A stretch of DNA of 64,000 bases. Origin: Methylocella tundrae. GTDB lineage: Bacteria > Pseudomonadota > Alphaproteobacteria > Rhizobiales > Beijerinckiaceae. The notes beneath the pieces are model-generated. The model was not told where the DNA came from. It was given only the letters and a program-made list of their open reading frames with translations, and did no database searches. Where the stretch lies: the NCBI RefSeq assembly GCF_038024855.1, contig NZ_CP139089.1, forward strand, positions 2,576,501 to 2,640,500, read 5' to 3'. Position numbers and translations under genes: made by a program. Below, piece after piece: positions 1-64,000 of this stretch. Position 1 is the stretch's first letter. Every line of letters begins with the position of its first letter.

Positions 1-1
1 T

Positions 2-778
2 CTCGCCTCGCTGCACTTTGGGCTTTGGTTTTATTTGGGCATAGAGGGCACGACCCAGGCGGCCGAAGAGGTTCGCTCTCCCGCGCGCTCCTTGCCGCTT
101 GGAACCATGACCGGCATGATAACCCTGCTGATCGCGGCGACAGCGACCTGGTATATCGGGGCCAGCCTGATGCCATGGGAATATCTCGGCCAGTCGATCA
201 CGCCGCTTTACGACGCGGCCAAGCTGACGAGCAACAAATATCTTGAGATTTTTCTCTTCTTCGGGACGTTGTTTGCAACATTCGCCTCGGCTAATGGGTG
301 CATCAATGACGCCTCGCGCGCCTGGTTCGCGATGGGCCGCGACCGTTACATGCCGATCTGGTTCGGCGCCGTTCATCCCAAATATCGCACGCCCTATCGC
401 TCGGTCGTCTTCTTTGTGCCGATCGCAGTTCTCTTCGCCGTTTCGACGCCGCTCGATCAGACCATCACCTTCTCGATTCTCTCGGGTCTGCTCGGCTACA
501 CGCTGATGGCGATCAGCATCTTCCTGTTCAGGCGCAAATGGCCGCTGAAAAGCATCGACCGGGGCTATGTGCACCCGTTTCATCCAATACCGTCTCTGCT
601 GCTCATGCTCCTCTGCTGCCTCGCCTTCTTCGCGGTCTATCTTGGCTACGGCACGCAGCTTCTGGCGATGATGGCCTTCTATATCGTGGCCTCGGCCTGG
701 TTCGTCCTGCACCGGTATAAATATGTGCGTCGCGGCGACCAGTTCACCATGCCCTGGCCGCGCCCGCAGGGCTACTGA
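2..778 (+). CDS. APC superfamily amino acid/amine permease, 5'-truncated by window edge
   Basis: An open frame runs from base 2 with no start codon inside the window, so the gene begins upstream and only about 258 C-terminal residues are visible. The fragment is strongly hydrophobic, with several membrane segments. It contains the APC-family helix-loop pattern GIEGTTQAAEEVRSPARSLP, in which the EE(V/A)xxPxRxxP portion is typical of amino acid and ethanolamine permeases. It ends in a short basic tail. The role is probably proton- or sodium-coupled uptake of an amino acid or amine across the inner membrane. The substrate cannot be read from the sequence. An ethanolamine permease is one option, favoured only weakly by the EE motif. 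Confidence 0.85.
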   Translation, partial: LASLHFGLWFYLGIEGTTQAAEEVRSPARSLPLGTMTGMITLLIAATATWYIGASLMPWEYLGQSITPLYDAAKLTSNKYLEIFLFFGTLFATFASANGCINDASRAWFAMGRDRYMPIWFGAVHPKYRTPYRSVVFFVPIAVLFAVSTPLDQTITFSILSGLLGYTLMAISIFLFRRKWPLKSIDRGYVHPFHPIPSLLLMLLCCLAFFAVYLGYGTQLLAMMAFYIVASAWFVLHRYKYVRRGDQFTMPWPRPQGY

Positions 779-851
779 TCGCCCCACCCGAGATATGGCG
801 CGCGCTCTAGCGTTAAGGGGCGCGCGCCCTCACCAAACAGGAAAGCTGTTG

Positions 852-1547
852 ATGGGCGACCCCAATTCGCAGGACCAGGACCACGCGTGGCGGCGATCGA
901 TTCTACGCGGGCTGGAGCGGCGCTTGTCGACGGCCGGCGCCAAGCGCAAACATCTTTTGGCCGATTGCCTCCCCCTTCTCGAGCGGAGCGAGATCAGGAT
1001 CAGGCCGGATGGCTGGGGAGAGCTTCATGGTTTTGCCGACGGGCGCGCCGTGTCGATTACGCCGTTTTCGGAAACGCTCGCCTTCCGCCGCCTGCCGCAG
1101 CTCTGGATCGCCGTAACGGCCCATTGCGATTTGCGGGCGCGTGGCGTTCTCGACGTCGTCCGTCGATCGACGAATGCTGAATTTTACGCGCCGGCCGCCG
1201 ACTTGCCGACGCGGTTTGCGGCGCCGGCGCAATGGCCGCCCGATACTTTGGTCAAAGGCAACGGCGCCGCGGCGCCCAGCACCCTCGCGCTCCTGACGGA
1301 GCCTCTCTCGCTTCTCTTCGCTGACGCGAGGGTAAAGGAGGCGCTCGTCGCGCCCCGCGGCGTGCGGATCGTCTATCAGGCGCGCGAAGGCGTCAGAGGC
1401 GCCTATCTCCTCTTTCGCCAAAGCCGGTTTAGCGTCGATCGCCTGCACCCGGACGAGGTTTCGCCCCTTATTGCCTCGGCGCAAAGCCTCGCCAGCCTCC
1501 TCTCTTTGCCTCCCACATTGAAAAGGACCGCGCATGCCGCCGTTTGA
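852..1547 (+). CDS. hypothetical protein, soluble, about 231 aa
   Basis: I do not recognise this family. The open frame extends further upstream, into the permease gene. I chose the ATG at 852 because an AGGAAAG ribosome site lies about 7 bases upstream and because an earlier start would overlap the permease. The product is soluble and rich in Arg and Ala, with no signal peptide or membrane segment. A better-ordered stretch near residues 150-190 (KEALVAPRGVRIVYQA followed by GAYLLFR) looks like a folded beta-rich core. It overlaps the next gene by 14 bases, so the two are probably co-transcribed and may work together. Confidence 0.6.
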   Translation: MGDPNSQDQDHAWRRSILRGLERRLSTAGAKRKHLLADCLPLLERSEIRIRPDGWGELHGFADGRAVSITPFSETLAFRRLPQLWIAVTAHCDLRARGVLDVVRRSTNAEFYAPAADLPTRFAAPAQWPPDTLVKGNGAAAPSTLALLTEPLSLLFADARVKEALVAPRGVRIVYQAREGVRGAYLLFRQSRFSVDRLHPDEVSPLIASAQSLASLLSLPPTLKRTAHAAV

Positions 1548-1830
1548 TCGTCTGGACAGCCGCATAATCCTCGCCGCCGCCATGGTTCTGCCCGGCGTCG
1601 GCCATGTCATGGCGGACCGGGCCGGGCGCGGCCTCGGCTTTGCGTTCTTCACTCTTGTTTTTGCGTGGCTGACGACGAAATTCGCCGCGCCGGACGCAAA
1701 CTTCATCGGCCGCCACGCAGGGGGGCTGTTCGTTTGGGCGCTCTCCCTGACCGATGTCTACCGTATCGCGCGATCAAGAGAGATCCGCGAAGAGCGGAGC
1801 CTTGGCGGGGCGAAGCGCCTTGAGAGATAG
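1534..1830 (+). CDS. small hypothetical membrane protein, 98 aa
   Basis: This short protein has two or three hydrophobic segments. An N-terminal segment contains LPGVGHVMADRAGRGLGF, a pattern seen in small TM2-like membrane proteins where a P-G-x-G-H turn precedes a basic loop and a second helix. A third hydrophobic segment follows near residues 62-75, and the C-terminus is charged. The start overlaps the end of the upstream gene by 14 bases, which argues for translational coupling. The function is unknown. Membrane location is supported only by composition. Confidence 0.5.
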   Translation: MPPFDRLDSRIILAAAMVLPGVGHVMADRAGRGLGFAFFTLVFAWLTTKFAAPDANFIGRHAGGLFVWALSLTDVYRIARSREIREERSLGGAKRLER

Positions 1831-1957
1831 GTCTGGATCAGGAAGCTCAACAAGACGCTTTCGCGCATCCCGCTCTAGCCGTGCTCTCAACGCTTCTCAT
1901 CCGATCGACGCCAACGCCAATGCGGCGTCGGCCTGCCAATGACATTCATCATGCGAC

Positions 1958-1971
1958 GGCGGGATCCCGCC
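1958..1971. terminator. perfect 14-bp palindrome between convergent genes
   Basis: GGCGGGATCCCGCC is a perfect palindrome lying between the ends of two convergent genes (1830 on plus, 1987 on minus). A second inverted pair, CGACGCC and GGCGTCG, lies about 40 bases before it. There is no T-tract, so an intrinsic terminator is only an inference from position and symmetry. Confidence 0.35.
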
Positions 1972-1986
1972 GGGATCAATCGATCA

Positions 1987-2322
1987 TCAGTGCGAGATCA
2001 TCCAGGGCCGCGCCGCCGGAAAGCTCTTGGCCGCGCTCGGCGCCGCCGTCGCCGCACCTGATTTGCGGCTCATGCCGGCGCAGCAGGAACAGCCGGCTCC
2101 ATGCCCGGCGCTCGACAGACGCGGCGCATTTGCGCTGCGTTCATTCGTAGCGAACGCCATGCGCCGCTCCTTGGACATCGCGCCCATATGCGGCGCGGTC
2201 AGGATCGCGCGAGGCGCGGAGGCGCCGCACGCCGGACAGGGACGAGGCGCCGCGGATTCGGCCATCGGCCGGCTTTCGGTGAAGCTGCCGCATGAATCAC
2301 AAAGGTAATCGTAATAGGGCAT
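1987..2322 (-). CDS. fmdB: FmdB family zinc-ribbon protein
   Basis: The protein begins MPYYDYLCDSCG and has a second CPACG pair about 20 residues on, giving the two CxxC knuckles of the FmdB zinc ribbon. A further CSCC cluster lies in the low-complexity C-terminal half. The frame is open 16 codons further upstream, but the ATG at 2322 is preferred: the family starts MPxYxYxC, and GGGAGG precedes it at good spacing. It is the last gene of the minus-strand formamidase/transporter operon, 60 bases after fmdA. In Methylophilus, FmdB is reported as a regulator of amidase and amide transport genes. A regulatory role here is inferred from that. Confidence 0.8.
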   Translation of the reverse strand: MPYYDYLCDSCGSFTESRPMAESAAPRPCPACGASAPRAILTAPHMGAMSKERRMAFATNERSANAPRLSSAGHGAGCSCCAGMSRKSGAATAAPSAAKSFPAARPWMISH

Positions 2323-2382
2323 GTGCCTCCCCGTTTCATACAGGGGGAGCGGGAGCTCCCCCTTCCTCACGCTGGCTGAGGC

Positions 2383-3612
2383 CTACAGATCAGGAGATAG
2401 AGGAAGATCTATGTCCCCGGTAATGAACTTCTGCGGGCCCGCGGCTGTCGGATTGATGTCGAAATCGAAGATTTCCGTCGGCAGCCACAAAGTCGCGCAA
2501 GAGTTCGGAATGTCGACGACGCCGGATATATGCCCCTGCACCGGGGCCGTCCCCAGGATCGCAAGGGCCTGCGCGCCCGAATAACCGAACTTCTTCAGAT
2601 ATTCAATCGCGTTGAGGCACGCCTGACGATAGGCGACGTTCACGTCGAGATAATGCTGCTTGCCTTCTTCGTCGACCGAAATGCCTTCGAAGATGAGATA
2701 GTCCTTATAATTCGGCGTGATCGGCGACGGCTTGAAGATCGGCGACTTGATCCCGTATTTCGACATGCCGTCCTTGATGATGTCGACCTTGAGATGCACC
2801 CGGCCGGCCATTTCGATGGCGCCGCAGAAAGTGATCTCGCCATCTCCCTGGCTGAAATGCAGATCGCCCATGGAGAGGCCGGCGCCCGGCACATAGACGG
2901 GAAAGAAGACTTTCGAGCCGCGCGATAGATCCTTGATGTCGCAATTGCCGCCATGCTCGCGTGGCGGCACGGTGCGCGCGCCTTCGGCCGCCGCTTTGGC
3001 CTTGGCGTCGCCGGTGAGCTGGCCCATATGCGCCGTCGCGCCGAAGGGTGGAGCGGCAAGCGGAGGCACGCGCGTGGGATCGGTGTTGATCAGCCCCATT
3101 TCGCGCTCGTTCCAGATGTCGAGCAGCTGTTTCGAGGGCAGGCAGCCGATCAGGCCCGGATGGGTCAGCCCAGCGAATTGCACGCCCGGAACATGGCGCG
3201 ACGAGGTGAACATGCCATGGATGTCCCAGATCGATTTCTGCGCCTGCGGGAAATGTTCGGTGAGGAATCCGCCGCCGTTCTTCTTGGAGAAGAAGCCGTT
3301 GAAGCCCCACTGGCTTTCCGGCTTGGGCCCGATGTCGAGGAGATCGACCACCAGAAGGTCGCCAGGCTCCGCCCCCGTGACCCCGATCGGCCCCGAAAGA
3401 AAGTGAACGATCGTCAGATCGATGTCCCTGACGTCGTCGGCCGAATCGTTATTCTTGATAAAACCGCCGGTCCAGTCGTAAGTCTCCACGATGAAATCAT
3501 CGCCTGGCTTCACCCAGGCCACCATGGGGATGTCGGGATGCCAACGGTTGTGCACCTTCTCGTTGGTATAGGCTGATTGGGTCAAATCGACCTTGATCAG
3601 GGTTTCAGCCAT
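2383..3612 (-). CDS. fmdA: formamidase/acetamidase (FmdA family)
   Basis: At about 409 residues, this matches the usual FmdA length of roughly 407. It hydrolyses formamide, and possibly other short amides, to ammonium and the carboxylate in the cytoplasm. Family features include the N-terminal HNRWHPDIP, the acidic GDLLVVDLLDIG stretch, GNCDIKDLSRGSKVFFPVYV in the middle, and GDLHFSQGDGEITFCGAIE in the metal/active-site core. Two ATGs are adjacent. The second, at 3612, sits about 6 bases after GGAGG and is preferred over 3615. It lies 72 bases downstream of the ATPase gene urtE1 and reads in the same direction, so the operon couples amide import to hydrolysis. Confidence 0.93.
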   Translation of the reverse strand: MAETLIKVDLTQSAYTNEKVHNRWHPDIPMVAWVKPGDDFIVETYDWTGGFIKNNDSADDVRDIDLTIVHFLSGPIGVTGAEPGDLLVVDLLDIGPKPESQWGFNGFFSKKNGGGFLTEHFPQAQKSIWDIHGMFTSSRHVPGVQFAGLTHPGLIGCLPSKQLLDIWNEREMGLINTDPTRVPPLAAPPFGATAHMGQLTGDAKAKAAAEGARTVPPREHGGNCDIKDLSRGSKVFFPVYVPGAGLSMGDLHFSQGDGEITFCGAIEMAGRVHLKVDIIKDGMSKYGIKSPIFKPSPITPNYKDYLIFEGISVDEEGKQHYLDVNVAYRQACLNAIEYLKKFGYSGAQALAILGTAPVQGHISGVVDIPNSCATLWLPTEIFDFDINPTAAGPQKFITGDIDLPLSPDL

Positions 3613-3687
3613 CATAGTCCTCCGTTTGGGATTGGGCGCATAAGGCGGGTGCGGCGCGCGATCCAGGTCGCGGCCGGAATTTGGCGG

Positions 3688-4377
3688 CTAGACTGACAAG
3701 AAACGCGAGACGGCGGCCTCATCGACTTCGGCGCGCTCGTTTTCATGGACGATCTCGCCATTTTCCATGACGAGAACACGATCGGCTATATCGAGCGCGA
3801 AGCTCAGCACCTGTTCCGAGACCAGAATCGACAGGCCCCGCTCATCGCGGATGCGCTTCAGCGTGCGGCCCATCTCGCGGATGATCGAGGGCTGAATGCC
3901 CTCCGTCGGCTCATCGAGCAGCAGCACTTTCGGCTTGCTGGCGAGCGCGCGGGCCATGGCGAGCTGCTGCTGCTGTCCGCCGGACAGATTTCCGCCGCGC
4001 CGTCCCTTCATTTCGAGCAGCACGGGAAACAGCGCGTAGATGTCGTCCGGCACTTTGGACGCGCCGGAAGCGGTGAGGCCGGTTTCAATATTTTCCTCGA
4101 CGGTCATGGTCGAGAAGATCATGCGGCCTTGCGGCACGTAAGCGACGCCCTTGGCGACGCGCTGGTGGCTCTTGAGGCCGGCGAGTTCGGCCTCGCCCAG
4201 CCTGATCGAGCCTCTGGAGCTCGCCGCGAGGCCAATCAGCGACTTCATCAACGTGGTCTTGCCCATGCCGTTGCGTCCCATGATCGCGACGATCTCATTG
4301 GGCCGGACCGAAAAATTGAGGCCGTGAAGGACCTCGCTTTGACCATAAGCGACATGCAGGTCGGCGACTTCGAGCAT
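3688..4377 (-). CDS. urtE: branched-chain/urea-type ABC transporter ATPase (UrtE-like, set 1)
   Basis: This 229-residue ABC ATPase has a Walker A motif (GRNGMGKTT), the signature LSGGQQQQLAMARAL, and a Walker B motif (LLLDEPTEGIQPS). The EPTEGIQPS form is characteristic of UrtE/LivF-type subunits for urea and short amides. It should pair with the neighbouring UrtD-like ATPase on the cytoplasmic face of the UrtB/UrtC permease. It is fifth in the minus-strand operon, 12 bases after urtD1 and ahead of fmdA. It resembles the second copy at 22422-23135. Its linkage to formamidase suggests short amides as substrates as well as, or instead of, urea. Confidence 0.9.
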   Translation of the reverse strand: MLEVADLHVAYGQSEVLHGLNFSVRPNEIVAIMGRNGMGKTTLMKSLIGLAASSRGSIRLGEAELAGLKSHQRVAKGVAYVPQGRMIFSTMTVEENIETGLTASGASKVPDDIYALFPVLLEMKGRRGGNLSGGQQQQLAMARALASKPKVLLLDEPTEGIQPSIIREMGRTLKRIRDERGLSILVSEQVLSFALDIADRVLVMENGEIVHENERAEVDEAAVSRFLSV

Positions 4378-4389
4378 TGGAAATCTCCT

Positions 4390-5133
4390 TCAGTGCCCGA
4401 GATAGACTTCGATGACGCGGGGGTCGGTCTTGATTTTCTCCATCGGGCCTTCCGCGAGAATCTGACCCTGATGGAGCACAGTGACCTTATGCGCGATGTC
4501 CTCGACGAACTTCATGTCGTGCTCGATGACGATCACCGACCGGTCCTTGATGATGCGATGAAGCAGTTCCGCTGTCTTGATCCGCTCGGAAACGCTCATC
4601 CCGGCGACGGGCTCGTCGAGCATCAGGAGATCAGGATCCTGAATCAGCAGCATGCCGATCTCGAGCCATTGCTTCTGGCCGTGGCTGAGGAAATCGGCGC
4701 GCCGCTGAAGCTGATCGCTGAGGAAGATCGCCTCGGCGATTTCCTGCACCCTTTCGCGCACCGCATCGTCGCGCCGGAACGCCAGCGCCCCAAATACGGA
4801 GCGCCCGCGCGGGTATGAGATCTCGAGATTCTCGAAGACGGTAAGATCGTCGTAGATCGAGGGCGTCTGAAACTTGCGCCCGACGCCGGCCTCGACGATC
4901 TGATTTTCGCGCAGTTTGGTCAGCTCCTTGTTGCGAAACTTGATCGACCCCGACGTCGCCTTGGTCTTGCCGCAGATCAGATCGAGGACGGTCGTCTTGC
5001 CTGCCCCATTGGGTCCGATGATGACGCGTATTTCACGTTCGTCGACATAAAAGCTCAGATCATTGACCGCTTTGAAGCCGTCGAAGGAAACGGTGAGGCC
5101 TTCGACCGCGAGGAGGAAATCAGTGTCGGACAT
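4390..5133 (-). CDS. urtD: urea/amide ABC transporter ATPase (UrtD-like, set 1)
   Basis: A 247-residue LivG/UrtD-type ATPase. It has a Walker A motif (GPNGAGKTT), a D-loop/Walker B region (LLMLDEPVAGMS) and a SHGQKQWLEIGM signature. This degenerate SHGQKQWLEI form, in place of LSGGQ, is typical of UrtD. The N-terminal VSFDGFKAVNDLSF is also typical. It energises import together with UrtE. It follows urtC1 by 8 bases and precedes urtE1 by 12 in a tight minus-strand operon. Confidence 0.92.
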   Translation of the reverse strand: MSDTDFLLAVEGLTVSFDGFKAVNDLSFYVDEREIRVIIGPNGAGKTTVLDLICGKTKATSGSIKFRNKELTKLRENQIVEAGVGRKFQTPSIYDDLTVFENLEISYPRGRSVFGALAFRRDDAVRERVQEIAEAIFLSDQLQRRADFLSHGQKQWLEIGMLLIQDPDLLMLDEPVAGMSVSERIKTAELLHRIIKDRSVIVIEHDMKFVEDIAHKVTVLHQGQILAEGPMEKIKTDPRVIEVYLGH

Positions 5134-5141
5134 GGGAGCGC

Positions 5142-6317
5142 CTATTCCGCGGGAGCTTTGGGGGGAAGGCTGGCGTTGTCCCGGCTTGCGCTGGAGGCCT
5201 GCCTGCCCGTGAGCAAGCGATCGAAGAGGGGTTGGACATAGGTGTTCCAGAGGCCCGCAAGACCGTCCGGGAAAGCCATCACGACGCCGATGTAGAGCGC
5301 GCCGAGGCCGAACAGCCAGAGCTCGGGGAAGCTCTCCGAGAAGCTCGTCTTGGCGAAATTGACGAGCAGGGTTCCCCAGATGGCGCCGAAGATCGACTCG
5401 CGTCCGCCGACAGCTGTGTAGATCACCATCTCGATCGAGGGCACGATGCCGACGAAGGAAGGCGACATGAAGCCGACCTGGAGCGTGAACATCGCCCCGC
5501 CGATGGCCGCAAAGACCGCGGCGAGGCAGAACACGAAGATCTTGAAGTTGGCGACATTATAGCCGGAGAAACGGACGCGGTCCTCCTTGCCGCGCATCGC
5601 GATGAGGACGCGGCCATATTTCGAGCGCTTGATGAATTGCGCGAACAGCATGCAGGCCATGAGCAGTCCGGCGTTCAGGAAATAGAGAATTTCCTTCGCG
5701 TGGTCCGTGCGGATGTCCCATCCCTTTAAGGTGCGCAGATCGGTGATGCCGTTGATGCCGCCGGTATATCCTTGCTGGCCGACGATCAAGATTGTGAGGA
5801 TCGCTGCGATCGCCTGCGTGATGATGGCGAAATAGACGCCGCCGACGCGGCGTTTGAACATCGCGGCGCCGACGATGAGCGCGGTAATGGCCGGCGCCGC
5901 GATGACGGCGATGATGGCGAAGGAGAGACTATGGAAGGGCCACCAGAGCCAGGGGAGGGCTGTGATCTGGTTCCAGTCCATGAAGTCCGGAATGCCCGGG
6001 GTCGATTGAATTTTCGTCGCTTCCGGGTTTGACGCCTCGAGCTTGAGAAACATCGCGATGCAATAACCGCCGATGCCGAAGAAGACGCCCTGGCCAAGGC
6101 TCAAAATGCCGCCATAGCCCCAGCAGAGGACGAGGCCGAGCGCCACGAAGGCGTAGGTCAGGTACTTGCCCACGAGGTTGAGGCGGAAGGCGTCGAGCAG
6201 CGCCGGAAACGCCACGAGAATCACCGCCGCCACGGCGAGAAAAGCGATCCATTCGCGGCGGCTCATGAATGCGCTGTCTTTGACCGGAGACAGCTTCGGG
6301 CGGGAGTTGGATGTCAT
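5142..6317 (-). CDS. urtC: urea/amide ABC transporter permease (UrtC-like, set 1)
   Basis: An inner-membrane permease of 391 residues of the LivM/UrtC family, with about ten hydrophobic segments. Family signatures include CWGYGGILSLGQGVFFGIGGY near residue 65-85, the QQGYTGGINGITD loop, and the EAA-like segment around GKEDRVRFSGYNVANFK. The C-terminal 40 residues after the last helix are polar and Pro/Ala-rich. It forms the channel with UrtB and lies between urtB1 (16-base gap) and urtD1 (8-base gap). It has a diverged homologue at 20563-21648. Confidence 0.92.
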   Translation of the reverse strand: MTSNSRPKLSPVKDSAFMSRREWIAFLAVAAVILVAFPALLDAFRLNLVGKYLTYAFVALGLVLCWGYGGILSLGQGVFFGIGGYCIAMFLKLEASNPEATKIQSTPGIPDFMDWNQITALPWLWWPFHSLSFAIIAVIAAPAITALIVGAAMFKRRVGGVYFAIITQAIAAILTILIVGQQGYTGGINGITDLRTLKGWDIRTDHAKEILYFLNAGLLMACMLFAQFIKRSKYGRVLIAMRGKEDRVRFSGYNVANFKIFVFCLAAVFAAIGGAMFTLQVGFMSPSFVGIVPSIEMVIYTAVGGRESIFGAIWGTLLVNFAKTSFSESFPELWLFGLGALYIGVVMAFPDGLAGLWNTYVQPLFDRLLTGRQASSASRDNASLPPKAPAE

Positions 6318-6333
6318 GACGCGAGATCTCCCT

Positions 6334-7260
6334 TCAGCGACGGACTTTGAGGGCGAAGAGGCCCTGTGGGCGCAGCATCAGGATCAGCACGACGCCAATC
6401 AATGTGATCACCTGGGCCATTGATCCCGACGTGAAGAATTCGAGCGTCGAACGGGCCTGCGAGATGGTGAAGGCCGAGGCGATGGTGCCGAGAAGGCTCT
6501 GAGCCCCGCCGAACACCACGACGAGAAAAGTGTCGACGATGTAAAGCTGGCCCGAAGTCGGCCCCGTGGAGCCGATCATGGTGAAAGCCGCGCCGGCGAC
6601 GCCTGCGATGCCGCAACCGATGCCGAACGTCATGCGGTCGACCTTCTCGGTGTTGATGCCGACGGCGCCCGCCATGTCGCGATTGAGCACGACCGCGCGC
6701 ACCTGCCGCCCCCAGCTCGAACGATACATCAGTATCCCGACGACGACGGTGATGAGCATGGTCAGGGTCATCACGAAAATCCCGTTGATCGGAACTTCGA
6801 TGGAATCAGTCATATGAATCGCGCCCATCATCCAGGAGGGCAGCTCGACGCCGACTTCGCGCGCGCCGAAAATCGAGCGATAGGCTTGCTGCAGGATGAG
6901 GCTGAGGCCCCAGGTGGCGAGCAGCGTGTCGAGCGGGCGCTTGTAGAGATGGCGGATCAAAAGCCATTCGACGAGCATTCCCAGTGCGCCGGAGGCGATG
7001 AACGCAAGAATCATCGCGAGGAAAAAATAGATCGGAAACAGCGCCGGGATGTAGGCCTGAAAAAATTTCGACGTCAGATAGGTCACATAGGCGCCAAGAA
7101 TCATGAATTCGCCATGCGCCATATTGATCACGCCCATCTGCCCGAAAATGATCGCGAGGCCGAGCGCCATCAGAACGAAGACGGAGAAGAGGATCAGGCC
7201 CGCAAACCCCTGCATGGCGAAGATCGAGAGGAGCTGGTCCGGCGTGTAGTCTCCGAACAT
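6334..7260 (-). CDS. urtB: urea/amide ABC transporter permease (UrtB-like, set 1)
   Basis: A LivH/UrtB-type permease of 308 residues with about eight to nine membrane helices. Signatures are GLAIIFGQMGVINMAHGEF near residue 33-50, RPLDTLLATWGLSLILQQA, and VFGGAQSLLGT near the C-terminus. The RSIFGAREVGV stretch is typical of UrtB and amide-transporter FmdE-type proteins. The gene follows the substrate-binding protein gene by 98 bases, a gap large enough for an internal site or attenuation of downstream genes. It is followed by urtC1 after 16 bases. Confidence 0.92.
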   Translation of the reverse strand: MFGDYTPDQLLSIFAMQGFAGLILFSVFVLMALGLAIIFGQMGVINMAHGEFMILGAYVTYLTSKFFQAYIPALFPIYFFLAMILAFIASGALGMLVEWLLIRHLYKRPLDTLLATWGLSLILQQAYRSIFGAREVGVELPSWMMGAIHMTDSIEVPINGIFVMTLTMLITVVVGILMYRSSWGRQVRAVVLNRDMAGAVGINTEKVDRMTFGIGCGIAGVAGAAFTMIGSTGPTSGQLYIVDTFLVVVFGGAQSLLGTIASAFTISQARSTLEFFTSGSMAQVITLIGVVLILMLRPQGLFALKVRR

Positions 7261-7358
7261 GAGCGGGTCTCCTTGCGAGACGAGGTTGCGACAGAAAAGC
7301 GTGGCGTGCTGAAACGGCGCGGGCGCAAGAGAAGCGGTTTGCGCCCGCGGCGGCTCGA

Positions 7359-8618
7359 TTATTGATAGCCTTTGGGGAAGGGGTTCGGCTCCATCAGGTC
7401 CGCCGTCTCGTAGATGACGTCATACTGGCCGTCGGTGCGCGCGCGTCCGACCCGGGTCTTCGACCAGAGGTGATGGTTTTCGTGTATGCGGACATAACCT
7501 TCCGGCGCGCCCTTGAACTCGACCCCCGGCGAGGCGGCGGCGATTTTGTCGATGTCGAAACTGTTCGCCTTCTCCGCCGTCAGCTTCCACAGCCAGGGCC
7601 CGAGATAGGCGGCCTGGGTCACGTCCCCGATCACCGCGTCCTTGCCATATTTCTCCTTAAAGGCCGGCACGAATTTCTCGTTGTTGGGATTTTTCAGCGA
7701 CTGGAAATATTTCATGCAGGCATAGGCGCCGGCGATGTTCTCGCCGCCAATGCCGAGGATCTCGTCCTCGGTGACGGAAATGGTCATCAATGTCTGTTTG
7801 CTGAGATCGACGCCCGCCGCCTTGAGCTGCTTATAGAAGGCGACATTGGAGCCGCCGACCACAATGGCGTAGATGACGTCCGGCTTGACCAGCTTGATTT
7901 TGTTGATGACGGAGTTGAACTGCGTGTGCCCCAGCGGAAAATACTCTTCTCCGACGACCTTGGTCTTCAGAACGTTTTCAATGTGCTTGCGCGCTATCTT
8001 GTTCGAGGTGCGCGGCCAGATATAATCTGAGCCGAGAAGATAGAATGTTTTGGCGTTTTTCTCTTTCGAAACCCAGTTCAGCCCGGCGAGGATTTGCTGC
8101 GTTGCTTCCTGGCCCGTGTAGATGACGTTCTTTGACTGCTCAAGGCCTTCGTAGAAAGTCGGGTAATAGAGCATTCCATTGTATTGTTCAAAGACGGGGA
8201 GCACAGCCTTGCGCGAGGCCGAAGTCCAGCAGCCGAAAACGGCCGCGCATTTATCGTCGACGAGCAGCTTGCGGGCCTTCTCGGCAAAGGTCGGCCAGTC
8301 GCTCGCGCCGTCTTCCTGGACGATCTTGATCTTGCGGCCCAAGATCCCGCCGGCGGCGTTGATCTGTTCGATCGCGAGCTTTTCGGCCTCGACGGAGCCC
8401 GTTTCGCTGATCGCCATCGTGCCGGTGACCGAATGGAGGATGCCGACGGTCACGGCATCGTCCGTGACGGCTAAACCGGTCGTATTGACGGCGGATGTGG
8501 CCGGCGCGTCGGCAAAGGCGAGGCGCGGCGTCAGCCCCGCCATTGGCAGCGCAGCCATTCCCATGAGAAGCTTGCGGCGAAGGGCGGAATAATTCGGCGT
8601 GTCGTGGTCGTTCGGCAT
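7359..8618 (-). CDS. urtA: urea/short-amide ABC transporter substrate-binding protein (set 1)
   Basis: A periplasmic binding protein of the type-1 branched-chain/urea family (UrtA/FmdD), 419 residues. The core begins with VTVGILHSVTGTMAISE near residue 55 and includes DWPTFAEKARKLL and CAAVFGCWTSASRKAVLP, characteristic of urea and amide binders. The frame is open 56 codons upstream, but the ATG at 8618 has GGAGG at ideal spacing and gives a sensible signal peptide: LRRKLLMG followed by a hydrophobic run to AFADA. The twin arginines suggest Tat export. It heads the minus-strand amide operon and is divergent from the first hybrid kinase gene. Confidence 0.92.
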   Translation of the reverse strand: MPNDHDTPNYSALRRKLLMGMAALPMAGLTPRLAFADAPATSAVNTTGLAVTDDAVTVGILHSVTGTMAISETGSVEAEKLAIEQINAAGGILGRKIKIVQEDGASDWPTFAEKARKLLVDDKCAAVFGCWTSASRKAVLPVFEQYNGMLYYPTFYEGLEQSKNVIYTGQEATQQILAGLNWVSKEKNAKTFYLLGSDYIWPRTSNKIARKHIENVLKTKVVGEEYFPLGHTQFNSVINKIKLVKPDVIYAIVVGGSNVAFYKQLKAAGVDLSKQTLMTISVTEDEILGIGGENIAGAYACMKYFQSLKNPNNEKFVPAFKEKYGKDAVIGDVTQAAYLGPWLWKLTAEKANSFDIDKIAAASPGVEFKGAPEGYVRIHENHHLWSKTRVGRARTDGQYDVIYETADLMEPNPFPKGYQ

Positions 8619-8700
8619 TGCGCCTCCGGCTGATGATGCAAATTGCGGAGGGGTGTCGCTCCGTTGACGCTTATGGTGTTGGACCGGGCGGCTGGGAGCG

Positions 8701-8718
8701 ATACGTAAAATAGCGTAT
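8701..8718. promoter_or_regulatory. inverted repeat in divergent promoter region
   Basis: ATACG and CGTAT flank an 8-base AT-rich spacer in the 178-base gap between the divergent substrate-binding protein gene and the first hybrid kinase gene. The dyad sits about 83 bases before the minus-strand start and 79 before the plus-strand start. A LuxR-type regulator site is a possibility by position only. I found no clear sigma-54 pair here. Confidence 0.3.
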
Positions 8719-8796
8719 GTTGCACCGCAAAAGCACTGGCTTAGTGTCATCGCTGCCGGGGAAAGGCGACGTCTCCGGCGCGCCAAGGGTTGGTCA

Positions 8797-11700
8797 ATGA
8801 TCGGGTTACAAAGAATCGACAGGGTGCGGCGGCAGTATAATCAGTGGGTGGCCAACCAAACTCTTGAAGATTATGCTTTGCGCTTCACCGCCAAGAGCGC
8901 GCGCCGCTGGTCGTCTTTTCGCGTCGCCAATACCGCGCTCGGCGCAATATCCTTTCTGGCGCTTGAGGCGATCGGCGCCGCGATCACGTTGAATTACGGC
9001 TTCACCAACGCCGTCGCGGCCATTCTCGTCGTCTGCGCGCTGATGATGGCCGCGGGGCTGCCGATCTGCTTCTACGCCGCGAAATTTGGCGTTGACATCG
9101 ATCTTCTGACGCGCGGCGCGGGCTTTGGCTATCTCGGTTCAACGATCACCTCTTTGATCTACGCCTCCTTCACTTTCATCTTTTTCGCCATCGAGGCGGT
9201 CATCCTCGCTACCGCGCTCGACTTGTGCTTTGGCGTACCCCGGCCTGTCGGTTATCTGATCGCCGCCTTGGGCATCATCCCTCTGGTAACGCACGGCATC
9301 ACCTTCATCAGCCGCTTTCAGCTGTGGACCCAACCGTTGTGGGCTGTGCTGCAGGTGCTGCCCTTCATCGGCATCGTGCTGTTGCAGCCAGGCGCCTTCG
9401 CACAATGGACCCATTTCACCGGACAGCGCGGCCCGGCCTCGGGCGGCTTCGACATCGCCCTCTTTGGAGCCGCCGCCGCTGTTGTCTTTTCGCTGGCCGG
9501 GCAGATCGGCGAGCAGGTCGATTTTCTGCGCTTTTTGCCGCGCGAGAAGCCCGGCCAGCGCACGGCCTGGTGGCTGGCGCTGCTATCGGCCGGACCCGGC
9601 TGGGTGGTCATTGGCGCGCTCAAACTGCTGGCCGGGTCTTTCCTCGCGGCCTTCGCCCTCGGCCAAGGGATCGCATTCGCCGATGCGAGCGACCCGACGC
9701 ATCTCTATCTCGCCGCCTTTGGCTATGTGCTGCCGAACCCCGCCGTCGCGGTGGCGGTGACCGGGCTTTTCGTCTTGCTCGCACAGATCAAGATCAACGT
9801 CACAAACGCCTATGCCGGCTCGATCGCCTGGTCGAATTTTTTTTCGCGGCTGACCCACAGCCACCCCGGCCGCGTCGTCTGGCTCGTGTTCAACGTCGTC
9901 ATCGCCCTCCTGCTGATGGAGCTTGGCGTCTACAAAACCCTTGAGCAGACGCTGGGCCTTTACGCCAATGTCGCCGTGGCGTGGGTCGGCGCGCTGGTCG
10001 CCGATCTCGTCGTCAACAAGCCGCTCGGCCTCAGCCCTCCCTATATCGAATTCAAAAGGGCGCATTCCTACGACATCAATCCCGTCGGCGTCGGCGCCAT
10101 GCTGCTCGCCTGCGCGGCCTCGGCCGCCGCATCGCTGAATTATTTGGGCGCGACGGCCCATGCGCTGGCAATCTTCGTGGCGTTTGGCGTCAGCTTCACC
10201 GCTTCCCCGCTGATCGCGGCGCTGACGCGCGGGCGCTTCTATCTGGCGCGCAAGCCAAGCCAGAGCCTGCAGGCGCAGGGCGACATCAAATGCTGCATCT
10301 GTGAACATGCCTTCGAACCGGAGGACATGGCGCACTGCCCGGCTTACGCGGGCCCGATCTGCTCGCTGTGCTGTTCGCTCGACGCGCGCTGCCATGACCT
10401 GTGCAAGCCGCAGGCGCGGGTCGGCATGCAGGCGAAGGCGCTCGCGCGCCTCATTCTGCCGAAAGCCCTGCACGCGCAGCTCGACACACAGTTCATGCGT
10501 TATATCGGGGTATTCGCACTATCCGTCGGAGTGATCGCCGTCATCTTGAGCCTCGTCAATCTCGAGAGCGGGAGTGGTCAGGAGATCGGCCAGACGCTGG
10601 TTGCGAACGTGCTGTGGAAAGTGTTCTTCGCCCTCATGATCGTGGTTGGCGTCGCGGCCTGGCTGTTCGTTCTTTCCGGGCAAAGCATTCGCGCCGCCGA
10701 AGCCGAGCTCAATCGGCAGGCGAGTTTGCTGATGGCTGAAATCGAGGCGCATGGACGCACCGACGCCGCGCTGCAAAAGGCTAAGGAGGCGGCCGAGGCC
10801 GCCAATGAGGCGAAGAGCCGCTATGTCGTGGGCCTCAGCCACGAGCTTCGAACGCCGCTCAACGCGATTTTAGGCTACACTCAGCTTCTCGAACAAAATC
10901 AGGATCTTGGAAACAAGCCGCGCAATCAGATCCGCGTGGTGCAACGAAGCGCGCGGCACCTCGCCGGCTTGATCGATGGTCTTCTCGACGTCGCGAAGAT
11001 CGAAGCCGGCCGTCTGCACCTTGAACGGGACCAGGTCCGCATGGCGGAGTTTCTGGATCAGCTCGCCGAGATGTTCAAGATACAGGCCGAGACCAAAGGC
11101 ATCGCCTTCGACATCGAACGCCCCGCCAATCTGCCCGTCGTCGTTTATTCGGATGAGAAGCGTTTGCGGCAGATATTGATCAACCTCGTTTCCAACGCCA
11201 TCAAGTTCACCCGCCAGGGGGGCGTCGTCCTGAGCATGACCTATCGGAGCCCGATCGCCGAATTCAAGATTGTGGACACGGGGCCCGGCATCAGGGAACA
11301 GGATCTCGAACGCATCTTTGCGCCATTCGAGCGCGGCGCCATTGGAGAGACAGAGCCAAATTCAGGCACCGGCCTCGGGCTCACCATAGCCAAGCTGCTG
11401 ACCGGCATCATGGGCGGCCAGATCACAGTGCGCAGCACGCCCGGAAAGGGCAGCGCATTCAACGTGAAGCTGCTTCTCTCCGAAGTGACGGACCCGCGGC
11501 TTCCGGGCGCGGAGCCGCGCCGCGTCAGGGGCTACGCCGGGCCGCGGCGCACGGTGCTTGTCGTCGATGATGACGACTCGCATCGCGACCTGATGGCCGA
11601 CATTCTGGAGCCGCTCGGCTTTATTCTGATGAGCGCGCCCGACGGCGTGACCTGCCTCTCGCTCGTCGAGCACTGCCGTCCGGACCTGTTTCTGCTTGAC

Positions 11701-12162
11701 GTCTCGATGCCCGGCCTCAATGGCTGGATGCTGGCCGAGAAGCTGCGCGAAGGCGGCCACCGCGAGGCCTCCATCCTGATGCTTTCGGCCAATCCCATCG
11801 ACGCCCATCGCACCGCCGCTGTGGAGCCGGTTCACGACGGTTTCCTGATGAAGCCCATCGACGTTGGCCGGCTGCTCGACGCCGTGCAAAGCCTGCTCGG
11901 ACTTTCCTGGGAGCTTGAGGAAACGACGCCCGCTCCCGAAGTCGTGCTGGAGCCCGCGCAACTGACGGCGCATCATCTCGCTGATCTGACGGAGCTCGGC
12001 GCGCTCGGCTTCGTGCGCGGCATTCAGTTCAAGCTCGATGAGATCGCGGCCGAAAACCCGGACGCGCGGCCGGTCGTCGAGCGGCTGCGCGAGCTCGTCG
12101 AGAACTGCGATCTGCCGCGCTACATGGCTGAACTCGATGTGTTGAACGCCAATGACCGATGA
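8797..12162 (+). CDS. NCS1-type permease-domain hybrid sensor histidine kinase/receiver (copy 1)
   Basis: A 1121-residue membrane protein. Residues about 40-485 form a multi-helix NCS1 (nucleobase/allantoin-type) permease domain, including NTALGAISFLALEAIGA and the conserved KINVTNAYAGSIAWSNFFSR. A Cys-rich module follows (CCIC from residue 499, then HCPAYAGPICSLCC and CHDLC). Two more helices and a coiled coil lead to a HisKA domain with phospho-acceptor His682 in LSHELRTPLN, then an HATPase with N and G boxes. A receiver follows with Asp968 in LLDVSMPG and Lys in FLMKPID. A short conserved helical tail ends the protein. The downstream response regulator overlaps by 11 bases. It probably senses a nitrogen compound or its transport. 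Ligand and transport activity are unproven. Confidence 0.88.
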   Translation: MIGLQRIDRVRRQYNQWVANQTLEDYALRFTAKSARRWSSFRVANTALGAISFLALEAIGAAITLNYGFTNAVAAILVVCALMMAAGLPICFYAAKFGVDIDLLTRGAGFGYLGSTITSLIYASFTFIFFAIEAVILATALDLCFGVPRPVGYLIAALGIIPLVTHGITFISRFQLWTQPLWAVLQVLPFIGIVLLQPGAFAQWTHFTGQRGPASGGFDIALFGAAAAVVFSLAGQIGEQVDFLRFLPREKPGQRTAWWLALLSAGPGWVVIGALKLLAGSFLAAFALGQGIAFADASDPTHLYLAAFGYVLPNPAVAVAVTGLFVLLAQIKINVTNAYAGSIAWSNFFSRLTHSHPGRVVWLVFNVVIALLLMELGVYKTLEQTLGLYANVAVAWVGALVADLVVNKPLGLSPPYIEFKRAHSYDINPVGVGAMLLACAASAAASLNYLGATAHALAIFVAFGVSFTASPLIAALTRGRFYLARKPSQSLQAQGDIKCCICEHAFEPEDMAHCPAYAGPICSLCCSLDARCHDLCKPQARVGMQAKALARLILPKALHAQLDTQFMRYIGVFALSVGVIAVILSLVNLESGSGQEIGQTLVANVLWKVFFALMIVVGVAAWLFVLSGQSIRAAEAELNRQASLLMAEIEAHGRTDAALQKAKEAAEAANEAKSRYVVGLSHELRTPLNAILGYTQLLEQNQDLGNKPRNQIRVVQRSARHLAGLIDGLLDVAKIEAGRLHLERDQVRMAEFLDQLAEMFKIQAETKGIAFDIERPANLPVVVYSDEKRLRQILINLVSNAIKFTRQGGVVLSMTYRSPIAEFKIVDTGPGIREQDLERIFAPFERGAIGETEPNSGTGLGLTIAKLLTGIMGGQITVRSTPGKGSAFNVKLLLSEVTDPRLPGAEPRRVRGYAGPRRTVLVVDDDDSHRDLMADILEPLGFILMSAPDGVTCLSLVEHCRPDLFLLDVSMPGLNGWMLAEKLREGGHREASILMLSANPIDAHRTAAVEPVHDGFLMKPIDVGRLLDAVQSLLGLSWELEETTPAPEVVLEPAQLTAHHLADLTELGALGFVRGIQFKLDEIAAENPDARPVVERLRELVENCDLPRYMAELDVLNANDR

Positions 12163-13078
12163 TGGCCAGTTGCGTGACGTCGCCCTCGTCGTCGATGATT
12201 CGCCCGAGACGCTGTCGCTGCTGACCGACGCGCTCGACAAGGCCGGCATGACCGTCATGGTCGCCCTTGATGGCGCCTCCGCGATCAAGATCGCGCAAAG
12301 GCTGCTGCCGGACGTCATTCTGCTCGATGCGATGATGCCTGGCATCGACGGCTTCGAGACATGCCGGCGCCTCAAGACCGATGCGGCGCTGCGCAAGGTG
12401 CCGGTCATCTTCATGACGGGTTTGAGCGAGACCGAACATATCGTCAAAGGACTTGAGGCCGGCGGCGTCGACTATGTGACCAAGCCCGTGATCATCGAGG
12501 AAATGCTGGCGCGCATCCGCGTCCATCTAGCGACCGCCCGCGTCGCCCAAAGCGCGCGTGCGGCGCTCGACGCGTCGGGACGACATTTATTCGCGGTGAA
12601 CGCGGAAGGCCATGTGTTGTGGCTGACGCCCCAGGCCGAAAAGACGTTCCTCATCGCCGACGGCGACAAGGGGTTGCTCGTCCCCGCGGAGATTCGCGAC
12701 TGGGTCGCCGCCTGCAATGCAGGAGACGCGGACCGTCGCCGGAACGGACCGACGCTATCGCTGCTAAGAGCCGGCCCGGTGCGGATTTCCTATGTCGGCC
12801 GCATAGGTCCCGATGAGTTTTTATTGCGCCTCGCGCCGCAGGAAATCGAGGAGCTGCCCCCTTCCCTGTTCGAGCCGTTTCGACTGACGATGCGCGAACT
12901 CGAAGTCTTATCCTGGATCGTCAGAGGGAAATCCAATCGGGACGCCGCCGAAATCCTCGGGATGAGCACGCGCACGGTCGACAAGCATCTGGAGCACGTC
13001 TACGCAAAACTCGGAGTCGAAAACCGCACCGCCGCCACGGCGCTCGTCCTCAACCTCCTGGGAAAGGCTTCGGGATGA
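12152..13078 (+). CDS. LuxR-family response regulator (partner of kinase copy 1)
   Basis: A 308-residue protein with an N-terminal receiver (acidic pocket VVDDSPE, phospho-acceptor Asp59 in LLDAMMPG, Thr in FMTGLSE, Lys in YVTKPV). A central PAS-like segment starts near residue 130 (ALDASGRHLFAVNAEGHVLW). A C-terminal LuxR helix-turn-helix follows (LTMRELEVLSWIVRGKSNRDAAEILGMS as the core, then TVDKHLEHVYAKLGVENR). It overlaps the kinase gene by 11 bases, so the two are translationally coupled. It ends 87 bases before ureD on the same strand and so may be transcribed with, or control, the urease operon. Its paralogue is at 23146-24060. Confidence 0.93.
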   Translation: MTDDGQLRDVALVVDDSPETLSLLTDALDKAGMTVMVALDGASAIKIAQRLLPDVILLDAMMPGIDGFETCRRLKTDAALRKVPVIFMTGLSETEHIVKGLEAGGVDYVTKPVIIEEMLARIRVHLATARVAQSARAALDASGRHLFAVNAEGHVLWLTPQAEKTFLIADGDKGLLVPAEIRDWVAACNAGDADRRRNGPTLSLLRAGPVRISYVGRIGPDEFLLRLAPQEIEELPPSLFEPFRLTMRELEVLSWIVRGKSNRDAAEILGMSTRTVDKHLEHVYAKLGVENRTAATALVLNLLGKASG

Positions 13079-13165
13079 GGCGGAAGGCCGATCCGGCGAT
13101 GCGCCCGCAGACCGTGTCAATGCTCAATTGCGCGTATTGCGCCGCAGACGGGTCCGGTTGGTAAG

Positions 13166-14074
13166 GTGCGGCTTGATAGATCCCATTGGCGAGCGCTATT
13201 GAATGCGGACTCGAGAGACAGCGCCACAGGAGCTTCCAACATCTCGCCATGCTCCAAAACGCCCTCGCCACGGTTTCAGCGCGCCGATGGCGGACTTGCA
13301 TTCGAAGTCGTTCGGAAATCGGGAGCGACGAGATTAAGCAAACTCCGCCAACAGGCGCCCTGTCGCGCTTTCTTTCCGTCGGCGGCGGACGCGTCCCTCA
13401 TGGAGGCGATCCTCGTCAATACGGGCGGCGGCCTCGTCGAGGGCGACCGTATTTCGAGTGAAATCAGAGTGCGCGAGGGCGCGCGATTGACAGTCACCAC
13501 GCAGGCGGCGGAGAAAATATATCGCTCGCTCACCGAGGAGACGCGCATCACGACCGATCTCGCCGTCGCGGAGGGCGCGCAGCTGACGTGGGCGCCGCAG
13601 GAAACGATCCTGTTTGACGGCGCCCGCCTCAGGCGCCGGCAGTGCGTTTCGGTGACGAAAACGTCGAGGTTTCTCGCAGCCGAGATCGTAATCTTCGGGC
13701 GCATCGCTCGCGGCGAGCGATTCACCTGCGGCTCATTGCGGGACAACTGGGCGATCCGCTGCCGCGATAAATTGCTATGGATGGATTGCCTGCGTCTCGA
13801 CGAGGGTTTCCTCGCTGAAAAGGCGCGGCGCTTCGCTTTCGGCGATTCAGCAGGCCTTGGCACAATCATCTATTTTGGCCCGGATTCGGCATCGATTTTG
13901 CCTGTCGCACAAGACGCGGCGGCGCGGCTCGGCGGAGGCGCGACGCTTGTCAACGGCGTTCTGCTCGCGCGCTTCTTGAACGACGACGAGGCGCAATTGC
14001 GGGCCGCTTCGTTTTCCTTCGCCGAGGAGCTTCACAAATCGATGGCCGGATCGGTCTGCTGGGAGAACGCATGA
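13166..14074 (+). CDS. ureD: urease accessory protein UreD
   Basis: A 302-residue UreD/UreH family member. It scaffolds UreF and UreG on apo-urease and helps deliver nickel in the cytoplasm. Family stretches include [12 protein letters not shown], the [11 protein letters not shown] segment and [16 protein letters not shown]. The reported start is a GTG at 13166. The first 45 residues are low-complexity and not typical of the family, so a downstream alternative start is possible, though no better in-frame ATG is visible. It overlaps ureA by four bases (ATGA). This is the first gene of ureDABCEFG. Confidence 0.93.
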
Positions 14075-14373
14075 ATCTGACTCCAAGAGAAAAAGACAAG
14101 CTCCTGATCGCCATGGCGGCGATCGTGGCGCGCCGCCGTCTCGAGCGCGGCGTAAAGCTCAATTATCCCGAGGCCGTCGCGATCATCACCGACTTCGTGG
14201 TGGAGGGCGCCCGCGACGGGCGCAGCGTCGCAGCTCTCATGGAGCAGGGCGGGACAGTGATCGGACGCGAACAGGTGATGGAGGGCATCGCAGAAATGAT
14301 CCCTGAAATTCAGGTGGAGGCGACCTTTCCCGATGGAACGAAGCTCGTCACCGTGCATGAGCCCATTCGATGA
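14071..14373 (+). CDS. ureA: urease gamma subunit UreA
   Basis: The protein is 100 residues, the standard length of separate bacterial gamma subunits. It begins [17 protein letters not shown] and contains [21 protein letters not shown]. It forms the urease core with UreB and UreC. ATGA overlaps join it to ureD upstream and ureB downstream, showing tight translational coupling. Confidence 0.97.
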
Positions 14374-14684
14374 TCCCGGGCGAGATCATTCCCGCCGCCG
14401 GCGACATTGTGCTCAACGCCGGCCGCGCCGCCATCGCGCTTGCCGTGTCGAATGTCGGGGACCGTCCGATCCAGGTCGGCTCCCACTATCATTTCGCCGA
14501 GACGAACGCAGCGCTCTCATTCGACCGGAAAAAGGCGCTCGGCATGCGGCTTGACATTCCGGCCGGAACCGCCGTCCGCTTCGAACCCGGCCAGTCCCGC
14601 GAAGTGAGGCTTATCCCTTATGCCGGCGCGCGCGAAATCTGGGGCTTTACCGGAGCCGTCATGAACAAGCTTGGAGAGGAATGA
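14370..14684 (+). CDS. ureB: urease beta subunit UreB
   Basis: This is a 104-residue beta subunit, separate from UreA as is usual in Proteobacteria. It starts [13 protein letters not shown] and carries the signatures [19 protein letters not shown] and [16 protein letters not shown]. It packs against UreC and stabilises the trimeric core. It overlaps ureA by four bases. The ureC start lies one base after its stop. Confidence 0.97.
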
Positions 14685-14685
14685 C

Positions 14686-16398
14686 ATGCCCGTCACGATA
14701 AGCCGGCGGGCCTATTCAGGCATGTTTGGCCCGACCGTCGGAGACAAGATCCGCCTCGCCGACACGCAATTGCTGATCGAGGTCGAACGCGACCACACCA
14801 TCTATGGCGAGGAAGTGAAGTTCGGCGGCGGCAAGGTCATTCGCGACGGGATGGGGCAAAGTCAACGCTCGCGCGCTGAAGGCGCCGTCGACACGCTCAT
14901 CACCAATGTGGTGATTCTCGATCATACCGGCGTGGTGAAAGCCGACGTCGGCCTGAAGGACGGCCGCATCGCCGCGATCGGCAAGGGCGGCAATCCCGAC
15001 ATTCAGCCGGGCGTCACGATCATCATCGGCCCAGGCACCGAGATTATCGCGGGCGAGGGAAAGATACTGACCGCCGGCGGCATCGACGCGCATATTCATT
15101 TCATCGCGCCGCAGCAGATCGAGGAGGCGCTCTATAGCGGCGTGACGACCATGTTGGGGGGCGGCACGGGTCCCGCGGAGGGAACCAAGGCGACGACCTG
15201 CACGCCGGGACCCTGGCACATGATGCGGATGCTGCAGGCCGCCGAAGGCTTGCCGATGAATCTCGGCTTTTTCGGCAAGGGCAATGCGAGCAAACCCGAT
15301 GCCCTCATCGAGACGGTGTCGGCCGGCGCCTGCGGTCTGAAACTGCATGAGGACTGGGGTACGACGCCCGCCGCCATCGATTGCTGTCTTTCCGTCGCCG
15401 ATCAACTCGACGTCCAGGCGACGCTCCATTCCGACACGCTGAACGAGAGCGGCTTCGTCGAGACGACGATCGCCGCCTTCAAGGGCCGCACGATCCATGC
15501 CTTTCATACCGAAGGCGCGGGCGGCGGGCACGCGCCTGACATCATCAAGCTTGCTGGCGAATTGAATGTTTTGCCCTCGTCAACCAACCCGACGCGGCCC
15601 TTCACGGTCAACACGCTGGACGAGCATCTCGACATGCTGATGGTCTGCCATCATCTCGATCCGCGCATTCCTGAGGACATCGCCTTCGCCGAGAGCCGCA
15701 TCCGTAAAGAGACCATCGCGGCCGAGGACATTCTGCATGATCTTGGCGCGCTCTCGATGATTTCAAGCGACAGCCAGGCGATGGGACGCGTCGGCGAAGT
15801 CATCATCAGATGCTGGCAGACCGCCGACAAAATGAAGCGCCAGCGCGGCTCGCTGCCCGAGGATGCGCCCGGCAACGACAATTTCCGCGCGCGGCGCTAC
15901 ATCGCGAAATATACGATCAACCCGGCGATCGCACACGGCATCTCGCATGTCGTCGGCTCCGTCGAGGTCGGCAAGCTGGCCGATCTCGTGCTGTGGTCTC
16001 CGGCGTTCTTCGGCGTCAAGCCGGATCTGGTTCTAAAGGGCGGCGTCATCGCGGCGGCGGCGATGGGCGATCCCAACGCCAGCATCCCGACGCCTCAGCC
16101 GGTGCACTACAGGCCGATGTTTGGAGCTTTCGGCCGAAGCCTCACCGAATCGAGCCTGCTCTTCGTCAGCGCGCTTTCCATCGAGCATGGGATCGCCTCG
16201 CGCTACGGCCTCTCCCGGCCGCTGGCGGCGGTGCGCAACGTGCGGAGCGGAATTTCCAAAAAGAGCATGATCCTGAATGACGCGACGCCGGTCATCGAGG
16301 TTGATCCCGAAACTTATGAGGTGCGCGCCGACGGCCTTTTGTTGACATGCGAGCCCGCCGAAGAGCTGCCGATGGCGCAGCGCTACTTTCTGTTTTGA
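14686..16398 (+). CDS. ureC: urease alpha subunit UreC
   Basis: The catalytic subunit, 570 residues, hydrolyses urea to ammonia and carbamate. Visible active-site parts are the HIHF nickel ligands (GGIDAHIHF), Lys219 in GLKLHEDWG (the carbamylated bridging lysine), [19 protein letters not shown], and the flap with His322/His323 in MVCHHLDP. The frame is open five codons upstream, but the ATG at 14686, after GGAGAGG, gives the canonical [20 protein letters not shown] start. No residue is missing, so the enzyme should be active if nickel loading occurs. Confidence 0.98.
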
Positions 16399-16399
16399 T

Positions 16400-16927
16400 A
16401 TGTCAGAGCCGCGCCGCGCAACCTCCGTTTTCCCCGCGCGAAGCTGGCCCGCCTCGCATGAGGTTGGGGCGGTGACGCTTTGCTGGGACGACCGGCATCG
16501 CCGCCGCATTCGTCTCAACATGGACGGCGACGGCGGCGAATTTCTCCTCGATCTGCCGCAGGCGGCGCGCCTCGCGGAAGGCGACGGCCTCGCCCTCGCG
16601 TCGGGCGGAATCGTTCGCGTCGTCGCCGCGCCCGAGCCGCTTTTGGAGGTAAGGGCCGGAGCGTCCAGTTTGGCGCAGCTTGCTTATCACCTCGGCAATC
16701 GGCATCTGCCGGTCCAGATCCTCGGCGGCGTCATTTTGATCCGCCAGGACCATGTGATCGAGGCCATGTTGATCGGTCTTGGCGCCGAGTGCCGCACAGC
16801 CCTGCGCCCCTTTTCGCCAGAGCAAGGCGCCTATGGCGGCGGACATTCACATGACCATCATCATCACGATGACGACGCGCACGCGCATGGCGCGCATGGA
16901 GGCCGCCACGATCACTCCCACGGATGA
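16400..16927 (+). CDS. ureE: urease accessory nickel metallochaperone UreE
   Basis: A 175-residue UreE. The N-terminal peptide-binding domain is followed by a metal-binding domain with the typical YHLGNRHLPVQI segment, whose His is the conserved dimer-interface nickel ligand. The last 30 residues form a His/Asp tail ([18 protein letters not shown] and more), a nickel-storage extension found in only some UreE proteins. It starts one base after the ureC stop. The tail overlaps the ureF start region. Confidence 0.95.
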   Translation: MSEPRRATSVFPARSWPASHEVGAVTLCWDDRHRRRIRLNMDGDGGEFLLDLPQAARLAEGDGLALASGGIVRVVAAPEPLLEVRAGASSLAQLAYHLGNRHLPVQILGGVILIRQDHVIEAMLIGLGAECRTALRPFSPEQGAYGGGHSHDHHHHDDDAHAHGAHGGRHDHSHG

Positions 16928-17603
16928 CGGCGCCGACTGGCTGCTGGCGCTCGCGACCTGGCTTTCGCCATCCTATCCGGTCGGCGCCTATAGCTATAGC
17001 CACGGCCTCGAATGGGCGGTCGAGACCGGTGAAGTTCGCGCGCTGCCCGATCTCGTCGAATATGTCTGCGCCGTTCTCGAACTTGGCGCCGGATGGTCGG
17101 ATCTCGTTCTCGCGGCCGCGGCGTGGCGCGCGATGAGCGGCGGCCGGCTGGACGAATTGGATCATGTCGCGGAACTGGCAATGGCCCTGCGCCCGACGAG
17201 CGAATTCGCGCTCGAGTCTTCGCAGCAAGGCGCGGCTTTTGCCTCGACCACATGCGCGGCGTGGCCGAACGCGGCGTTCGATGCTTTCGCAAAGGCTCAT
17301 CCAGAAGGCCTTGTCTATCCTGTCGCGGTTGGCGCCGTCTGCGCGCGATGCGTCCCGCTGCCGCCCATGCTGATGGCGCTAGGCCACGCCATCGCCGCCA
17401 ATCTTGTTTCGGCCGGGGTTCGGCTTGTGCCTTTGGGTCAAACGGATGGCCAGCGCGCCATCGCCGCGATGGCGCCAAGGATCGCGGCGATCGCAAAGCG
17501 CGCGGCGCAGTCTGACCTCAGCGAAGTTGGAGCCGCCGCGCCCGTGATCGAAATCTACTCCATGCGTCATGAAACCCAGTACACAAGGCTGTTTCGATCA
17601 TGA
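16896..17603 (+). CDS. ureF: urease accessory protein UreF
   Basis: UreF acts with UreD and UreG in nickel insertion. Family features are [24 protein letters not shown] near the N-terminus, with the [16 protein letters not shown] core, and the conserved [12 protein letters not shown] near the C-terminus. The frame is open back to 16779. Starts at 16887 or 16896 both lie inside the His tail of ureE. I prefer 16896 ([12 protein letters not shown]), but no strong ribosome site decides it. It overlaps ureG by four bases. Confidence 0.93.
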
Positions 17604-18220
17604 ATTCACCAAATGGCCCGCTCCGCGTCGGCATCGGCGGCCCGGTCGGCTCCGGCAAAACCGCTTTGACCGACAGGCTCTGCAAGGCGATGCGCGATCA
17701 TTGGAACATCGCGGCGATCACCAACGACATCTACACTAAGGAGGACGCTGAATTTCTGACGCGTTCGGCCGCGCTCGCGCCTGAGCGCATCATGGGCGTC
17801 GAAACGGGGGGCTGTCCGCACACAGCGATCCGCGAGGACGCCTCGATCAATCTCGCGGCGATCCAGTCGATGAACGCGCGATTTCCCGGTCTCGACGTCA
17901 TCTTCATCGAAAGCGGCGGCGATAATCTGGCCGCGACCTTCAGCCCGGAGCTGGCCGATCTGACGATCTATGTGATCGACGTTTCCGCGGGCGACAAGAT
18001 TCCGCGCAAAGGCGGCCCCGGCATCACGCGCAGCGACCTGCTCGTCATAAACAAGATCGACCTCGCGCCACTCGTCGGCGCGTCGCTGGACGTCATGGAC
18101 AGGGATTCGCGCCGGATGCGCGGCGCGCGGCCGTTTCTCTTCACCAATCTCAAGGCTGACAAGGGCGTCGCTGAAATCGTCGCCTTCATCGAGAGCAAGG
18201 GCGGTCTCTCGCGGTCCTGA
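17600..18220 (+). CDS. ureG: urease accessory GTPase UreG
   Basis: A 206-residue SIMIBI-class GTPase that powers nickel delivery to urease. It has the P-loop [11 protein letters not shown] near residue 10, the nickel-binding region [17 protein letters not shown] (Cys-Pro-His motif), [15 protein letters not shown], and the NKID guanine-specificity motif. The ATGA overlap couples it to ureF. It is the last urease gene, 152 bases ahead of the second urea transporter set on the same strand. Confidence 0.97.
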
Positions 18221-18372
18221 GCGCTGACGCGCCCTCGCGCCAAGCGTGGGCGGATACGTCGAACGCCCCATACCGCCTCTTCAGATAACCTCCTAGGGTT
18301 GCGCGTCGCCATCGCGGTGGTTTGCTGAGCCGCCGACCGCGACATCAATCGAGCTTATCCGAGGGGATCTGA

Positions 18373-19563
18373 ATGAAGCTGATAAAGCGGCCTGTCGCCA
18401 AGATTTCCACCGCACTGCTCGCCGCGACCATGCTGTCGGCGCCATCCTACGCGGAAGATTCCGTCAAAGTCGGCGTGCTGCAATCCTTGAGCGGCACGAT
18501 GGCGATCAGCGAAGTCACGGTGAAGAACGCCGAAATGATGGCGATTGACGAAATCAACGCCGCCGGCGGCGTTCTCGGCAAGAAGATCATTCCCATTGTA
18601 GAGGACGGCGCTTCCGATCCGGCGATCTTCGCGCAAAAGGCGACGAAGCTGGTGCAGGACGGCGGCGTCGTGACCGTGTTCGGCGGCTGGACCTCCGCCA
18701 GCCGCAAAGCCATGCTGCCGGTGTTCCAGCGCCTGAAGAGCCTGCTGTGGTATCCCGTGCAGTTTGAAGGCAATGAATGCTCGCCCAACATCATGTATTC
18801 CGGCGCGCAGCCGAACCAGCAGATCGTCCCCGCCTACGACTGGGGCAAGGAGAAGGGCTATAAAAACTTCTTCCTGGTCGGCTCCGACTATGTTTTTCCG
18901 CGCACCGCCAATCTGATCCTCAAGAAGCACATCGCGGTGGACAAGCTGAAAACCGCGGGAGAAGAATATGTGCCTCTCGGCGGCACGGATTTCAGCGCGG
19001 TGATCGCCAAGATTCAGGCCGCCAATCCGGACGTCGTCTACAGCACGCTGAACGGCGACAGCAATGTCTCCTTCTTCAAGCAGATGGCGGCGGCCGGCAT
19101 CAAGCTTCCGGTGATGTCCTTCAGCATCGGCGAGCAGGAGGCCCAGGCCATGGGTCCGTCCCTGGTCGAGGGAAGCTACGCCGGCTGGAACTATTTTCAG
19201 AGCTTCACCAATGACGCCAACAAGAAGTTCGTCGCCGACTACCAAAAGAAGTTCGGCGCGGGCGCGGCCGTCACCGACCCCATGGTCCACGGCTATGTAG
19301 ATGTCTACATCTGGAAAGCGGCCGTCGAAAAGGCGGGCAGTTTCGATGTCGACAAAGTCAGAAAAGCCGCGGTCGATCTTGAGCTTCCCGACACGCCGAT
19401 GGGAGCCGTCAAATTCGCCAAGAACCAGAGCCTGTATCAGAAGGCCTATGTCGGCCAGCTCGATCCGGCGGGGCAGTTCAAGATCATCTGGCAATCGAAG
19501 GATCTGATCGCTCCCGATCCCTATGATCCGGTCGCCTTCCCCGGCAAGAAATGCGAACTCTGA
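18373..19563 (+). CDS. urtA: urea ABC transporter substrate-binding protein UrtA (set 2)
   Basis: A 396-residue periplasmic urea-binding protein. A Sec-type signal peptide (MKLIKRPVAKISTALLAATM to SYAED) is followed by VKVGVLQSLSGTMAISE, the UrtA hallmark, and by ASDPAIFAQKATKLV, FGGWTSASRKAMLPVF and WYPVQFEGNECSPN, which are close to known urea-binding proteins. GAGGGGA precedes the ATG. Compared with set 1, its signal lacks twin arginines and the WYPVQFEG urea signature is more canonical, so this set is the more likely dedicated urea importer. It lies directly after the urease genes. Confidence 0.95.
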   Translation: MKLIKRPVAKISTALLAATMLSAPSYAEDSVKVGVLQSLSGTMAISEVTVKNAEMMAIDEINAAGGVLGKKIIPIVEDGASDPAIFAQKATKLVQDGGVVTVFGGWTSASRKAMLPVFQRLKSLLWYPVQFEGNECSPNIMYSGAQPNQQIVPAYDWGKEKGYKNFFLVGSDYVFPRTANLILKKHIAVDKLKTAGEEYVPLGGTDFSAVIAKIQAANPDVVYSTLNGDSNVSFFKQMAAAGIKLPVMSFSIGEQEAQAMGPSLVEGSYAGWNYFQSFTNDANKKFVADYQKKFGAGAAVTDPMVHGYVDVYIWKAAVEKAGSFDVDKVRKAAVDLELPDTPMGAVKFAKNQSLYQKAYVGQLDPAGQFKIIWQSKDLIAPDPYDPVAFPGKKCEL

Positions 19564-19628
19564 ATCAGACCTGAAAGAAGCGCTTTCGCAGCGTCGAGAG
19601 CGCCTCTCTTTTCTGAAAGGCATGTCCC

Positions 19629-20537
19629 ATGGGCGCCTACACGCTTTTCGTCGGACAAATCTTCAACGGATTCAGCGTCGCCTCGTTGTTCGTGCTGGCG
19701 GCGCTGGGGCTCGCGCTGAGTTTTGGTCTGATGCGCGTCATCAACATGGCCCATGGCGAGATGCTGATGCTTGGGGGCTATCTCGCTTATCTGACGCTTA
19801 TCGCCATTCCCGGCCCGCTCGGCATCATCGTCGCCATGCCGATCGCATTTCTCGGCGCGGCGCTGGTCGGCGCCGTGATCGAGATGACGGTCATTCATCG
19901 TCTGGCCTCGCGCCCCCTCGATACTTTGCTGGCGACCTGGGGCGTCAGCCTCATTCTACAACAGGCGGCGCGCAACATTTTCGGCGCGATCGGCGTCGGC
20001 GTCACGGCGCCCGCATGGCTCGACCATTCGTTTCGCGTCGAGAGCGGCCTTCTCGCCGGTCTCAACCTGCCGGCGACGCGTATATTCATTCTGTTCGTCG
20101 CCATCGTGGTTTTAGCGGCGCTCAGCGTCCTGATGGCGCGCAGCAGGCTCGGCCTGCTCGTGCGCGCGGTCAATCAGGACCGCTTCATGGCTGGCGCCGC
20201 CGGCATCAATGTTCGCCAGGTCGATTTATTGGTGTTCTGCCTCGGCGCCGGCATCGCCGGCCTTGCCGGCGTGGTCCTCGCCTTGCTTGGCCCCGTCACG
20301 CCAAACGTTGGACAAAGCTACATCGTGCCGGCCTTTCTCGTCGTGATCCTCGGCGGCCTTGGCAGCCTTGTCGGAACCACCATCGCCTCGATCATGATCG
20401 GCCTGTTTTCGGCGCTTGTTCAGATCTTCGTCGACGTCAGCATGTCGCAGGTTCTCGTGCTCGTTTTCGTCATCGCATTCATTCAATTCCGGCCGCAAGG
20501 AGTCATCGCCGTCCGGTCGAGGGCGCTGGACAGTTGA
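19629..20537 (+). CDS. urtB: urea ABC transporter permease UrtB (set 2)
   Basis: An inner-membrane permease of 302 residues with LALSFGLMRVINMAHGEMLML near residues 30-50, RPLDTLLATWGVSLILQQAARNIFGAIGV and VILGGLGSLVGT. These are UrtB/LivH hallmarks. It follows urtA by 65 bases and precedes urtC by about 25. It is a homologue of set 1 urtB but with clearly different sequence, so the two sets are not a recent duplication. Confidence 0.94.
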   Translation: MGAYTLFVGQIFNGFSVASLFVLAALGLALSFGLMRVINMAHGEMLMLGGYLAYLTLIAIPGPLGIIVAMPIAFLGAALVGAVIEMTVIHRLASRPLDTLLATWGVSLILQQAARNIFGAIGVGVTAPAWLDHSFRVESGLLAGLNLPATRIFILFVAIVVLAALSVLMARSRLGLLVRAVNQDRFMAGAAGINVRQVDLLVFCLGAGIAGLAGVVLALLGPVTPNVGQSYIVPAFLVVILGGLGSLVGTTIASIMIGLFSALVQIFVDVSMSQVLVLVFVIAFIQFRPQGVIAVRSRALDS

Positions 20538-20562
20538 CGCCCCGGAACCGCGGAGCAGAATG

Positions 20563-21648
20563 ATGAATAAACAGCTTCCTCTCATCGGCCGCTTTCTGAC
20601 GATCGGCGTGATCGGGCTCGCGTTTCTGGCCCCGTGGCTGATCTCGGCCTATGAGCTCACGCTTCTTGGCCGTTTTCTTGCCCTTTCCATTCTCGCAATC
20701 GGCCTCGTGCTGCTGTGGGGCGAGGCCGGCGTGTTGAGTTTGGGACAGGGCGTGTTCTTTGGCCTTGGCGGATATGCGCTGGCGATGAATTTGAAGCTCG
20801 CCGCTTTGGGGCCCGGGGAAATCCCTGATTTCATGAGCTGGAGCGGGCGCGACGCTTTGCCCTGGTGGTGGGAGCCTTTCGGCAATTCGTTCTTCGCCGT
20901 AATGGGCGTCATCCTCGTGCCCGGCATATTCGCCGCGCTCTTCTCCTGGCTCGTGTTTCGCCGGCGCGTCGGCGGCGTTTATTTCGCCCTGATTACACAG
21001 GCGCTGGCGCTGTGCTTTGCGACCTTGCTGGTCAGTCAGCAGCAATCAACCGGCGGGTTCAACGGCCTCACCGACTTCCAGACCTTTTCCGGCCTCGATC
21101 TCGGCTCTCCGGGAACAATACGCGGCCTCTATTGGGCGACATTGCTTTTGCTCATCGCATCATTCGCGGGCGTTCATTGGCTGCTGTCATCGCGCTTCGG
21201 CAAGCTTTTGCGCGCGACGCGCGATGGCGAGAACCGGGTCAGATTCCTCGGCTATGATCCAGCTCCCTATAAAGTCGTCGCCTTCACGCTGAGCGCGGTC
21301 CTCGCCGGTGTCGCCGGCGCCCTGTTCACGCTGCACGCAGGTGTGATCTCGCCGGCGCTCGTCGGGGTGGTGCCCTCGATCGAAATGGTGATCTGGGTGG
21401 CGATTGGCGGACGCAAGAGCCTTTGGGGCGCCATCGCCGGCACGCTTCTGATGAATTTCGCGAAGGATCAGATCAGCAGCGCCTTGCCGAGCCTCTGGCT
21501 TTACGCTCTTGGCCTTGTCTTTGTCCTTGTCGTGACGCTGCTGCCCGAGGGCCTCGCCGGTTTGGGCTCGGGCTGGACGTCGCGGTTGAGCCGCCGCCGG
21601 CCCGTCACGCCCGTCGGCTCCAACCCTGTCGCGCGCGTGGAGAGCTAG
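20563..21648 (+). CDS. urtC: urea ABC transporter permease UrtC (set 2)
   Basis: A UrtC/LivM-type permease of about 361 residues. The upstream-open frame reaches back into urtB. Of the adjacent ATGs at 20560 and 20563, the second has GGAG at about 7 bases and is preferred. Signatures are LLWGEAGVLSLGQGVFFGLGGY, QQQSTGGFNGLTDF and DGENRVRFLGYDP. It spans the membrane about ten times and forms the channel with UrtB. The gap to urtD is only three bases. Confidence 0.93.
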   Translation: MNKQLPLIGRFLTIGVIGLAFLAPWLISAYELTLLGRFLALSILAIGLVLLWGEAGVLSLGQGVFFGLGGYALAMNLKLAALGPGEIPDFMSWSGRDALPWWWEPFGNSFFAVMGVILVPGIFAALFSWLVFRRRVGGVYFALITQALALCFATLLVSQQQSTGGFNGLTDFQTFSGLDLGSPGTIRGLYWATLLLLIASFAGVHWLLSSRFGKLLRATRDGENRVRFLGYDPAPYKVVAFTLSAVLAGVAGALFTLHAGVISPALVGVVPSIEMVIWVAIGGRKSLWGAIAGTLLMNFAKDQISSALPSLWLYALGLVFVLVVTLLPEGLAGLGSGWTSRLSRRRPVTPVGSNPVARVES

Positions 21649-21651
21649 CCC

Positions 21652-22425
21652 ATGTCCGATCTCGCTCCCTTGCTGACGGAGCCGCATCTGCTGCTGGCGG
21701 TTGACGGCGTCACGGTCGACTTCGACGGCTTCAAGGCTCTCAACGGGTTCAGCCTGACGATTGATCGCGGATCGCTTCGCGTCGTGATCGGCCCGAATGG
21801 GGCGGGCAAATCGACCTTGTGCGATACGATCATAGGCCGCGTGAGGGCGACCGACGGGCGCGTGGTGTTCAAGGGCGAGGACATCACGCAATTACCGGAG
21901 TTCGAGATTGTCCGGCGCGGCATTTGCCGCAAATTTCAGACGCCCGGCGTTCTGCCGTCTTTGAGCGTTCTCGACAACCTTCTGATCGCCGCTCAAAAGG
22001 ATCGCCGGTGGTGGCGCTCGTTTGGCGTCGCCGAGGCCGTGGAAGAACGCGAAAAGGTCGATGAGATCCTTGAGACCATCGGCCTCGCCGACCGCAGCCA
22101 CATCCTCGCGGGCGAATTGGCGCATGGCGAAAAGCAATGGCTCGAAATCGGCATGGTGGTGGCGACCGACGCCGATCTCCTTCTGCTCGATGAGCCGACG
22201 GCCGGAATGGGTCCGGCCGAAACCAGCCGCACGGCCGATCTCATTCGCGGACTGCAAGGCCGGCACGCGGTGCTGGTGATCGATCACGACATGAGCTTCA
22301 TCGAACAATTGAACGGGAGGGTGACTGTCATGCATATGGGGCAGTTCCTGAAAGAAGGCAGCGTCGCCGAGATCCGCAAGGACCCCGAGGTCGCGGCCGT
22401 CTATCTGGGGCGGGCGGCCGAATGA
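21652..22425 (+). CDS. urtD: urea ABC transporter ATPase UrtD (set 2)
   Basis: A 257-residue UrtD-type ATPase with Walker A GPNGAGKST, the UrtD-type signature AHGEKQWLEIGMVV, and LLLLDEPTAGMGP. The VDFDGFKALNGFSLTID start is typical. It pairs with UrtE to drive urea import. The four-base ATGA overlap with urtE indicates coupled translation. Confidence 0.94.
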   Translation: MSDLAPLLTEPHLLLAVDGVTVDFDGFKALNGFSLTIDRGSLRVVIGPNGAGKSTLCDTIIGRVRATDGRVVFKGEDITQLPEFEIVRRGICRKFQTPGVLPSLSVLDNLLIAAQKDRRWWRSFGVAEAVEEREKVDEILETIGLADRSHILAGELAHGEKQWLEIGMVVATDADLLLLDEPTAGMGPAETSRTADLIRGLQGRHAVLVIDHDMSFIEQLNGRVTVMHMGQFLKEGSVAEIRKDPEVAAVYLGRAAE

Positions 22426-23135
22426 GCGTCCTCCTGAAGCTCGACCATGTCGCCGCCGCCTACGGCCAAAGTCAGGTCCTCTGGGACATCGACCTCGACA
22501 TCGAGGATGGCGGAGCGGTCGCGCTCATCGGGCGCAACGGGGTTGGAAAGACCACCCTATTCAAGACCATCATCGGCGCGTTGCGCCTGACCAGCGGCTC
22601 GATCTGGTTCAAGGGCGAGGATATTTCAAAACTGCAATCCTATGAACGCGCCCGCAAAGGGATCGGCCTCGTGCCGCAGGGGCGCCACATCTTCCCGCAT
22701 TTGACTGTGGAGGAAAACCTCGAAACCGGCTTGTCTGCGCTGGCCGGGCGCGGACAGGCGATCGGCGCTATCCCCGATCACATCTATGATCTGTTCCCCA
22801 AACTCAATCAGATCAAGGCCCGCAAGGCCGGCGTGCTCAGCGGCGGCGAACAACAGCAACTCGCCATCGGGCGGGCGCTTTGCGGACGGCCGAGCCTGTT
22901 GCTTCTCGACGAGCCGACGGAAGGCATTCAGCCCAATGTCGTGCAGCAGATCGAGGACGCGCTGCGGCGCATCCGGCGCGAGCTCAAGGTGACCATCGTG
23001 ATCATCGAGCAATATCTCGATTTTGCGTGGTCCTTTGCTGACCACTATAGCGTCATGCAGCGAGGCCATCTCATTCGCCAGGGGAGCACGCGGGATGAGA
23101 CCGCCGCTGACGTCGCGCATCTTGTCAACATATAG
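22422..23135 (+). CDS. urtE: urea ABC transporter ATPase UrtE (set 2)
   Basis: The product is 237 residues with Walker A GRNGVGKTT, signature LSGGEQQQLAIGRAL and Walker B LLLDEPTEGIQPN. The EPTEGIQPN form is diagnostic of UrtE. It is the last gene of the plus-strand urease/urea-import run. It ends only 10 bases from the end of the convergent second response regulator gene. Confidence 0.94.
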   Translation: MSVLLKLDHVAAAYGQSQVLWDIDLDIEDGGAVALIGRNGVGKTTLFKTIIGALRLTSGSIWFKGEDISKLQSYERARKGIGLVPQGRHIFPHLTVEENLETGLSALAGRGQAIGAIPDHIYDLFPKLNQIKARKAGVLSGGEQQQLAIGRALCGRPSLLLLDEPTEGIQPNVVQQIEDALRRIRRELKVTIVIIEQYLDFAWSFADHYSVMQRGHLIRQGSTRDETAADVAHLVNI

Positions 23136-23145
23136 CCCCATCGCG

Positions 23146-24060
23146 CTACTGGCGCGCGGAGAGCGTTCGCACCGCCATCGCCGCGGCGGCGGCGCGGTTC
23201 TCGACGCCAAGCTTCCGGAAGATCTGTTCGAGATGCTTGTTCACAGTGCGCGGGCTGATGCCCAAAATGGCGCTGATGTCGCGGTTCGATTTTCCCGCCG
23301 CGAGCCAGACCAGAACCTCGCCCTCGCGCGAGGTGAGCGTCATCGCTTCCTTCAAAAGCTGCGCTCCATCGCTCTGATTGGCTTCATTCAGGCGATAGAG
23401 AAATTCATTGGGGCCCGTGCGGCTCAAATAAAGACATTCGATTCTTCGATCGCCAAGCTGCAAGGTGACGCTTTTGGCGCCGGTCGAGGCATCCTGACGA
23501 AGATGGCTAAGCCGCGCGGCCATTGCGCCATCGAGCCGGGGGCCATCCAAAAGCCCGTCGGCGAGCATCCGCTCGGCTTGCGGCGTGCACCATAACAGCG
23601 CGCCCGCCTCGTCCGTCGCGATGAGGCAGCGGCCGGTGGCGTCGAGCGCCGTTCGCGCGCTATAGGCAATCCGGGCGTTGGCGAGATGGACCTTGATGCG
23701 CGCGAGCAATTCATCGACGACGATCGGCTTGGTGACGTAATCGACGCCGCCGCAGGCCAAGCCATGAAGCACATGTTCGGTTTCGCTCAAGCCCGTCATG
23801 AAGATGACCGGCAGATGCGAGAAATGCGGCTCCTGCTTGATGCGGCGGCAGGTCTCGAAGCCGTCCATACCCGGCATGGCGGCGTCCATGAGAACGAGGT
23901 CCGGCATGATCTCGTGAAGCAGGCCTAGCGCGCTCTCTCCGTCGAGCGCCGCAAAAACCGTCAATCCCGCTGTCTCGAGCGCCTCCGTCAAAAACGCGAG
24001 GGTGTCCGGCGTGTCGTCGACCGTCAGAATTTTGTCGCGGCGGTTCGGCGCCTCATCCAT
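23146..24060 (-). CDS. LuxR-family response regulator (partner of kinase copy 2)
   Basis: A 304-residue paralogue of the regulator at 12152-13078 with the same layout. The receiver has phospho-acceptor Asp59 (LMDAAMPG), FMTGLSETEH and YVTKPI. A central PAS-like segment follows (ALDATGRCLIATDEAGALLW). The C-terminal LuxR helix-turn-helix contains LTSREGEVLVWLAAGKSNRD and TVNKHLEQIFRKLGVENR. It overlaps the upstream kinase gene by eight bases, mirroring the first pair. It is convergent with set 2 urtE. Confidence 0.93.
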   Translation of the reverse strand: MDEAPNRRDKILTVDDTPDTLAFLTEALETAGLTVFAALDGESALGLLHEIMPDLVLMDAAMPGMDGFETCRRIKQEPHFSHLPVIFMTGLSETEHVLHGLACGGVDYVTKPIVVDELLARIKVHLANARIAYSARTALDATGRCLIATDEAGALLWCTPQAERMLADGLLDGPRLDGAMAARLSHLRQDASTGAKSVTLQLGDRRIECLYLSRTGPNEFLYRLNEANQSDGAQLLKEAMTLTSREGEVLVWLAAGKSNRDISAILGISPRTVNKHLEQIFRKLGVENRAAAAAMAVRTLSARQ

Positions 24061-27000
24061 CGTGCTTGATCGCTTTCAAAGTATCCATGTACTTTTTCAG
24101 ATCAAAGCGTTGAACCATTGCGCGCAGGCTTGCAATAAAGGGCGCCGCTTCGGGTTCAACTCTCTCCCACTCCTTCAGCTCTTCTCCGATCCCCCGCACA
24201 TATCCAATTCGTCCCAATTGCAGCAGTTCATCGAGGCGCCGATGGACGCCGGGAGGAATCTCGAGCGCGACGGCGTCCGCCGGAGCGTCAGCGGGTTCAT
24301 CATGGATCCATTTCAGTCCAAGATGCGCCTGGATCGATTCCAGCATTTGCTGGATATCGAGCGGCTTGACAAGGAAATCATGGTGCGGGCCGCCGCTCTG
24401 TCCGCCATCTCTATAATCATGCACATTGCCTGAAATAATGATGATCTTCAGGCGCGCCGACTTGCGCCGCAATGCTTCAGCCACCTCCCATCCGTTTGGT
24501 CCAGGCATAGAAATGTCGAGCATCGCGAGATCAGGCTCGATTTCCGAGGCCAGTTGCAAGGCCGAGCCGCCATCCTTCGCCACCAGCAGGATGAAGCCGA
24601 GTGGACGCAGGACGCGCTGGACAAAATCCAGATGGTTCAAATCATCGTCGACCAAAAGGATTTTTTGCGGCGGTCCGGCGTAGCCGCGGATCTGGCGTTG
24701 CGTTGGACCGACGTCCGCGGAATGCATCGCTTCCGACAACAGGAGCCGGACGCGGAATGTGCTGCCAGCGCCCGGCGCGCTCTCAACGGAGATTTCTCCG
24801 CCCATGACGTGCGTCAACAGCTTTGCGATGGTGAGGCCAAGGCCCGTTCCAGGCAGTGCGCGCGCCTTCGGCATCTGGCCGCGCTCGAAGGGTTCGAAAA
24901 TCGATTCGATATCGTCGGCGCGAATGCCAAGTCCCGTGTCGGAGACTTCGATTTCCGCCACCTGATTGCGGTAACGGATGTGTAACGCCGCGTGGCCTTC
25001 TTCGGTGTATTTGATCGCGTTCGAGAGCAGATTGATGAGGATTTGCCGTAATCGCTTGACGTCCGTGTGAACATAGGTCGGCAAGTGATCCGGGCGCGCG
25101 TAGAGGAAGCGAATGTTTTTGGCTTCGGCCTGCGGGCGGAACATTTCGACGATCTGGTCGAGGAACTCGACGAGCCGGACCTTGTCCCGATTGAGCCGAA
25201 GCACGCCGCTTTCAATGCGGGAAATGTCGAGTAGACCATCGACGAGGCTCGCCAAATGCTCGGCGTTGCGCCGGATGACGCGGATGCCGTCGCCCGCGGT
25301 TTCCGATGGCGTTCGCTCCAGCAACTGAGCGTAGCCGAAGATGGAGTTCAGCGGTGTGCGGATCTCATGGCTTAGCCCAACGATGTATCTGCTTTTTGCG
25401 ACATTGGCCGCCTCGGCCGCTTCCTTGGCTTTCTGCAAAGCGGCGTGCGTATCCTTATGCGCCTCGATTTCCTCCATCAGCGTCGACGCCTGACGTTTGG
25501 ATTCATCTTCCGCCGCGCGCCGGCTTTCGTGAGCCAGCACCAGCAGCCACGCAGCGACGCCGGAGAGAATGAGGAGCGCCCAGAAGACAATCCATAATGT
25601 CGTTCCAATGACCGGGCGCTCAGCGATGGCGACGGCGCCGTAGGCGACATAGATCTGGGCGAGGAGATAGGCGATGACGCCGTTGAACAGAAACAGGACG
25701 CCAAGAAACTGACCCATGCGGGTCTTGAAGAACGCCGCCGCTCGCCTCGGCAGCAGGGCGTCGATGGCGCGGCCGATCTGATCGTTCAAGCGCTTGCCGG
25801 GCTTGCACATGTCATGGCAGCGCGCCTCCAATGTGCAGCAAAGAGAGCAGATCGGCGCGCCATAGGCCGGGCAATAGGCCATGTCGCTGCGCTCGAACGG
25901 ATTTTCGCAGATTGAACAGCAGATCTCGCCGCGACGCTGCTCCAGCTCCGTGTCCGCGCGCGCGATCGCATAGCCGCCTTTCGTGACAAAGGCGATGAAA
26001 GGAGCCGCGAGAAAGGCGATGATGAGGCCGATGAAGGGGCTCAAAGGGCGAGGCGCCTGACCAAATGCGCCAAGAAAAACGAGCGTCGAGACGAACACCG
26101 AAATCGCCATCGCGCCGACGCCGACCGGATTGACGTCATAAAGATGCGCGCGTTTGAATTCGATGTGAGGCGCGCTCAACCCCAAGGGCTTGTTGACGAC
26201 GAGATCGGCGGTCAAGGCGCCGATCCAGCCGACGGCGAAATTAGCGTAGAGGGCGAGTATGCTCTCGATGGCGCGGAAAACGCCGACTTCCATCAACAGC
26301 AAGGCGAGCAAAACGTTGAAGACGAGCCACACGACGCGGCCCGGATGGCTGTGGGTCAGACGCGAAAAGAAATTCGACCAGGCGATCGAGCCCGCGTAAG
26401 CATTGGTTACATTGATTTTCGTCTGACAGACCACGACGAAAAGGCCTGTCAACGCGAGGGCCAAAGTTGGTGAATGAAACAGGTCGAGGAAAACGAGATG
26501 GTAGAGTTCGGCCGGCTGCGCGGCGCGATCGGCCGTCACGCCGCGAGTCAGCGCCAGATAGGCCAGAAAGGAGCCCATCAAGAGCTTGAAGGCGCCCATC
26601 GCGACCCATCCGGGACCTGCCGCGATGACCGCGCTCCACCAGGCGAGCGCGCTCGTGTTTTTGCGATCGGGCATAAAGCGCAGATAATCGACCTGCTCGC
26701 CGATCTGCGGCAGGAGAGACATCAGCATCGAGGCCGCGGCGCCGAACTGCAGGAAGCTGATCGAGCCGTCTGGGTTTCCGGTGGCGCCGTGAAATGCGGT
26801 CCAGCCGGTGACAGCGCCGGCGCCGTTCAGCGCGAGGTAAAGCAGGGGCGAAAACTGCAGGATGAGCCAGATCGGCTGCGTTGCGAGCTGCATCTGGCTG
26901 ATGCGGCGGATGCCATGCGCTGCGATGGGGATGACGATCAATGAGCTGACGATATGCGCGATCGGCAGCGGAATGCCGAAACACATCTGCAGCGCCGCCG

Positions 27001-27409
27001 ACATGATGCTGGCCTCGATCGCAAACAGAAGAAACGTGAATGAGGCGTAGACCAGCGAGGTGAGGGTCGAGCCGAGATAGCCGAAGCCCGCGCCACGGGT
27101 CAGAAGGTCGATATCGACTCCGAATTTGACGGCGTAATAGGCGATGGGCACGCCGCACGCGAACATCAGCGCGCTGACCGCAATGATCGCGGCCACGGCG
27201 TTGGAGAAGCCGAAAGTCAGTGTGACCGCGCCGCCGATCGCCTCGCAGGCGAGAAAGGAAATGGCGCCAAGGGCCGTGTTGGCCACGCGGAACATGCTTT
27301 TGCGGGCGCGCACGGGCGTGAAGCGCAGCGCGTAATCCTCAAGGGTTTCATTAGCGACCCATTGATTATACTGACGCCGCCGCGGGACAATGCGCTGTAT
27401 GGACTTCAT
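24053..27409 (-). CDS. NCS1-type permease-domain hybrid sensor histidine kinase/receiver (copy 2)
   Basis: A 1118-residue paralogue of the kinase at 8797. The open frame continues 38 codons upstream, but the ATG at 27409 aligns with the first copy (both read RRQYNQWVAN(Q/E)TLEDYALRF near residue 11). It has an NCS1-like permease domain (residues about 35-480), a Cys module (CCSICENPFER, CPAYGAPICSLCC, CHDMC), and two further helices. Phospho-acceptor His681 lies in LSHEIRTPLN, followed by HATPase boxes, a receiver with Asp965 (MLDISMPG), and the same conserved tail. Sequence drift from copy 1 is considerable in the permease loops and receiver but low in KINVTNAYAGSIAWSNFFSR. Its ligand may differ. 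Confidence 0.88.
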   Translation of the reverse strand: MKSIQRIVPRRRQYNQWVANETLEDYALRFTPVRARKSMFRVANTALGAISFLACEAIGGAVTLTFGFSNAVAAIIAVSALMFACGVPIAYYAVKFGVDIDLLTRGAGFGYLGSTLTSLVYASFTFLLFAIEASIMSAALQMCFGIPLPIAHIVSSLIVIPIAAHGIRRISQMQLATQPIWLILQFSPLLYLALNGAGAVTGWTAFHGATGNPDGSISFLQFGAAASMLMSLLPQIGEQVDYLRFMPDRKNTSALAWWSAVIAAGPGWVAMGAFKLLMGSFLAYLALTRGVTADRAAQPAELYHLVFLDLFHSPTLALALTGLFVVVCQTKINVTNAYAGSIAWSNFFSRLTHSHPGRVVWLVFNVLLALLLMEVGVFRAIESILALYANFAVGWIGALTADLVVNKPLGLSAPHIEFKRAHLYDVNPVGVGAMAISVFVSTLVFLGAFGQAPRPLSPFIGLIIAFLAAPFIAFVTKGGYAIARADTELEQRRGEICCSICENPFERSDMAYCPAYGAPICSLCCTLEARCHDMCKPGKRLNDQIGRAIDALLPRRAAAFFKTRMGQFLGVLFLFNGVIAYLLAQIYVAYGAVAIAERPVIGTTLWIVFWALLILSGVAAWLLVLAHESRRAAEDESKRQASTLMEEIEAHKDTHAALQKAKEAAEAANVAKSRYIVGLSHEIRTPLNSIFGYAQLLERTPSETAGDGIRVIRRNAEHLASLVDGLLDISRIESGVLRLNRDKVRLVEFLDQIVEMFRPQAEAKNIRFLYARPDHLPTYVHTDVKRLRQILINLLSNAIKYTEEGHAALHIRYRNQVAEIEVSDTGLGIRADDIESIFEPFERGQMPKARALPGTGLGLTIAKLLTHVMGGEISVESAPGAGSTFRVRLLLSEAMHSADVGPTQRQIRGYAGPPQKILLVDDDLNHLDFVQRVLRPLGFILLVAKDGGSALQLASEIEPDLAMLDISMPGPNGWEVAEALRRKSARLKIIIISGNVHDYRDGGQSGGPHHDFLVKPLDIQQMLESIQAHLGLKWIHDEPADAPADAVALEIPPGVHRRLDELLQLGRIGYVRGIGEELKEWERVEPEAAPFIASLRAMVQRFDLKKYMDTLKAIKHDG

Positions 27410-27601
27410 AGAGGTCAAGAGAAAACCACCCCGCCTCGGCTGTTTTCGACCTGCCATTGCGCTCGACCGGCGCGGGCCGGACCCGGCTTCAAACGCTGCG
27501 ACAGCCTTCAAACGCGGCGACAACCTTGCGCTTTTTTATCCGCAGCGGAAGCGTTGGTTGACCTCCGATGCGCGCCGATCCGAAGAAGCAAGATCGAGGC
27601 C

Positions 27602-28084
27602 AGCGCGCCGACTTCCAGCAGGCACCGCATGGTGTTCCCAGTCTCGACCGTCATGCTCGACCGGATCGACGATTACCGGACGACACTGCAATCTCATTCG
27701 GGTCCATTCATGGACTTTATCGAGTGGAGACCAACGCCTGACCGCAATGTCGAAGTTCTGAACGATACCGCCGATCTGTACCGGTATTTCGATAGCACGG
27801 AAGCGGCGGAATTTCTGTACGACTGCGTCAAGAGAACCGTCGAGTATGACCTGCCGCGTGAAATAGACTATCTGCGCCGCCACGACGAAGCGCGGCGACT
27901 GATCATGGATACGGTTGAAATGCCGGACCGCCTTGCTGACGATCTCCTCCTTTTCATCCGGCAGAATAAAGGTACGCTTTCGAAAAAAAGGCGCGAACGG
28001 GAATTTGCGCCATTGAAGAACGATGAGATCGAGCGCATCGAGGCCATCGTTCAAGAAACGTTCGATGGCTTCGATGAAATTTGA
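27602..28084 (+). pseudogene. Fic-family protein, C-terminal remnant
   Basis: From about codon MVFPVS at 27629 the frame encodes a stretch typical of the C-terminal domain of large Fic-family proteins: FPVSTVMLDRIDDYR, DFIEWRPTPDRNVEVLND, LPREIDYLRRHDEA and FIRQNKGTLSKKRRE. The catalytic Fic motif (HPFxxGNGR) and the whole N-terminal part are absent. The upstream sequence in all frames does not supply them. I interpret this as a 5'-deleted gene. Expression of the roughly 150-residue fragment from the ATG at 27629 is possible but not supported by a ribosome site. Confidence 0.6.
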
Positions 28085-28199
28085 TTGAAGATCAGGCGGA
28101 AACGGCGAACCGCTCCCGCCCGCGGGGCAAGCGATCTGAGTTTGACCCCTGTCGATGCGCTCGGGGACAGGCTGGCGAATTCCAGCGGTCCCATTTTCC

Positions 28200-28286
28200 G
28201 TCATTGCCCTGTCGCTCGGCTATGCATCCGAAAGCGCCTTCAGCACAGCCTTCAAGAGGGTCATGGGCTGTTCGCCGCGGCGATAT
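28200..28286 (+). pseudogene. AraC-family regulator C-terminal fragment
   Basis: A 29-codon stretch reads VIALSLGYASESAFSTAFKR and then VMGCSPRRY. It matches the second helix-turn-helix of AraC/XylS regulators (the A-x-x-x-G-Y-x-S-x-x-x-F-x-x-x-F-K-R pattern). Nothing before or after it in this frame continues the family, so it is a relic. Confidence 0.6.
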
Positions 28287-28442
28287 AGCCATGGCCGGAG
28301 CTCGGCTTCCCCGCCACACAACGAGGGGGAAGCCGCCCGCGCCAATCGGCTCGAACCTGTCTCGGATTGACATGCGCGGTTGGCGGTCGCCCGGAGCATC
28401 CAATCTCCTGCAACAGGCCAAAATCCCGCGCCACGCGTAACA

Positions 28443-28484
28443 GCGGCTACAGTTTCGGCGTGACTGCGGCTACAGTTTCGGCGT
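28443..28484. repeat. direct repeat, 19 bp twice with 4-bp spacer
   Basis: GCGGCTACAGTTTCGGCGT occurs at 28443-28461 and again at 28466-28484. It lies in the decayed region ahead of the oxalate decarboxylase gene. It may be a replication-slippage duplication. No regulatory role is evident. Confidence 0.6.
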
Positions 28485-28645
28485 CCGTTCCCGGAATGGA
28501 AGACTTGCGGCCTCTTCCCCCCGCTCAATCGCTCAGGCTGCGCCGCACATCACAGCCTTGATATGGCGCCTTCGGGCGGCGCCTGACATGATGGAACCTT
28601 CCTCGCAGGCCCCTGCCTTCAGCCGACCAAACCGGAGCTTCCAAC

Positions 28646-29893
28646 ATGGATCACCTGTCTCGCCGTATGCTCCTCGCCCTCAGCGCCGTTGGCGGCGCCG
28701 TCGCCGCGGCGGCGGGGGCGAACGCCGCCGCCTTCGGCAATCCGGACGAGCCCGCCGAGGGCGCGATCAATTCGACGCCGGGCGCGATTTCCGATCCCGG
28801 CCCCCAAAATCCTGCCCTCGAAAGTCAGTTTCCCTCGTTTCAGAATCCGCCTGCGACCGACATCGGCGACATGCCGATGTTCTGGTCCTCTTTCAATAAC
28901 GCCCACAAGCGCATTCAGGCCGGCGGCTGGGCCCGGGAAGTGACGGCGGAAAATTTTCCAATTTCCAAGGAAATATCGGGCGTCAACATGCGGCTTGGTC
29001 CCGGCGGCATCCGCGAGCTTCACTGGCACCTTGCGGCTGAATGGGGCCTCATCACCAACGGCTCCTGCCGCGTCACCGTCCTCGATGAACTGGGACGAGC
29101 CTATGTACAGGACGTGAAGGAAGGCGAGATCTGGTATTTCCCCGCCGGGCAACCGCATTCGCTGCAGGGCCTTGGTCCCGATGGATGCGAATTCCTCATC
29201 GTCTTCGACGACGGGAAGGCTTCCGAATTCAATACGCTCCTGTTGACCGATCTGATGGCGCATACGCCGCCCGACATTCTGGCCCAGAATTTCGGCGTCC
29301 CCGCCGAGACTTTCAAATCGATTCCCTTGCACGATCTCTGGATCTTTCAGGGCAAGGAGCCGGGCTCCCTCGCCGCTGATCAGGCCGCCGTCAATTCCGG
29401 CGAGGCGCCGCCAAACCCCTTCACATTCTCCTTGAGCGGATCGAAGCCCGTGAAGGAAAATCGCTCCGGCGTCATCCATCTGGCGGACAGCCGGACGTTC
29501 AAGGTATCGACGACGATTACCGCAGCGCTCGAAACCCTAAAGCCCGGAGCGCTGCGGCGCATGCATTGGCATCCAAACGCCGACGAGTGGCAATATTGGA
29601 TCAAGGGCGAAGGCCGCATGACGGTCTATGATGCTGGACCGCGCGCCCAGACCGCCGATTTCAGAGCCGGCGACGTCGGATATGTGCCGAAAAGCCAGGC
29701 CCACTACATTCAGAACACCGGCGCCGGCGAGCTGCAGTTTTTGACCATCTTCAAGGCTCCGGTTTATCAGGAAGTCGATGTTTCCGACTGGCTGAGGCGT
29801 ACGCCGCCGGAGCTTGTCGCTCAGCACCTCAACGTCGATCCGGCCGAAATCGCCAAATTTCCGCAAGGACAGCTCGGCCTTGAAGCGGGTTGA
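28646..29893 (+). CDS. oxdC: oxalate decarboxylase-family bicupin, probably exported
   Basis: A 415-residue bicupin that would convert oxalate to formate and CO2 with manganese. Cupin 1 ligands are His126, His128, Glu132 and His171 (ELHWHLAAEW, PAGQPHS). Cupin 2 ligands are His307, His309, Glu314 and His353 (MHWHPNADEW, KSQAHYI). The lid region reads SEFNT with Glu194 where the Bacillus enzyme has SENST, so the catalytic Glu needed for decarboxylase rather than oxidase activity appears present. The N-terminus (SRRMLLALSAVGG to NAAAFG) resembles a Tat signal, pointing to periplasmic action. It stands alone, with a hairpin after its stop. Confidence 0.88.
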   Translation: MDHLSRRMLLALSAVGGAVAAAAGANAAAFGNPDEPAEGAINSTPGAISDPGPQNPALESQFPSFQNPPATDIGDMPMFWSSFNNAHKRIQAGGWAREVTAENFPISKEISGVNMRLGPGGIRELHWHLAAEWGLITNGSCRVTVLDELGRAYVQDVKEGEIWYFPAGQPHSLQGLGPDGCEFLIVFDDGKASEFNTLLLTDLMAHTPPDILAQNFGVPAETFKSIPLHDLWIFQGKEPGSLAADQAAVNSGEAPPNPFTFSLSGSKPVKENRSGVIHLADSRTFKVSTTITAALETLKPGALRRMHWHPNADEWQYWIKGEGRMTVYDAGPRAQTADFRAGDVGYVPKSQAHYIQNTGAGELQFLTIFKAPVYQEVDVSDWLRRTPPELVAQHLNVDPAEIAKFPQGQLGLEAG

Positions 29894-29929
29894 CCGCGCG
29901 GCGATCCCTGCCGCCTGAAACGAAACGAC

Positions 29930-29953
29930 GACGGCGCCGTTCGCGGCGCCGTC
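29930..29953 (+). terminator. strong stem-loop after oxalate decarboxylase gene
   Basis: GACGGCGCC and GGCGCCGTC form a perfect 9-bp stem around a six-base loop, 37 bases after the stop codon. No T-run follows, so transcription termination is inferred from position and stem strength. Confidence 0.45.
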
Positions 29954-29973
29954 GCGCCGCCTGGAGCCCTATG

Positions 29974-29999
29974 CCGAAAAGCGGAAACCGGGGTTCGGG
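29974..29999. repeat. degenerate dispersed palindromic repeat
   Basis: The stretch starts CCGAAAAGCGG, has a central AACCGG and ends in GGTTCGGG, then reads CGACATGCTT. The layout matches the short palindromic elements at 33427, 34554 and 50570 in this window (CCGAAAAG, 3-10 bases, TTTTCGG, then ATGCTT/C). It is more diverged than those. Confidence 0.4.
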
Positions 30000-30093
30000 C
30001 GACATGCTTCCGGCTTATTGACGAAAGCAGAGAGCCCCCTCCGCAGCGCTCGCCGCGCGCTCCGGCCTTATCGCGAACGGAGCGCGGCTGCCC

Positions 30094-30819
30094 TCACTTC
30101 AGAAAGACGTAAATATCCGCCTTAAGGCTGGCGTCGTCGCTCTCCTTTGTGTCGGTGAGATATTCCTCGATAAAGAGATTCCTGGCCTCGAGCCCCTTCT
30201 CGTCGAGATAGGCGGTGATGAGGTCATAGGTGGAGTCGATGTCGTCATAAGCGCCGCGGTGCAGGAACTTGATCGCCTTGCCGTAAGGCGATTCGCCGAG
30301 CTTGACGCCGTCGGGAAGGTCGCTTTTGTCCCCGGGCTTTTCAGCGAGCGGAACCATCGCCTCAAAGTGGAAGCTGGTGTCGTCCGTCGAGAGGAAAACC
30401 GCGAAGGGCGGTCCGGCCTGCTTCAGCCCGGCGGCCTTGATGGCGTCCTGCACTTTGCCGATCGCGGTTGTGATGGCCTTGAACCCATCCGCCCATTCGG
30501 CATCGCCGAGGAGGAGCGCGACCGGACGCGGAGGCACATCCACCGTCTCCGCCGTGGCGTCGCTCGGAACGCCCGGGGCGGCCCCCTGCTGGTCGGGCTC
30601 CGGCACGGTTGCTTCCGGCGCCGGCGCCGCTTTATCAGGAGCCGCCGCGTCTGGCGCGGGCGGACTGGCCGGGGCCTCCTGTTGCGAGGGCGTCGCGGCG
30701 GAGCCCGCTTCGGCGCAGGCGGGCCCCGGCGCGCTGGCGAAGAGGCCAAGGAGCAAGGCGAACGCGAGACTGAAAGCCAGGCGCAAAGCTATCGGTTTTC
30801 TGATTTCGCCAAATCTCAT
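30094..30819 (-). CDS. secreted protein with GyrI-like effector-binding domain
   Basis: A 241-residue protein. A signal peptide (basic start, a hydrophobic run around AFSLAFALLLGLFAS, then ACAEA) precedes a Pro/Ala/Glu linker of about 60 residues. The C-terminal half resembles GyrI/AraC-effector small-molecule-binding domains (VALLLGDAEWADGF, GKAIKFLHRGAYDDIDSTYD, YLDEKGLEARNLFIEEYLTD). No DNA-binding domain is present, so it is not a classical regulator; export suggests a periplasmic ligand-binding role. An upstream TTG start is possible, but the ATG at 30819 has GGAG at 6 bases. It is divergent from dapF. Confidence 0.7.
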   Translation of the reverse strand: MRFGEIRKPIALRLAFSLAFALLLGLFASAPGPACAEAGSAATPSQQEAPASPPAPDAAAPDKAAPAPEATVPEPDQQGAAPGVPSDATAETVDVPPRPVALLLGDAEWADGFKAITTAIGKVQDAIKAAGLKQAGPPFAVFLSTDDTSFHFEAMVPLAEKPGDKSDLPDGVKLGESPYGKAIKFLHRGAYDDIDSTYDLITAYLDEKGLEARNLFIEEYLTDTKESDDASLKADIYVFLK

Positions 30820-30997
30820 CTGCCGCTCCAATATGCCGCCAAGCCTGCCCGCCCCCTACCGCCCCACGTCTTAAACAGTGCGGCAAGCAACGCCAAGCGG
30901 CTCGACGATTAAGAACGCCTCCGCGCGACAAAACAATGGTCGTTCACGAGGAAAATCCTTATATGGTGGCCTGCACACGGAAAAATGACGCGCCAAT

Positions 30998-31870
30998 ATG
31001 AGTCCTCTCGCCAACCGGCTGGTAACCAAGATGAACGGCCTCGGCAACGAGATCCTCGTCGTCGACCTGCGCGGCGCGGGCTTTGGAGTCAGCGCGCCCG
31101 AAGCGCGGGCGATTGCGCGAAGCAAGGGGCTTGCCTTCGATCAGCTGATGGCGCTCAGTGACCCGCGCTCGGAGGGTGCTGAGGCCTATGTCACGATTCT
31201 CAACGCCGATGGCTCCGAGGCAGGCGCCTGCGGCAACGGCGCCCGCTGCGTCGCCTGGACCCTCTTTCGCGATGACACGCGTGACGAAATTTTCATAGAA
31301 ACGGCGGCGGGCCGTCTCGCCTGCCGGCGTCTCGGTGAATGGCGTTTTGAAGTCGAGATGGGCGCGCCTCGCCTCGCCTGGGCCGATATTCCGCTGGCGA
31401 AACCCGCTGAGGACACGACCGCGATCGACCTCGCCTTTGGTCCGCCCGGCGCGCCGCTCCTGCAAAATCCTTCTGTCGTCAGCATGGGCAATCCGCACGC
31501 GATTTTCTTTGTCGAGAATTTTGCGACCTATGATCTCGCCGTCATTGGCCCCGCGCTGGAACATGATCCGATCTTCCCGGAGCGGGCCAATATTTCGCTC
31601 GCCCGAATCGTCTCCCGCGATCATATCGAACTCAAGGTCTGGGAACGCGGCGCCGGCCTCACCCGCGCCTGCGGCTCCGCCGCCTGCGCAGCGCTCGTCG
31701 CCGCCGCGCGCAAAAATTTGACAGGGCGGCGGGCGACCGTCTCCTTGCCGGGCGGCGATCTCGATATTGTCTGGCGCGAGAGCGACGATATGGTGGTGAT
31801 GGCGGGCCCCGTCGAGTTCGAATTTGAAACCGAGCTCGATCCCGGGCTTTTCGCGGACGCCGCGGCGTGA
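30998..31870 (+). CDS. dapF: diaminopimelate epimerase DapF
   Basis: The 290-residue enzyme interconverts LL- and meso-diaminopimelate for lysine and peptidoglycan synthesis. The catalytic cysteine pair is visible: Cys78 in GACGNGARC and Cys225 in ACGSAAC. The start region ([13 protein letters not shown]) is typical, as is [11 protein letters not shown]. It overlaps the following methylthiotransferase gene by four bases, a common alphaproteobacterial pairing. Confidence 0.96.
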
Positions 31871-33186
31871 CGGGCGTCGAGGTTTTAACCTTCGGCTGCC
31901 GTCTGAACCTCGTCGAATCCGACGCCATGCGGCGCGCGGCCGAGGAAGCCGGACAGGACGGCCTCGTCATCGTCAATACATGCGCCGTGACGGCGGAGGC
32001 GACGCGCCAGGCGCGTCAGGCGATCCGCCGCGTCAAGCGCGAGCGGCCGGGCGCGCGGATCATCGTCACCGGCTGCGCCGCGCAGATCGACCCCTTGCGT
32101 TTCGCCGAGATGCCGGAGGTCGCGCGCGTCGTCGGCAACGCCGAAAAGACCGATCCCGCAACATGGGCGCCGGCAACGTCCGGGCGCGTAAGCGTGTCGG
32201 ACATCATGCAGGCCGGTCCGCCGCCGAAGGCTCCGAGCGAAGGCGTCGAGGATCATACGCGCGCCTTTCTCGCTGTGCAGACAGGCTGCGATCACCGCTG
32301 CACCTTCTGCGTCATTCCGTTCGGGCGCGGCCCATCGCGCTCATCGCCGCCGGAGACGATATTGTCCGCCGTCCGGCGACTGACCGACAAAGGCTTTCGC
32401 GAGATCGTGCTGACCGGCGTCGATCTCACCTCTTATGGCGCGGACCTCGGCGACGAAATCAAACTCGGCGGCCTTGTCAGGTCGATCCTTCGCGCCGTTC
32501 CCCGCCTTGAACGGCTGCGGCTCTCCTCGATCGACTGCATCGAGGCCGACGCCGATCTGATCGAGGCCTTCGCCAGTGAGCCGCGCCTCGCGCCGCATCT
32601 TCATCTGTCGCTGCAGGCCGGCGACGATATGATCCTGAAGCGGATGAAGCGCCGGCACACGCGCCTCGATGCGATCGCGTTTTGCGCGGAGCTGCGGCGC
32701 CTGCGGCCCAATATGGTTTTCGGCGCCGATCTGATCGCTGGCTTTCCGACCGAAACCGAGGCCATGTTTGAAAACACGCTTCGCCTCATCGAGGATTGCG
32801 GCCTGACCTATCTCCATGTCTTTCCATTTTCCGCCCGGCCGGGGACGCCCGCGGCTAAAATGCCGCCCGTCGCGCCCGCGCTGGTCAAAGAGCGGGCAAA
32901 GCGCTTGCGCATCGCAGGCGAGGCGGCGTTGCGCCGGCATCACGCCGCGCAGATCGGCAAGGTTTTGCGCGTGCTGACGGAGCGCGGCGGCCTCGGCCGC
33001 GCCGCGGACTTCACTTGCGTCAGGACGGGCGACGCGGCGCCCTCATTGATGATTGACGTCGCAATCGAGCGCGACGAGGGCAAGGCGCTTTCCGGCGTGC
33101 GCGTTCGAGGCGCCGCGACGCCTGCCGGCGTAACCGTGGAATTGAGCCCGCCCGCGCTTGCCTATGACACTGCCCTCTGCCCATAA
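31867..33186 (+). CDS. mtaB: tRNA t6A37 methylthiotransferase MtaB
   Basis: A 439-residue radical-SAM methylthiotransferase of the MiaB/MtaB family that adds a 2-methylthio group to t6A37 of tRNA. The N-terminal UPF0004 domain starts [11 protein letters not shown] with further Cys at NTCAVT and TGCAAQ. The radical-SAM cluster is Cys141/145/148 in [10 protein letters not shown], and a C-terminal TRAM-like segment follows. The motif GCRLN and the length fit MtaB better than MiaB. It is coupled to dapF by an ATGA-type overlap. Confidence 0.92.
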
Positions 33187-33207
33187 CACCGCCTGCGGAG
33201 GATCGTG

Positions 33208-33351
33208 TTGCCCAGTCTTTTTCGTTTTCTTTTCGTGCTCGGTGTTCTCGCCGGAATCGTTTTCGCCGGGATGGTCGCGCTGGTGACTTTCGTCCAGCCG
33301 GTGACGCGCCAGATCAACCAGACGATTCCCCCCGCGCGGCTGAACAGATAG
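33208..33351 (+). CDS. small single-pass membrane protein, 47 aa
   Basis: A 47-codon frame starting at TTG (33208) or GTG (33205) encodes a short N-terminal segment, a hydrophobic helix (FLFVLGVLAGIVFAGMVALV) and a polar tail ending TIPPARLNR. GGAGG lies 6 bases before the TTG. Short membrane proteins of this form are common upstream of xerD in Hyphomicrobiales, to my recollection. The function is unknown. It is too short to appear in routine ORF lists. Confidence 0.6.
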   Translation: MPSLFRFLFVLGVLAGIVFAGMVALVTFVQPVTRQINQTIPPARLNR

Positions 33352-33426
33352 AGCGGCGCGGGCGCCGTCTATCAAAGGGGAACGCATTCCGCTCTTTCGG
33401 CCTGTGTTATCACGCATGATGCGGGT

Positions 33427-33449
33427 CCGAAAAGTCTACCTCTTTTCTG
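33427..33449. repeat. dispersed palindromic repeat upstream of xerD
   Basis: CCGAAAAGTCTAC is followed by CTCTTTTCTG and then ATCATGCTCC. It is an imperfect version of the CCGAAAAGT/ACTTTTCGG element that is tandemly repeated after xerD. Confidence 0.5.
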
Positions 33450-33575
33450 CATCATGCTCCAAACCATGCGCTATTGTGCCCGGAACAGGATTGGCCGCCG
33501 CAATATCGCCGGATAGCCTGGAACGCGGAGCAAGCAGAAGGGCTCCCTTCGCGCAGGTTCAGACAAGGACGCCGC

Positions 33576-34526
33576 ATGGCGGATAAGCGCGCATCTTCCC
33601 GCCTCATCGAAAGCTTTCTCGAGATGATCGCCGCCGAACGCGGCGGCGCGAAGAACACGATCGAGGCCTACGCCCGCGACCTTGCAGATTATGCGGCGCG
33701 CCTTGGCGCCTCCGGCAAAACGCCGCTCGAGGCGACGAGCGACGACATTCGCGCCTTTCTGACATGGCTCGACAAGCGCGGCCTCACCGCCGCGTCGAGC
33801 GGGCGCAAACTGTCCTCCATTCGCCAGCTCCACCGCTTTCTCGTCGGAGAGGGGCTGCGCCGCGATGATCCCGCCGCCATCATCGAAGGGCCGCGGCGCG
33901 GCAGGGGTCTGCCGAAAACGCTCTCGATCGCCGAGGTCGATCATCTCATCGCCGTGTCGAAAGAGGGTCTTGACGATGGAGCGCGTCCCGCCGGCGAACG
34001 TCTGCGCGCGCTGCGCACCGCCAGCCTCATCGAACTTCTCTACGCGACGGGGCTGCGCGTCTCCGAACTCGTCTCGCTGCCGAAAAGCATCGCGCGCGGC
34101 AGGGAGCCGCTGATCCCCATTCGAGGCAAGGGCGGGCGCGACCGGCTGGCGCCGATCTCGAGCGCCGCGCGCGCGGCGATTTCAGCCTATCGCGCCCTTC
34201 TCGAAAAAACGCAGCCCGGCGCCGCGGCGGGCCCGTGGCTTTTCCCGGCCGACAGCGAGAGCGGGCATCTGACCCGGCAGGCGTTTGCGCGGGACCTCAA
34301 AAGCTGCGCCGCCGCCGCCGGCATCGCCTCCGCGCGCATCAGCCCGCATGTGCTGCGCCACGCCTTCGCCAGTCATCTCCTGCAAAACGGCGCTGACCTG
34401 CGCGTCGTGCAGGAACTGCTCGGACATGCCGATATTTCGACGACGCAAATCTACACCCATGTGCTCGACGAGCGGCTGAAATCCATGGTGCGGGATCTGC
34501 ACCCGCTTGCCGATGACGAGGATTAG
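33576..34526 (+). CDS. xerD: tyrosine recombinase XerD
   Basis: A 316-residue tyrosine recombinase that resolves chromosome dimers at dif with XerC. Catalytic residues are visible: Arg161 (GLRVSEL), His258 and Arg261 (HVLRH), His284 (LLGHADIS) and Tyr293 (QIYTHV). The N-terminal SAM-like domain reads IESFLEMIAAERGGAKNTIEAYARDL, in typical fashion. The frame is open 34 codons upstream, but MADKRAS at 33576 fits the family length. It is a core gene, and the surrounding genes give no sign of a mobile element. Confidence 0.93.
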   Translation: MADKRASSRLIESFLEMIAAERGGAKNTIEAYARDLADYAARLGASGKTPLEATSDDIRAFLTWLDKRGLTAASSGRKLSSIRQLHRFLVGEGLRRDDPAAIIEGPRRGRGLPKTLSIAEVDHLIAVSKEGLDDGARPAGERLRALRTASLIELLYATGLRVSELVSLPKSIARGREPLIPIRGKGGRDRLAPISSAARAAISAYRALLEKTQPGAAAGPWLFPADSESGHLTRQAFARDLKSCAAAAGIASARISPHVLRHAFASHLLQNGADLRVVQELLGHADISTTQIYTHVLDERLKSMVRDLHPLADDED

Positions 34527-34542
34527 CCCAGAAGAGCCGCAA

Positions 34543-34697
34543 GCTTTTCGGGGCCGAAAAGTCTGCAACTTTTCGGGGTATGGTCTCCTTCAACGCATGG
34601 CCTTATCCGAAAAGTCTGCAACTTTTCGGGGCCATGGTCTCCTTCAACGCATGGCCTTATCCGAAAAGTCTGCAACTTTTCGGGGCCATGCTTTAAT
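34543..34697. repeat. tandem palindromic repeat array (53-54 bp period)
   Basis: Three copies of the perfect inverted repeat CCGAAAAGT / ACTTTTCGG (5-base loop) start at 34554, 34607 and 34661. They are separated by near-identical 30-base spacers that contain TGGTCTCCTTCAACGCATGG. A partial leading copy (CTTTTCGGGGCCGAAAAG) begins near 34543. The array sits between the xerD stop and the end of the convergent DUF3597 gene, and the last copy touches that gene's stop. It resembles REP-type extragenic elements of Hyphomicrobiales. Confidence 0.85.
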
Positions 34698-35142
34698 GCA
34701 CGAGGTCGGCGGGCACCTTGCCGCCATTCGCAGCGATTTTGGCGATCACCTGCTTGATCAGCCACACGTTCATGGTCGCGGTGTCGTCGGTGCTGCCGGT
34801 GTAATGCAGCTCACCGGCCAGTTCCTTGCGCGCTGAAAGGCTGCTGTCGAGGTCGAGCGCTTTCAGAAGATCGACGATCGAATGACGCCAGTCGAGCTTT
34901 TGCCCATGTTTGACGACGAGGCCGTCGAGGATCGAGGTGACGTCCACCTCGTGCAAAGACGCAGTAGGCGTGGACGCGGTTCCGGTGGCGGGAGCTGTCG
35001 CGGGCGCGGACGCCGCAGGCGCCGCCCCGGCTGCGGGGGTGGTTCCGGCGGGCGACGCCGGCGTTGCAGCCGCCGGGCTCTCCGCCGCATGAGCTGTGGA
35101 ATGGCCGAAAAGCTTGGATACGATATTGCCGAAGATGCTCAT
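34693..35142 (-). CDS. DUF3597 domain protein
   Basis: A 149-residue protein. The N-terminus reads MSIFGNIVSKLFGH, followed by a 50-residue Ala/Pro/Thr linker and a compact C-terminal domain (VDVTSILDGLVVKHGQKLDW, then SIVDLLKALDLDSSLSARKE and ELAGELHYTGS). This matches the DUF3597 family, whose function is unknown. LysM-containing relatives hint at an envelope link, but no signal peptide is clear here. The stop abuts the palindromic repeat array. Confidence 0.8.
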   Translation of the reverse strand: MSIFGNIVSKLFGHSTAHAAESPAAATPASPAGTTPAAGAAPAASAPATAPATGTASTPTASLHEVDVTSILDGLVVKHGQKLDWRHSIVDLLKALDLDSSLSARKELAGELHYTGSTDDTATMNVWLIKQVIAKIAANGGKVPADLVH

Positions 35143-35451
35143 GGAAGACGTTCCTCTTTATGATTGGCCAAAGGCGTAGAGGAGGCAAAAATTCAGACGC
35201 GACGTTTCCGTATCGTCTCATTGCCGGACGAGCGATGCAGGGCGCCGGTAGAGGCGCCAGCCGCATCGACGCTGTTTCTCCGCGATAAACGGCTCATTGA
35301 TCGCAAAACGAAGCCGGCGACCAAATCAATGCTAGGACAAAAAGACCGGCGAGGTCCAGCGCCAGCCTCGCCTCGGACGCTCCTTCACGCATTCTAGGCC
35401 GCTGGCGCGACGACTTGATGAAATCGCGCGACCGGGCGCCCGGCTAATGCC
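35143..35451. other. 309-base intergenic stretch, no gene seen
   Basis: The stretch lies between the start of the DUF3597 gene and the end of the amidotransferase gene. I see no supported coding frame. A small inverted repeat (GGCGCC pair around 35239-35256) and the presumed promoter of the DUF3597 gene are all it appears to hold. Confidence 0.5.
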
Positions 35452-36186
35452 TCAGCACGCGAGCCCGCCTCCGGCGAGCCAGCTTTGCAGGAATGCGCTG
35501 GACCAGCGCGCGATGGCGCGGTCATGGCGGAGCCATCCTTCGAGATGGCGATGCAACGGACGCGCTCCGGGGCGATTGAGACGCTCCTGCGCGCGCGCCG
35601 ACCATCGGCAGATCATCGGCAAGGTGACTTCGGGATGAAACTGAAACCCGTAGGCGGCCGGTCCGTAGCGGAAAGCCTGCGCCTCGAAGTCGTGGCCTTT
35701 CGCCAGAAGCGTCGCCCCATTCGGCAGGTCGAACCCTTCGCGATGCCATTGATAGACGCGCGTCGGAAAGCGGCAATCGCACAGTTTATGGCCATGCTCC
35801 GTCGGATCAATCGGATAATACCCGACCTCCACCCGTCCTTGCGGATGCGGACAAACGCGATGGCCAAGGTGGCGGGCCAACATTTGCGCGCCGAGACAGA
35901 TACCGAGGAACGGCTTTTCCTCCTTGAGCGGCACCTTGATCCAATCGATTTCCCGGCGGATCCAGTCATCATCGTCATTGGCGCTCATCGGGCCGCCAAA
36001 AATGATGACGCCATCATGGTCCGCGAGGGTTTGGGGCAGCGGATCGCCAAAGCGCGGGCGCCTGATGTCGAGATGCAGGCCGGCGTCACGCAGGAGGCGC
36101 CCGACGCGGCCGGGCGTTGAACATTCCTGATGCAGGATGATGAGAACCCTGCCTGATGATTCCTGTCCGATGGGCATTGCTCGCAA
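35452..36186 (-). CDS. class I glutamine amidotransferase-like protein
   Basis: A 244-residue GATase1 domain protein. It has a nucleophile elbow (GICLGAQML), an oxyanion region (IIFGGPMSANDDD) and the catalytic His-Glu as FHPEV. It resembles stand-alone GMP-synthase-like amidotransferases used in small-molecule amidation or amide hydrolysis. No synthetase partner is adjacent, so the substrate is unknown. A start at 36177 (MPIGQ) is equally possible. It is followed upstream by a short-chain dehydrogenase gene in the same direction. Confidence 0.85.
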   Translation of the reverse strand: MRAMPIGQESSGRVLIILHQECSTPGRVGRLLRDAGLHLDIRRPRFGDPLPQTLADHDGVIIFGGPMSANDDDDWIRREIDWIKVPLKEEKPFLGICLGAQMLARHLGHRVCPHPQGRVEVGYYPIDPTEHGHKLCDCRFPTRVYQWHREGFDLPNGATLLAKGHDFEAQAFRYGPAAYGFQFHPEVTLPMICRWSARAQERLNRPGARPLHRHLEGWLRHDRAIARWSSAFLQSWLAGGGLAC

Positions 36187-36206
36187 GTTCTAAAATAGAA
36201 TCAACA

Positions 36207-37010
36207 TCAACGACGTTTTTGCTGCACGCGCGAAATCAACATTAAGATCACGTCTTTTGGCGCGAAGGGCAAGACCGCTGCGCCCAGTTTATTGAACCAG
36301 CCGGGGATGATTTCGCGTTTGCCGGCCATCAATCCCCTGTAGCCCGCCTCCGCTACCTCGATTGACTTTGTCATCGGAACGCCTCTGAGGATGTGCGGTC
36401 CGAAACCAGCCCGCTCCTGAAAGCCGGTCGGGGTCGCGCCAGGGCAGAGGGCTGATACTATCACGCCATCGTTACGCAATTCTTGCGCCAGTCCGCGTGA
36501 AAACGAAAGAACGAAGGCCTTGGACGCGTAATAGATGGTCATTCCCGGGCCGCCGGGAAAAAAGCCGGCAATCGAGGCGACGTTCAAGATCTTTCCGCGG
36601 CTGGTGCGGATCTGCGGCAGCAGGCGTGACGTTATATCGACGAGGGACCGGACGTTCAGGTCGATGATGCGTAACTGCTCGTCGCCATCCAGCTCCATCA
36701 CATCGCCGATGAGGCCGAAACCGGCATTATTGACGAGAATCTCCGGGCTGGCGCGAGCCGCGTCGAGATCCGCGGCGATGCGTTCGGCCGCATCCGGCTT
36801 CGTCAGGTCGAAGGTCAGGATCAGGGGGCGCCTGCCGGAAGAGGACTCGATTTCATCGGCGAGCAGATGAAGCTTGTCGGCGCTGCGCGCCACCAGCGCG
36901 AGATCGTGGCCACGCCGCGCGAAAACGCGGGCGAGATCGGCGCCGATGCCGCCCGAGGCGCCGGTGATCAAGGTCACGCGGCGTTCGCCGCCGCCAGGAT
37001 CCTCGCTCAT
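36207..37010 (-). CDS. short-chain dehydrogenase/reductase (SDR)
   Basis: The 267-residue classical SDR has the cofactor motif TGASGGIGADLA near residue 17, NNAGFG near residue 95, a catalytic Ser region, and YYASKAF (YxxxK). It is close in form to DltE/YqjQ-type oxidoreductases that use NADP. The C-terminal part is hydrophobic (KLGAAVLPFAPKDVILMLI), hinting at membrane association or lipid substrates. It precedes the amidotransferase gene by about 20 bases in the minus-strand direction, so they may be co-transcribed. Confidence 0.88.
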   Translation of the reverse strand: MSEDPGGGERRVTLITGASGGIGADLARVFARRGHDLALVARSADKLHLLADEIESSSGRRPLILTFDLTKPDAAERIAADLDAARASPEILVNNAGFGLIGDVMELDGDEQLRIIDLNVRSLVDITSRLLPQIRTSRGKILNVASIAGFFPGGPGMTIYYASKAFVLSFSRGLAQELRNDGVIVSALCPGATPTGFQERAGFGPHILRGVPMTKSIEVAEAGYRGLMAGKREIIPGWFNKLGAAVLPFAPKDVILMLISRVQQKRR

Positions 37011-37162
37011 GCCTGCCCTTTTGCTGTTTCGCGTAATTGCGCCCTCAGCCAGACCGAGCCTACCGCGTTCTTCCTGAATGGAGGCTTACCGCCGCTCGCC
37101 CCCGGCGATTTTTTTAGCCCGAGCTGGCGCGTCGTCTATCCTTCGTCCAGCGGGCGTCGAAC

Positions 37163-37672
37163 TCACGTTTTCTTGTCGTCCGCCTTTGACCAGGGCCCCT
37201 TTGGGGCGGCTTCGGCCTCGATCTCGACAGCAACGCGCTGACGCATGAGAACGCGGTCGCGCGTCGAAACGCCAAGCAGTTCGGCGACGCGCCAGATGGT
37301 GTTATCCTCGAATTCATGCACTTCGCCGTCGGCGAAAGCAATATCCCACATCATCTCGACGATTTTCAGCCGGCCGTCCTCGTCGAGCGTGCGCTTCAGC
37401 ACGCTCGTGAACTGATAGAAATCCACGGCGTCGCGGTCGCTCTGTTCGGCGCGCTCGATCAAAAGCACGGTCGCAGAATCGTCGAGCCCGAAGCGCTCCT
37501 CGATCAGCGTCTTCAGCCGGCGCCGCTCCTTATCGTCCGTCTCCCCGTCGACGGCCGCGACATGCACCAGGAGAGCGACGGCGGCGAGACGATAGTCATC
37601 CTCATTGAAGGACTTCGACGGCGAGGCCGCGCCGCTGATCTCGGCGATAAACGTCTTCAACGCATCAAACAT
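37163..37672 (-). CDS. TerB-like co-chaperone/tellurite-resistance family protein
   Basis: A 169-residue all-helical protein of the TerB type: VALLVHVAAVDGETDDKERR in the first acidic repeat and MWDIAFADGEVHEFED in the second, each with the D-G-E metal-binding pattern. The upstream-open frame adds 32 poor codons; the ATG at 37672 follows GGAG and is preferred. The exact role is unknown; such proteins often bind metal. No ter operon is present. Confidence 0.82.
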   Translation of the reverse strand: MFDALKTFIAEISGAASPSKSFNEDDYRLAAVALLVHVAAVDGETDDKERRRLKTLIEERFGLDDSATVLLIERAEQSDRDAVDFYQFTSVLKRTLDEDGRLKIVEMMWDIAFADGEVHEFEDNTIWRVAELLGVSTRDRVLMRQRVAVEIEAEAAPKGPWSKADDKKT

Positions 37673-37817
37673 CGACTGTCTCCGCAAAGCCTGAAGGGCG
37701 GCCGCCGCGTCTTCGCCTGACTCTGCCTGGAGCATGACGCCGGAAACTTGCCGGCCTTTCAGACCCACATATGAGTCAAAACAAAGACTTAAGAGATTCT
37801 GCTCGGACGCAGCGGTC

Positions 37818-38261
37818 CTAACGCAGCAACAGACAGCCGCGATAGCCTTCCGGCTGGTGATACGTGCGGTAGGAAGCTTTCACCCAGGCGCGGCATTGCG
37901 CGCTCGTCGGGAAGCAGACATGTTCGTCGCGCCAATCGACGATGGTGCGGCCAAACGCGTCGACATAAGGCCTTCCGCCGGAAAAATGGCCGTAATAGAC
38001 CGACGGCCACGGCAGGGTTTCCGCCGTCGGGCCGCTCGGAATCCAGAAGGGCTGACCGATGGAGCAGGCGACGCCGCCCTCGGGCGCGGCCAGCGCCGGC
38101 CCGGCGGCGTAATCGGCGGCGCGGACCGGAGAAGACAAGCCCCAGGCAAGGCCAAATGACAGGCAGCATGATGCCAAGACGATTGGCGGCAATGCGGCCG
38201 GCGGCCGCCCGCTTTTGCTTCCCATGCCTCTTGCGATGCGGCCAATCATGCTAGCGATCAT
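37818..38261 (-). CDS. hypothetical secreted protein
   Basis: The 147-residue protein has a long basic N-terminus followed by a hydrophobic segment (PPIVLASCCLSFGLAWGLSS) ending PVRAADYA, a likely signal peptide. The mature part has Cys in ACSIGQ, CFPTSAQCRAW and GCLLL, so disulphides are possible. Near the C-terminus, TSAQCRAWVKASYRTYHQPEG resembles small DUF-type exported proteins of Hyphomicrobiales. The function is unknown. The start at 38261 follows GGAGGG at about 10 bases. Confidence 0.6.
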   Translation of the reverse strand: MIASMIGRIARGMGSKSGRPPAALPPIVLASCCLSFGLAWGLSSPVRAADYAAGPALAAPEGGVACSIGQPFWIPSGPTAETLPWPSVYYGHFSGGRPYVDAFGRTIVDWRDEHVCFPTSAQCRAWVKASYRTYHQPEGYRGCLLLR

Positions 38262-38510
38262 ATGCGCCGTCCCTCCTCTTGCGTGGCTGCGGTCCAAACC
38301 ACGCGACGCGCCTCAACCTTTGCCTACAAATCCGCTTCATCGCAAGCCTTGAGGCTTCCCCTCCAGGACGGAGATTGCGCCGGCGCGGTGAGAAAATTTC
38401 CCCTTCGCGAAGAAAGCCACTAGAGAAAGGCGAATAGGCTTCCAACGCTTGCCCATGCCGGTGCGCCGTGGCGCGCGCGCCTCCCCGACGTTCTGCCCTC
38501 TGGAACCGCA

Positions 38511-40943
38511 ATGAAGTTCACGCTTTCCTGGCTCAAGGACCATATCGAAACCGACGCCCCTCTGAACGAGATCGTCGAAACGCTGACCAAGATCGGCCTC
38601 GAGGTCGAGCGCGTCGACGACCCCGCCGCCGCGCTTCAAGATTTCGTCATAGCCTCGGTGATCGAGGCGAAGCCGCATCCCAACGCCGACCGGCTGCAGG
38701 TCTGTCTCGTCGACGTCGGCGGCGACAGCCATGTGCAGGTCGTCTGCGGCGCGCCAAACGCGCGTGCCGGCCTCAAGACGGTCTTCGCGCCGCCCGGCGC
38801 CGTCATTCCGGCGAAGAAACTCACCTTGAGCAAAGGCGTCATTCGCGGCGTCGAATCGAACGGCATGTTGTGTTCGGGCGAAGAACTCGGCCTTTCCGGC
38901 GAGCATGACGGCATTATGGAGTTGGCGGAGGGCGCGCCCATCGGCCAGCATTTCGCCGCCTTCGCGGGACTGGCCGATCCCGTCATCGAAATCAACCTGT
39001 TGCCCAACCGCCCGGACGCCATGGGCGTCGAGGGGATCGCGCGCGATCTTTCCGCAGCCGGGCTTGGCCGGTTTAAGGGCCGCGCGATCACGCCGATCGA
39101 GGGCGCCTTCCCTTGTCCCGTGACGCCGCGACTCGATCTTTCACCGCAGGACGCCCATCTCGCGCCGGCCTTCGCGCTGCGCCTCGTGCGCGGCGTGCGC
39201 AATGGGGCAAGCCCGGCCTGGCTGCAAAAGCGGCTCGCGGCGATCGGGCTTCGCCCCATCAACGCGCTTGTCGACATTACGAATTATCTCAGCTTCGACC
39301 GCGCCCGTCCGCTGCATGTTTTCGACGCCAATAAGGTGCGCGGCGATCTTGCCGTCCGCCGGGCAAGGTCTGGCGAGAGCCTTGAAGCCCTCGATGGCCG
39401 AACCTATGCGCTGGACGGCGAGATGGTCGTCATCGCCGATGAGGGGGGCGTGCTGTCGCTCGCCGGGATCATGGGCGGGGCGGCGTCCGGCTGCGACGAG
39501 ACGACGACCGACGTTTTCATTGAAGCGGCCTTGTGGGACCCGGTGAACATCGCCCGCACGGGCCGCAGGCTCGGCATCGTCTCCGACGCGCGCTATCGCT
39601 TCGAACGCGGGATCGATCCGGCATTCACGCTGCCCGGCCTTGATCTCGCAACGCGATTCGTGCTCGAATTTTGCGGCGGCGAGCCCTCACAATCCAGCGT
39701 CGCCGGCAAAATTCCGCAGCCCGACAAGCGCATCGTCTTTTTCCTCGGCGAAGTCGTGCGTCTCACCGGGCTGGAATTGCCGCCTTCCGAAATCGCCGGC
39801 ATCCTCGAACATCTCGGCTTCGAGCTCAGCTATTCCCCCGGCAATAGCGACCGCTTCGTCGTCAAGGCGCCCTCCTGGCGGCCGGACATTGAAGGGCCGG
39901 CCGATCTCGTCGAGGAAATCGTGCGCATCGCAGGCCTCGACCGCGTCATGGCGCGCCCATTCGCGCGCGAGCGCGAGGCCGTGCAGGCCCCCGTGCTGAC
40001 GCCGCTGCAAAGACGCGTCAAAACCGCAAAGCGCGCGCTCGCCGCCGCCGGGCTTGTGGAGGCGGTCACCTGGTCCTTTATCTCCCATGCGCGCGCGGAA
40101 GCCTTTGGCGGCGGCGAGCCTGCGCTCACGCTGGCGAACCCTATCGCCGCGGACCTGTCCGACATGCGGCCTAGCCTGCTGCCGGGGCTGATCGCGGCGG
40201 CGCAACGCAACGCCGACCGTGGCCACGGCGACGTCGCCCTCTTCGAAGTCGGCCAGATTTTCAAGGGCGAAGGCGAGGCGGATCAAAAGATCGCCGCCGC
40301 CGCGATCCGCCAGGGTTCGAACAAGACAAGCGGGGCGGGACGCCAGTGGTCGGCGTCAACCGCGAAGGCGGATGTTTTCGACGCCAAGGCCGATGTCCTC
40401 GCGCTCCTTTCCGCGCTCGGCGTGCCGGCGACGGCGCTGCAAATCGTGCCGGGCGGCCCGGATTGGCTGCACCCCGGCCGGTCGGCGACCCTGCAGTTCG
40501 GGCCGAAAAACAAAATCGGCGCATTTGGCGAAATTCATCCGCGCGTTCTGGAAAAAATGGGCGCGGAAGGGCCGATTACGGCCTTTGAAGTCCTGCTGAA
40601 TGACATACCAGTGACAAAATCGAAGCCGACAAAGACAAAATCAAAGCTTGAACTGTCGGAATTCATGCCTTTGCAGCGCGATTTCGCCTTTGTCGTCGAT
40701 CGGACCGTCCTCGCCGGCGAGATCCTTAAGGCGGCGCTGGCGAGCAACAGGACACTTGTGGCCGACGCCGAGGTGTTTGACGTCTATGAAGGCGCCGGGA
40801 TAGCTGAAGGCAAGAAATCTGTCGCAATATCCGTGACTTTGCAGCCGCGCGATAAAACGCTGACCGAATCGGAAATCGAGGCGGTCGCGTCGAGGATCAT
40901 CGCGGACGTGGCGCAAAAAACGGGCGCGACCTTGAGAGGATAA
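38511..40943 (+). CDS. pheT: phenylalanine--tRNA ligase beta subunit PheT
   Basis: An 810-residue beta subunit of PheRS. Domains in order are the N-terminal MKFTLSWLKDH, a tRNA-binding (OB-fold) domain with KPHPNADRLQVC, the B3/4 editing domain (NRPDAMGVEGIARDL, ALVDITNYLSF), the B5 domain, the catalytic-like core (SWRPDIEGPADLVEEIVRI) and the C-terminal ferredoxin-like anticodon-binding domain (PLQRDFAFVVD to VTLQPRDKTLTE). It is full length. The partner pheS is not upstream or anywhere in the window, although rpmI-rplT lie 0.5-1 kb away on the opposite strand. Confidence 0.96.
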   Translation: MKFTLSWLKDHIETDAPLNEIVETLTKIGLEVERVDDPAAALQDFVIASVIEAKPHPNADRLQVCLVDVGGDSHVQVVCGAPNARAGLKTVFAPPGAVIPAKKLTLSKGVIRGVESNGMLCSGEELGLSGEHDGIMELAEGAPIGQHFAAFAGLADPVIEINLLPNRPDAMGVEGIARDLSAAGLGRFKGRAITPIEGAFPCPVTPRLDLSPQDAHLAPAFALRLVRGVRNGASPAWLQKRLAAIGLRPINALVDITNYLSFDRARPLHVFDANKVRGDLAVRRARSGESLEALDGRTYALDGEMVVIADEGGVLSLAGIMGGAASGCDETTTDVFIEAALWDPVNIARTGRRLGIVSDARYRFERGIDPAFTLPGLDLATRFVLEFCGGEPSQSSVAGKIPQPDKRIVFFLGEVVRLTGLELPPSEIAGILEHLGFELSYSPGNSDRFVVKAPSWRPDIEGPADLVEEIVRIAGLDRVMARPFAREREAVQAPVLTPLQRRVKTAKRALAAAGLVEAVTWSFISHARAEAFGGGEPALTLANPIAADLSDMRPSLLPGLIAAAQRNADRGHGDVALFEVGQIFKGEGEADQKIAAAAIRQGSNKTSGAGRQWSASTAKADVFDAKADVLALLSALGVPATALQIVPGGPDWLHPGRSATLQFGPKNKIGAFGEIHPRVLEKMGAEGPITAFEVLLNDIPVTKSKPTKTKSKLELSEFMPLQRDFAFVVDRTVLAGEILKAALASNRTLVADAEVFDVYEGAGIAEGKKSVAISVTLQPRDKTLTESEIEAVASRIIADVAQKTGATLRG

Positions 40944-40947
40944 AGAT

Positions 40948-41364
40948 TTGCGGATTCTTCCAGCGATAGCGTTTGCGGCGATCCTCGGGCTCGCGCTGCC
41001 CGCGATGGCGGCGCCGAGTTCGATCAGCGACTGCGAGAAGATCCAGGCGGCCGACGCCTATAATCAATGCCTCGCCCTGTTCGGCCCGGTGCCGCGGGGC
41101 CATAGCGCCTCGGCCAGGGATTTCGGCGGCGATGGGGACTCCGGCGGGGCGGCGGACGTCGTCGAGACGGCGAACCCCGAAGCCTCGGTTCCGGCGAAGG
41201 AGCGGCGCACGTCGCACGGGCGCCATTACCGCAGCCATGCGACGCGGCATTATCACCATTACGGACACTACCACGGGCGCTCGCACAGCAGCGCCTCCGA
41301 GACGCATCACAAGGGCAAGACGCTCGCCTTCAACGTGATTTCAGGTCGCGCCAAGACGCGCTGA
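40948..41364 (+). CDS. small secreted His-rich hypothetical protein
   Basis: A 138-residue protein starting at TTG. It has a Sec signal (MRILPAIAFAAILGLALPAMA, cleaved near APSS) and a short Cys-containing segment (SDCEKIQAADAYNQC). A disordered region follows, and a His/Arg/Tyr/Ser-rich tail (RHYHHYGHYHGRSHSS) could bind metal. It begins four bases after pheT. I do not recognise a family with known function. It ends at a bidirectional terminator shared with rplT. Confidence 0.6.
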   Translation: MRILPAIAFAAILGLALPAMAAPSSISDCEKIQAADAYNQCLALFGPVPRGHSASARDFGGDGDSGGAADVVETANPEASVPAKERRTSHGRHYRSHATRHYHHYGHYHGRSHSSASETHHKGKTLAFNVISGRAKTR

Positions 41365-41388
41365 AGCGTGCAGCCCTGCGAAGGACAC

Positions 41389-41420
41389 AAAAAAGGGGGC
41401 CTTGCGCCCCCTCTTTTTTA
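41389..41420. terminator. bidirectional intrinsic terminator
   Basis: GGGGGC and GCCCCC form a stem around a five-base loop, preceded by a run of six A and followed by CTC and six T. It therefore works in both directions: after the plus-strand His-rich gene and after minus-strand rplT. This is the clearest terminator in the window. Confidence 0.85.
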
Positions 41421-41435
41421 GTTCCTAAAAGCGTC

Positions 41436-41801
41436 TCAACCCTGCGCCGGCAGTGCGCCCTTGGCCTGCTCGACGATCGCCTTGAAAGCTTCGGGCTGGG
41501 TGATGGCGAGTTCGGAAAGCACTTTGCGGTCGATCTCGATGCCGGCCTTGGCGAGACCATCGATGAAGCGGGAATAGGTGATCCCCAATTCGCGCACCGC
41601 GGCGTTGAGGCGCTGGATCCACAAAGCCCGGAAGACGCGCTTCTTGGCGCGGCGATCGCGCGTCGCATATTGCATGGAACGATCGACGGCGGCCTTGGCG
41701 GCGCGGATCGTATTCTTGCGGCGGCCATAAAAGCCCTTCGCCGCTTCGAGCGTTTTCTTGTGTTTGGCGTGCGAGGTGACGCCGCGTTTGACGCGAGCCA
41801 T
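41436..41801 (-). CDS. rplT: 50S ribosomal protein bL20
   Basis: The product has 121 residues and starts [22 protein letters not shown], with [14 protein letters not shown] next, the canonical bL20 N-terminus. [20 protein letters not shown] and the C-terminal FKAIVEQAK are also conserved. It is an early assembly protein of the large subunit and, in several bacteria, an autogenous repressor of its own operon. It follows rpmI by 52 bases. Confidence 0.97.
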
Positions 41802-41853
41802 GATAAATCTCCGGACTGGCTAAATGAAAAACTGACAGGCGATGGGGCGGTTT

Positions 41854-42054
41854 TCAGCCGTTCGGCAGAAAATACTTGATGATGTTGTCGCCATCGCTCT
41901 TGAACAGAACATTGGTGCCGCGCAGATTCCGGATCTGCTTGTTCGTCCGCTTGATCATGCCATGACGCTTGCCGGATTGCGCATAAAGCACTTTGCCGGT
42001 GCCGGTGATCTTGAAGCGCTTTTTCGCGCCTGATTTCGTCTTCAGTTTGGGCAT
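41854..42054 (-). CDS. rpmI: 50S ribosomal protein bL35
   Basis: A 66-residue basic protein starting [20 protein letters not shown], the standard bL35 N-terminus, with [12 protein letters not shown] following. It is the first gene of the minus-strand rpmI-rplT unit and is preceded by a leader with four consecutive hairpins. Confidence 0.97.
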
Positions 42055-42069
42055 TTTGCTCGTCTCCGT

Positions 42070-42177
42070 CGGGGCTCAACCCCGCAATGTGTTTGATCGA
42101 GTGGGATCGCCCCACTCCCGTTCGTTTCCGAACGAGCGAACGAACCGCCACGGCAGCCCTTTGAGCCGGTCGGTTCG
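42070..42177 (-). promoter_or_regulatory. structured leader upstream of rpmI-rplT
   Basis: Four perfect inverted repeats follow one another in the 5' region of rpmI: CGGGG/CCCCG (42070-42084), GAGTGGG/CCCACTC (42099-42117), CGTTCG/CGAACG (42119-42134) and CGAACCG/CGGTTCG (42141-42177). The density of stems suggests a structured mRNA leader, as for the bL20-binding leaders described in other bacteria. The function is inferred from position only. Confidence 0.45.
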
Positions 42178-42288
42178 AAGCGGCGTTTTATAAAGAAAGC
42201 GCGGCGAAAAGCAATGGCTTTTGGCGACGCTTTGATGAATGCGTAGAGTCGGATGACTTTGAATCCGTCTCCCGTCAATCAGTTAGAG

Positions 42289-43233
42289 CTAGCGGACGGG
42301 CTCCAAAATCTCCTCGGCGCGGAAGAAATAATCCTCAGCGATCGCAATATCCGCCGCCACGACATTCTCGGCGACCTGCTCGGGCCGGCTCGCGCCGATG
42401 ATGGCGGAGGAGACGTTTTTTTGGCGCAGCGCCCAGGCGAGCGCGAATTGAGCGAGACTGACCCCCGCCTCCTCGGCGACGCGCTTGACCTCGAGCACCG
42501 CCTCCAGCACGGGCGCCTCGAGCCACCGTTTCGGCAGCATCGAGCCCATTGTCTTGCTGGTGGCGCGTGAACGCGGCGGCGGCGGCGCCTTGGGGCTGTA
42601 TTTACCCGTCAGAACCCCCTGCGCCAGAGGCGACCAGACGATCTGGGTGATGCCGAGATCCGCGCAGCGCGGAAAAATATCGGTCTGCGGATAGGGCCAG
42701 AGCAAAGAATATTGCGGCTGACTGGAGACGAAACGCGCAACGCCCTTCAGCACCGCCGCCGCTTCGATCTTGTCGAGCGGCCATTCGCTGAAGCCGATAT
42801 AGCGCGCCTTGCCAAGCCGGACGACCTCGGTCAAAGCCTGCATCGTTTCTTCGAGCGGCGTGTCTTCGTCATAGCGATGGCATTGGTAAAGATCGACGTA
42901 ATCGGTTTTGAGGCGAGCGAGCGAAGCGTCGATCTGTTTGAAAATCTGCCTGCGCGAGAGGCCCTCGTCGGTATCGCTCATCGCGCCAAAGACTTTGGTG
43001 GCCAACAAATAGGAGCCTCGCTCGACCCCCTGAAGCGCCTCGCCCAGTAAAGACTCCGCCGCGCCGCGCCCGTACACATTGGCGGTGTCGATGAAATTGA
43101 CGCCGAGGTCGAGCGCCTTGCGGACGCAGGCGATCGCGTCCGCTTTTTCAACGCCGCCAGAATAGGTCAGCCAGGACCCGAGCGAAATCACCGATACGTT
43201 GAGATCGCTGCCGCCAAGCCGACGATATTTCAT
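42289..43233 (-). CDS. aldo/keto reductase (voltage-gated K channel beta-like subfamily)
   Basis: A 314-residue NADPH-dependent oxidoreductase barrel. It opens MKYRRLGGSDLNVSVISLGSW and has NFIDTANVYGRGAAESLLGEAL (catalytic Asp/Tyr), YVDLYQCHRYD (catalytic His) and a C-terminal SSAIIGASRPEQV cofactor loop. The form is closest to AKR6/Kv-beta and YghZ-type enzymes. The substrate is unknown. It stands alone, with no evident operon partner. Confidence 0.92.
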   Translation of the reverse strand: MKYRRLGGSDLNVSVISLGSWLTYSGGVEKADAIACVRKALDLGVNFIDTANVYGRGAAESLLGEALQGVERGSYLLATKVFGAMSDTDEGLSRRQIFKQIDASLARLKTDYVDLYQCHRYDEDTPLEETMQALTEVVRLGKARYIGFSEWPLDKIEAAAVLKGVARFVSSQPQYSLLWPYPQTDIFPRCADLGITQIVWSPLAQGVLTGKYSPKAPPPPRSRATSKTMGSMLPKRWLEAPVLEAVLEVKRVAEEAGVSLAQFALAWALRQKNVSSAIIGASRPEQVAENVVAADIAIAEDYFFRAEEILEPVR

Positions 43234-43430
43234 CGCAGACCTCCTCGAACGACGATAAGGCTCCGCAGGCGGCGGTTGGCTTCAAGGCGAACCGATCGGT
43301 TTTTCGCTCGCGTGGTTAGCCGGGGCGCGGCGGCGCTGCCTGAGGCCGAACCGGAAAACAGCGGCTCTCCTCAAGCTCTGCCACGAGGCCGGGACCGGCG
43401 CCGGGCCGGCCGTTCCCTGGCGCGAGAACC

Positions 43431-43760
43431 CTACTTCAAATGCTGCGCGAGATATTTGTTCATCTCGAACATCGTGACTTTGTCTCTGCCGAACACGGCT
43501 TTCAGCTTGTCATCGGCGAGAATCTCGCGCTTGTTCGCTTCGTTCTGCAATTTATGCTTCTTGATATATTCCCACACTTTGCTCACGACTTCGGTGCGCG
43601 GCAGGGGCGCCGAGCCGACGACCTCGGCAAGCTCCTTCGAGGGCTGCAGGGGCTTTGCGAACGCGCTCGCCGCCTTCGGTTCTTTCGCCGCCGCCTTAGG
43701 CGCGGCTTTGGCCGTCGTGGCGCTCTTCGCCGGAGCGGCTTTCTTGCTTGAACTCGTCAT
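43431..43760 (-). CDS. SWIB/MDM2 domain protein
   Basis: A 109-residue protein with an Ala/Lys-rich N-terminal tail resembling histone H1-like tails, followed by one SWIB domain: LAEVVGSAPLPRTEVVSKVW, then EYIKKHKLQN, FGRDKVTMFEMNKYL. The domain was described first in chromatin remodellers and also occurs in Chlamydia and some alphaproteobacteria, where its function is not established. A DNA-associated role is inferred from the basic tail. Confidence 0.9.
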   Translation of the reverse strand: MTSSSKKAAPAKSATTAKAAPKAAAKEPKAASAFAKPLQPSKELAEVVGSAPLPRTEVVSKVWEYIKKHKLQNEANKREILADDKLKAVFGRDKVTMFEMNKYLAQHLK

Positions 43761-44150
43761 CCCGTCGACCTTCCATATTATTCAGCGAGGAATTTTCAGC
43801 GAGAAATCCAGCCTTGGACGCTGATTCCGACTCTTTTCTCACATGCTCGACTGACGGAACCCCAACCTTCGCGCTCCGTCAAGCGAGGAACCAAAGTTTT
43901 GTCGCCGCGGAACGGCTGGGGAGCGCTCGCGCGGCGCTTGCTCCGGCTTCCGGGGCCGAATGCAAGGGCTTTGATCTGAATGCGTTTCGCTGCGGCGCCT
44001 TGATCAAATCCAGAGTCCGCCATGTTGAATGAAATCACGCGGGATCGTTAAAACGAGGCAAAAGTCCTGGGGAAAACGAGGCGTTTTGGACCACGAAAGG
44101 GCTCCGCGACGGCGCCAACCGGCATCTTCCGAAGGATCAATCCGAAGCGC
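43761..44150. other. 390-base intergenic stretch, no gene seen
   Basis: The stretch lies between the start of the SWIB gene and the end of the glutamate-cysteine ligase gene. Two short opposing open frames (43748-44032 plus, 43796-44038 minus) overlap each other and lack family resemblance or ribosome sites. Part of the stretch should hold the SWIB promoter. I cannot place it exactly. Confidence 0.5.
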
Positions 44151-45548
44151 TCAGTAGGCGCATTGCTCGAAAGCCGGCTCGACGCTGCCGCCCCATTCTG
44201 TCTTGAACAGGTCGATCAGCCGTTCGGCCTCCGTCCGGCCCTCGGCGATCACATCGAGGGGATCAAGAAAATAAGCCTCATCGCGGCCCTGCTCGTCGAG
44301 ACGCGCGCGCCGCTTGAGGCCCACGCGCGCCAGACTCAAAACGTCGCGCGCGACGTCGCGGAGCGGACGGCCGGCGATTTTCGCGTCGAGCCCAAGGCGC
44401 GGAGTATCCGCGCGCAGCTTCTCGCGATCATCGGCGGTCCACGGTTTGATCAGCTGATGCGCCTGATCGAGCGCCGCGGAATCATAAAAGAGGCCGGCAA
44501 AGAGCGCCGGCAGCGCGGTCAGCATCGGCCGCGGCCCGGCGTCGGCCCCGCGCATCTCGAGATAGCGCTTCAGCCGCACCTCGGGAAAAATCGTCGACAG
44601 ATGATTGGCCCAGTCTGATAGCGTCGCCTGTTCGCCGGGACAGGCGGCGAGCTTGCCCGCGAGCAGATCACGAAAACTCGCCCCCGCGACGTCGATATAG
44701 GTCTCGCCTCGCTTGACGAAATACATGGGCACGTCGAGCGCGTAATCCACATAGCGCTCGAAGCCCATGCCCGGCTCGAAGGCGAAGGCCAGCGTGCCGG
44801 TGCGCGCCGCGTCTGTATGCCGCCAGATTTCGGAGCGCGCCGAGAGAAAGCCGTTCAATTTCCCTTCGGTGAAAGGCGAATTGGCGAAAAGCGCGGTGGC
44901 GACGGGTTGCAGCGCGAGCGAAACGCGAAGCTTCTGGACCATATCGGCCTCGCTCGAAAAATCGAGATTGGCCTGCACGGTCGAGGTGCGAAACATCATG
45001 TCGAGCCCGCGCTCGCCGACTTTCGGCATGTAATTCGCCATTATGGCGTAGCGCTGCTTCGGCATCGTCGGAATTTCGCTGAGCCGCCACTTCGGATTCA
45101 TGCCAAGCGAGAGGAAGCCGATGCCAAAGGCCGCCGCGACGCCTTGCAGGACGGCAAAATGCCTGTCGAGCTCCGCCTCCGTCTGATGAATAGTGGCGAG
45201 CGGCGCCCCCGAAAGTTCGAATTGGCCGCCCGGTTCGAGCGAGATCGCGCCGCCGCCCCATTCGTCATAAAGGCCGATGATATGGGCGCCGTCGCAGATC
45301 GCCTCCCAGCCGAGCTTTGCGCGCATCCCTTCCAGCAAGCCGCGAACGCCGGCAAAGCTTGAGGCGGGTGGACAGTCGGTCGGCCTGCCTTCATAGGGCA
45401 CAGCGGAATGGCAGGCGCGATAGAACGGGATTTTTTCGTGCTCGGTGCCGATGGCGAAGCGCTCCGGCGGCGTCGAACCGGCCTCGAACCAGGCGACGAG
45501 TTCATCGCGCGACGTGATAGGCGTGGAATCCGAAACGTCGCGTGCCAT
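44151..45548 (-). CDS. gshA: glutamate--cysteine ligase, plant/alphaproteobacterial type
   Basis: A 465-residue enzyme for the first step of glutathione synthesis in the cytoplasm. The plant-type (GCS2-like) family shows in IGTEHEKIPF, WEAICDGAHIIGLYDEWGGGAISLEPGGQFELSGAP (read as separate conserved blocks), SLGMNPKW and MMFRTSTVQANLDF. A start at 45548 (MARDVSDSTP) is preferred over the 9-codon extension. In methylotrophs, glutathione also supports formaldehyde or redox chemistry, but no link is visible here. Confidence 0.94.
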   Translation of the reverse strand: MARDVSDSTPITSRDELVAWFEAGSTPPERFAIGTEHEKIPFYRACHSAVPYEGRPTDCPPASSFAGVRGLLEGMRAKLGWEAICDGAHIIGLYDEWGGGAISLEPGGQFELSGAPLATIHQTEAELDRHFAVLQGVAAAFGIGFLSLGMNPKWRLSEIPTMPKQRYAIMANYMPKVGERGLDMMFRTSTVQANLDFSSEADMVQKLRVSLALQPVATALFANSPFTEGKLNGFLSARSEIWRHTDAARTGTLAFAFEPGMGFERYVDYALDVPMYFVKRGETYIDVAGASFRDLLAGKLAACPGEQATLSDWANHLSTIFPEVRLKRYLEMRGADAGPRPMLTALPALFAGLFYDSAALDQAHQLIKPWTADDREKLRADTPRLGLDAKIAGRPLRDVARDVLSLARVGLKRRARLDEQGRDEAYFLDPLDVIAEGRTEAERLIDLFKTEWGGSVEPAFEQCAY

Positions 45549-45848
45549 TGGCTCAACTATCCATTTGCGCCGCATAAGCGGGCCCGATCACGCCGAGGCG
45601 CCTCAGGAAGATCGTGGGAAATCGATCCTCGCCCCGGGCGTGGCAGAGCTACATAAGCGGCTCCGCGGCGCAGCGCAACGCGGCCATCGTCTCCGCGCGC
45701 GCCCTGGCGTGCGAATTGAGGCTGGCGGCGCTCCGACATCTTCTGCCGAAGCAGTCAACTCGCGGCAAAATGAGCACGAAAACAAGGGATCGCGGGCGAT
45801 TTTCCTTAAATTTCACGCCCAAGGTCGATGCCTGAGCCGCAGCCGGCT
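45549..45848. other. 300-base intergenic stretch, no gene seen
   Basis: The stretch lies between the start of the ligase gene and the end of the DUF937 gene. Several short frames run through this GC-rich stretch on both strands, but none has a recognisable start context or family. The promoter for the ligase probably lies here. Confidence 0.45.
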
Positions 45849-46718
45849 TCAGGAGCGTTTTTTTCCATCGAGGATCGAATCGATCTCATTCTCGAGCCCG
45901 GATTGCTGGCCTTGCGACGGCTGATTGGGCGCCGGCGGCGCCGTGCCGGGCTGCAGCATTTTGGTCAGCGCTTCAAGCCCCGCCTGAATCGCGCTGGCGT
46001 CAAAGCCGTGCGGCAGGCCCGGGGCCGCTCCGCCCGTGGGCGGCGCATTGCCAGGCTGCTGGCCGCCAAGGAAGCTGCCGAGGATCGTTCCGAACATGCC
46101 GGCGAGGCCGCCGAGTCCCCCGGCGGTGCCGGTTCCGGCCGCGTTTGGATTGGCTTGCGGGCCGGCGCCCGCGCCTGTTTGCGTATTGGCCTGCGCCGCC
46201 GGAGCGCCGCCGAGCAGGCTGCCGAGGATCGTCGCAAGGCCGCCTTGTCCGGCGGCGTCGGCGAGCTGCCCGAAAAGACCGCCGAGGCCCTGATTGGCGA
46301 GGCCTTTGCTCAGGCCGCCCATCACCATCGAGGCGATCACCGGCAGCATCTGCTGGAGCAGCGCGGGCGAGAGACCCGCGACGCTGGCGGCATGCTGCGC
46401 GATTTCGGCGCTCGTCGCGGCGGAGCCGAACAACTGGCCCATCACCTCGACGCCTTTTTGCGTCGTCTCGCGCGTCTGCGCGGCGGCCGCGTCAGCGAAA
46501 GCGGCGATATGCTGAGTGTCGCCGAGCGCGCCAAGAATGGAGCCAAAGGCCGCCGGCTCCGCCGATCGTTTCAGGAAGGCGCTCGATATTTCGGGCATCA
46601 GCGCCTTGACGGCCGCGTCCGCCTGCTCCGGCGAGATATTGAACTGCTTCGCCAGATTATCGACGGCCTGCCCGTTCTGGGCATTCTGCAAAATCTCGTA
46701 GAGATTGAACATCGGCAT
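45849..46718 (-). CDS. DUF937 domain protein
   Basis: A 289-residue protein. The N-terminal helical half, beginning MFNLYEILQNAQNGQAVDNL with KQFNISPEQADAAVKALMPE, is typical of DUF937. The central part has Gly-rich repeats (GLGGLFGQLAD, LATILGSLLGG), and the C-terminal half is disordered and rich in Gly, Ala and Pro. No signal peptide is seen. The function is unknown. Confidence 0.85.
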   Translation of the reverse strand: MPMFNLYEILQNAQNGQAVDNLAKQFNISPEQADAAVKALMPEISSAFLKRSAEPAAFGSILGALGDTQHIAAFADAAAAQTRETTQKGVEVMGQLFGSAATSAEIAQHAASVAGLSPALLQQMLPVIASMVMGGLSKGLANQGLGGLFGQLADAAGQGGLATILGSLLGGAPAAQANTQTGAGAGPQANPNAAGTGTAGGLGGLAGMFGTILGSFLGGQQPGNAPPTGGAAPGLPHGFDASAIQAGLEALTKMLQPGTAPPAPNQPSQGQQSGLENEIDSILDGKKRS

Positions 46719-46761
46719 CCTTTCTGCGCCCCGCGGGACGCCGGATCATCGCGCCTTGATG

Positions 46762-48123
46762 CTAGCCGTCCTTTGAGTCTCTGGCGAGCCTTGCTGTGAC
46801 AAAATATGCCATGACGACGGCGAATACGCCAAAAAGAGTTGCGCCCGCGATGAGGCCGATGAACCCGCCCTCCGGTCCAAAACGCGCCGCCCCGATGGTG
46901 ACGAAAGGAATGGTGCCGACTGTGGCGCGGCCCCAGTTGAAAAGGGTCGAGAGCACCGGAAAGCCGAGATTGTTGAAAGAGGCGTTGGCGACGAAAATGC
47001 CGCCGAGAAAGAACCACAGGCCGCCGCAGGTCAGGCAAAAGAAGTTCAACAGCTCCGCCGTCTGACCGCGCGCAGCGAAAACGCCGATGATGAGCGGCGA
47101 CGCCTGGCTGAGGATCAAAGCGACGGCGACCACATAAACAGCGGCGAAGGCGAAGCTATTGGTCAGGATTTGCCGGATGCGGTCATAAAGGCGCGCGCCG
47201 AGGTTCTGGCCCATGATCGGCCCGACCGATCCCGAAAGAGCGAAGAGCACGCCGAATGCGACCGGCGTAATCCGGTCCATGATGGCGAAAGCGGCGACGA
47301 CGGGCTCGCCGAAATGCGCAAAAATGCGCATCGAATAGGCGTTCGCCGCCGGCGCCGCCACATTGGTCAAAATCGCCGGGATCGCGATGCGCATCAGCGC
47401 GGGCGCGTCCGAGATTGCCGCCCCGCCCCGCGGCAGGGCGATAAGATCATGTTTGTAAACGGCTCCGATGAGTCCGACGACGACGAAGATGATGCGCGAA
47501 AAAATTGTGACAATCGCCGCGCCTTCGACGCCAAGCCCCAGGCCAAAAATAAAGATCGGGTCGAGGATCGCCGTGGCGACGGCGCCGGACAGGGTCACAT
47601 ACATGGCCTGGCGCGCGTCGCCGACGGCGCGCAACAGCCCGGCCAGCGCCATGCCAAGGCCAAGCCCGACGGTCGCCGGCAGGGTGAAGAGGAGATAGGT
47701 CGAAGCGACGTCGAGCGCCTCGCCGCTGGCGCCGAGCAACTCCAGAATGTCGCGACGAAACGGCAGGGCGGCGCAACTCACAAGCGCCGAGATAACAAAA
47801 ACGTGAACCAGCCCCGACGCCGCGAGGCGCCGCGCCGCCGGCCGCTGTCCCGCCCCGATCGCGCGCGAGACGAGGGCGCCGATGGCGATGGCGAGGCCGA
47901 TATTGATCGAAACCGAAAAGAACAGCACCTGTGTCGCAAAACCGACGGCCGCCGTGAGATCGGGGTCGCCGAGCCGCGAGACATAAAGAAGCGACAGCAG
48001 ATCGACGACGAAGATCGACATCAAGCCAATGGAGGCGGCGCCCGTCATGGCGAGCACGTGCCGCATCGTCGAGCCCTCGGTGAAGATGGCGGACGGCTTT
48101 GAAGTTTCTGAACTCAGAGTCAT
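46762..48123 (-). CDS. MATE family efflux transporter
   Basis: A 453-residue inner-membrane transporter with 12 predicted helices in two related halves. It is of the NorM/DinF type, with VDLLSLLYVSRLGDPDLTAAVG in the first half and AFAIMDRITPVAFGVLFALSGSVGPIMGQNLGA in the second, each a MATE hallmark when read in short blocks. It would export cationic compounds in exchange for protons or sodium. The start at 48123 (MTLSSETS) is preferred to a 28-codon extension. It is divergent from the CDF gene. Confidence 0.92.
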   Translation of the reverse strand: MTLSSETSKPSAIFTEGSTMRHVLAMTGAASIGLMSIFVVDLLSLLYVSRLGDPDLTAAVGFATQVLFFSVSINIGLAIAIGALVSRAIGAGQRPAARRLAASGLVHVFVISALVSCAALPFRRDILELLGASGEALDVASTYLLFTLPATVGLGLGMALAGLLRAVGDARQAMYVTLSGAVATAILDPIFIFGLGLGVEGAAIVTIFSRIIFVVVGLIGAVYKHDLIALPRGGAAISDAPALMRIAIPAILTNVAAPAANAYSMRIFAHFGEPVVAAFAIMDRITPVAFGVLFALSGSVGPIMGQNLGARLYDRIRQILTNSFAFAAVYVVAVALILSQASPLIIGVFAARGQTAELLNFFCLTCGGLWFFLGGIFVANASFNNLGFPVLSTLFNWGRATVGTIPFVTIGAARFGPEGGFIGLIAGATLFGVFAVVMAYFVTARLARDSKDG

Positions 48124-48338
48124 ATGCGCACTTGTTTTGTCGCCCTCGCCAACAATCCCCCGTCGAGAGCCGGGTTTGGCATTTCCATATGGATTCGCGC
48201 CGCGCAACCTTATTGCTTCAAATCGAGGGGGAGGAAAGCTCCGGCCTCGCAGACAGTCTTTGCCGCGCTCCGTTTTGTCCTTAAATCGTCAAGGACGCCA
48301 TGCTAGGCAGACGCAGCGATTGGAGAATGCAGAAGACT

Positions 48339-49328
48339 ATGAGCCTTTCTCATCAGGACGGCGGCGACGCCCACGAGCACCGCCAAGCGGCGGCGGACGC
48401 GCACTCCCACGCCGGGGCTCATTCGCATAAAGGCCATGCCCATTCTCATGCGCCGGCGAGCTTCGGGCCGCGCTTTGTCATCGGCATCGCGCTCAACATG
48501 CTCATCGTCGCGCTTGAGCTCGTTTACGGCATCATTTCGGGCTCCGTCGCGCTGATCGCCGACGCCGGGCACAATCTGTCCGACGTGCTGGGCCTTGGCG
48601 TCGCTTTCGCCGCCGCAATTTTATCCGCGCGGGCGCCTTCTCCACGCTTCAGCTATGGGCTCAAGGCAACGTCGATCCTCGCGGCCTTGTTCAACAGCGC
48701 TTTCCTTCTTCTCGTCGTCGGCGCGCTCAGCTATGAGGCGATCCGCCGCTTCTTCGAGCCAGAGCCTGTCGCCGCCAAAACGATGATGATCGTCGCGGCG
48801 ATGGGCATGGTCATCAACGGGCTGACGGCGGCGCTGTTCGCCTCTGGCCGCAAGGATGACCTCAATATCCGGGGCGCTTTTTTGCACATGGCGGCGGACG
48901 CGGCGGTCTCGGCCGGCGTCATCGTCGCCGGTCTCCTGATCCTTCTGACCGGTCAGCTCTGGCTCGATCCTTTGACCAGCCTCATCATCAACGCCGTCAT
49001 CATCGCCGGAACCTGGAGCCTCTTGCGCGAAAGCGTCGCCATGTCGCTTGGCGCGGCGCCGGAGCGAATCGTTCCCGCCGACGTCCGCGGCTTTCTCGTC
49101 GGCCTGCCCGGCGTCGCAGGGCTGCATGATCTGCATATCTGGTCGATGAGCACGAGCGACACGGCGCTGACCTGTCATCTGTGCATGCCCGCGGGCCATC
49201 CGGGCGATGAATTTCTGATGAAGACGGCGGAACGCCTGCATGAGCGCTATCGCATCGGCCACGTGACCTTGCAGATCGAGACCGACGAGGATACGGCCTG
49301 CGCCCTCGCGCCCGACGAGGTGGTCTAA
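48339..49328 (+). CDS. cation diffusion facilitator (CzcD/ZitB-type zinc exporter)
   Basis: A CDF transporter of about 329 residues. The N-terminus is His-rich (HSHAGAHSHKGHAHSHA), followed by six helices. Metal-site residues appear as HNLSD in helix 2 and HMAAD in helix 5 (HxxxD pairs), a zinc-type signature. A C-terminal cytoplasmic domain (GVAGLHDLHIWSMSTSDTAL) ends the protein. It exports zinc or similar divalent metals in exchange for protons. The frame is open to 48300; starts at 48327 and 48339 are both possible. Confidence 0.92.
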   Translation: MSLSHQDGGDAHEHRQAAADAHSHAGAHSHKGHAHSHAPASFGPRFVIGIALNMLIVALELVYGIISGSVALIADAGHNLSDVLGLGVAFAAAILSARAPSPRFSYGLKATSILAALFNSAFLLLVVGALSYEAIRRFFEPEPVAAKTMMIVAAMGMVINGLTAALFASGRKDDLNIRGAFLHMAADAAVSAGVIVAGLLILLTGQLWLDPLTSLIINAVIIAGTWSLLRESVAMSLGAAPERIVPADVRGFLVGLPGVAGLHDLHIWSMSTSDTALTCHLCMPAGHPGDEFLMKTAERLHERYRIGHVTLQIETDEDTACALAPDEVV

Positions 49329-49400
49329 TACTTAAGGGCCGCATTGGCATTAAGATTGACGAGTTTGGTGCGTTTTAACAGCATGATTCTTTAAAATTAG

Positions 49401-49429
49401 TTCGACAAACAGCAACACTATTTGTCGAA
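49401..49429. repeat. perfect 9-bp inverted repeat between convergent genes
   Basis: TTCGACAAA and TTTGTCGAA flank an 11-base spacer. The repeat lies between the end of the CDF gene and the end of the AT-rich HEPN-like gene. It may act as a terminator stem, or mark the edge of the AT-rich insert. Confidence 0.6.
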
Positions 49430-49441
49430 GTTGACTTAACT

Positions 49442-49834
49442 CTAAACTAACTTCCCATACCTTTTTTTAGTCTTCGTTTCACAATTCCACACCGTAATTC
49501 CTGAAAGCGCACTCTTACTGTCTGTATGAAAATCAATATTAAAGTGCGATATCGCATTACGCAAATATCTCACGAGTTCGCGAAGATCTGTTGCTTCCCG
49601 AAATTCGCCGCTCACGCTTGGAACAGGCCATCCTTGCTCAACAAGCTCACTTAAAGGGGTCTTTGGAATAATGTCGGTGAAACGTTCATTTGGAAGAACC
49701 AGTAGCCCAAGTAACGAGTTGATAAGCTGCGTCACCTCGTAGACGCATTCCCCTTTTTCTTTAGCTTGTTGGATCACCTCCAAATTGTGACGCGTTCGAT
49801 CCGCGAAATCATAAAGTAAGCTTTCATAGTCCAC
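49442..49834 (-). CDS. HEPN-like protein (pEK499_p136-type), possible RNase
   Basis: A 130-residue all-helical protein that looks like the HEPN family first noted on plasmid pEK499. It reads YESLLYDFADRTRHNLEVI, EVTQLINSLLGLLVLPNERF and then LRNAISHFNIDF, where R-N-A-I-S-H gives the R-x4-H motif found in HEPN ribonucleases. The start is GTG at 49834. Base composition is plainly AT-richer than the surroundings, suggesting recent acquisition. No nucleotidyltransferase or other antitoxin gene is adjacent. Nuclease activity is inferred. Confidence 0.7.
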   Translation of the reverse strand: MDYESLLYDFADRTRHNLEVIQQAKEKGECVYEVTQLINSLLGLLVLPNERFTDIIPKTPLSELVEQGWPVPSVSGEFREATDLRELVRYLRNAISHFNIDFHTDSKSALSGITVWNCETKTKKRYGKLV

Positions 49835-49882
49835 GATGTCGCTACCTTTGTAATTGCGGGTTACGCGGCTTGCAGAAGTTGT

Positions 49883-50539
49883 TCAAATCCGCGGCGCAGC
49901 CCAGATCACGATTTGCCGCATGACGTCGCCAAGCGCTGAATCCAGCGCTCTCGTCACAGTCCCGCCATCGTCTCGCGGCGCCGGCGCGCTGGCCGAAAAG
50001 ACCTTGCCGCCGACGATGCGGCCGGTCGAGGAGGCCGTGAGCTGCGCCGCTATTTCGACGAAGACCTGCATGCGGCCGGTGTCGAACTCGAAGCGGCGAA
50101 TGTCGGCGCGCAGGCTATAATCGGCCAGCATGCCGAGACGCGCGACGCCGATATGGGCGTTCTGAAACGTCGCGATCAGCCGCGCCTGAACGAGCGAAGG
50201 CAATTGATCCGTCCATTTCGCGCCGCTGAGATAAGCGATCTGATCCTGCCCCATGCGCACGACGATCCGGTTCGAATCGACCGGCGGCAGCGCTGTTGGC
50301 TCATAGATGGCGATTTGACCGGGCCGCTCCCGCCGCGCGGAAAAGCCGCCGTCGGCCGCGCCAAGATCATAGGTCGCGAGCGGAGCCGAGGCGCAGGCGG
50401 CGACAAAACCCGCCGACGCGCAGGCAACCGCCATCGATCCACGGCGACGGGGGCGCCCACCCCCCTCTCGTGAAAGCGCGAGGCCACCCGTCGCGGCTCC
50501 CGCCCTTCGCGGCCGAAATCGGATCAAGAATCGACGCAT
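49883..50539 (-). CDS. ABC-type transport auxiliary lipoprotein (Mla/PqiC-like)
   Basis: A protein of about 218 residues. After a basic stretch (RPRRRGS), a short hydrophobic segment leads to the lipobox FVAAC, so the mature protein would be lipid-anchored. The rest resembles DUF330/PqiC auxiliary lipoproteins (TYDLGAADGG, VVRMGQDQIAYLSGAKWTDQLPSLVQARL in short blocks). The frame runs to 50599, but those extra codons translate a dispersed palindromic repeat, so 50539 is preferred. It is last in the minus-strand MlaE-MlaF-MlaD run and likely assists lipid transfer. Confidence 0.8.
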   Translation of the reverse strand: MRRFLIRFRPRRAGAATGGLALSREGGGRPRRRGSMAVACASAGFVAACASAPLATYDLGAADGGFSARRERPGQIAIYEPTALPPVDSNRIVVRMGQDQIAYLSGAKWTDQLPSLVQARLIATFQNAHIGVARLGMLADYSLRADIRRFEFDTGRMQVFVEIAAQLTASSTGRIVGGKVFSASAPAPRDDGGTVTRALDSALGDVMRQIVIWAAPRI

Positions 50540-50569
50540 TGCTCCAAAGCATATTGCTTGCGCACGGGA

Positions 50570-50594
50570 CCCAAAAAGTTCGCAACTTTTCGGG
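50570..50594. repeat. dispersed palindromic repeat
   Basis: CCCAAAAAGTT, CGC, AACTTTTCGGG is followed by CTCATGCTCTAAAA. It has one mismatch between the arms and is the same element family as in the array after xerD. It lies between mlaD and the lipoprotein gene. Confidence 0.7.
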
Positions 50595-50692
50595 CTCATG
50601 CTCTAAAACCACGTTGCATCAAAGAGGCTTCCAAAAATCAAGCCATGTGGCGGCCAAAGCGCCGCGACGCGAACCATCATTGGCGCAAGTGG

Positions 50693-51766
50693 TTAACGAG
50701 CGCCTGTATATTCGGGGATCTGCTGCTTCCTGCCGAAGATGAACTGCTGCGGATTCTGCTCGATTGAACGAATCGCCTGATTGACCTGATCGAGCGTTTT
50801 GCGGCCGTCGACCGCCAAAGCCTCATATTCGCGCAGGCCCGAGCCGGTGAAGCGCGTGAGGTTCGCGCCAATATCCTTCCATCGGCTGTCGATGTCGTCG
50901 GCGAGCTTGCGGATCGATTTCGCCGTGGCGGCGACCTCCGCGAAAACGCCCTTGTTGTCGCCGGTCGCCAAAAATCCGTTAAGATTGGTCAGAACGCCGT
51001 CGACTTTGTCGGCGGCGGAGTTGAGCTTGCCCGACATGGCGGCGAAGTCCGAAATGATGGTTTTCACCTGCGCCGGATCGACCGCTTTGACGACATTGTC
51101 GGCGTCGCTGCTCAGGGCCTCCAGCTTCACCGTGAGCGGCTTGATCGCCTTGCCGACGTCCGCGATCGAGGACATGAAATCCTTGATGCCGTCGGAATTG
51201 GATGCGAGCGCATCCGAGAATTTCTGAATGTTCTTCACCGAGGCCGTGATCGAGCCCGTGTTGTCATCCAGCACCTTATTGGTCCGGTCGAGAAATTCGG
51301 TCGCCTGCCCCGCGATCTTGCGCGCGCTTTCGATCAGATCCTGGAAATCGGAACGCTCCGCCATGATCACCGGGGGGCCGCCGTCGGGGCCGGACTGAAG
51401 CTTCGGCGCCGCCTCAGTTCCGCCCGAGAGCTCGACGGATGCAACGCCCGTGAGGCCCGTCGACTCGAGCCGCGCCTTGGTGTCGGTGTGGATCGGCACG
51501 CGTCCGTCCACCTCCACGATGGCGTAAACATGGCTCGGATCGTTCGGCATGAAATCGACATTCGTCACGTCGCCGACCCGGACGCCGTTGAACAGAACCG
51601 GCGCGCCGCGCAAAAGCCCCGAAACCGATCCGGCGAATACGATCTTGTAGGCCCGCTCGGCGCCCGGCTTGTCGCCGCCCGAAACCCAGAGGACGAAGCC
51701 AAAGGCGGACGCGATCACAGCCAGGGTGAAAACGCCGATCAAGGCATAATTCGCGCGGGTTTCCAT
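50693..51766 (-). CDS. mlaD: MlaD-family MCE domain protein
   Basis: The product is a 357-residue inner-membrane-anchored periplasmic protein. An N-terminal helix (YALIGVFTLAVIASAFGFVL) precedes a single MCE domain (YKIVFAGSVSGLLRGAPVLFNGVRVGDV is its core, read in blocks). A long helical C-terminal region follows, with heptad-like Asp/Lys repeats (residues about 150-330), forming the lipid-transfer needle or barrel. It works with MlaE and MlaF in phospholipid traffic between the membranes. Confidence 0.93.
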   Translation of the reverse strand: METRANYALIGVFTLAVIASAFGFVLWVSGGDKPGAERAYKIVFAGSVSGLLRGAPVLFNGVRVGDVTNVDFMPNDPSHVYAIVEVDGRVPIHTDTKARLESTGLTGVASVELSGGTEAAPKLQSGPDGGPPVIMAERSDFQDLIESARKIAGQATEFLDRTNKVLDDNTGSITASVKNIQKFSDALASNSDGIKDFMSSIADVGKAIKPLTVKLEALSSDADNVVKAVDPAQVKTIISDFAAMSGKLNSAADKVDGVLTNLNGFLATGDNKGVFAEVAATAKSIRKLADDIDSRWKDIGANLTRFTGSGLREYEALAVDGRKTLDQVNQAIRSIEQNPQQFIFGRKQQIPEYTGAR

Positions 51767-51858
51767 CTATCGGCTCATCCTGTTCACGCTTTCAGGCATG
51801 ACGATTCCGAAAGGACATCATCATGCTCCTTATCTCTTTGTTTCAACGCATGATCTAA

Positions 51859-51882
51859 TCCAAAACGTCGGCGACTTTTCGG
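51859..51882. repeat. degenerate dispersed palindromic repeat
   Basis: ATCCAAAACGTCGG followed by CGACTTTTCGGGG and then ATCACGCTTTA matches the element family with several arm mismatches. It lies in the 126-base gap between mlaF and mlaD. Confidence 0.5.
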
Positions 51883-51892
51883 GGATCACGCT

Positions 51893-52768
51893 TTAGAGGC
51901 CGGCGCCGTTGGCCCCCCGCTTGATCACGGAAGGGTCGAACTGGCGCGCCCTTTTGCCGTGGAAATAGGCCTGCAGCCACGGATGGTCGGAGGCGAGCAT
52001 GGTTTCGATCGGCCCGGTCGCGATCACTTTCTCGTCAGCCAGCGCGGCGATCCGGTCGCAGATGGAATAAAGACTATCGAGATCATGCGTCACCATGAAG
52101 ACCGTGAGGCCGAGGGTCTTCTGCAATGTCGAAATCAGATCGTCGAATTCGGCGGCGCCAATCGGATCCAGTCCCGAAGTCGGCTCATCAAGAAATAAAA
52201 GTTCGGGATCAAGCGCCAAAGCCCGCGCCAGCGCCGCCCGCTTGATCATGCCGCCAGACAATTCAGACGGAAATTTGTCCGCCGCGTCAAGACTCAGCCC
52301 GACCAGCTCGATCTTGAGCATGGCGAGTTCGTCGGCAAGCCGCGGCGAGAGCTTCAGATGTTCGCGCATCGGCACCTGCACGTTCTGCTTCACGGTCAGG
52401 CCGGAAAACAGCGCGCCGCCCTGAAACATGACGCCGATGCGCCGTTCGAGCGCGTCATATTCGGCGCGCGAGACGTGATCGATGTCTGAGCCGAACAATT
52501 CGATGCGGCCGGCGCGCTTTGGGGTCAGCCCCAGAATGGCGCGGGTCAAAACCGATTTGCCTGTCCCGGAGCCGCCAACGAAGCCAAGCACTTCGCCGCG
52601 GCGGACGTCAAGGTCGAGACCATTGAGGACGAGATTGTCGCCAAAGCCGACAATGAGGTCGCGGACGCTGATCGCAATCTCGGGGGCCGCGCCGCGCGTA
52701 ACCCGCGCCGAGCCGCGCCGCAACAGCGTGAAAGGCTTTTTCACAGGCGAAGGCAGATTTTTTTGCAT
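51893..52768 (-). CDS. mlaF: MlaF-type ABC ATPase
   Basis: A 291-residue ATPase. It has Walker A GGSGTGKSVL, the signature ELSGGMIKRAALARAL and Walker B LLFLDEPTSGLDPIGA. LSGGMIKRAALARA and the VNGLDLDV-type start are typical of MlaF (YrbF). It powers lipid extraction through MlaE. It starts nine bases after mlaE. A 126-base gap with a palindromic repeat separates it from mlaD. Confidence 0.94.
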   Translation of the reverse strand: MQKNLPSPVKKPFTLLRRGSARVTRGAAPEIAISVRDLIVGFGDNLVLNGLDLDVRRGEVLGFVGGSGTGKSVLTRAILGLTPKRAGRIELFGSDIDHVSRAEYDALERRIGVMFQGGALFSGLTVKQNVQVPMREHLKLSPRLADELAMLKIELVGLSLDAADKFPSELSGGMIKRAALARALALDPELLFLDEPTSGLDPIGAAEFDDLISTLQKTLGLTVFMVTHDLDSLYSICDRIAALADEKVIATGPIETMLASDHPWLQAYFHGKRARQFDPSVIKRGANGAGL

Positions 52769-52777
52769 CCGCGCCGC

Positions 52778-53920
52778 CTAGAACCGGACGGCGGCGAAGA
52801 AGACAGCGAAGATGCCGTCGACCACGATGACCATGAAAATCGACTTGACGACCGAGGCGGTCACCTGGCGTCCGAGGGATTCGGCGGAGCCCTCGACGGC
52901 GAGGCCTTCGACGCAGGCGATGAGGCCGATGACGAGGCCCATGAAAGGCGCCTTGATGATGCCGCTGAGGAAGGTATGCACGGCGATCGCCGCCGGCAGC
53001 AGCGCGATGAAACTTTTCGGCGTGATGCCGCCATAGACCCAGCTTACGAGAATGCCGCCGGCGACGGCCGACATATCGGCGAGAAACGTCAGCAGCGGCA
53101 GGCTGATGATGAGCGCGAGGATGCGCGGCACGATCAGCACTTCGATCGGCCTCAGGCCCATCACGACGAGAGCGTCGATCTCCTCGCGCATCTTCATGGA
53201 GCCGAGTTCCGCCGTGATCGCGGACCCCGACCGGCCGGCGATCATGATCGACGTCAAAAGGACGCCAAGTTCGCGCAGGATCAGGATGCCGATGAGATCG
53301 ACGACCAGAATCGTCGCGCCGAAGCGCCGCAGCTGGAAGATGCCCTGCTGGGCGACGATCGCGCCGACAAGGAAATTGATGAGGACGACGATTGGAACGC
53401 CGCGAAAAGCGATCGTCTCGAGGTGAGAGACGACGGACGTCGCGCGGAAATGAGCCGGATTGAACAGGCTCTTGCCCATCGCGGCGACGACCTCGCCGAG
53501 AAATTCGACGCCGTTGAAGAGATCACGGCCGGCGATGACGACGCTCTCGCCGACGTCGGCGAAGATCGTCATTAGATAGGAGCCCTTGCGGCGCGGGGGC
53601 GCGTCGAAAGTCCGGAAATGGGCTTCTTTCAGCAAAATGCCGAATTCCGGGCTGATCGACTGGAATTCCGCGTCGACGCCCTTCGCGCTCAGTTCCTGAC
53701 GCGTCTTGTCGATCAGCCACGCTCCCGCGGTGTCGAGACGCTGCACGCCCGCAAGGTCGATGATCGCCCGCCGGGCGGCGCCGGCCTCGCTCACAAGGGC
53801 GCCGGCGCCCTTTTCGATTCCGGTGCAAGCGTCGAGCGTCCAGTGTCCGGCGAGGCGAAGCCGCACGGCGTCGCCCGACCGCTCGCTCGAAAATGTCGGA
53901 CCTTCTGCAACATCCATCAT
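52778..53920 (-). CDS. mlaE: MlaE-type permease with N-terminal STAS (MlaB-like) domain
   Basis: A 380-residue fusion. Residues about 1-115 resemble a STAS domain (LAGHWTLDACTGIEKGAGAL, IIDLAGVQRLDTAGAWL), the fold of MlaB. Residues about 125-375 form an MlaE permease with GVPIVVLINFLVGAIVAQQG, GRSGSAITAELGSMKMREEIDAL and a C-terminal GIIKAPFMGLVIGLIACVEG block. The fusion supplies MlaB in cis, so no separate mlaB is needed. It is the first gene of the minus-strand Mla operon. Confidence 0.93.
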   Translation of the reverse strand: MMDVAEGPTFSSERSGDAVRLRLAGHWTLDACTGIEKGAGALVSEAGAARRAIIDLAGVQRLDTAGAWLIDKTRQELSAKGVDAEFQSISPEFGILLKEAHFRTFDAPPRRKGSYLMTIFADVGESVVIAGRDLFNGVEFLGEVVAAMGKSLFNPAHFRATSVVSHLETIAFRGVPIVVLINFLVGAIVAQQGIFQLRRFGATILVVDLIGILILRELGVLLTSIMIAGRSGSAITAELGSMKMREEIDALVVMGLRPIEVLIVPRILALIISLPLLTFLADMSAVAGGILVSWVYGGITPKSFIALLPAAIAVHTFLSGIIKAPFMGLVIGLIACVEGLAVEGSAESLGRQVTASVVKSIFMVIVVDGIFAVFFAAVRF

Positions 53921-54224
53921 TCAGTCCCGCCGCACGCGCGCTCGTCGCGCCAGATCTCGCGTGGAATGCTCGCTGCGCGCCGGCCGCGGCGAAGTCGAGG
54001 CGAACGCCTTAGCACTTTTGTGCGGCAGCCCGCGAGGTTCTTGCAATTTCCCGCCGGTCTCCATTCTGTGGCGACAATGTCACAGGCAGGCACAAATCGC
54101 CCCCGAGGGATCGGCGCAGCCGGTCCAAACCGCGGAAGCTGCCCCGCGCGCGTTTGCCCGGCTTTGCGAAACCCGCGCCATGGGTCATAGAGTAAATATC
54201 GATATAAAACCTTAAAGGGCGAAA
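53921..54224. other. 304-base intergenic stretch between Mla and copper operons
   Basis: This is a divergent promoter region for mlaE (minus) and the DUF2946-like gene (plus). It holds a dyad at 54066-54085 and an AT-rich patch near 54188-54213. I see no credible gene: longer frames here lack ribosome sites and family resemblance. Confidence 0.5.
54066..54085. promoter_or_regulatory. dyad upstream of copper-type operon
   Basis: CTGTG and CACAG are separated by ten bases that include GACAATGT. The dyad sits about 140 bases before the first gene of the copC/copD group. A regulator site is possible by symmetry and position only; it does not match the CueR operator pattern I know. Confidence 0.3.
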
Positions 54225-54701
54225 GTGCCTCTTTTGCAAGCGAGCCGTTTGACCCATCCGCGCCGGGGCGATGCCGCGCGAATGGTGTTTCGCGGCCTGC
54301 CCGGAGGCTTTCAGCGCGCCGCCGCCCGCTTTCTCGCGCTCGCGGCCCTTCTGGCTGTGGTGCTCGCCCCACTCAACCTTTGCTGTTCAGCGGAGCGTTT
54401 CGCCGCGCAGAGCCTCAGCCTCGAAGCGGCGCTTGGGCCTCCGGCTCATGTGGCTCTTTGCGCGCATGCCAGCGCGAAGGACGAGGGTCCTGGCGATCAG
54501 GCGCCGGGCCATAGCCATCATGACGATTGTCCCTGTTGCCAATTCCTCGATGGCGCGGCGCTCGAGCCATCGCGCGAGATAACGCTCGCCGCCTATCCGG
54601 CGCGCGTGATCGAAACACTCTTCGCCTCAACAAATGCGCCGGCGCTCTCGGCGCCGCGCGCGCTGGCGGGACGGCCCCGCGCGCCTCCTCATCTGATCTG
54701 A
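54225..54701 (+). CDS. DUF2946-like secreted protein
   Basis: A 158-residue protein starting at GTG, with AGGG about 9 bases before it. An Arg-rich start and a hydrophobic segment (ALAALLAVVLAPLNLCC) look like a membrane anchor or signal. The middle carries a HSHHDDCPCCQF cluster, the form seen in DUF2946 proteins near copper genes. A metal-related role is inferred from the motif and from copC/copD just downstream. An alternative start is ATG at 54282. Confidence 0.6.
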   Translation: MPLLQASRLTHPRRGDAARMVFRGLPGGFQRAAARFLALAALLAVVLAPLNLCCSAERFAAQSLSLEAALGPPAHVALCAHASAKDEGPGDQAPGHSHHDDCPCCQFLDGAALEPSREITLAAYPARVIETLFASTNAPALSAPRALAGRPRAPPHLI

Positions 54702-54774
54702 CGAGCATTTCGCCCGGCGCTGTCCCGCTTCCGGGAGACGCCCGCTGTTCTTCTTTTTAGATCGAGAAAAATCC

Positions 54775-55797
54775 ATGTCTCACAAGGCTTGCCTGGCCTT
54801 CATGCGCGCGCTCGGCGCCGCGGCCATTTTCACCAGCTTCAGTCCCGCCTGCGTCAGTCCCGCGCTCGCGCATACCATCGTCGGCAACCGGGTGTTTCCG
54901 GCAACGCTCACCATCGACGATCCCGGCGTCAACGATGAACTGGCGCTGCCGACCTTCGGCTATATGGCCGCCGCGAATTACGACGGAACGGCAGGACCGA
55001 TTTCGTACACGCTCGGCTGGGAATACTCGAAAACGATCACGGCGGACCTTGCCGTCTACATCGGCTCCGGCGGCTATACGTGGCAGAAAAACCCCAGCGC
55101 CGGAGGATGGGCGAACTTCGAGACCCAAGTCAAATATGTTTTCTACCAGAACCCCGAGCATGAGTTCATCATCGCGGGGGCGGCCAATGTCGAATGGGGA
55201 CACACGGGGAGCGGCCAGAATTCATCGCTTCCCTCCGATCCCTACACGACGATCACGCCTAAAATTTACGTCGGCAAGGGCTTCGGCGACGCTCCGGTCG
55301 ACTGGCTGCGTCCATTCGCGATCACCGGCGAAATGGACTACAATATTCCGACCCATCCGGTCAGCGCGTTTCTGACGCAGGACGCCTATGGCAATAACAT
55401 CATTGGCCTCGACCAGACGCCGAGCGTCCTGACCTATGGCGCAACGCTGCAATACAGCCTGCTCTACGCGAACTCTTTCGTTTACGAAGTCTCGGATCTT
55501 TTCAAACGCCTGATCCCGGCGTTTGAGGGCGTCTTCAGTTCGCCGGTGTCAAACGTTGGTCCTTCCGCGCCAGGAAACTGGACGCATGCGACGACCGGAG
55601 TGGTCGGCCCTTCCATTTATTATATCGGCCAATCTTTCGAGATCGGGGTCATGGCTCAGCTTCCGATCAACCGGGCCAGCGGCAAGCATGTGGGGGCGGT
55701 CGCCGTGCTCGACTTCTTTCTCGATGACATCCTGCCGGATTCGCTCGGCAAACCGTTGTTCGGCCCGCCTCAGCCCCGCATCGCCAACCTTCATTGA
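54775..55797 (+). CDS. secreted protein of unknown function, possible outer-membrane beta-barrel
   Basis: A 340-residue exported protein with a signal peptide (FMRALGAAAIFTSFSPACVS to LAHTI). The mature part alternates polar and aromatic residues in a barrel-like pattern (LGWEYSKTITADLAVYIG, QVKYVFYQNPEHEFIIAGAA, TYGATLQYSLLYANSF) and has no cysteine. I recognise no named family. It is 73 bases after the DUF2946-like gene and 109 bases ahead of copC, so it is probably part of the copper-type operon. Confidence 0.7.
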   Translation: MSHKACLAFMRALGAAAIFTSFSPACVSPALAHTIVGNRVFPATLTIDDPGVNDELALPTFGYMAAANYDGTAGPISYTLGWEYSKTITADLAVYIGSGGYTWQKNPSAGGWANFETQVKYVFYQNPEHEFIIAGAANVEWGHTGSGQNSSLPSDPYTTITPKIYVGKGFGDAPVDWLRPFAITGEMDYNIPTHPVSAFLTQDAYGNNIIGLDQTPSVLTYGATLQYSLLYANSFVYEVSDLFKRLIPAFEGVFSSPVSNVGPSAPGNWTHATTGVVGPSIYYIGQSFEIGVMAQLPINRASGKHVGAVAVLDFFLDDILPDSLGKPLFGPPQPRIANLH

Positions 55798-55906
55798 ATC
55801 ATGATCCGATTTCGCAAGAGGCCGGACGTCACTTCTTTAATTTTATCACAGTCATTCAGGCAAACCGGCGCACGCTTCGCTTGAATGACGTTTAGACGAG
55901 GACGCC

Positions 55907-56278
55907 ATGCAACGTTTTCTGACGATCAGTCTCGCCGCTTTCTTCGCCTGCGGCCTTGCCGCGCCGCATGCGTTCGCGCATGCTTTCCTCGATCGAGCGG
56001 TTCCAGCCGTCGGCTCCACCGTTTCGGCCTCGCCGGCCGAAGTGAGGCTCGCCTTTTCCGAGGCGCTCGCGCCGGCCTTCGCCAGCGTGCAGATTGCGAC
56101 GGCGCAGGGAGCCCCCGTGGCGGCGGGCAAGGCGACGCCTGACCCCGCCGACCCGAGCGTCCTTCACGTGCGGCTCAACCAGCCGCTCAAGCCAGGCGTA
56201 TATAAAGTCACCTGGCATGTGGTTTCGGTCGACACCCATCGCACCGATGGCTCCTATGCCTTTACCATCGCCCCTTAA
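55907..56278 (+). CDS. copC: periplasmic copper-binding protein CopC
   Basis: A 123-residue protein with a signal peptide ending AFA, so that the mature protein begins HAFLDRAVPAVGS. That N-terminal His is the first Cu(II) ligand. The Cu(II) site is completed by Asp and His in SVDTHRTDGSY. The Met-rich Cu(I) site of some CopC proteins is absent, so this is the single-site type. It delivers or buffers copper in the periplasm and is followed by copD. Confidence 0.94.
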   Translation: MQRFLTISLAAFFACGLAAPHAFAHAFLDRAVPAVGSTVSASPAEVRLAFSEALAPAFASVQIATAQGAPVAAGKATPDPADPSVLHVRLNQPLKPGVYKVTWHVVSVDTHRTDGSYAFTIAP

Positions 56279-56317
56279 GCAAGACGCGCCGCAACTTGCG
56301 CCGGGAATTGAGACGCA

Positions 56318-57256
56318 ATGACGATTTTCCAGTTCCTCGTCATCGCGCGCTGGGTTCAGTTCGTCTCGGTCTCGGCGCTGTTCGGCTCGGCGCTGTTCTG
56401 GCTTTACGCTGGCGGCGGCGCGGCGCCGGGGCCGGTTCGCCTGCCCGGAGCTTTCGCGGCGACGCTTCGTCTGCTTCGCCTCGCCGCGCTGGCGGCGGCG
56501 CTCTCGGGGCTCGCCTGGCTTGCCGGGATCGTCGTCAATATGACCAGTTCGTCGCCGGCGCCCGAATGGGCCAGCCTCCGGGATTTTGAGGTCTGGCGGC
56601 TGTTTTTCTTCGAGACGAATTTCGGCGCGGTTTCGGGTCTGCGCCTCGTGCTGCTCGCCGCGGCGCTTGGCGTCGTCACCCTGCGCCGGCCGCAACGCGG
56701 CTTCCTCGCCGCCCTCGCCGCCATCGGCGCGGCTCTTCTCGTCAGCCAGGCGTGGCTCGGCCATGCCGCGCAGGGGGACAACGGCCTTCGCGGCGACGCT
56801 ATGATCGTCGCTTATAGCGCGCATGTGCTTGCCGCCGGCGCCTGGGTCGGCGGCCTTGCGCCGCTGCTTTTCGCCCTCGCCGAGGAGCGCGGAGAAGATC
56901 CAGGCAGCGGAAGCTTGAAGATTCTCGACCGCTTTTCGACGATGGGCTTCCTCGCCGTCGTGCTGATCGTTCTCGCCGGACTGGCAAATCTTTGTTTTCG
57001 CGTCGGCGCGTCATTTGGCAGGCTGCTCGACACGCCCTATGGCGAAACCCTGTTCGCCAAGCTGGCGCTCGTCGCCTTGATGCTCGCTCTTGCGGCGTTC
57101 AATCGCTTTGTCGGCGCGGCGAGATTGCGCCGAGCCTCCTCTCAAAGCCCTTCGGAGGCGGCGCGGCTGCGCACAAGCGTCGGCGCCGAACTCGCTCTCG
57201 GCATTGCTGTGCTCGGAGCCGCCGCCGCGCTTGGCGTCACGCCGCCGCCGCAATGA
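56318..57256 (+). CDS. copD: copper import/resistance membrane protein CopD
   Basis: The 312-residue membrane protein has about eight helices. CopD features are an N-terminal ARWVQFVSVSALFGSALFW, HAAQGDNGLRGDAMIVAYSAHVLAAGAWVGG with conserved His (read in blocks), and a C-terminal helix pair. It is thought to move copper across the inner membrane, working with CopC. It follows copC by 39 bases. Copper supply would matter to a methanotroph with particulate methane monooxygenase, but no such gene is in the window. Confidence 0.9.
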   Translation: MTIFQFLVIARWVQFVSVSALFGSALFWLYAGGGAAPGPVRLPGAFAATLRLLRLAALAAALSGLAWLAGIVVNMTSSSPAPEWASLRDFEVWRLFFFETNFGAVSGLRLVLLAAALGVVTLRRPQRGFLAALAAIGAALLVSQAWLGHAAQGDNGLRGDAMIVAYSAHVLAAGAWVGGLAPLLFALAEERGEDPGSGSLKILDRFSTMGFLAVVLIVLAGLANLCFRVGASFGRLLDTPYGETLFAKLALVALMLALAAFNRFVGAARLRRASSQSPSEAARLRTSVGAELALGIAVLGAAAALGVTPPPQ

Positions 57257-57289
57257 CGAGAACTCGCGCCCGCCCTCGCTGAAGGGCCT

Positions 57290-58117
57290 TCAAATCGCCT
57301 TCGAAGGCGGCGCCGGCGCCGGCGGCTCCCCGCTTTGCTTCGGCAGAAGCTCCAGAACCCGCGCGATCGGATCGCTCGAGATGGCGAGCGGCGGCTGGAA
57401 CGGCCCTTCATTGGCGGCGATCAAGACGATGATCAGGACGAGGCTCGAGGTGAAAATGACCATTGCGGCAAGGTGCGGGCGCGGCCGATCGAGGTGCAGC
57501 ATGGCGATGCTGATCTGTCCCGTAAGCGCGAGGATCAGAACGCAGGCCCATTTGATGCTCTCCGAATAAGGAGCGCTGAGCACGAGACGATCGGCGCGGG
57601 CGGCCTGAACTTTGAGCGCCATGTCGAGTAGCAACGCATCGAATTTCGCGCTCGCGTCGCCGGAATTGTGCTGCGTCGCGGCGACCGTCCGAAGCAGGCC
57701 TCCCAGCGCATCTTCGGCCTCTGGGGCGCCCATGCCGCTCGCCGCCATGCTCGGCCACTCCTTTCCAGTGACGGCCATCACATAAACACGGATGGCCTGG
57801 CGAATGCCGTCTGCCGGCAAGCCGCTGGCCGAGGCGAGCGCGTTGAGCATGGTGAGACTGGCGCTCTCCGTCTCAACAGCCGCCGACGCGCGCCGGTTGC
57901 GGTCCCAGATATCGCTGGCGACAAAACCGATCTGAATGCCGAAGATCACCATGATGGCGCTGAACAGCTCGGCGATCGCGCCATTGAATGAAAGCATCCA
58001 TCTGCGCGTTAAGCGGCCAAAACTCAGCCAGAAGAGAAAAGCCGCCGTAGCGGTGTAAAATCCGGCCACGGCGAAAACCATGTAAGGCAGAGATAGGGTG
58101 AGCCAGGCGTCGATCAT
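57290..58117 (-). CDS. DUF4239-like membrane protein
   Basis: A 275-residue membrane protein with two N-terminal helices (MVFAVAGFYTATAAFLFWLS, FSAIMVIFGIQIGFVASDIW) and two C-terminal ones (CVLILALTGQISIAMLHL, MVIFTSSLVLIIVLIAA). Between them is a soluble helical stretch with RRASAAVETESASLTMLNAL. This layout fits DUF4239 (bestrophin-like) proteins of unknown function. It is convergent with copD. Confidence 0.8.
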   Translation of the reverse strand: MIDAWLTLSLPYMVFAVAGFYTATAAFLFWLSFGRLTRRWMLSFNGAIAELFSAIMVIFGIQIGFVASDIWDRNRRASAAVETESASLTMLNALASASGLPADGIRQAIRVYVMAVTGKEWPSMAASGMGAPEAEDALGGLLRTVAATQHNSGDASAKFDALLLDMALKVQAARADRLVLSAPYSESIKWACVLILALTGQISIAMLHLDRPRPHLAAMVIFTSSLVLIIVLIAANEGPFQPPLAISSDPIARVLELLPKQSGEPPAPAPPSKAI

Positions 58118-58254
58118 GAGGGCGCTTTGCTGGAGAGGGGCTTGCCGGGACGAACAGTGCGGGCGCCGGCGGATTTTGGCAATGAGCCGCGACGGCTTGA
58201 GGCCGGCCGCGTTGGCCGGTTGCTTCGCCCGCCCGATTCTGCGATCAGGCGGCC

Positions 58255-59235
58255 ATGCGAAAACTCAGCGTTGCGGTCGAGCGTTTTCCCATCGCGGGGA
58301 AATTCGTCATTTCCCGGGGGCAAAAGACCGAGGCGGCGGTCGTCCTCGCCGTGCTCGAAGACGCCGGGGCGAGAGGGCGCGGCGAGTGCACGCCCTACGC
58401 GCGCTACGGCGAAACCGTCGCATCCGTTCTTTCGCAGATCGAATCTGTCCGGGCGGCGATCGAGGCCGGCGCGGACCGCGATGAGCTGCAGGCGCTTCTG
58501 CCCGCGGGCGCGGCGCGCAACGCGCTCGACTGCGCGCTGTGGGATCTCGCCGCGAAGCAGAGCGGCCGGCCGGCCTATGCGCTGGCCGGCCTGCCGGAGC
58601 CGGTCACGGTGACGACGGCCTTCACCATTTCAGTCGGAACCCCTGACGAAATGGCGGCGGCGGCGGAAAGGGCGAGCGCGCGGCCGCTGTTGAAGATCAA
58701 GCTCGCGGGCGAGGGCGATCCAGCGCGGATCGCGGCCGTCCGCGCCGCCGCGCCCAAAGCGGTGCTGATCGTTGACGCCAACGAGGCGTGGACGGACTCC
58801 GATCTTCCGGGCTACCTCGCGGCCTGCGCCAGGGCCGGTGTCGCGCTGGTCGAGCAGCCGCTGCCCGCCGGGCGCGACGCCGCGCTTGGCAGGATCGAGC
58901 GCATTATTCCTGTTTGCGCCGATGAAAGCGCCCATGCGCGGCACGGACTCCTGGACCTTCGCGAGCGCTATGACGCCGTCAATATCAAGCTCGACAAGAC
59001 AGGCGGCCTGACCGAGATGCTGGCCATGACGGCGCAGGCGGAAGCGATCGGCTTTGGCGTCTTCATCGGCTGCATGGTCGCGACGTCGCTCGCCATGGCG
59101 CCCGCGCTGCTTGTCGCCGGCCGCGCCCTCTTCGTCGATCTTGATGGCCCCCTGCTGCTGGCGCGAGACCGGCCGGACGGCCTCGTCTACGAGGGCTCGC
59201 TTATTCGCCCCGCGCCGCCCGCGCTCTGGGGCTGA
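58255..59235 (+). CDS. dipeptide epimerase (L-Ala-D/L-Glu epimerase type)
   Basis: A 326-residue enolase-superfamily enzyme. Catalytic residues are visible: Lys147/Lys149 in LKIKLAG, metal ligands Asp174 (DANEAW), a Glu in VEQPLP and Asp223 (ADESAH), and the second base Lys245 in VNIKLDKTGG. This set matches YcjG/YkfB dipeptide epimerases that process murein peptides. The DxD motif of that family is not confirmed by eye at its C-terminal position. It is not in an evident operon. Confidence 0.88.
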   Translation: MRKLSVAVERFPIAGKFVISRGQKTEAAVVLAVLEDAGARGRGECTPYARYGETVASVLSQIESVRAAIEAGADRDELQALLPAGAARNALDCALWDLAAKQSGRPAYALAGLPEPVTVTTAFTISVGTPDEMAAAAERASARPLLKIKLAGEGDPARIAAVRAAAPKAVLIVDANEAWTDSDLPGYLAACARAGVALVEQPLPAGRDAALGRIERIIPVCADESAHARHGLLDLRERYDAVNIKLDKTGGLTEMLAMTAQAEAIGFGVFIGCMVATSLAMAPALLVAGRALFVDLDGPLLLARDRPDGLVYEGSLIRPAPPALWG

Positions 59236-59333
59236 TGTTATTAAGCAGAGCAAAGTATTACGCTGACACAACGGGCATGCTGTGCCTGATATATTGCATT
59301 CTTTATATTGTTTGCTATCGAGGCAAACATGAA

Positions 59334-59368
59334 TTGTGGAAAATTTATTTCTTAAATAGGCTCCACAA
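59334..59368. repeat. inverted repeat in AT-rich upstream region
   Basis: TTGTGGA (59334-59340) and TCCACAA (59362-59368) form a 7-bp dyad with a 21-base spacer, about 125 bases upstream of the beta-helix gene. It could be an operator or an RNA hairpin. Nothing else supports a role. Confidence 0.4.
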
Positions 59369-59419
59369 ATTATTATCTGTGATATAAACTAATAATCGTC
59401 AATTTAGTTCCGCAGATAT

Positions 59420-59429
59420 CCCCCCCCCC
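59420..59429. repeat. poly(C) tract, ten C
   Basis: A run of ten C sits in AT-rich sequence 64 bases before the ATG of the first beta-helix gene. Such tracts are prone to slipped-strand length change and can vary promoter spacing. Assembly error in a homopolymer is an alternative. Confidence 0.85.
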
Positions 59430-59493
59430 GCAAAAGTTGAAATCATCAATTCAACAGCCAAGTTGACGCTCCGCGTTATTTTGGAGAATACTC

Positions 59494-61995
59494 ATGATTG
59501 ACAGATTATCTATTGCAAGTTGCATTTCACACGAAAATCGCGTAAAATTCTTTAGGCCAGTTGCGCGCGCGTCTTATGCCGCCTGCTGCTGGGCGTTGAG
59601 CGCCGCCGCCGCGCTGGCCGCTCCCGTGATCATCAACCAGCCGTTCTCGGCGCGGCCCGGAGACGTGATCAGTCTGCAAGGGAGCGGATTTGGCGCCGCG
59701 CCGCAGGTCTACATGAAGCCCTTGAAACAGTTGATCCCCACCCTGCTGGCGACGAAGACGGCCGACGATGGAACCGTTGTCGTACAGGCGCCGAAAGCTG
59801 CGTTGTTCGATGTCTATGAGGTCTGGATCACCAATGGCGCGACAGCGAGCAACCATGTCTTTTTGAACGCGCCGAAGCCGATGCATTTCGACAATGCCGA
59901 GATCGCCACGGGGGCGCATTTCCGGATCTTTGGGCGCAATCTCTACGTCAACAATATTCCGCCGACGGTCACACTGGTTGACGTGGCGACCAAAGCGCCG
60001 GCGATCGCCACGGTCACAACCTCAACCAGCAGCGCTTACAGCCTCGACGTGACGCCCTCCCTCGGAGTCATTCCCGGCCATAGTTACCAGGTCAATGTGT
60101 CGAACGGCTATGCGTCGACGCTCAGCGCCGCCTCCATCGTCGCGCATGCCTCCGGCACGGATCATTTCCTCATCGGGCAACCCTGGGCCTATGATTTCGT
60201 CTACCAGGACGGGCCAGGCTACCAGGCAGGCGTAAAGGGCACGAACCAGGCGGATCATCACGTCTTCAACATCAGGACGGATCCGAGCCTCGCAATCCTC
60301 GCCAAGGGCGACGGCGTGACCAATGACGGCGCGGCGATTCAGGGGGCGATCAATACGGCGGCCGCCCATCGGGGCGTCGTCTACCTCCCGGCCGGGACGT
60401 ACAATATCGGATCGGTCAGGGTCGACCTTAAGCCTGGCGTCGTGCTGCAGGGTGAAAGCGCCTCGAACACGAAAATCATTTTCGGGCCCGCCGCGCCGGC
60501 CGGATTCATCGTCGATACAGGCGGCATGTCGGGATTTGCTGATCTGACGATCCAGAATGTCGATCTTTCCAGCAAGCCCATCACGAACATCGGCACGTGG
60601 GGCCAGCCGATCAGCAAGTTCTTCATTCAACGCGTCAACTGGAACCTTGGCTCCGGCGCGCCGATCTTTCTCAGGGGCGATCGCATTGCAATCCTGAACT
60701 CCACCTTTACGCAGGCGATCAATTATCAAACCGGGAGCGTCGCCCAGAAAACCGGCGGCCTTGGACCTTTGTATTTCTCACAGCTGAGCAATCTTCAGTT
60801 CAAAAACAACGCAGTTAAATGGGCGACCAACCAGAATTCGATGAGTGATCTCGTCAACGCCATCATCGAAAACAACCATTTCACGCGCAGCGCCTCGGAC
60901 ACCATCGTCGCCGGCCCGGCGCAAGCTTCGTGGACATTCCCCTTCACCAATCAGCCGGTCGTCGCGGGGCAGACGGTTGCGCGGGTCGACGGACGCCAGC
61001 TGTCGATCAACTTCGGCAAGAACGTCGTGGTGCAAAACAATCTCTTCGACGTGTCGGACGGCGTTCTCATCGTCAATCACAATGACGGCGAAACCATCCT
61101 CAATGAGGCGGGCGGACAAGACATGCGGGAGGACTGGGGAACCGTCACCACGGCCAACAACATCAGCGTCACCGACAACTCGAAATGCTCCGGCGCCTGC
61201 GCCTGGCTGGTTCATCCGAATTCAATGCTGATCATCGTCAGCGGCGCCGGCGCCGGCCAATGGCGGCACATCACCGCGCACGCCGGCAACACATTCACGG
61301 TCGATGCGCCCTTTAACGTCGCTCCGGCGGCCGGCGACCGCTTCTCTATCGCCGTCCCGGCTTACGAGAACGCGATTATCAGCAATAATACGGCGACGGG
61401 GAATCCCGTCGGCATCGCAATGTATCACGGCGCCTATCTCAATGTCGCCGTCACCGGCAACCAGCTGACCAACAATGGCGGCATTTATCTGATGGCGGAG
61501 CAACAGCTCTCGTCAACGCGCTCGGAACCCGGCCTCGACGCCACCAGAAATATGGAGATAAACGGCAATACCCTGACGAATACGACCGGCGCCTGGCCCT
61601 CCTATATCGCGCTCGGCTATCTCATGATCAATCCAAGTTCCTTCTGGGGCAGGAACGTGATGGGCGCCGAAATAAGGAACAACAGCATCGCGGCGCACAC
61701 CGGCACTCCCTATTATTTTTTCGCCGAAGGCTATCAAGCCTTCTCATTCTATCAGGCCTATCCGGCGGCCTATATCGAACAACAGGGCGGAGCATTCTTC
61801 GGGACGGTGTTCCAGGGCAATAGCTGCGCGAATTGCACGGTGAACTACAGTCTTGGAACCGGCGCAACCGACACGACCATCTGGAACGCGGCGACCTCAA
61901 ACAGCCCCGGCGTCACATCGACTTTTCTAAAAGACACCCCCATGCTCGGCTCCGGGGCCGCTGCGTCGATCAGAACGCTGGTCGGCCACGATTGA
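59494..61995 (+). CDS. exported pectate-lyase-superfamily beta-helix protein (copy 1)
   Basis: An 833-residue protein. A signal-like segment (SYAACCWALSAAAALAAPV) precedes an IPT/TIG-like domain (VIINQPFSARPGDVISLQGS to about residue 120) and a second all-beta domain. A right-handed beta-helix region typical of pectate-lyase-superfamily proteins follows (DGVTNDGAAIQGAIN, GVVYLPAGTYNI, LKPGVVLQGES). Repeated Asn-rich turns (NNHFTR, NNLFDVS, GNTLTN) extend to near residue 740. No catalytic residues can be assigned by eye, so it may be a polysaccharide lyase, hydrolase or surface structural protein. GGAG lies about 8 bases before the ATG. It is followed by a paralogue. Confidence 0.82.
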   Translation: MIDRLSIASCISHENRVKFFRPVARASYAACCWALSAAAALAAPVIINQPFSARPGDVISLQGSGFGAAPQVYMKPLKQLIPTLLATKTADDGTVVVQAPKAALFDVYEVWITNGATASNHVFLNAPKPMHFDNAEIATGAHFRIFGRNLYVNNIPPTVTLVDVATKAPAIATVTTSTSSAYSLDVTPSLGVIPGHSYQVNVSNGYASTLSAASIVAHASGTDHFLIGQPWAYDFVYQDGPGYQAGVKGTNQADHHVFNIRTDPSLAILAKGDGVTNDGAAIQGAINTAAAHRGVVYLPAGTYNIGSVRVDLKPGVVLQGESASNTKIIFGPAAPAGFIVDTGGMSGFADLTIQNVDLSSKPITNIGTWGQPISKFFIQRVNWNLGSGAPIFLRGDRIAILNSTFTQAINYQTGSVAQKTGGLGPLYFSQLSNLQFKNNAVKWATNQNSMSDLVNAIIENNHFTRSASDTIVAGPAQASWTFPFTNQPVVAGQTVARVDGRQLSINFGKNVVVQNNLFDVSDGVLIVNHNDGETILNEAGGQDMREDWGTVTTANNISVTDNSKCSGACAWLVHPNSMLIIVSGAGAGQWRHITAHAGNTFTVDAPFNVAPAAGDRFSIAVPAYENAIISNNTATGNPVGIAMYHGAYLNVAVTGNQLTNNGGIYLMAEQQLSSTRSEPGLDATRNMEINGNTLTNTTGAWPSYIALGYLMINPSSFWGRNVMGAEIRNNSIAAHTGTPYYFFAEGYQAFSFYQAYPAAYIEQQGGAFFGTVFQGNSCANCTVNYSLGTGATDTTIWNAATSNSPGVTSTFLKDTPMLGSGAAASIRTLVGHD

Positions 61996-62326
61996 GTCTC
62001 AACCGACCGCCGCGGCCCCGCGCCATGCGGGTCCGCGACGCTGGTGAAGCGGGAGGCAAGCCAGACCTCCCTCCCGCCCCGGCGCGGATTCAAAGCCGCC
62101 GGCGCCTCCCCTCATTGTCCGAAAGCTCCCCAACGTCATGGCTCCGCTTTCGTAGCGTAAGCTCCAAACCGCGTACAATTTGCGCGACAATATCCATCAA
62201 TACACTTCGTTCGGATAGATACGACCGAAATAGATGTCATGTCTCATGGCCACTCACTCGGATATAGACTTATATTTGATTGTACATTGAATATTTAGTC
62301 TAATTTTCTGCGAATGGAGGCAGGAT
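61996..62326. other. 331-base intergenic stretch between tandem beta-helix genes
   Basis: The first 170 bases are GC-rich, and the second half is plainly AT-rich, like the region ahead of the first copy. It probably holds the promoter of the second copy. No gene is supported, and no poly(C) tract is present here. Confidence 0.5.
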
Positions 62327-64000
62327 ATGACTATATTTTCCATGATTTCTACTTTTATTTTAAGCATGCCTCTGCGGAAACGGCGCCGTAAGCACGTCCG
62401 GCTGCTGGCCTATGCCGCCTATTGCTGGAGCTTCGCCGCGGTTGCCGCTTCGGCCGATCCGGTGATCATCAATCAACCGTTCACCGCCAATCCGGGCGAT
62501 GTCATCAGCCTGGGCGGCAGCGGCTTTGGAACCACGCCGCAGGTTTTTCTGAAAGCTTCGCACCAGGCGGCGGCGATCACGCTGGCGACAAAGACGGCCG
62601 ACGACGGGACCGTCGTCGTCGCGGCGCCGCGGACTATCCCCTTCGATCTCTATGAGGTGTGGATTGCGAACGGCTCAGCAACGAGTCCCCATATCTACCT
62701 CAATGCGCCAAAGCCGCTGCATTTCGACAATGCCGAGATTGCTCCCGGCGCGCATGTCCGCATCTTTGGCCGCAATCTTTATGTCAACGGCCTCGTCCCC
62801 ACCGCCACTTTCATCGACCAGCAGACGAACGCGACGCTGAAGGCGGTCGTCAACCTGCCGACGAGCTCCCCTTACGTCCTCGACGTTCAGCCGCCCCTGG
62901 GCGTTATCGCCGGCCACAGCTACAAGGTGAGCGTCTTCAACGGTTATGCGACGGCCCTCCTCGACGACTCCATTCAGGGGCACGCGCCCGGAATCGATCA
63001 TTTCCTCATCGGCCAGCCCTGGGCCTATGATTTCGTCTATCAGGACGGCCCCGGCTACCAGGCGGGGACTACGGGGACGAACCAGGCCGACCACCACTTT
63101 TTCAACGTCAAGACGGATCCGAGTCTCGGGGTCCACGCCAAAGGCGACGGCGTCGCCAGCGACGGGGCGGCGATCCAGGGCGCGATCAATAAAGCGGCAG
63201 CCTATGGCGGCGTCGTCTATCTCCCGGCAGGGACATACAATCTGGGATCGATGAGAATCGACCTCAAGCCAGGCGTCGTGCTGCAGGGCCAAAGCTCCTT
63301 CTTGACGAAAATCACCTTCGGACCCGCCGCGCCGGCCGGCTTTATCGTCGATACGGGCGGCATGTCGGGATTTGCTGATCTGACGATCCAGAACGTCGAT
63401 CTGTCCAGCAACCCCATTACCAATATCGGCACGTGGGGCCGGCCCATCAGCAGGTTCTTCATTCAACGGGTGGTTTGGAATCTTGGCTCCGGCGCTCCGA
63501 TCTACCTCACGGGGGACCGGGTGGCGATCCTGAATTCCATCTTCACGCAGGGGGTGAACTACCAAAACGGGAGCGTCGCCCAGAAAACCGGCGGCGTCGG
63601 GCCCTTATATTTTTCACAGCTGAGCAACCTTCACTTCCTGAACAATATCGTCAAATGGTCGACGGACCAGAACTCGATGAATGATCTCGTCAACGCCATC
63701 ATCGAGAACAATCATTTCACGCGCGGCGCGACAGACACGCTCATCGCCGGCCCTGCGCAGGCTTCATGGTCATGGCCCTATATCAATCAGCCGGTCCGGG
63801 CCGGCCAAAAGGTCGCGCGGGTCATGGGGCGCCAGCTGACGATCAATTTCGGCAAGAACATCGTCGTGCAGAACAATCTCTTCGACGTGTCCGACGGCGT
63901 AATTTTGACCAATCACAATGACGGCGAAACCATCCTCAACGAGGCGGGCGGACAGAATGTGCGGCAGGACTGGGGAACGGTCACGGCCGCCGATAGCCAG
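62327..64000 (+). CDS. exported pectate-lyase-superfamily beta-helix protein (copy 2, 3'-truncated by window edge)
   Basis: This frame starts at the ATG at 62327, with GGAGG 7-11 bases upstream, and stays open to the end of the window (558 codons), so it is partial. It opens MTIFSMISTFILSMPLRKRR, then a hydrophobic segment and ASADP, a probable signal. It aligns throughout with copy 1: VIINQPFTANPGDVISLGGS, FGRNLYVNG, DHFLIGQPWAYDFVYQDGPG, DGVASDGAAIQGAIN. Several blocks of 30 bases or more are identical in DNA, so the pair arose by tandem duplication or has undergone gene conversion. The function is as uncertain as for copy 1. Confidence 0.85.
   Translation, partial: MTIFSMISTFILSMPLRKRRRKHVRLLAYAAYCWSFAAVAASADPVIINQPFTANPGDVISLGGSGFGTTPQVFLKASHQAAAITLATKTADDGTVVVAAPRTIPFDLYEVWIANGSATSPHIYLNAPKPLHFDNAEIAPGAHVRIFGRNLYVNGLVPTATFIDQQTNATLKAVVNLPTSSPYVLDVQPPLGVIAGHSYKVSVFNGYATALLDDSIQGHAPGIDHFLIGQPWAYDFVYQDGPGYQAGTTGTNQADHHFFNVKTDPSLGVHAKGDGVASDGAAIQGAINKAAAYGGVVYLPAGTYNLGSMRIDLKPGVVLQGQSSFLTKITFGPAAPAGFIVDTGGMSGFADLTIQNVDLSSNPITNIGTWGRPISRFFIQRVVWNLGSGAPIYLTGDRVAILNSIFTQGVNYQNGSVAQKTGGVGPLYFSQLSNLHFLNNIVKWSTDQNSMNDLVNAIIENNHFTRGATDTLIAGPAQASWSWPYINQPVRAGQKVARVMGRQLTINFGKNIVVQNNLFDVSDGVILTNHNDGETILNEAGGQNVRQDWGTVTAADSQ

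Follow-up and report, generated by a model that had tools for sequence, protein, structure and literature searches.

In the window, which is the whole 64,000-nucleotide stretch of Methylocella tundrae DNA analysed here, we find two two-component systems, HK1/RR1 and HK2/RR2, whose kinases would have taken their input domains from an NCS1-type transporter, and in which sensing of amides by HK1 and of urea by HK2 quite probably drives the importer operons. Judging from gene linkage, short amides such as formamide are the most likely cue for HK1/RR1, and urea is the most likely cue for HK2/RR2.

Gene arrangement in the window

The two kinases are paralogues with the same architecture, 54% identical end to end, and each forms an intact reading frame close to the 1120 residues given in the initial annotation (Table 1). 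A whole-genome search of the host (4.42 Mb, 3 contigs) returned exactly these two copies. HK1 consists of an NCS1-type domain (residues ~36–480), a Cys-rich module (499–536), two helices (565–591 and 596 onwards), HisKA with His682, HATPase and a receiver with Asp968. HisKA, HATPase_c and Response_reg were matched by Pfam in both proteins and the two helices were predicted by a structure model, in agreement with the kinase, receiver and extra helices that had been read from the letters. His682, Asn800, Asp827 and Gly859 (His box, N box and G boxes) are kept in 116/116 kinase members, and Asp968 in 111/116, the other five being without a receiver.

Each kinase gene overlaps that of a LuxR-type regulator, by 11 bases for HK1/RR1 (12152–12162) and by 8 bases for HK2/RR2 (24053–24060), as first noted. 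Pfam found a receiver and GerE in both regulators and Response_reg with GerE in all 26 regulators compared, with Asp59 invariant in the 26 rows, as expected of the NarL/FixJ type. The PAS domain also attributed to the regulators was not confirmed: none was matched in RR1 or RR2 at E ≤ 1, and none stands among the 25 of 52 Pfam families listed for the 26 regulators. Among relatives, 110 of 118 loci have the regulator gene directly behind the kinase gene in the same orientation, and three of the other eight are short contigs or fragments.

The surroundings of the kinases agree with the first description, with fmdA and a urt-type importer on the minus strand and ureDABCEFG with urtABCDE on the plus strand, where the first urease reading frame begins 87 bases downstream of RR1. 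Since both UrtA proteins score above the cut-off of the urea-UrtA model TIGR03407, automatic naming does not tell the two sets apart, whereas the partner enzymes do; the labels 'amide' and 'urea' used here refer to partner genes and to resemblance to the two UrtA proteins of the window. A longer TTG reading frame of the amide UrtA, reaching 8786, is probably an artefact.

Table 1. Positions of the genes and of the proposed regulator box within the window
Feature	Position	Strand	Remarks
FmdA formamidase	2383..3615	-	NCBIfam equivalog NF045496, 761.6 bits (cut-off 500)
UrtE-like ATPase, amide set	3688..4377	-	named from place and likeness
UrtD-like ATPase, amide set	4390..5133	-	named from place and likeness
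UrtC-like permease, amide set	5142..6317	-	named from place and likeness
UrtB-like permease, amide set	6334..7260	-	named from place and likeness
UrtA-like binding protein, amide type	7359..8618	-	ATG at 8618 behind GGAGG
Proposed regulator box TACGTAAAATAGCGTA	8702..8717	.	between amide operon and HK1
HK1	8797..12162	+	1121 aa, intact ORF
RR1	12152..13078	+	receiver and GerE; recognition helix ...TVDKH...
Urease genes ureDABCEFG	13166..18220	+	named by sequence likeness
urtABCDE, urea set	18373..23135	+	UrtA over TIGR03407 cut-off; others by likeness
RR2	23146..24060	-	receiver and GerE; recognition helix ...TVNKH...
HK2	24053..27409	-	1118 aa, intact ORF; HK1 paralogue

Input domain, pocket and linker

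The assignment of the N-terminal part to an NCS1-like permease stood in fold and profile comparison and failed against the curated family model. Both comparisons support the NCS1 fold and homology, at 14–16% identity to the NCS1 carriers CodB and Mhp1, and NCS1 chains ranked above chains of SLC5, which has the same fold (CHT1 20.7, SMCT1 19.5). PF02133 was absent from the 11 weak Pfam matches that 19 domain members gave (best E 0.012), and it had no match at E ≤ 0.001 anywhere in the whole genome.

Pocket residues were mapped with hhalign from the description of CodB (PMC9379551), the alignment of TM8 being ambiguous by about 5 residues. CodB Trp108, the first aromatic sandwich position, corresponds to Phe129 in HK1 and to Leu in HK2, and CodB Phe204, the second, to Leu233, which is Leu in 89/89 amide-linked rows. 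The two-aromatic substrate sandwich of NCS1 is not found here, its places being taken by Phe (Leu in HK2) and Leu; according to the available text of the CodB paper, both residues stay aromatic through NCS1, with Phe or Trp at the Phe204 position (PMC9379551). The Na2 hydroxyls (CodB Thr278/279) are gone from HK1 and HK2 under either TM8 alignment, the residues being Asn337/Ala338 or Lys332/Ile333. Glu133, Gln236, Glu239, Gln240, Asn334, Asn337 and Tyr339 are shared by all 89 amide rows and by the urea clades compared. Glu133 would be the counterpart of Mhp1 Gln121 if, as we take it, the stacking Trp of Mhp1 is residue 117. Read from the sequence, the lost aromatic and the altered Na2 site could suit a ligand that is small and not aromatic, together with altered coupling.

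This bears on the ligand, for which the initial annotation had offered urea, a short amide or a purine breakdown product. Linkage to amide and urea genes favours the first two, and the third is less likely because one aromatic sandwich position holds Leu and the commonest partner of the kinase is a formamidase with an amide importer. A nucleobase, allantoin or hydantoin could still be the cue if the amide/urea genes were controlled on account of purine breakdown yielding urea and ammonia; cytosine and hydantoin carriers have this fold, and several stand-alone relatives of the domain are named allantoin or cytosine permease in databases, but in view of that Leu and that partner we regard such a ligand as quite improbable.

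The domain might also still import its ligand, with transport turnover setting kinase activity, as in CbrA with histidine. The CodB Arg216–Tyr285 pair is retained, as Arg245 and Tyr339, in 89/89 amide rows, and histidine uptake has been reported for the SLC5 domain of CbrA (PMC13022988). This dual function nevertheless appears somewhat unlikely, since an ABC importer for the presumed ligand already lies next door, the Na2 hydroxyls are missing, and Ks-Amt5 offers a transporter fold that lost transport as a sensor (PMC5764959, available text); the sodium argument is softened by Ser or Thr at position 338 in 13/89 amide rows and by the sodium-free transport of CbrA (PMC13022988, available text). 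We prefer a sensor of small amides and urea that presumably no longer transports.

Between this domain and the kinase lies the Cys-rich module (499–536), which the initial annotation overlooked and whose eight cysteines are invariant in 116/116 members, including the five without a receiver. A model of residues 470–700 (pLDDT 86.8, pTM 0.61) consists of short strands, the helix 565–591 and then a single unbroken helix 596–699 bearing His682. A known domain was sought for the module: in 54 linkers, Pfam matches besides HisKA were only weak, with DUF6526 in 22 (best E 9.6e-5) and MENTAL in 5 (best 8.1e-5), and in member 1, the only linker with match places, none lay on the module. In a Foldseek search with the linker model, 19 of the 50 listed rows were PHD, RING, RBR, LIM, ZZ or C1 proteins at E 0.98 or worse; the best row, MICAL1 at 0.065, was not significant, and a second structure comparison likewise gave no significant match. 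As a tentative suggestion, the module might be a RING/PHD-type double-zinc finger, in which eight metal ligands form a cross-brace.

Linkage in relatives and the predicted regulator box

A search with residues 1–650 gave at least 8000 matches, all 8000 scored candidates (those sharing most words) being significant. The kinase occurs in 40 of 299 genomes of a phylum sample (E ≤ 0.001), two of these cases being weak or fragmentary, and in 127 of 397 genomes of the window's order sample (E ≤ 1e-100). Loci were taken with flanks, and 118 of 120 contain the kinase; the first 80 were the best-scoring of 592 relatives, so that this set leans towards HK1-like proteins. The expected association with nitrogen-compound genes was borne out by this survey: after four loci were left out (L030 and L034 for odd ORF length, L035 and L126 as fragments), amide or urea genes lie beside the kinase in 106 of 114 classified loci. 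In five of the eight partnerless loci (L006, L059, L073, L124, L151) the sequence stops at the kinase gene or just upstream of it, so that the true exceptions, which have full flanks, number three (L065, the cyanobacterial L071 and L075). In a second set of 40 loci, hand-picked from about 134 places in the 127 genomes with preference for two-copy genomes and family variety and counted without clustering by relatedness, all 40 carry such genes (19 amide urt with fmdA, 20 urea-type urt, 1 fmdA only). Reciprocally, 28 of 31 close amide-UrtA genes (≥69% identity; 299 genomes) adjoin such a kinase by coordinates, the other three being one on another contig of a kinase-bearing genome and two second copies.

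In every one of the nine genomes listed with a pair of full-length kinases (G000, G158, G225, G246, G445, G546, G550, G602, G618), one kinase is amide-linked and the other urea-linked. On the tree the label switches about 7 times, at least 4 of them forced by well-supported branches; an earlier tree without 23 near-copies also gave 7 switches, and the later tree analysis was run without L193. Both kinases could instead sense one cue, urea or general nitrogen status, with the amide/urea split a matter of gene neighbourhood only. A shared ligand is possible because the core pocket residues Thr126, Glu133, Leu233, Gln236, Asn334 and Asn337 are identical in both groups; the pairing in nine of nine two-copy genomes speaks against it, as do positions 129, 230, 231, 235 and 336, which differ strongly between the groups in raw contrast, though not beyond relatedness. 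At position 129, Phe stands in 107/108 amide rows and Leu in 26/37 urea rows, the latter count including the out-of-register row L193, which was removed from the relatedness-aware test. As ligand-specific pocket residues these positions were not retained, the independent pairs being not significant once relatedness was allowed for; the change to Leu-129 is common to only two urea lineages, and one amide cluster has it as well. On balance we hold a single cue unlikely and keep to separate amide and urea sensing.

The kinase–urtA intergenic regions of relatives have in common an inverted repeat, TACGT-N6-ACGTA, first noticed by eye in the same 96 first-set regions in which it was then counted: 26 regions match exactly, 49 with up to one mismatch and 70 with up to two (shuffles 0, 0.5 and 6.9), and the remaining 26 regions have no box within two mismatches. 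By 85%-identity clusters it occurs in 20, 36 and 44 of 65, respectively. Other spacings from 2 to 11 gave no exact match and at most 3 of 96 regions within one mismatch. Inner bases, left free by the pattern, lengthen the palindrome to TACGTCA-N2-TGACGTA. The loci, 2,306,199 bases in all, contain 95 sites with at most one mismatch: 76 lie no farther than 800 bases from the start of a kinase gene or urtA, 15 about 80–160 bases upstream of fmdA and away from those starts, 1 upstream of a detached urtC and 3 elsewhere; for these positions, as in the second set, gene starts were the starts of tblastn matches. Where the kinase lies 2–7 kb from urtA, the box stands before urtA (L117, L129, L130, L175, L184, L185), which indicates that it belongs to the transporter operon. 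The second set, which with the whole genomes below extends beyond the first set apart from some overlap in the genomes, gave 22 exact, 27 within one and 33 within two mismatches among 40 loci (shuffles 0, 0.3 and 4.9), with exact boxes in 17/20 urea loci against 5/19 amide loci.

In 32 genomes hand-picked among kinase-bearing ones, the form TACGTCRNNYGACGTA has 26 sites in 23 genomes, the other nine lacking the exact form; 23 of the 26 sites lie at promoters of the kinase system by coordinates, and a reversed-pattern control gave 2 sites. One of the other three precedes an aliphatic-amidase gene by 62 bases (equivalog PRK13286, 711 bits). A wider regulon at amiE promoters was considered and discarded: the box stood at 1 of 21 examined (G573; loose pattern, shuffles 1.6), hence no general rule. 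For that count, 9 of 30 loci lacked a match to the start pattern and were dropped, and 17 of 47 matches had come without a locus. A sigma-54 promoter in the intergenic regions was likewise set aside: the loose pattern showed modest enrichment, with 12/96 reading towards the kinase (shuffles 2.75) and 4 towards urtA (shuffles 1.85), and the strict pattern occurred once (shuffles 0.05).

The host genome (4.42 Mb) has three TACGY-N6-RCGTA palindromes, among them the window box TACGTAAAATAGCGTA. The sixth half-site base varies with residue x of TV[x]KH in the recognition helix of GerE: this base is C in at least one half-site in 31 of 33 Asn clusters (both half-sites in 20) against 0 of 8 Asp/Thr clusters, a contrast with Fisher P of 4.7e-7, inner bases left free, without correction for relatedness. 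The second set, unclustered, gave C in 28/30 Asn loci against 0/5, with a loose pattern that found 35 loci (shuffles 7.3). On the tree the covariation is not significant, as three helix changes yield too few independent pairs. RR1 carries Asp, in keeping with the window box, which matches the Asp type. In RR2 the residue is Asn, and near its neighbours no Asn-type box was found; genome-wide there are three 2-mismatch sites of that type, all outside the window. No good box lies near HK2, the urease genes or the urea urtA, only a 3-mismatch site at 18254, and the sister locus L069 has no box except a 2-mismatch site inside urtA. The proposal that the kinases control the transporter operons is thus supported by a predicted box before urtA or fmdA in relatives, with an inner base that follows the recognition helix, and by the box at the window's amide operon; at the window's urea operon that support is missing, and the targets of HK2/RR2 are assigned by presumption.

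In the mechanism we propose, the ligand would bind the LeuT-fold pocket of the NCS1 domain, and the ensuing movement could run through the Cys-rich module and the two helices, the second of which is continuous with the His682 helix. The kinase would then phosphorylate its own receiver and the GerE regulator encoded by the overlapping gene, and the regulator might bind TACGTCA-N2-TGACGTA or a local variant and switch on, presumably rather than repress, the urtABCDE(-fmdA) importer operon.

More broadly, these proteins may be widespread and apparently undescribed receptors in which an NCS1 carrier became a sensor of small nitrogen compounds via an uncatalogued eight-Cys module and was repeatedly re-tuned from amide to urea, with regulator and box changing together, a view that we put forward tentatively. 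That relatives often have a matching box before these genes suggests that many bacteria may sense nitrogen nutrients by means of a borrowed transporter, which, if right, would also explain how many Proteobacteria decide on the uptake of urea and formamide. With the family common (127/397 genomes), natural amide/urea pairs within genomes and a predicted short DNA target, ligand switching, conversion of carrier to receptor and co-evolution of regulator and box become testable in laboratory strains.

Comparison with transporter-fused kinases and carriers

Studies of transporter-fused kinases are few. No paper on an NCS1-fused kinase was found in a library of open-licence papers. The arrangement of fmdA-urtABCDE with LuxR two-component genes in Ectopseudomonas guguanensis G3 is, by gene numbers, very likely the same; in the available text of that 2026 genome paper the genes are annotated only as a hybrid kinase and a LuxR regulator, with no NCS1 domain, box or function discussed (PMC13296017).

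CodB and Mhp1 resemble the input domain in fold and profile, and the Arg245–Tyr339 pair is that of CodB, whereas HK1 and HK2 lack the Na2 hydroxyls, have an altered aromatic sandwich and are fused to a kinase. The SLC5/STAC kinases CbrA, CrbS and RpuS likewise join a LeuT-fold transporter domain to a kinase; CrbS/CrbR also has a LuxR-type regulator and an inverted repeat (PMC5715377, available text), and RpuS/R regulates a pyruvate symporter gene (PMC9100948, available text). HK1 and HK2 differ from them in an input domain closest to NCS1 rather than SLC5, in linkage to amide/urea import and in a linker made of the Cys-rich module and two extra helices, STAC appearing neither among the Pfam matches of HK1 and HK2 nor among the 25 of 137 families listed for the 54 linkers. 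The ammonia sensor GrtK has a PilS-like membrane domain (PMC12918730, available text). Ks-Amt5, the ammonium sensor kinase of Kuenenia, also uses a nitrogen-nutrient transporter fold as kinase input, but the fold is Amt/Rh, with no PAS, HAMP or STAC linker and no identified regulator according to the available text (PMC5764959). Transporter-fused kinases, namely CbrA, CrbS, RpuS and Ks-Amt5, are the closest known kind to HK1 and HK2.

Start of the amide-type UrtA gene

The long UrtA open reading frame of the amide operon opens with a TTG at 8786 that is probably not the real start. An ATG at 8618 is preceded by GGAGG, and a start there leaves a 178-base gap up to the kinase gene HK1, with the proposed regulator palindrome (box) inside the gap.

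Other genes and sites

Upstream of the urea-type urtA of the window, at about 105-120 bases, lies a degenerate palindrome, TACGTCGAACGCCCCA, with 3 mismatches. In genome G573, an unlinked gene for an aliphatic amidase is preceded by a perfect box at a distance of 62 bases. A second UrtA gene of the amide type is present in G000, the genome of the window; no NCS1 kinase lies close to it, and its neighbours code for an amidase, for a CN-hydrolase and for a protein of the FmdA/AmdA family. A double-cupin protein gene adjoins the second kinase gene, HK2.

Features and their coordinates
Feature	Position	Remark
Long UrtA ORF, amide type	window 7359-8786	
Degenerate palindrome	window 18254-18269	
Double-cupin protein gene	window 28646-29893	opposite strand to HK2; two Cupin_1 stretches
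Stretch with second amide-type UrtA gene	L161:7850-13379	G000:C3, 1970-1976 kb
Perfect box	L205:7216-7231	
Stand-alone permease	L125:9448-10941	497 residues

Kinase branches and a non-fused permease

A third kinase branch (L122, L123 and L204; ~890-915 residues) is adjoined by fmdA and lacks urt genes and the GerE regulator; the receiver is missing in L122 and L123, and in L204 as judged by length only. The cyanobacterial members (L053, L071 and L075) have neither a receiver nor a GerE-regulator match, and two of the three have no amide or urea genes nearby. The stand-alone permease is the sole non-fused full-length relative within the phylum sample; many of its own relatives contain PF02133, and some are named allantoin or cytosine permease in the databases.
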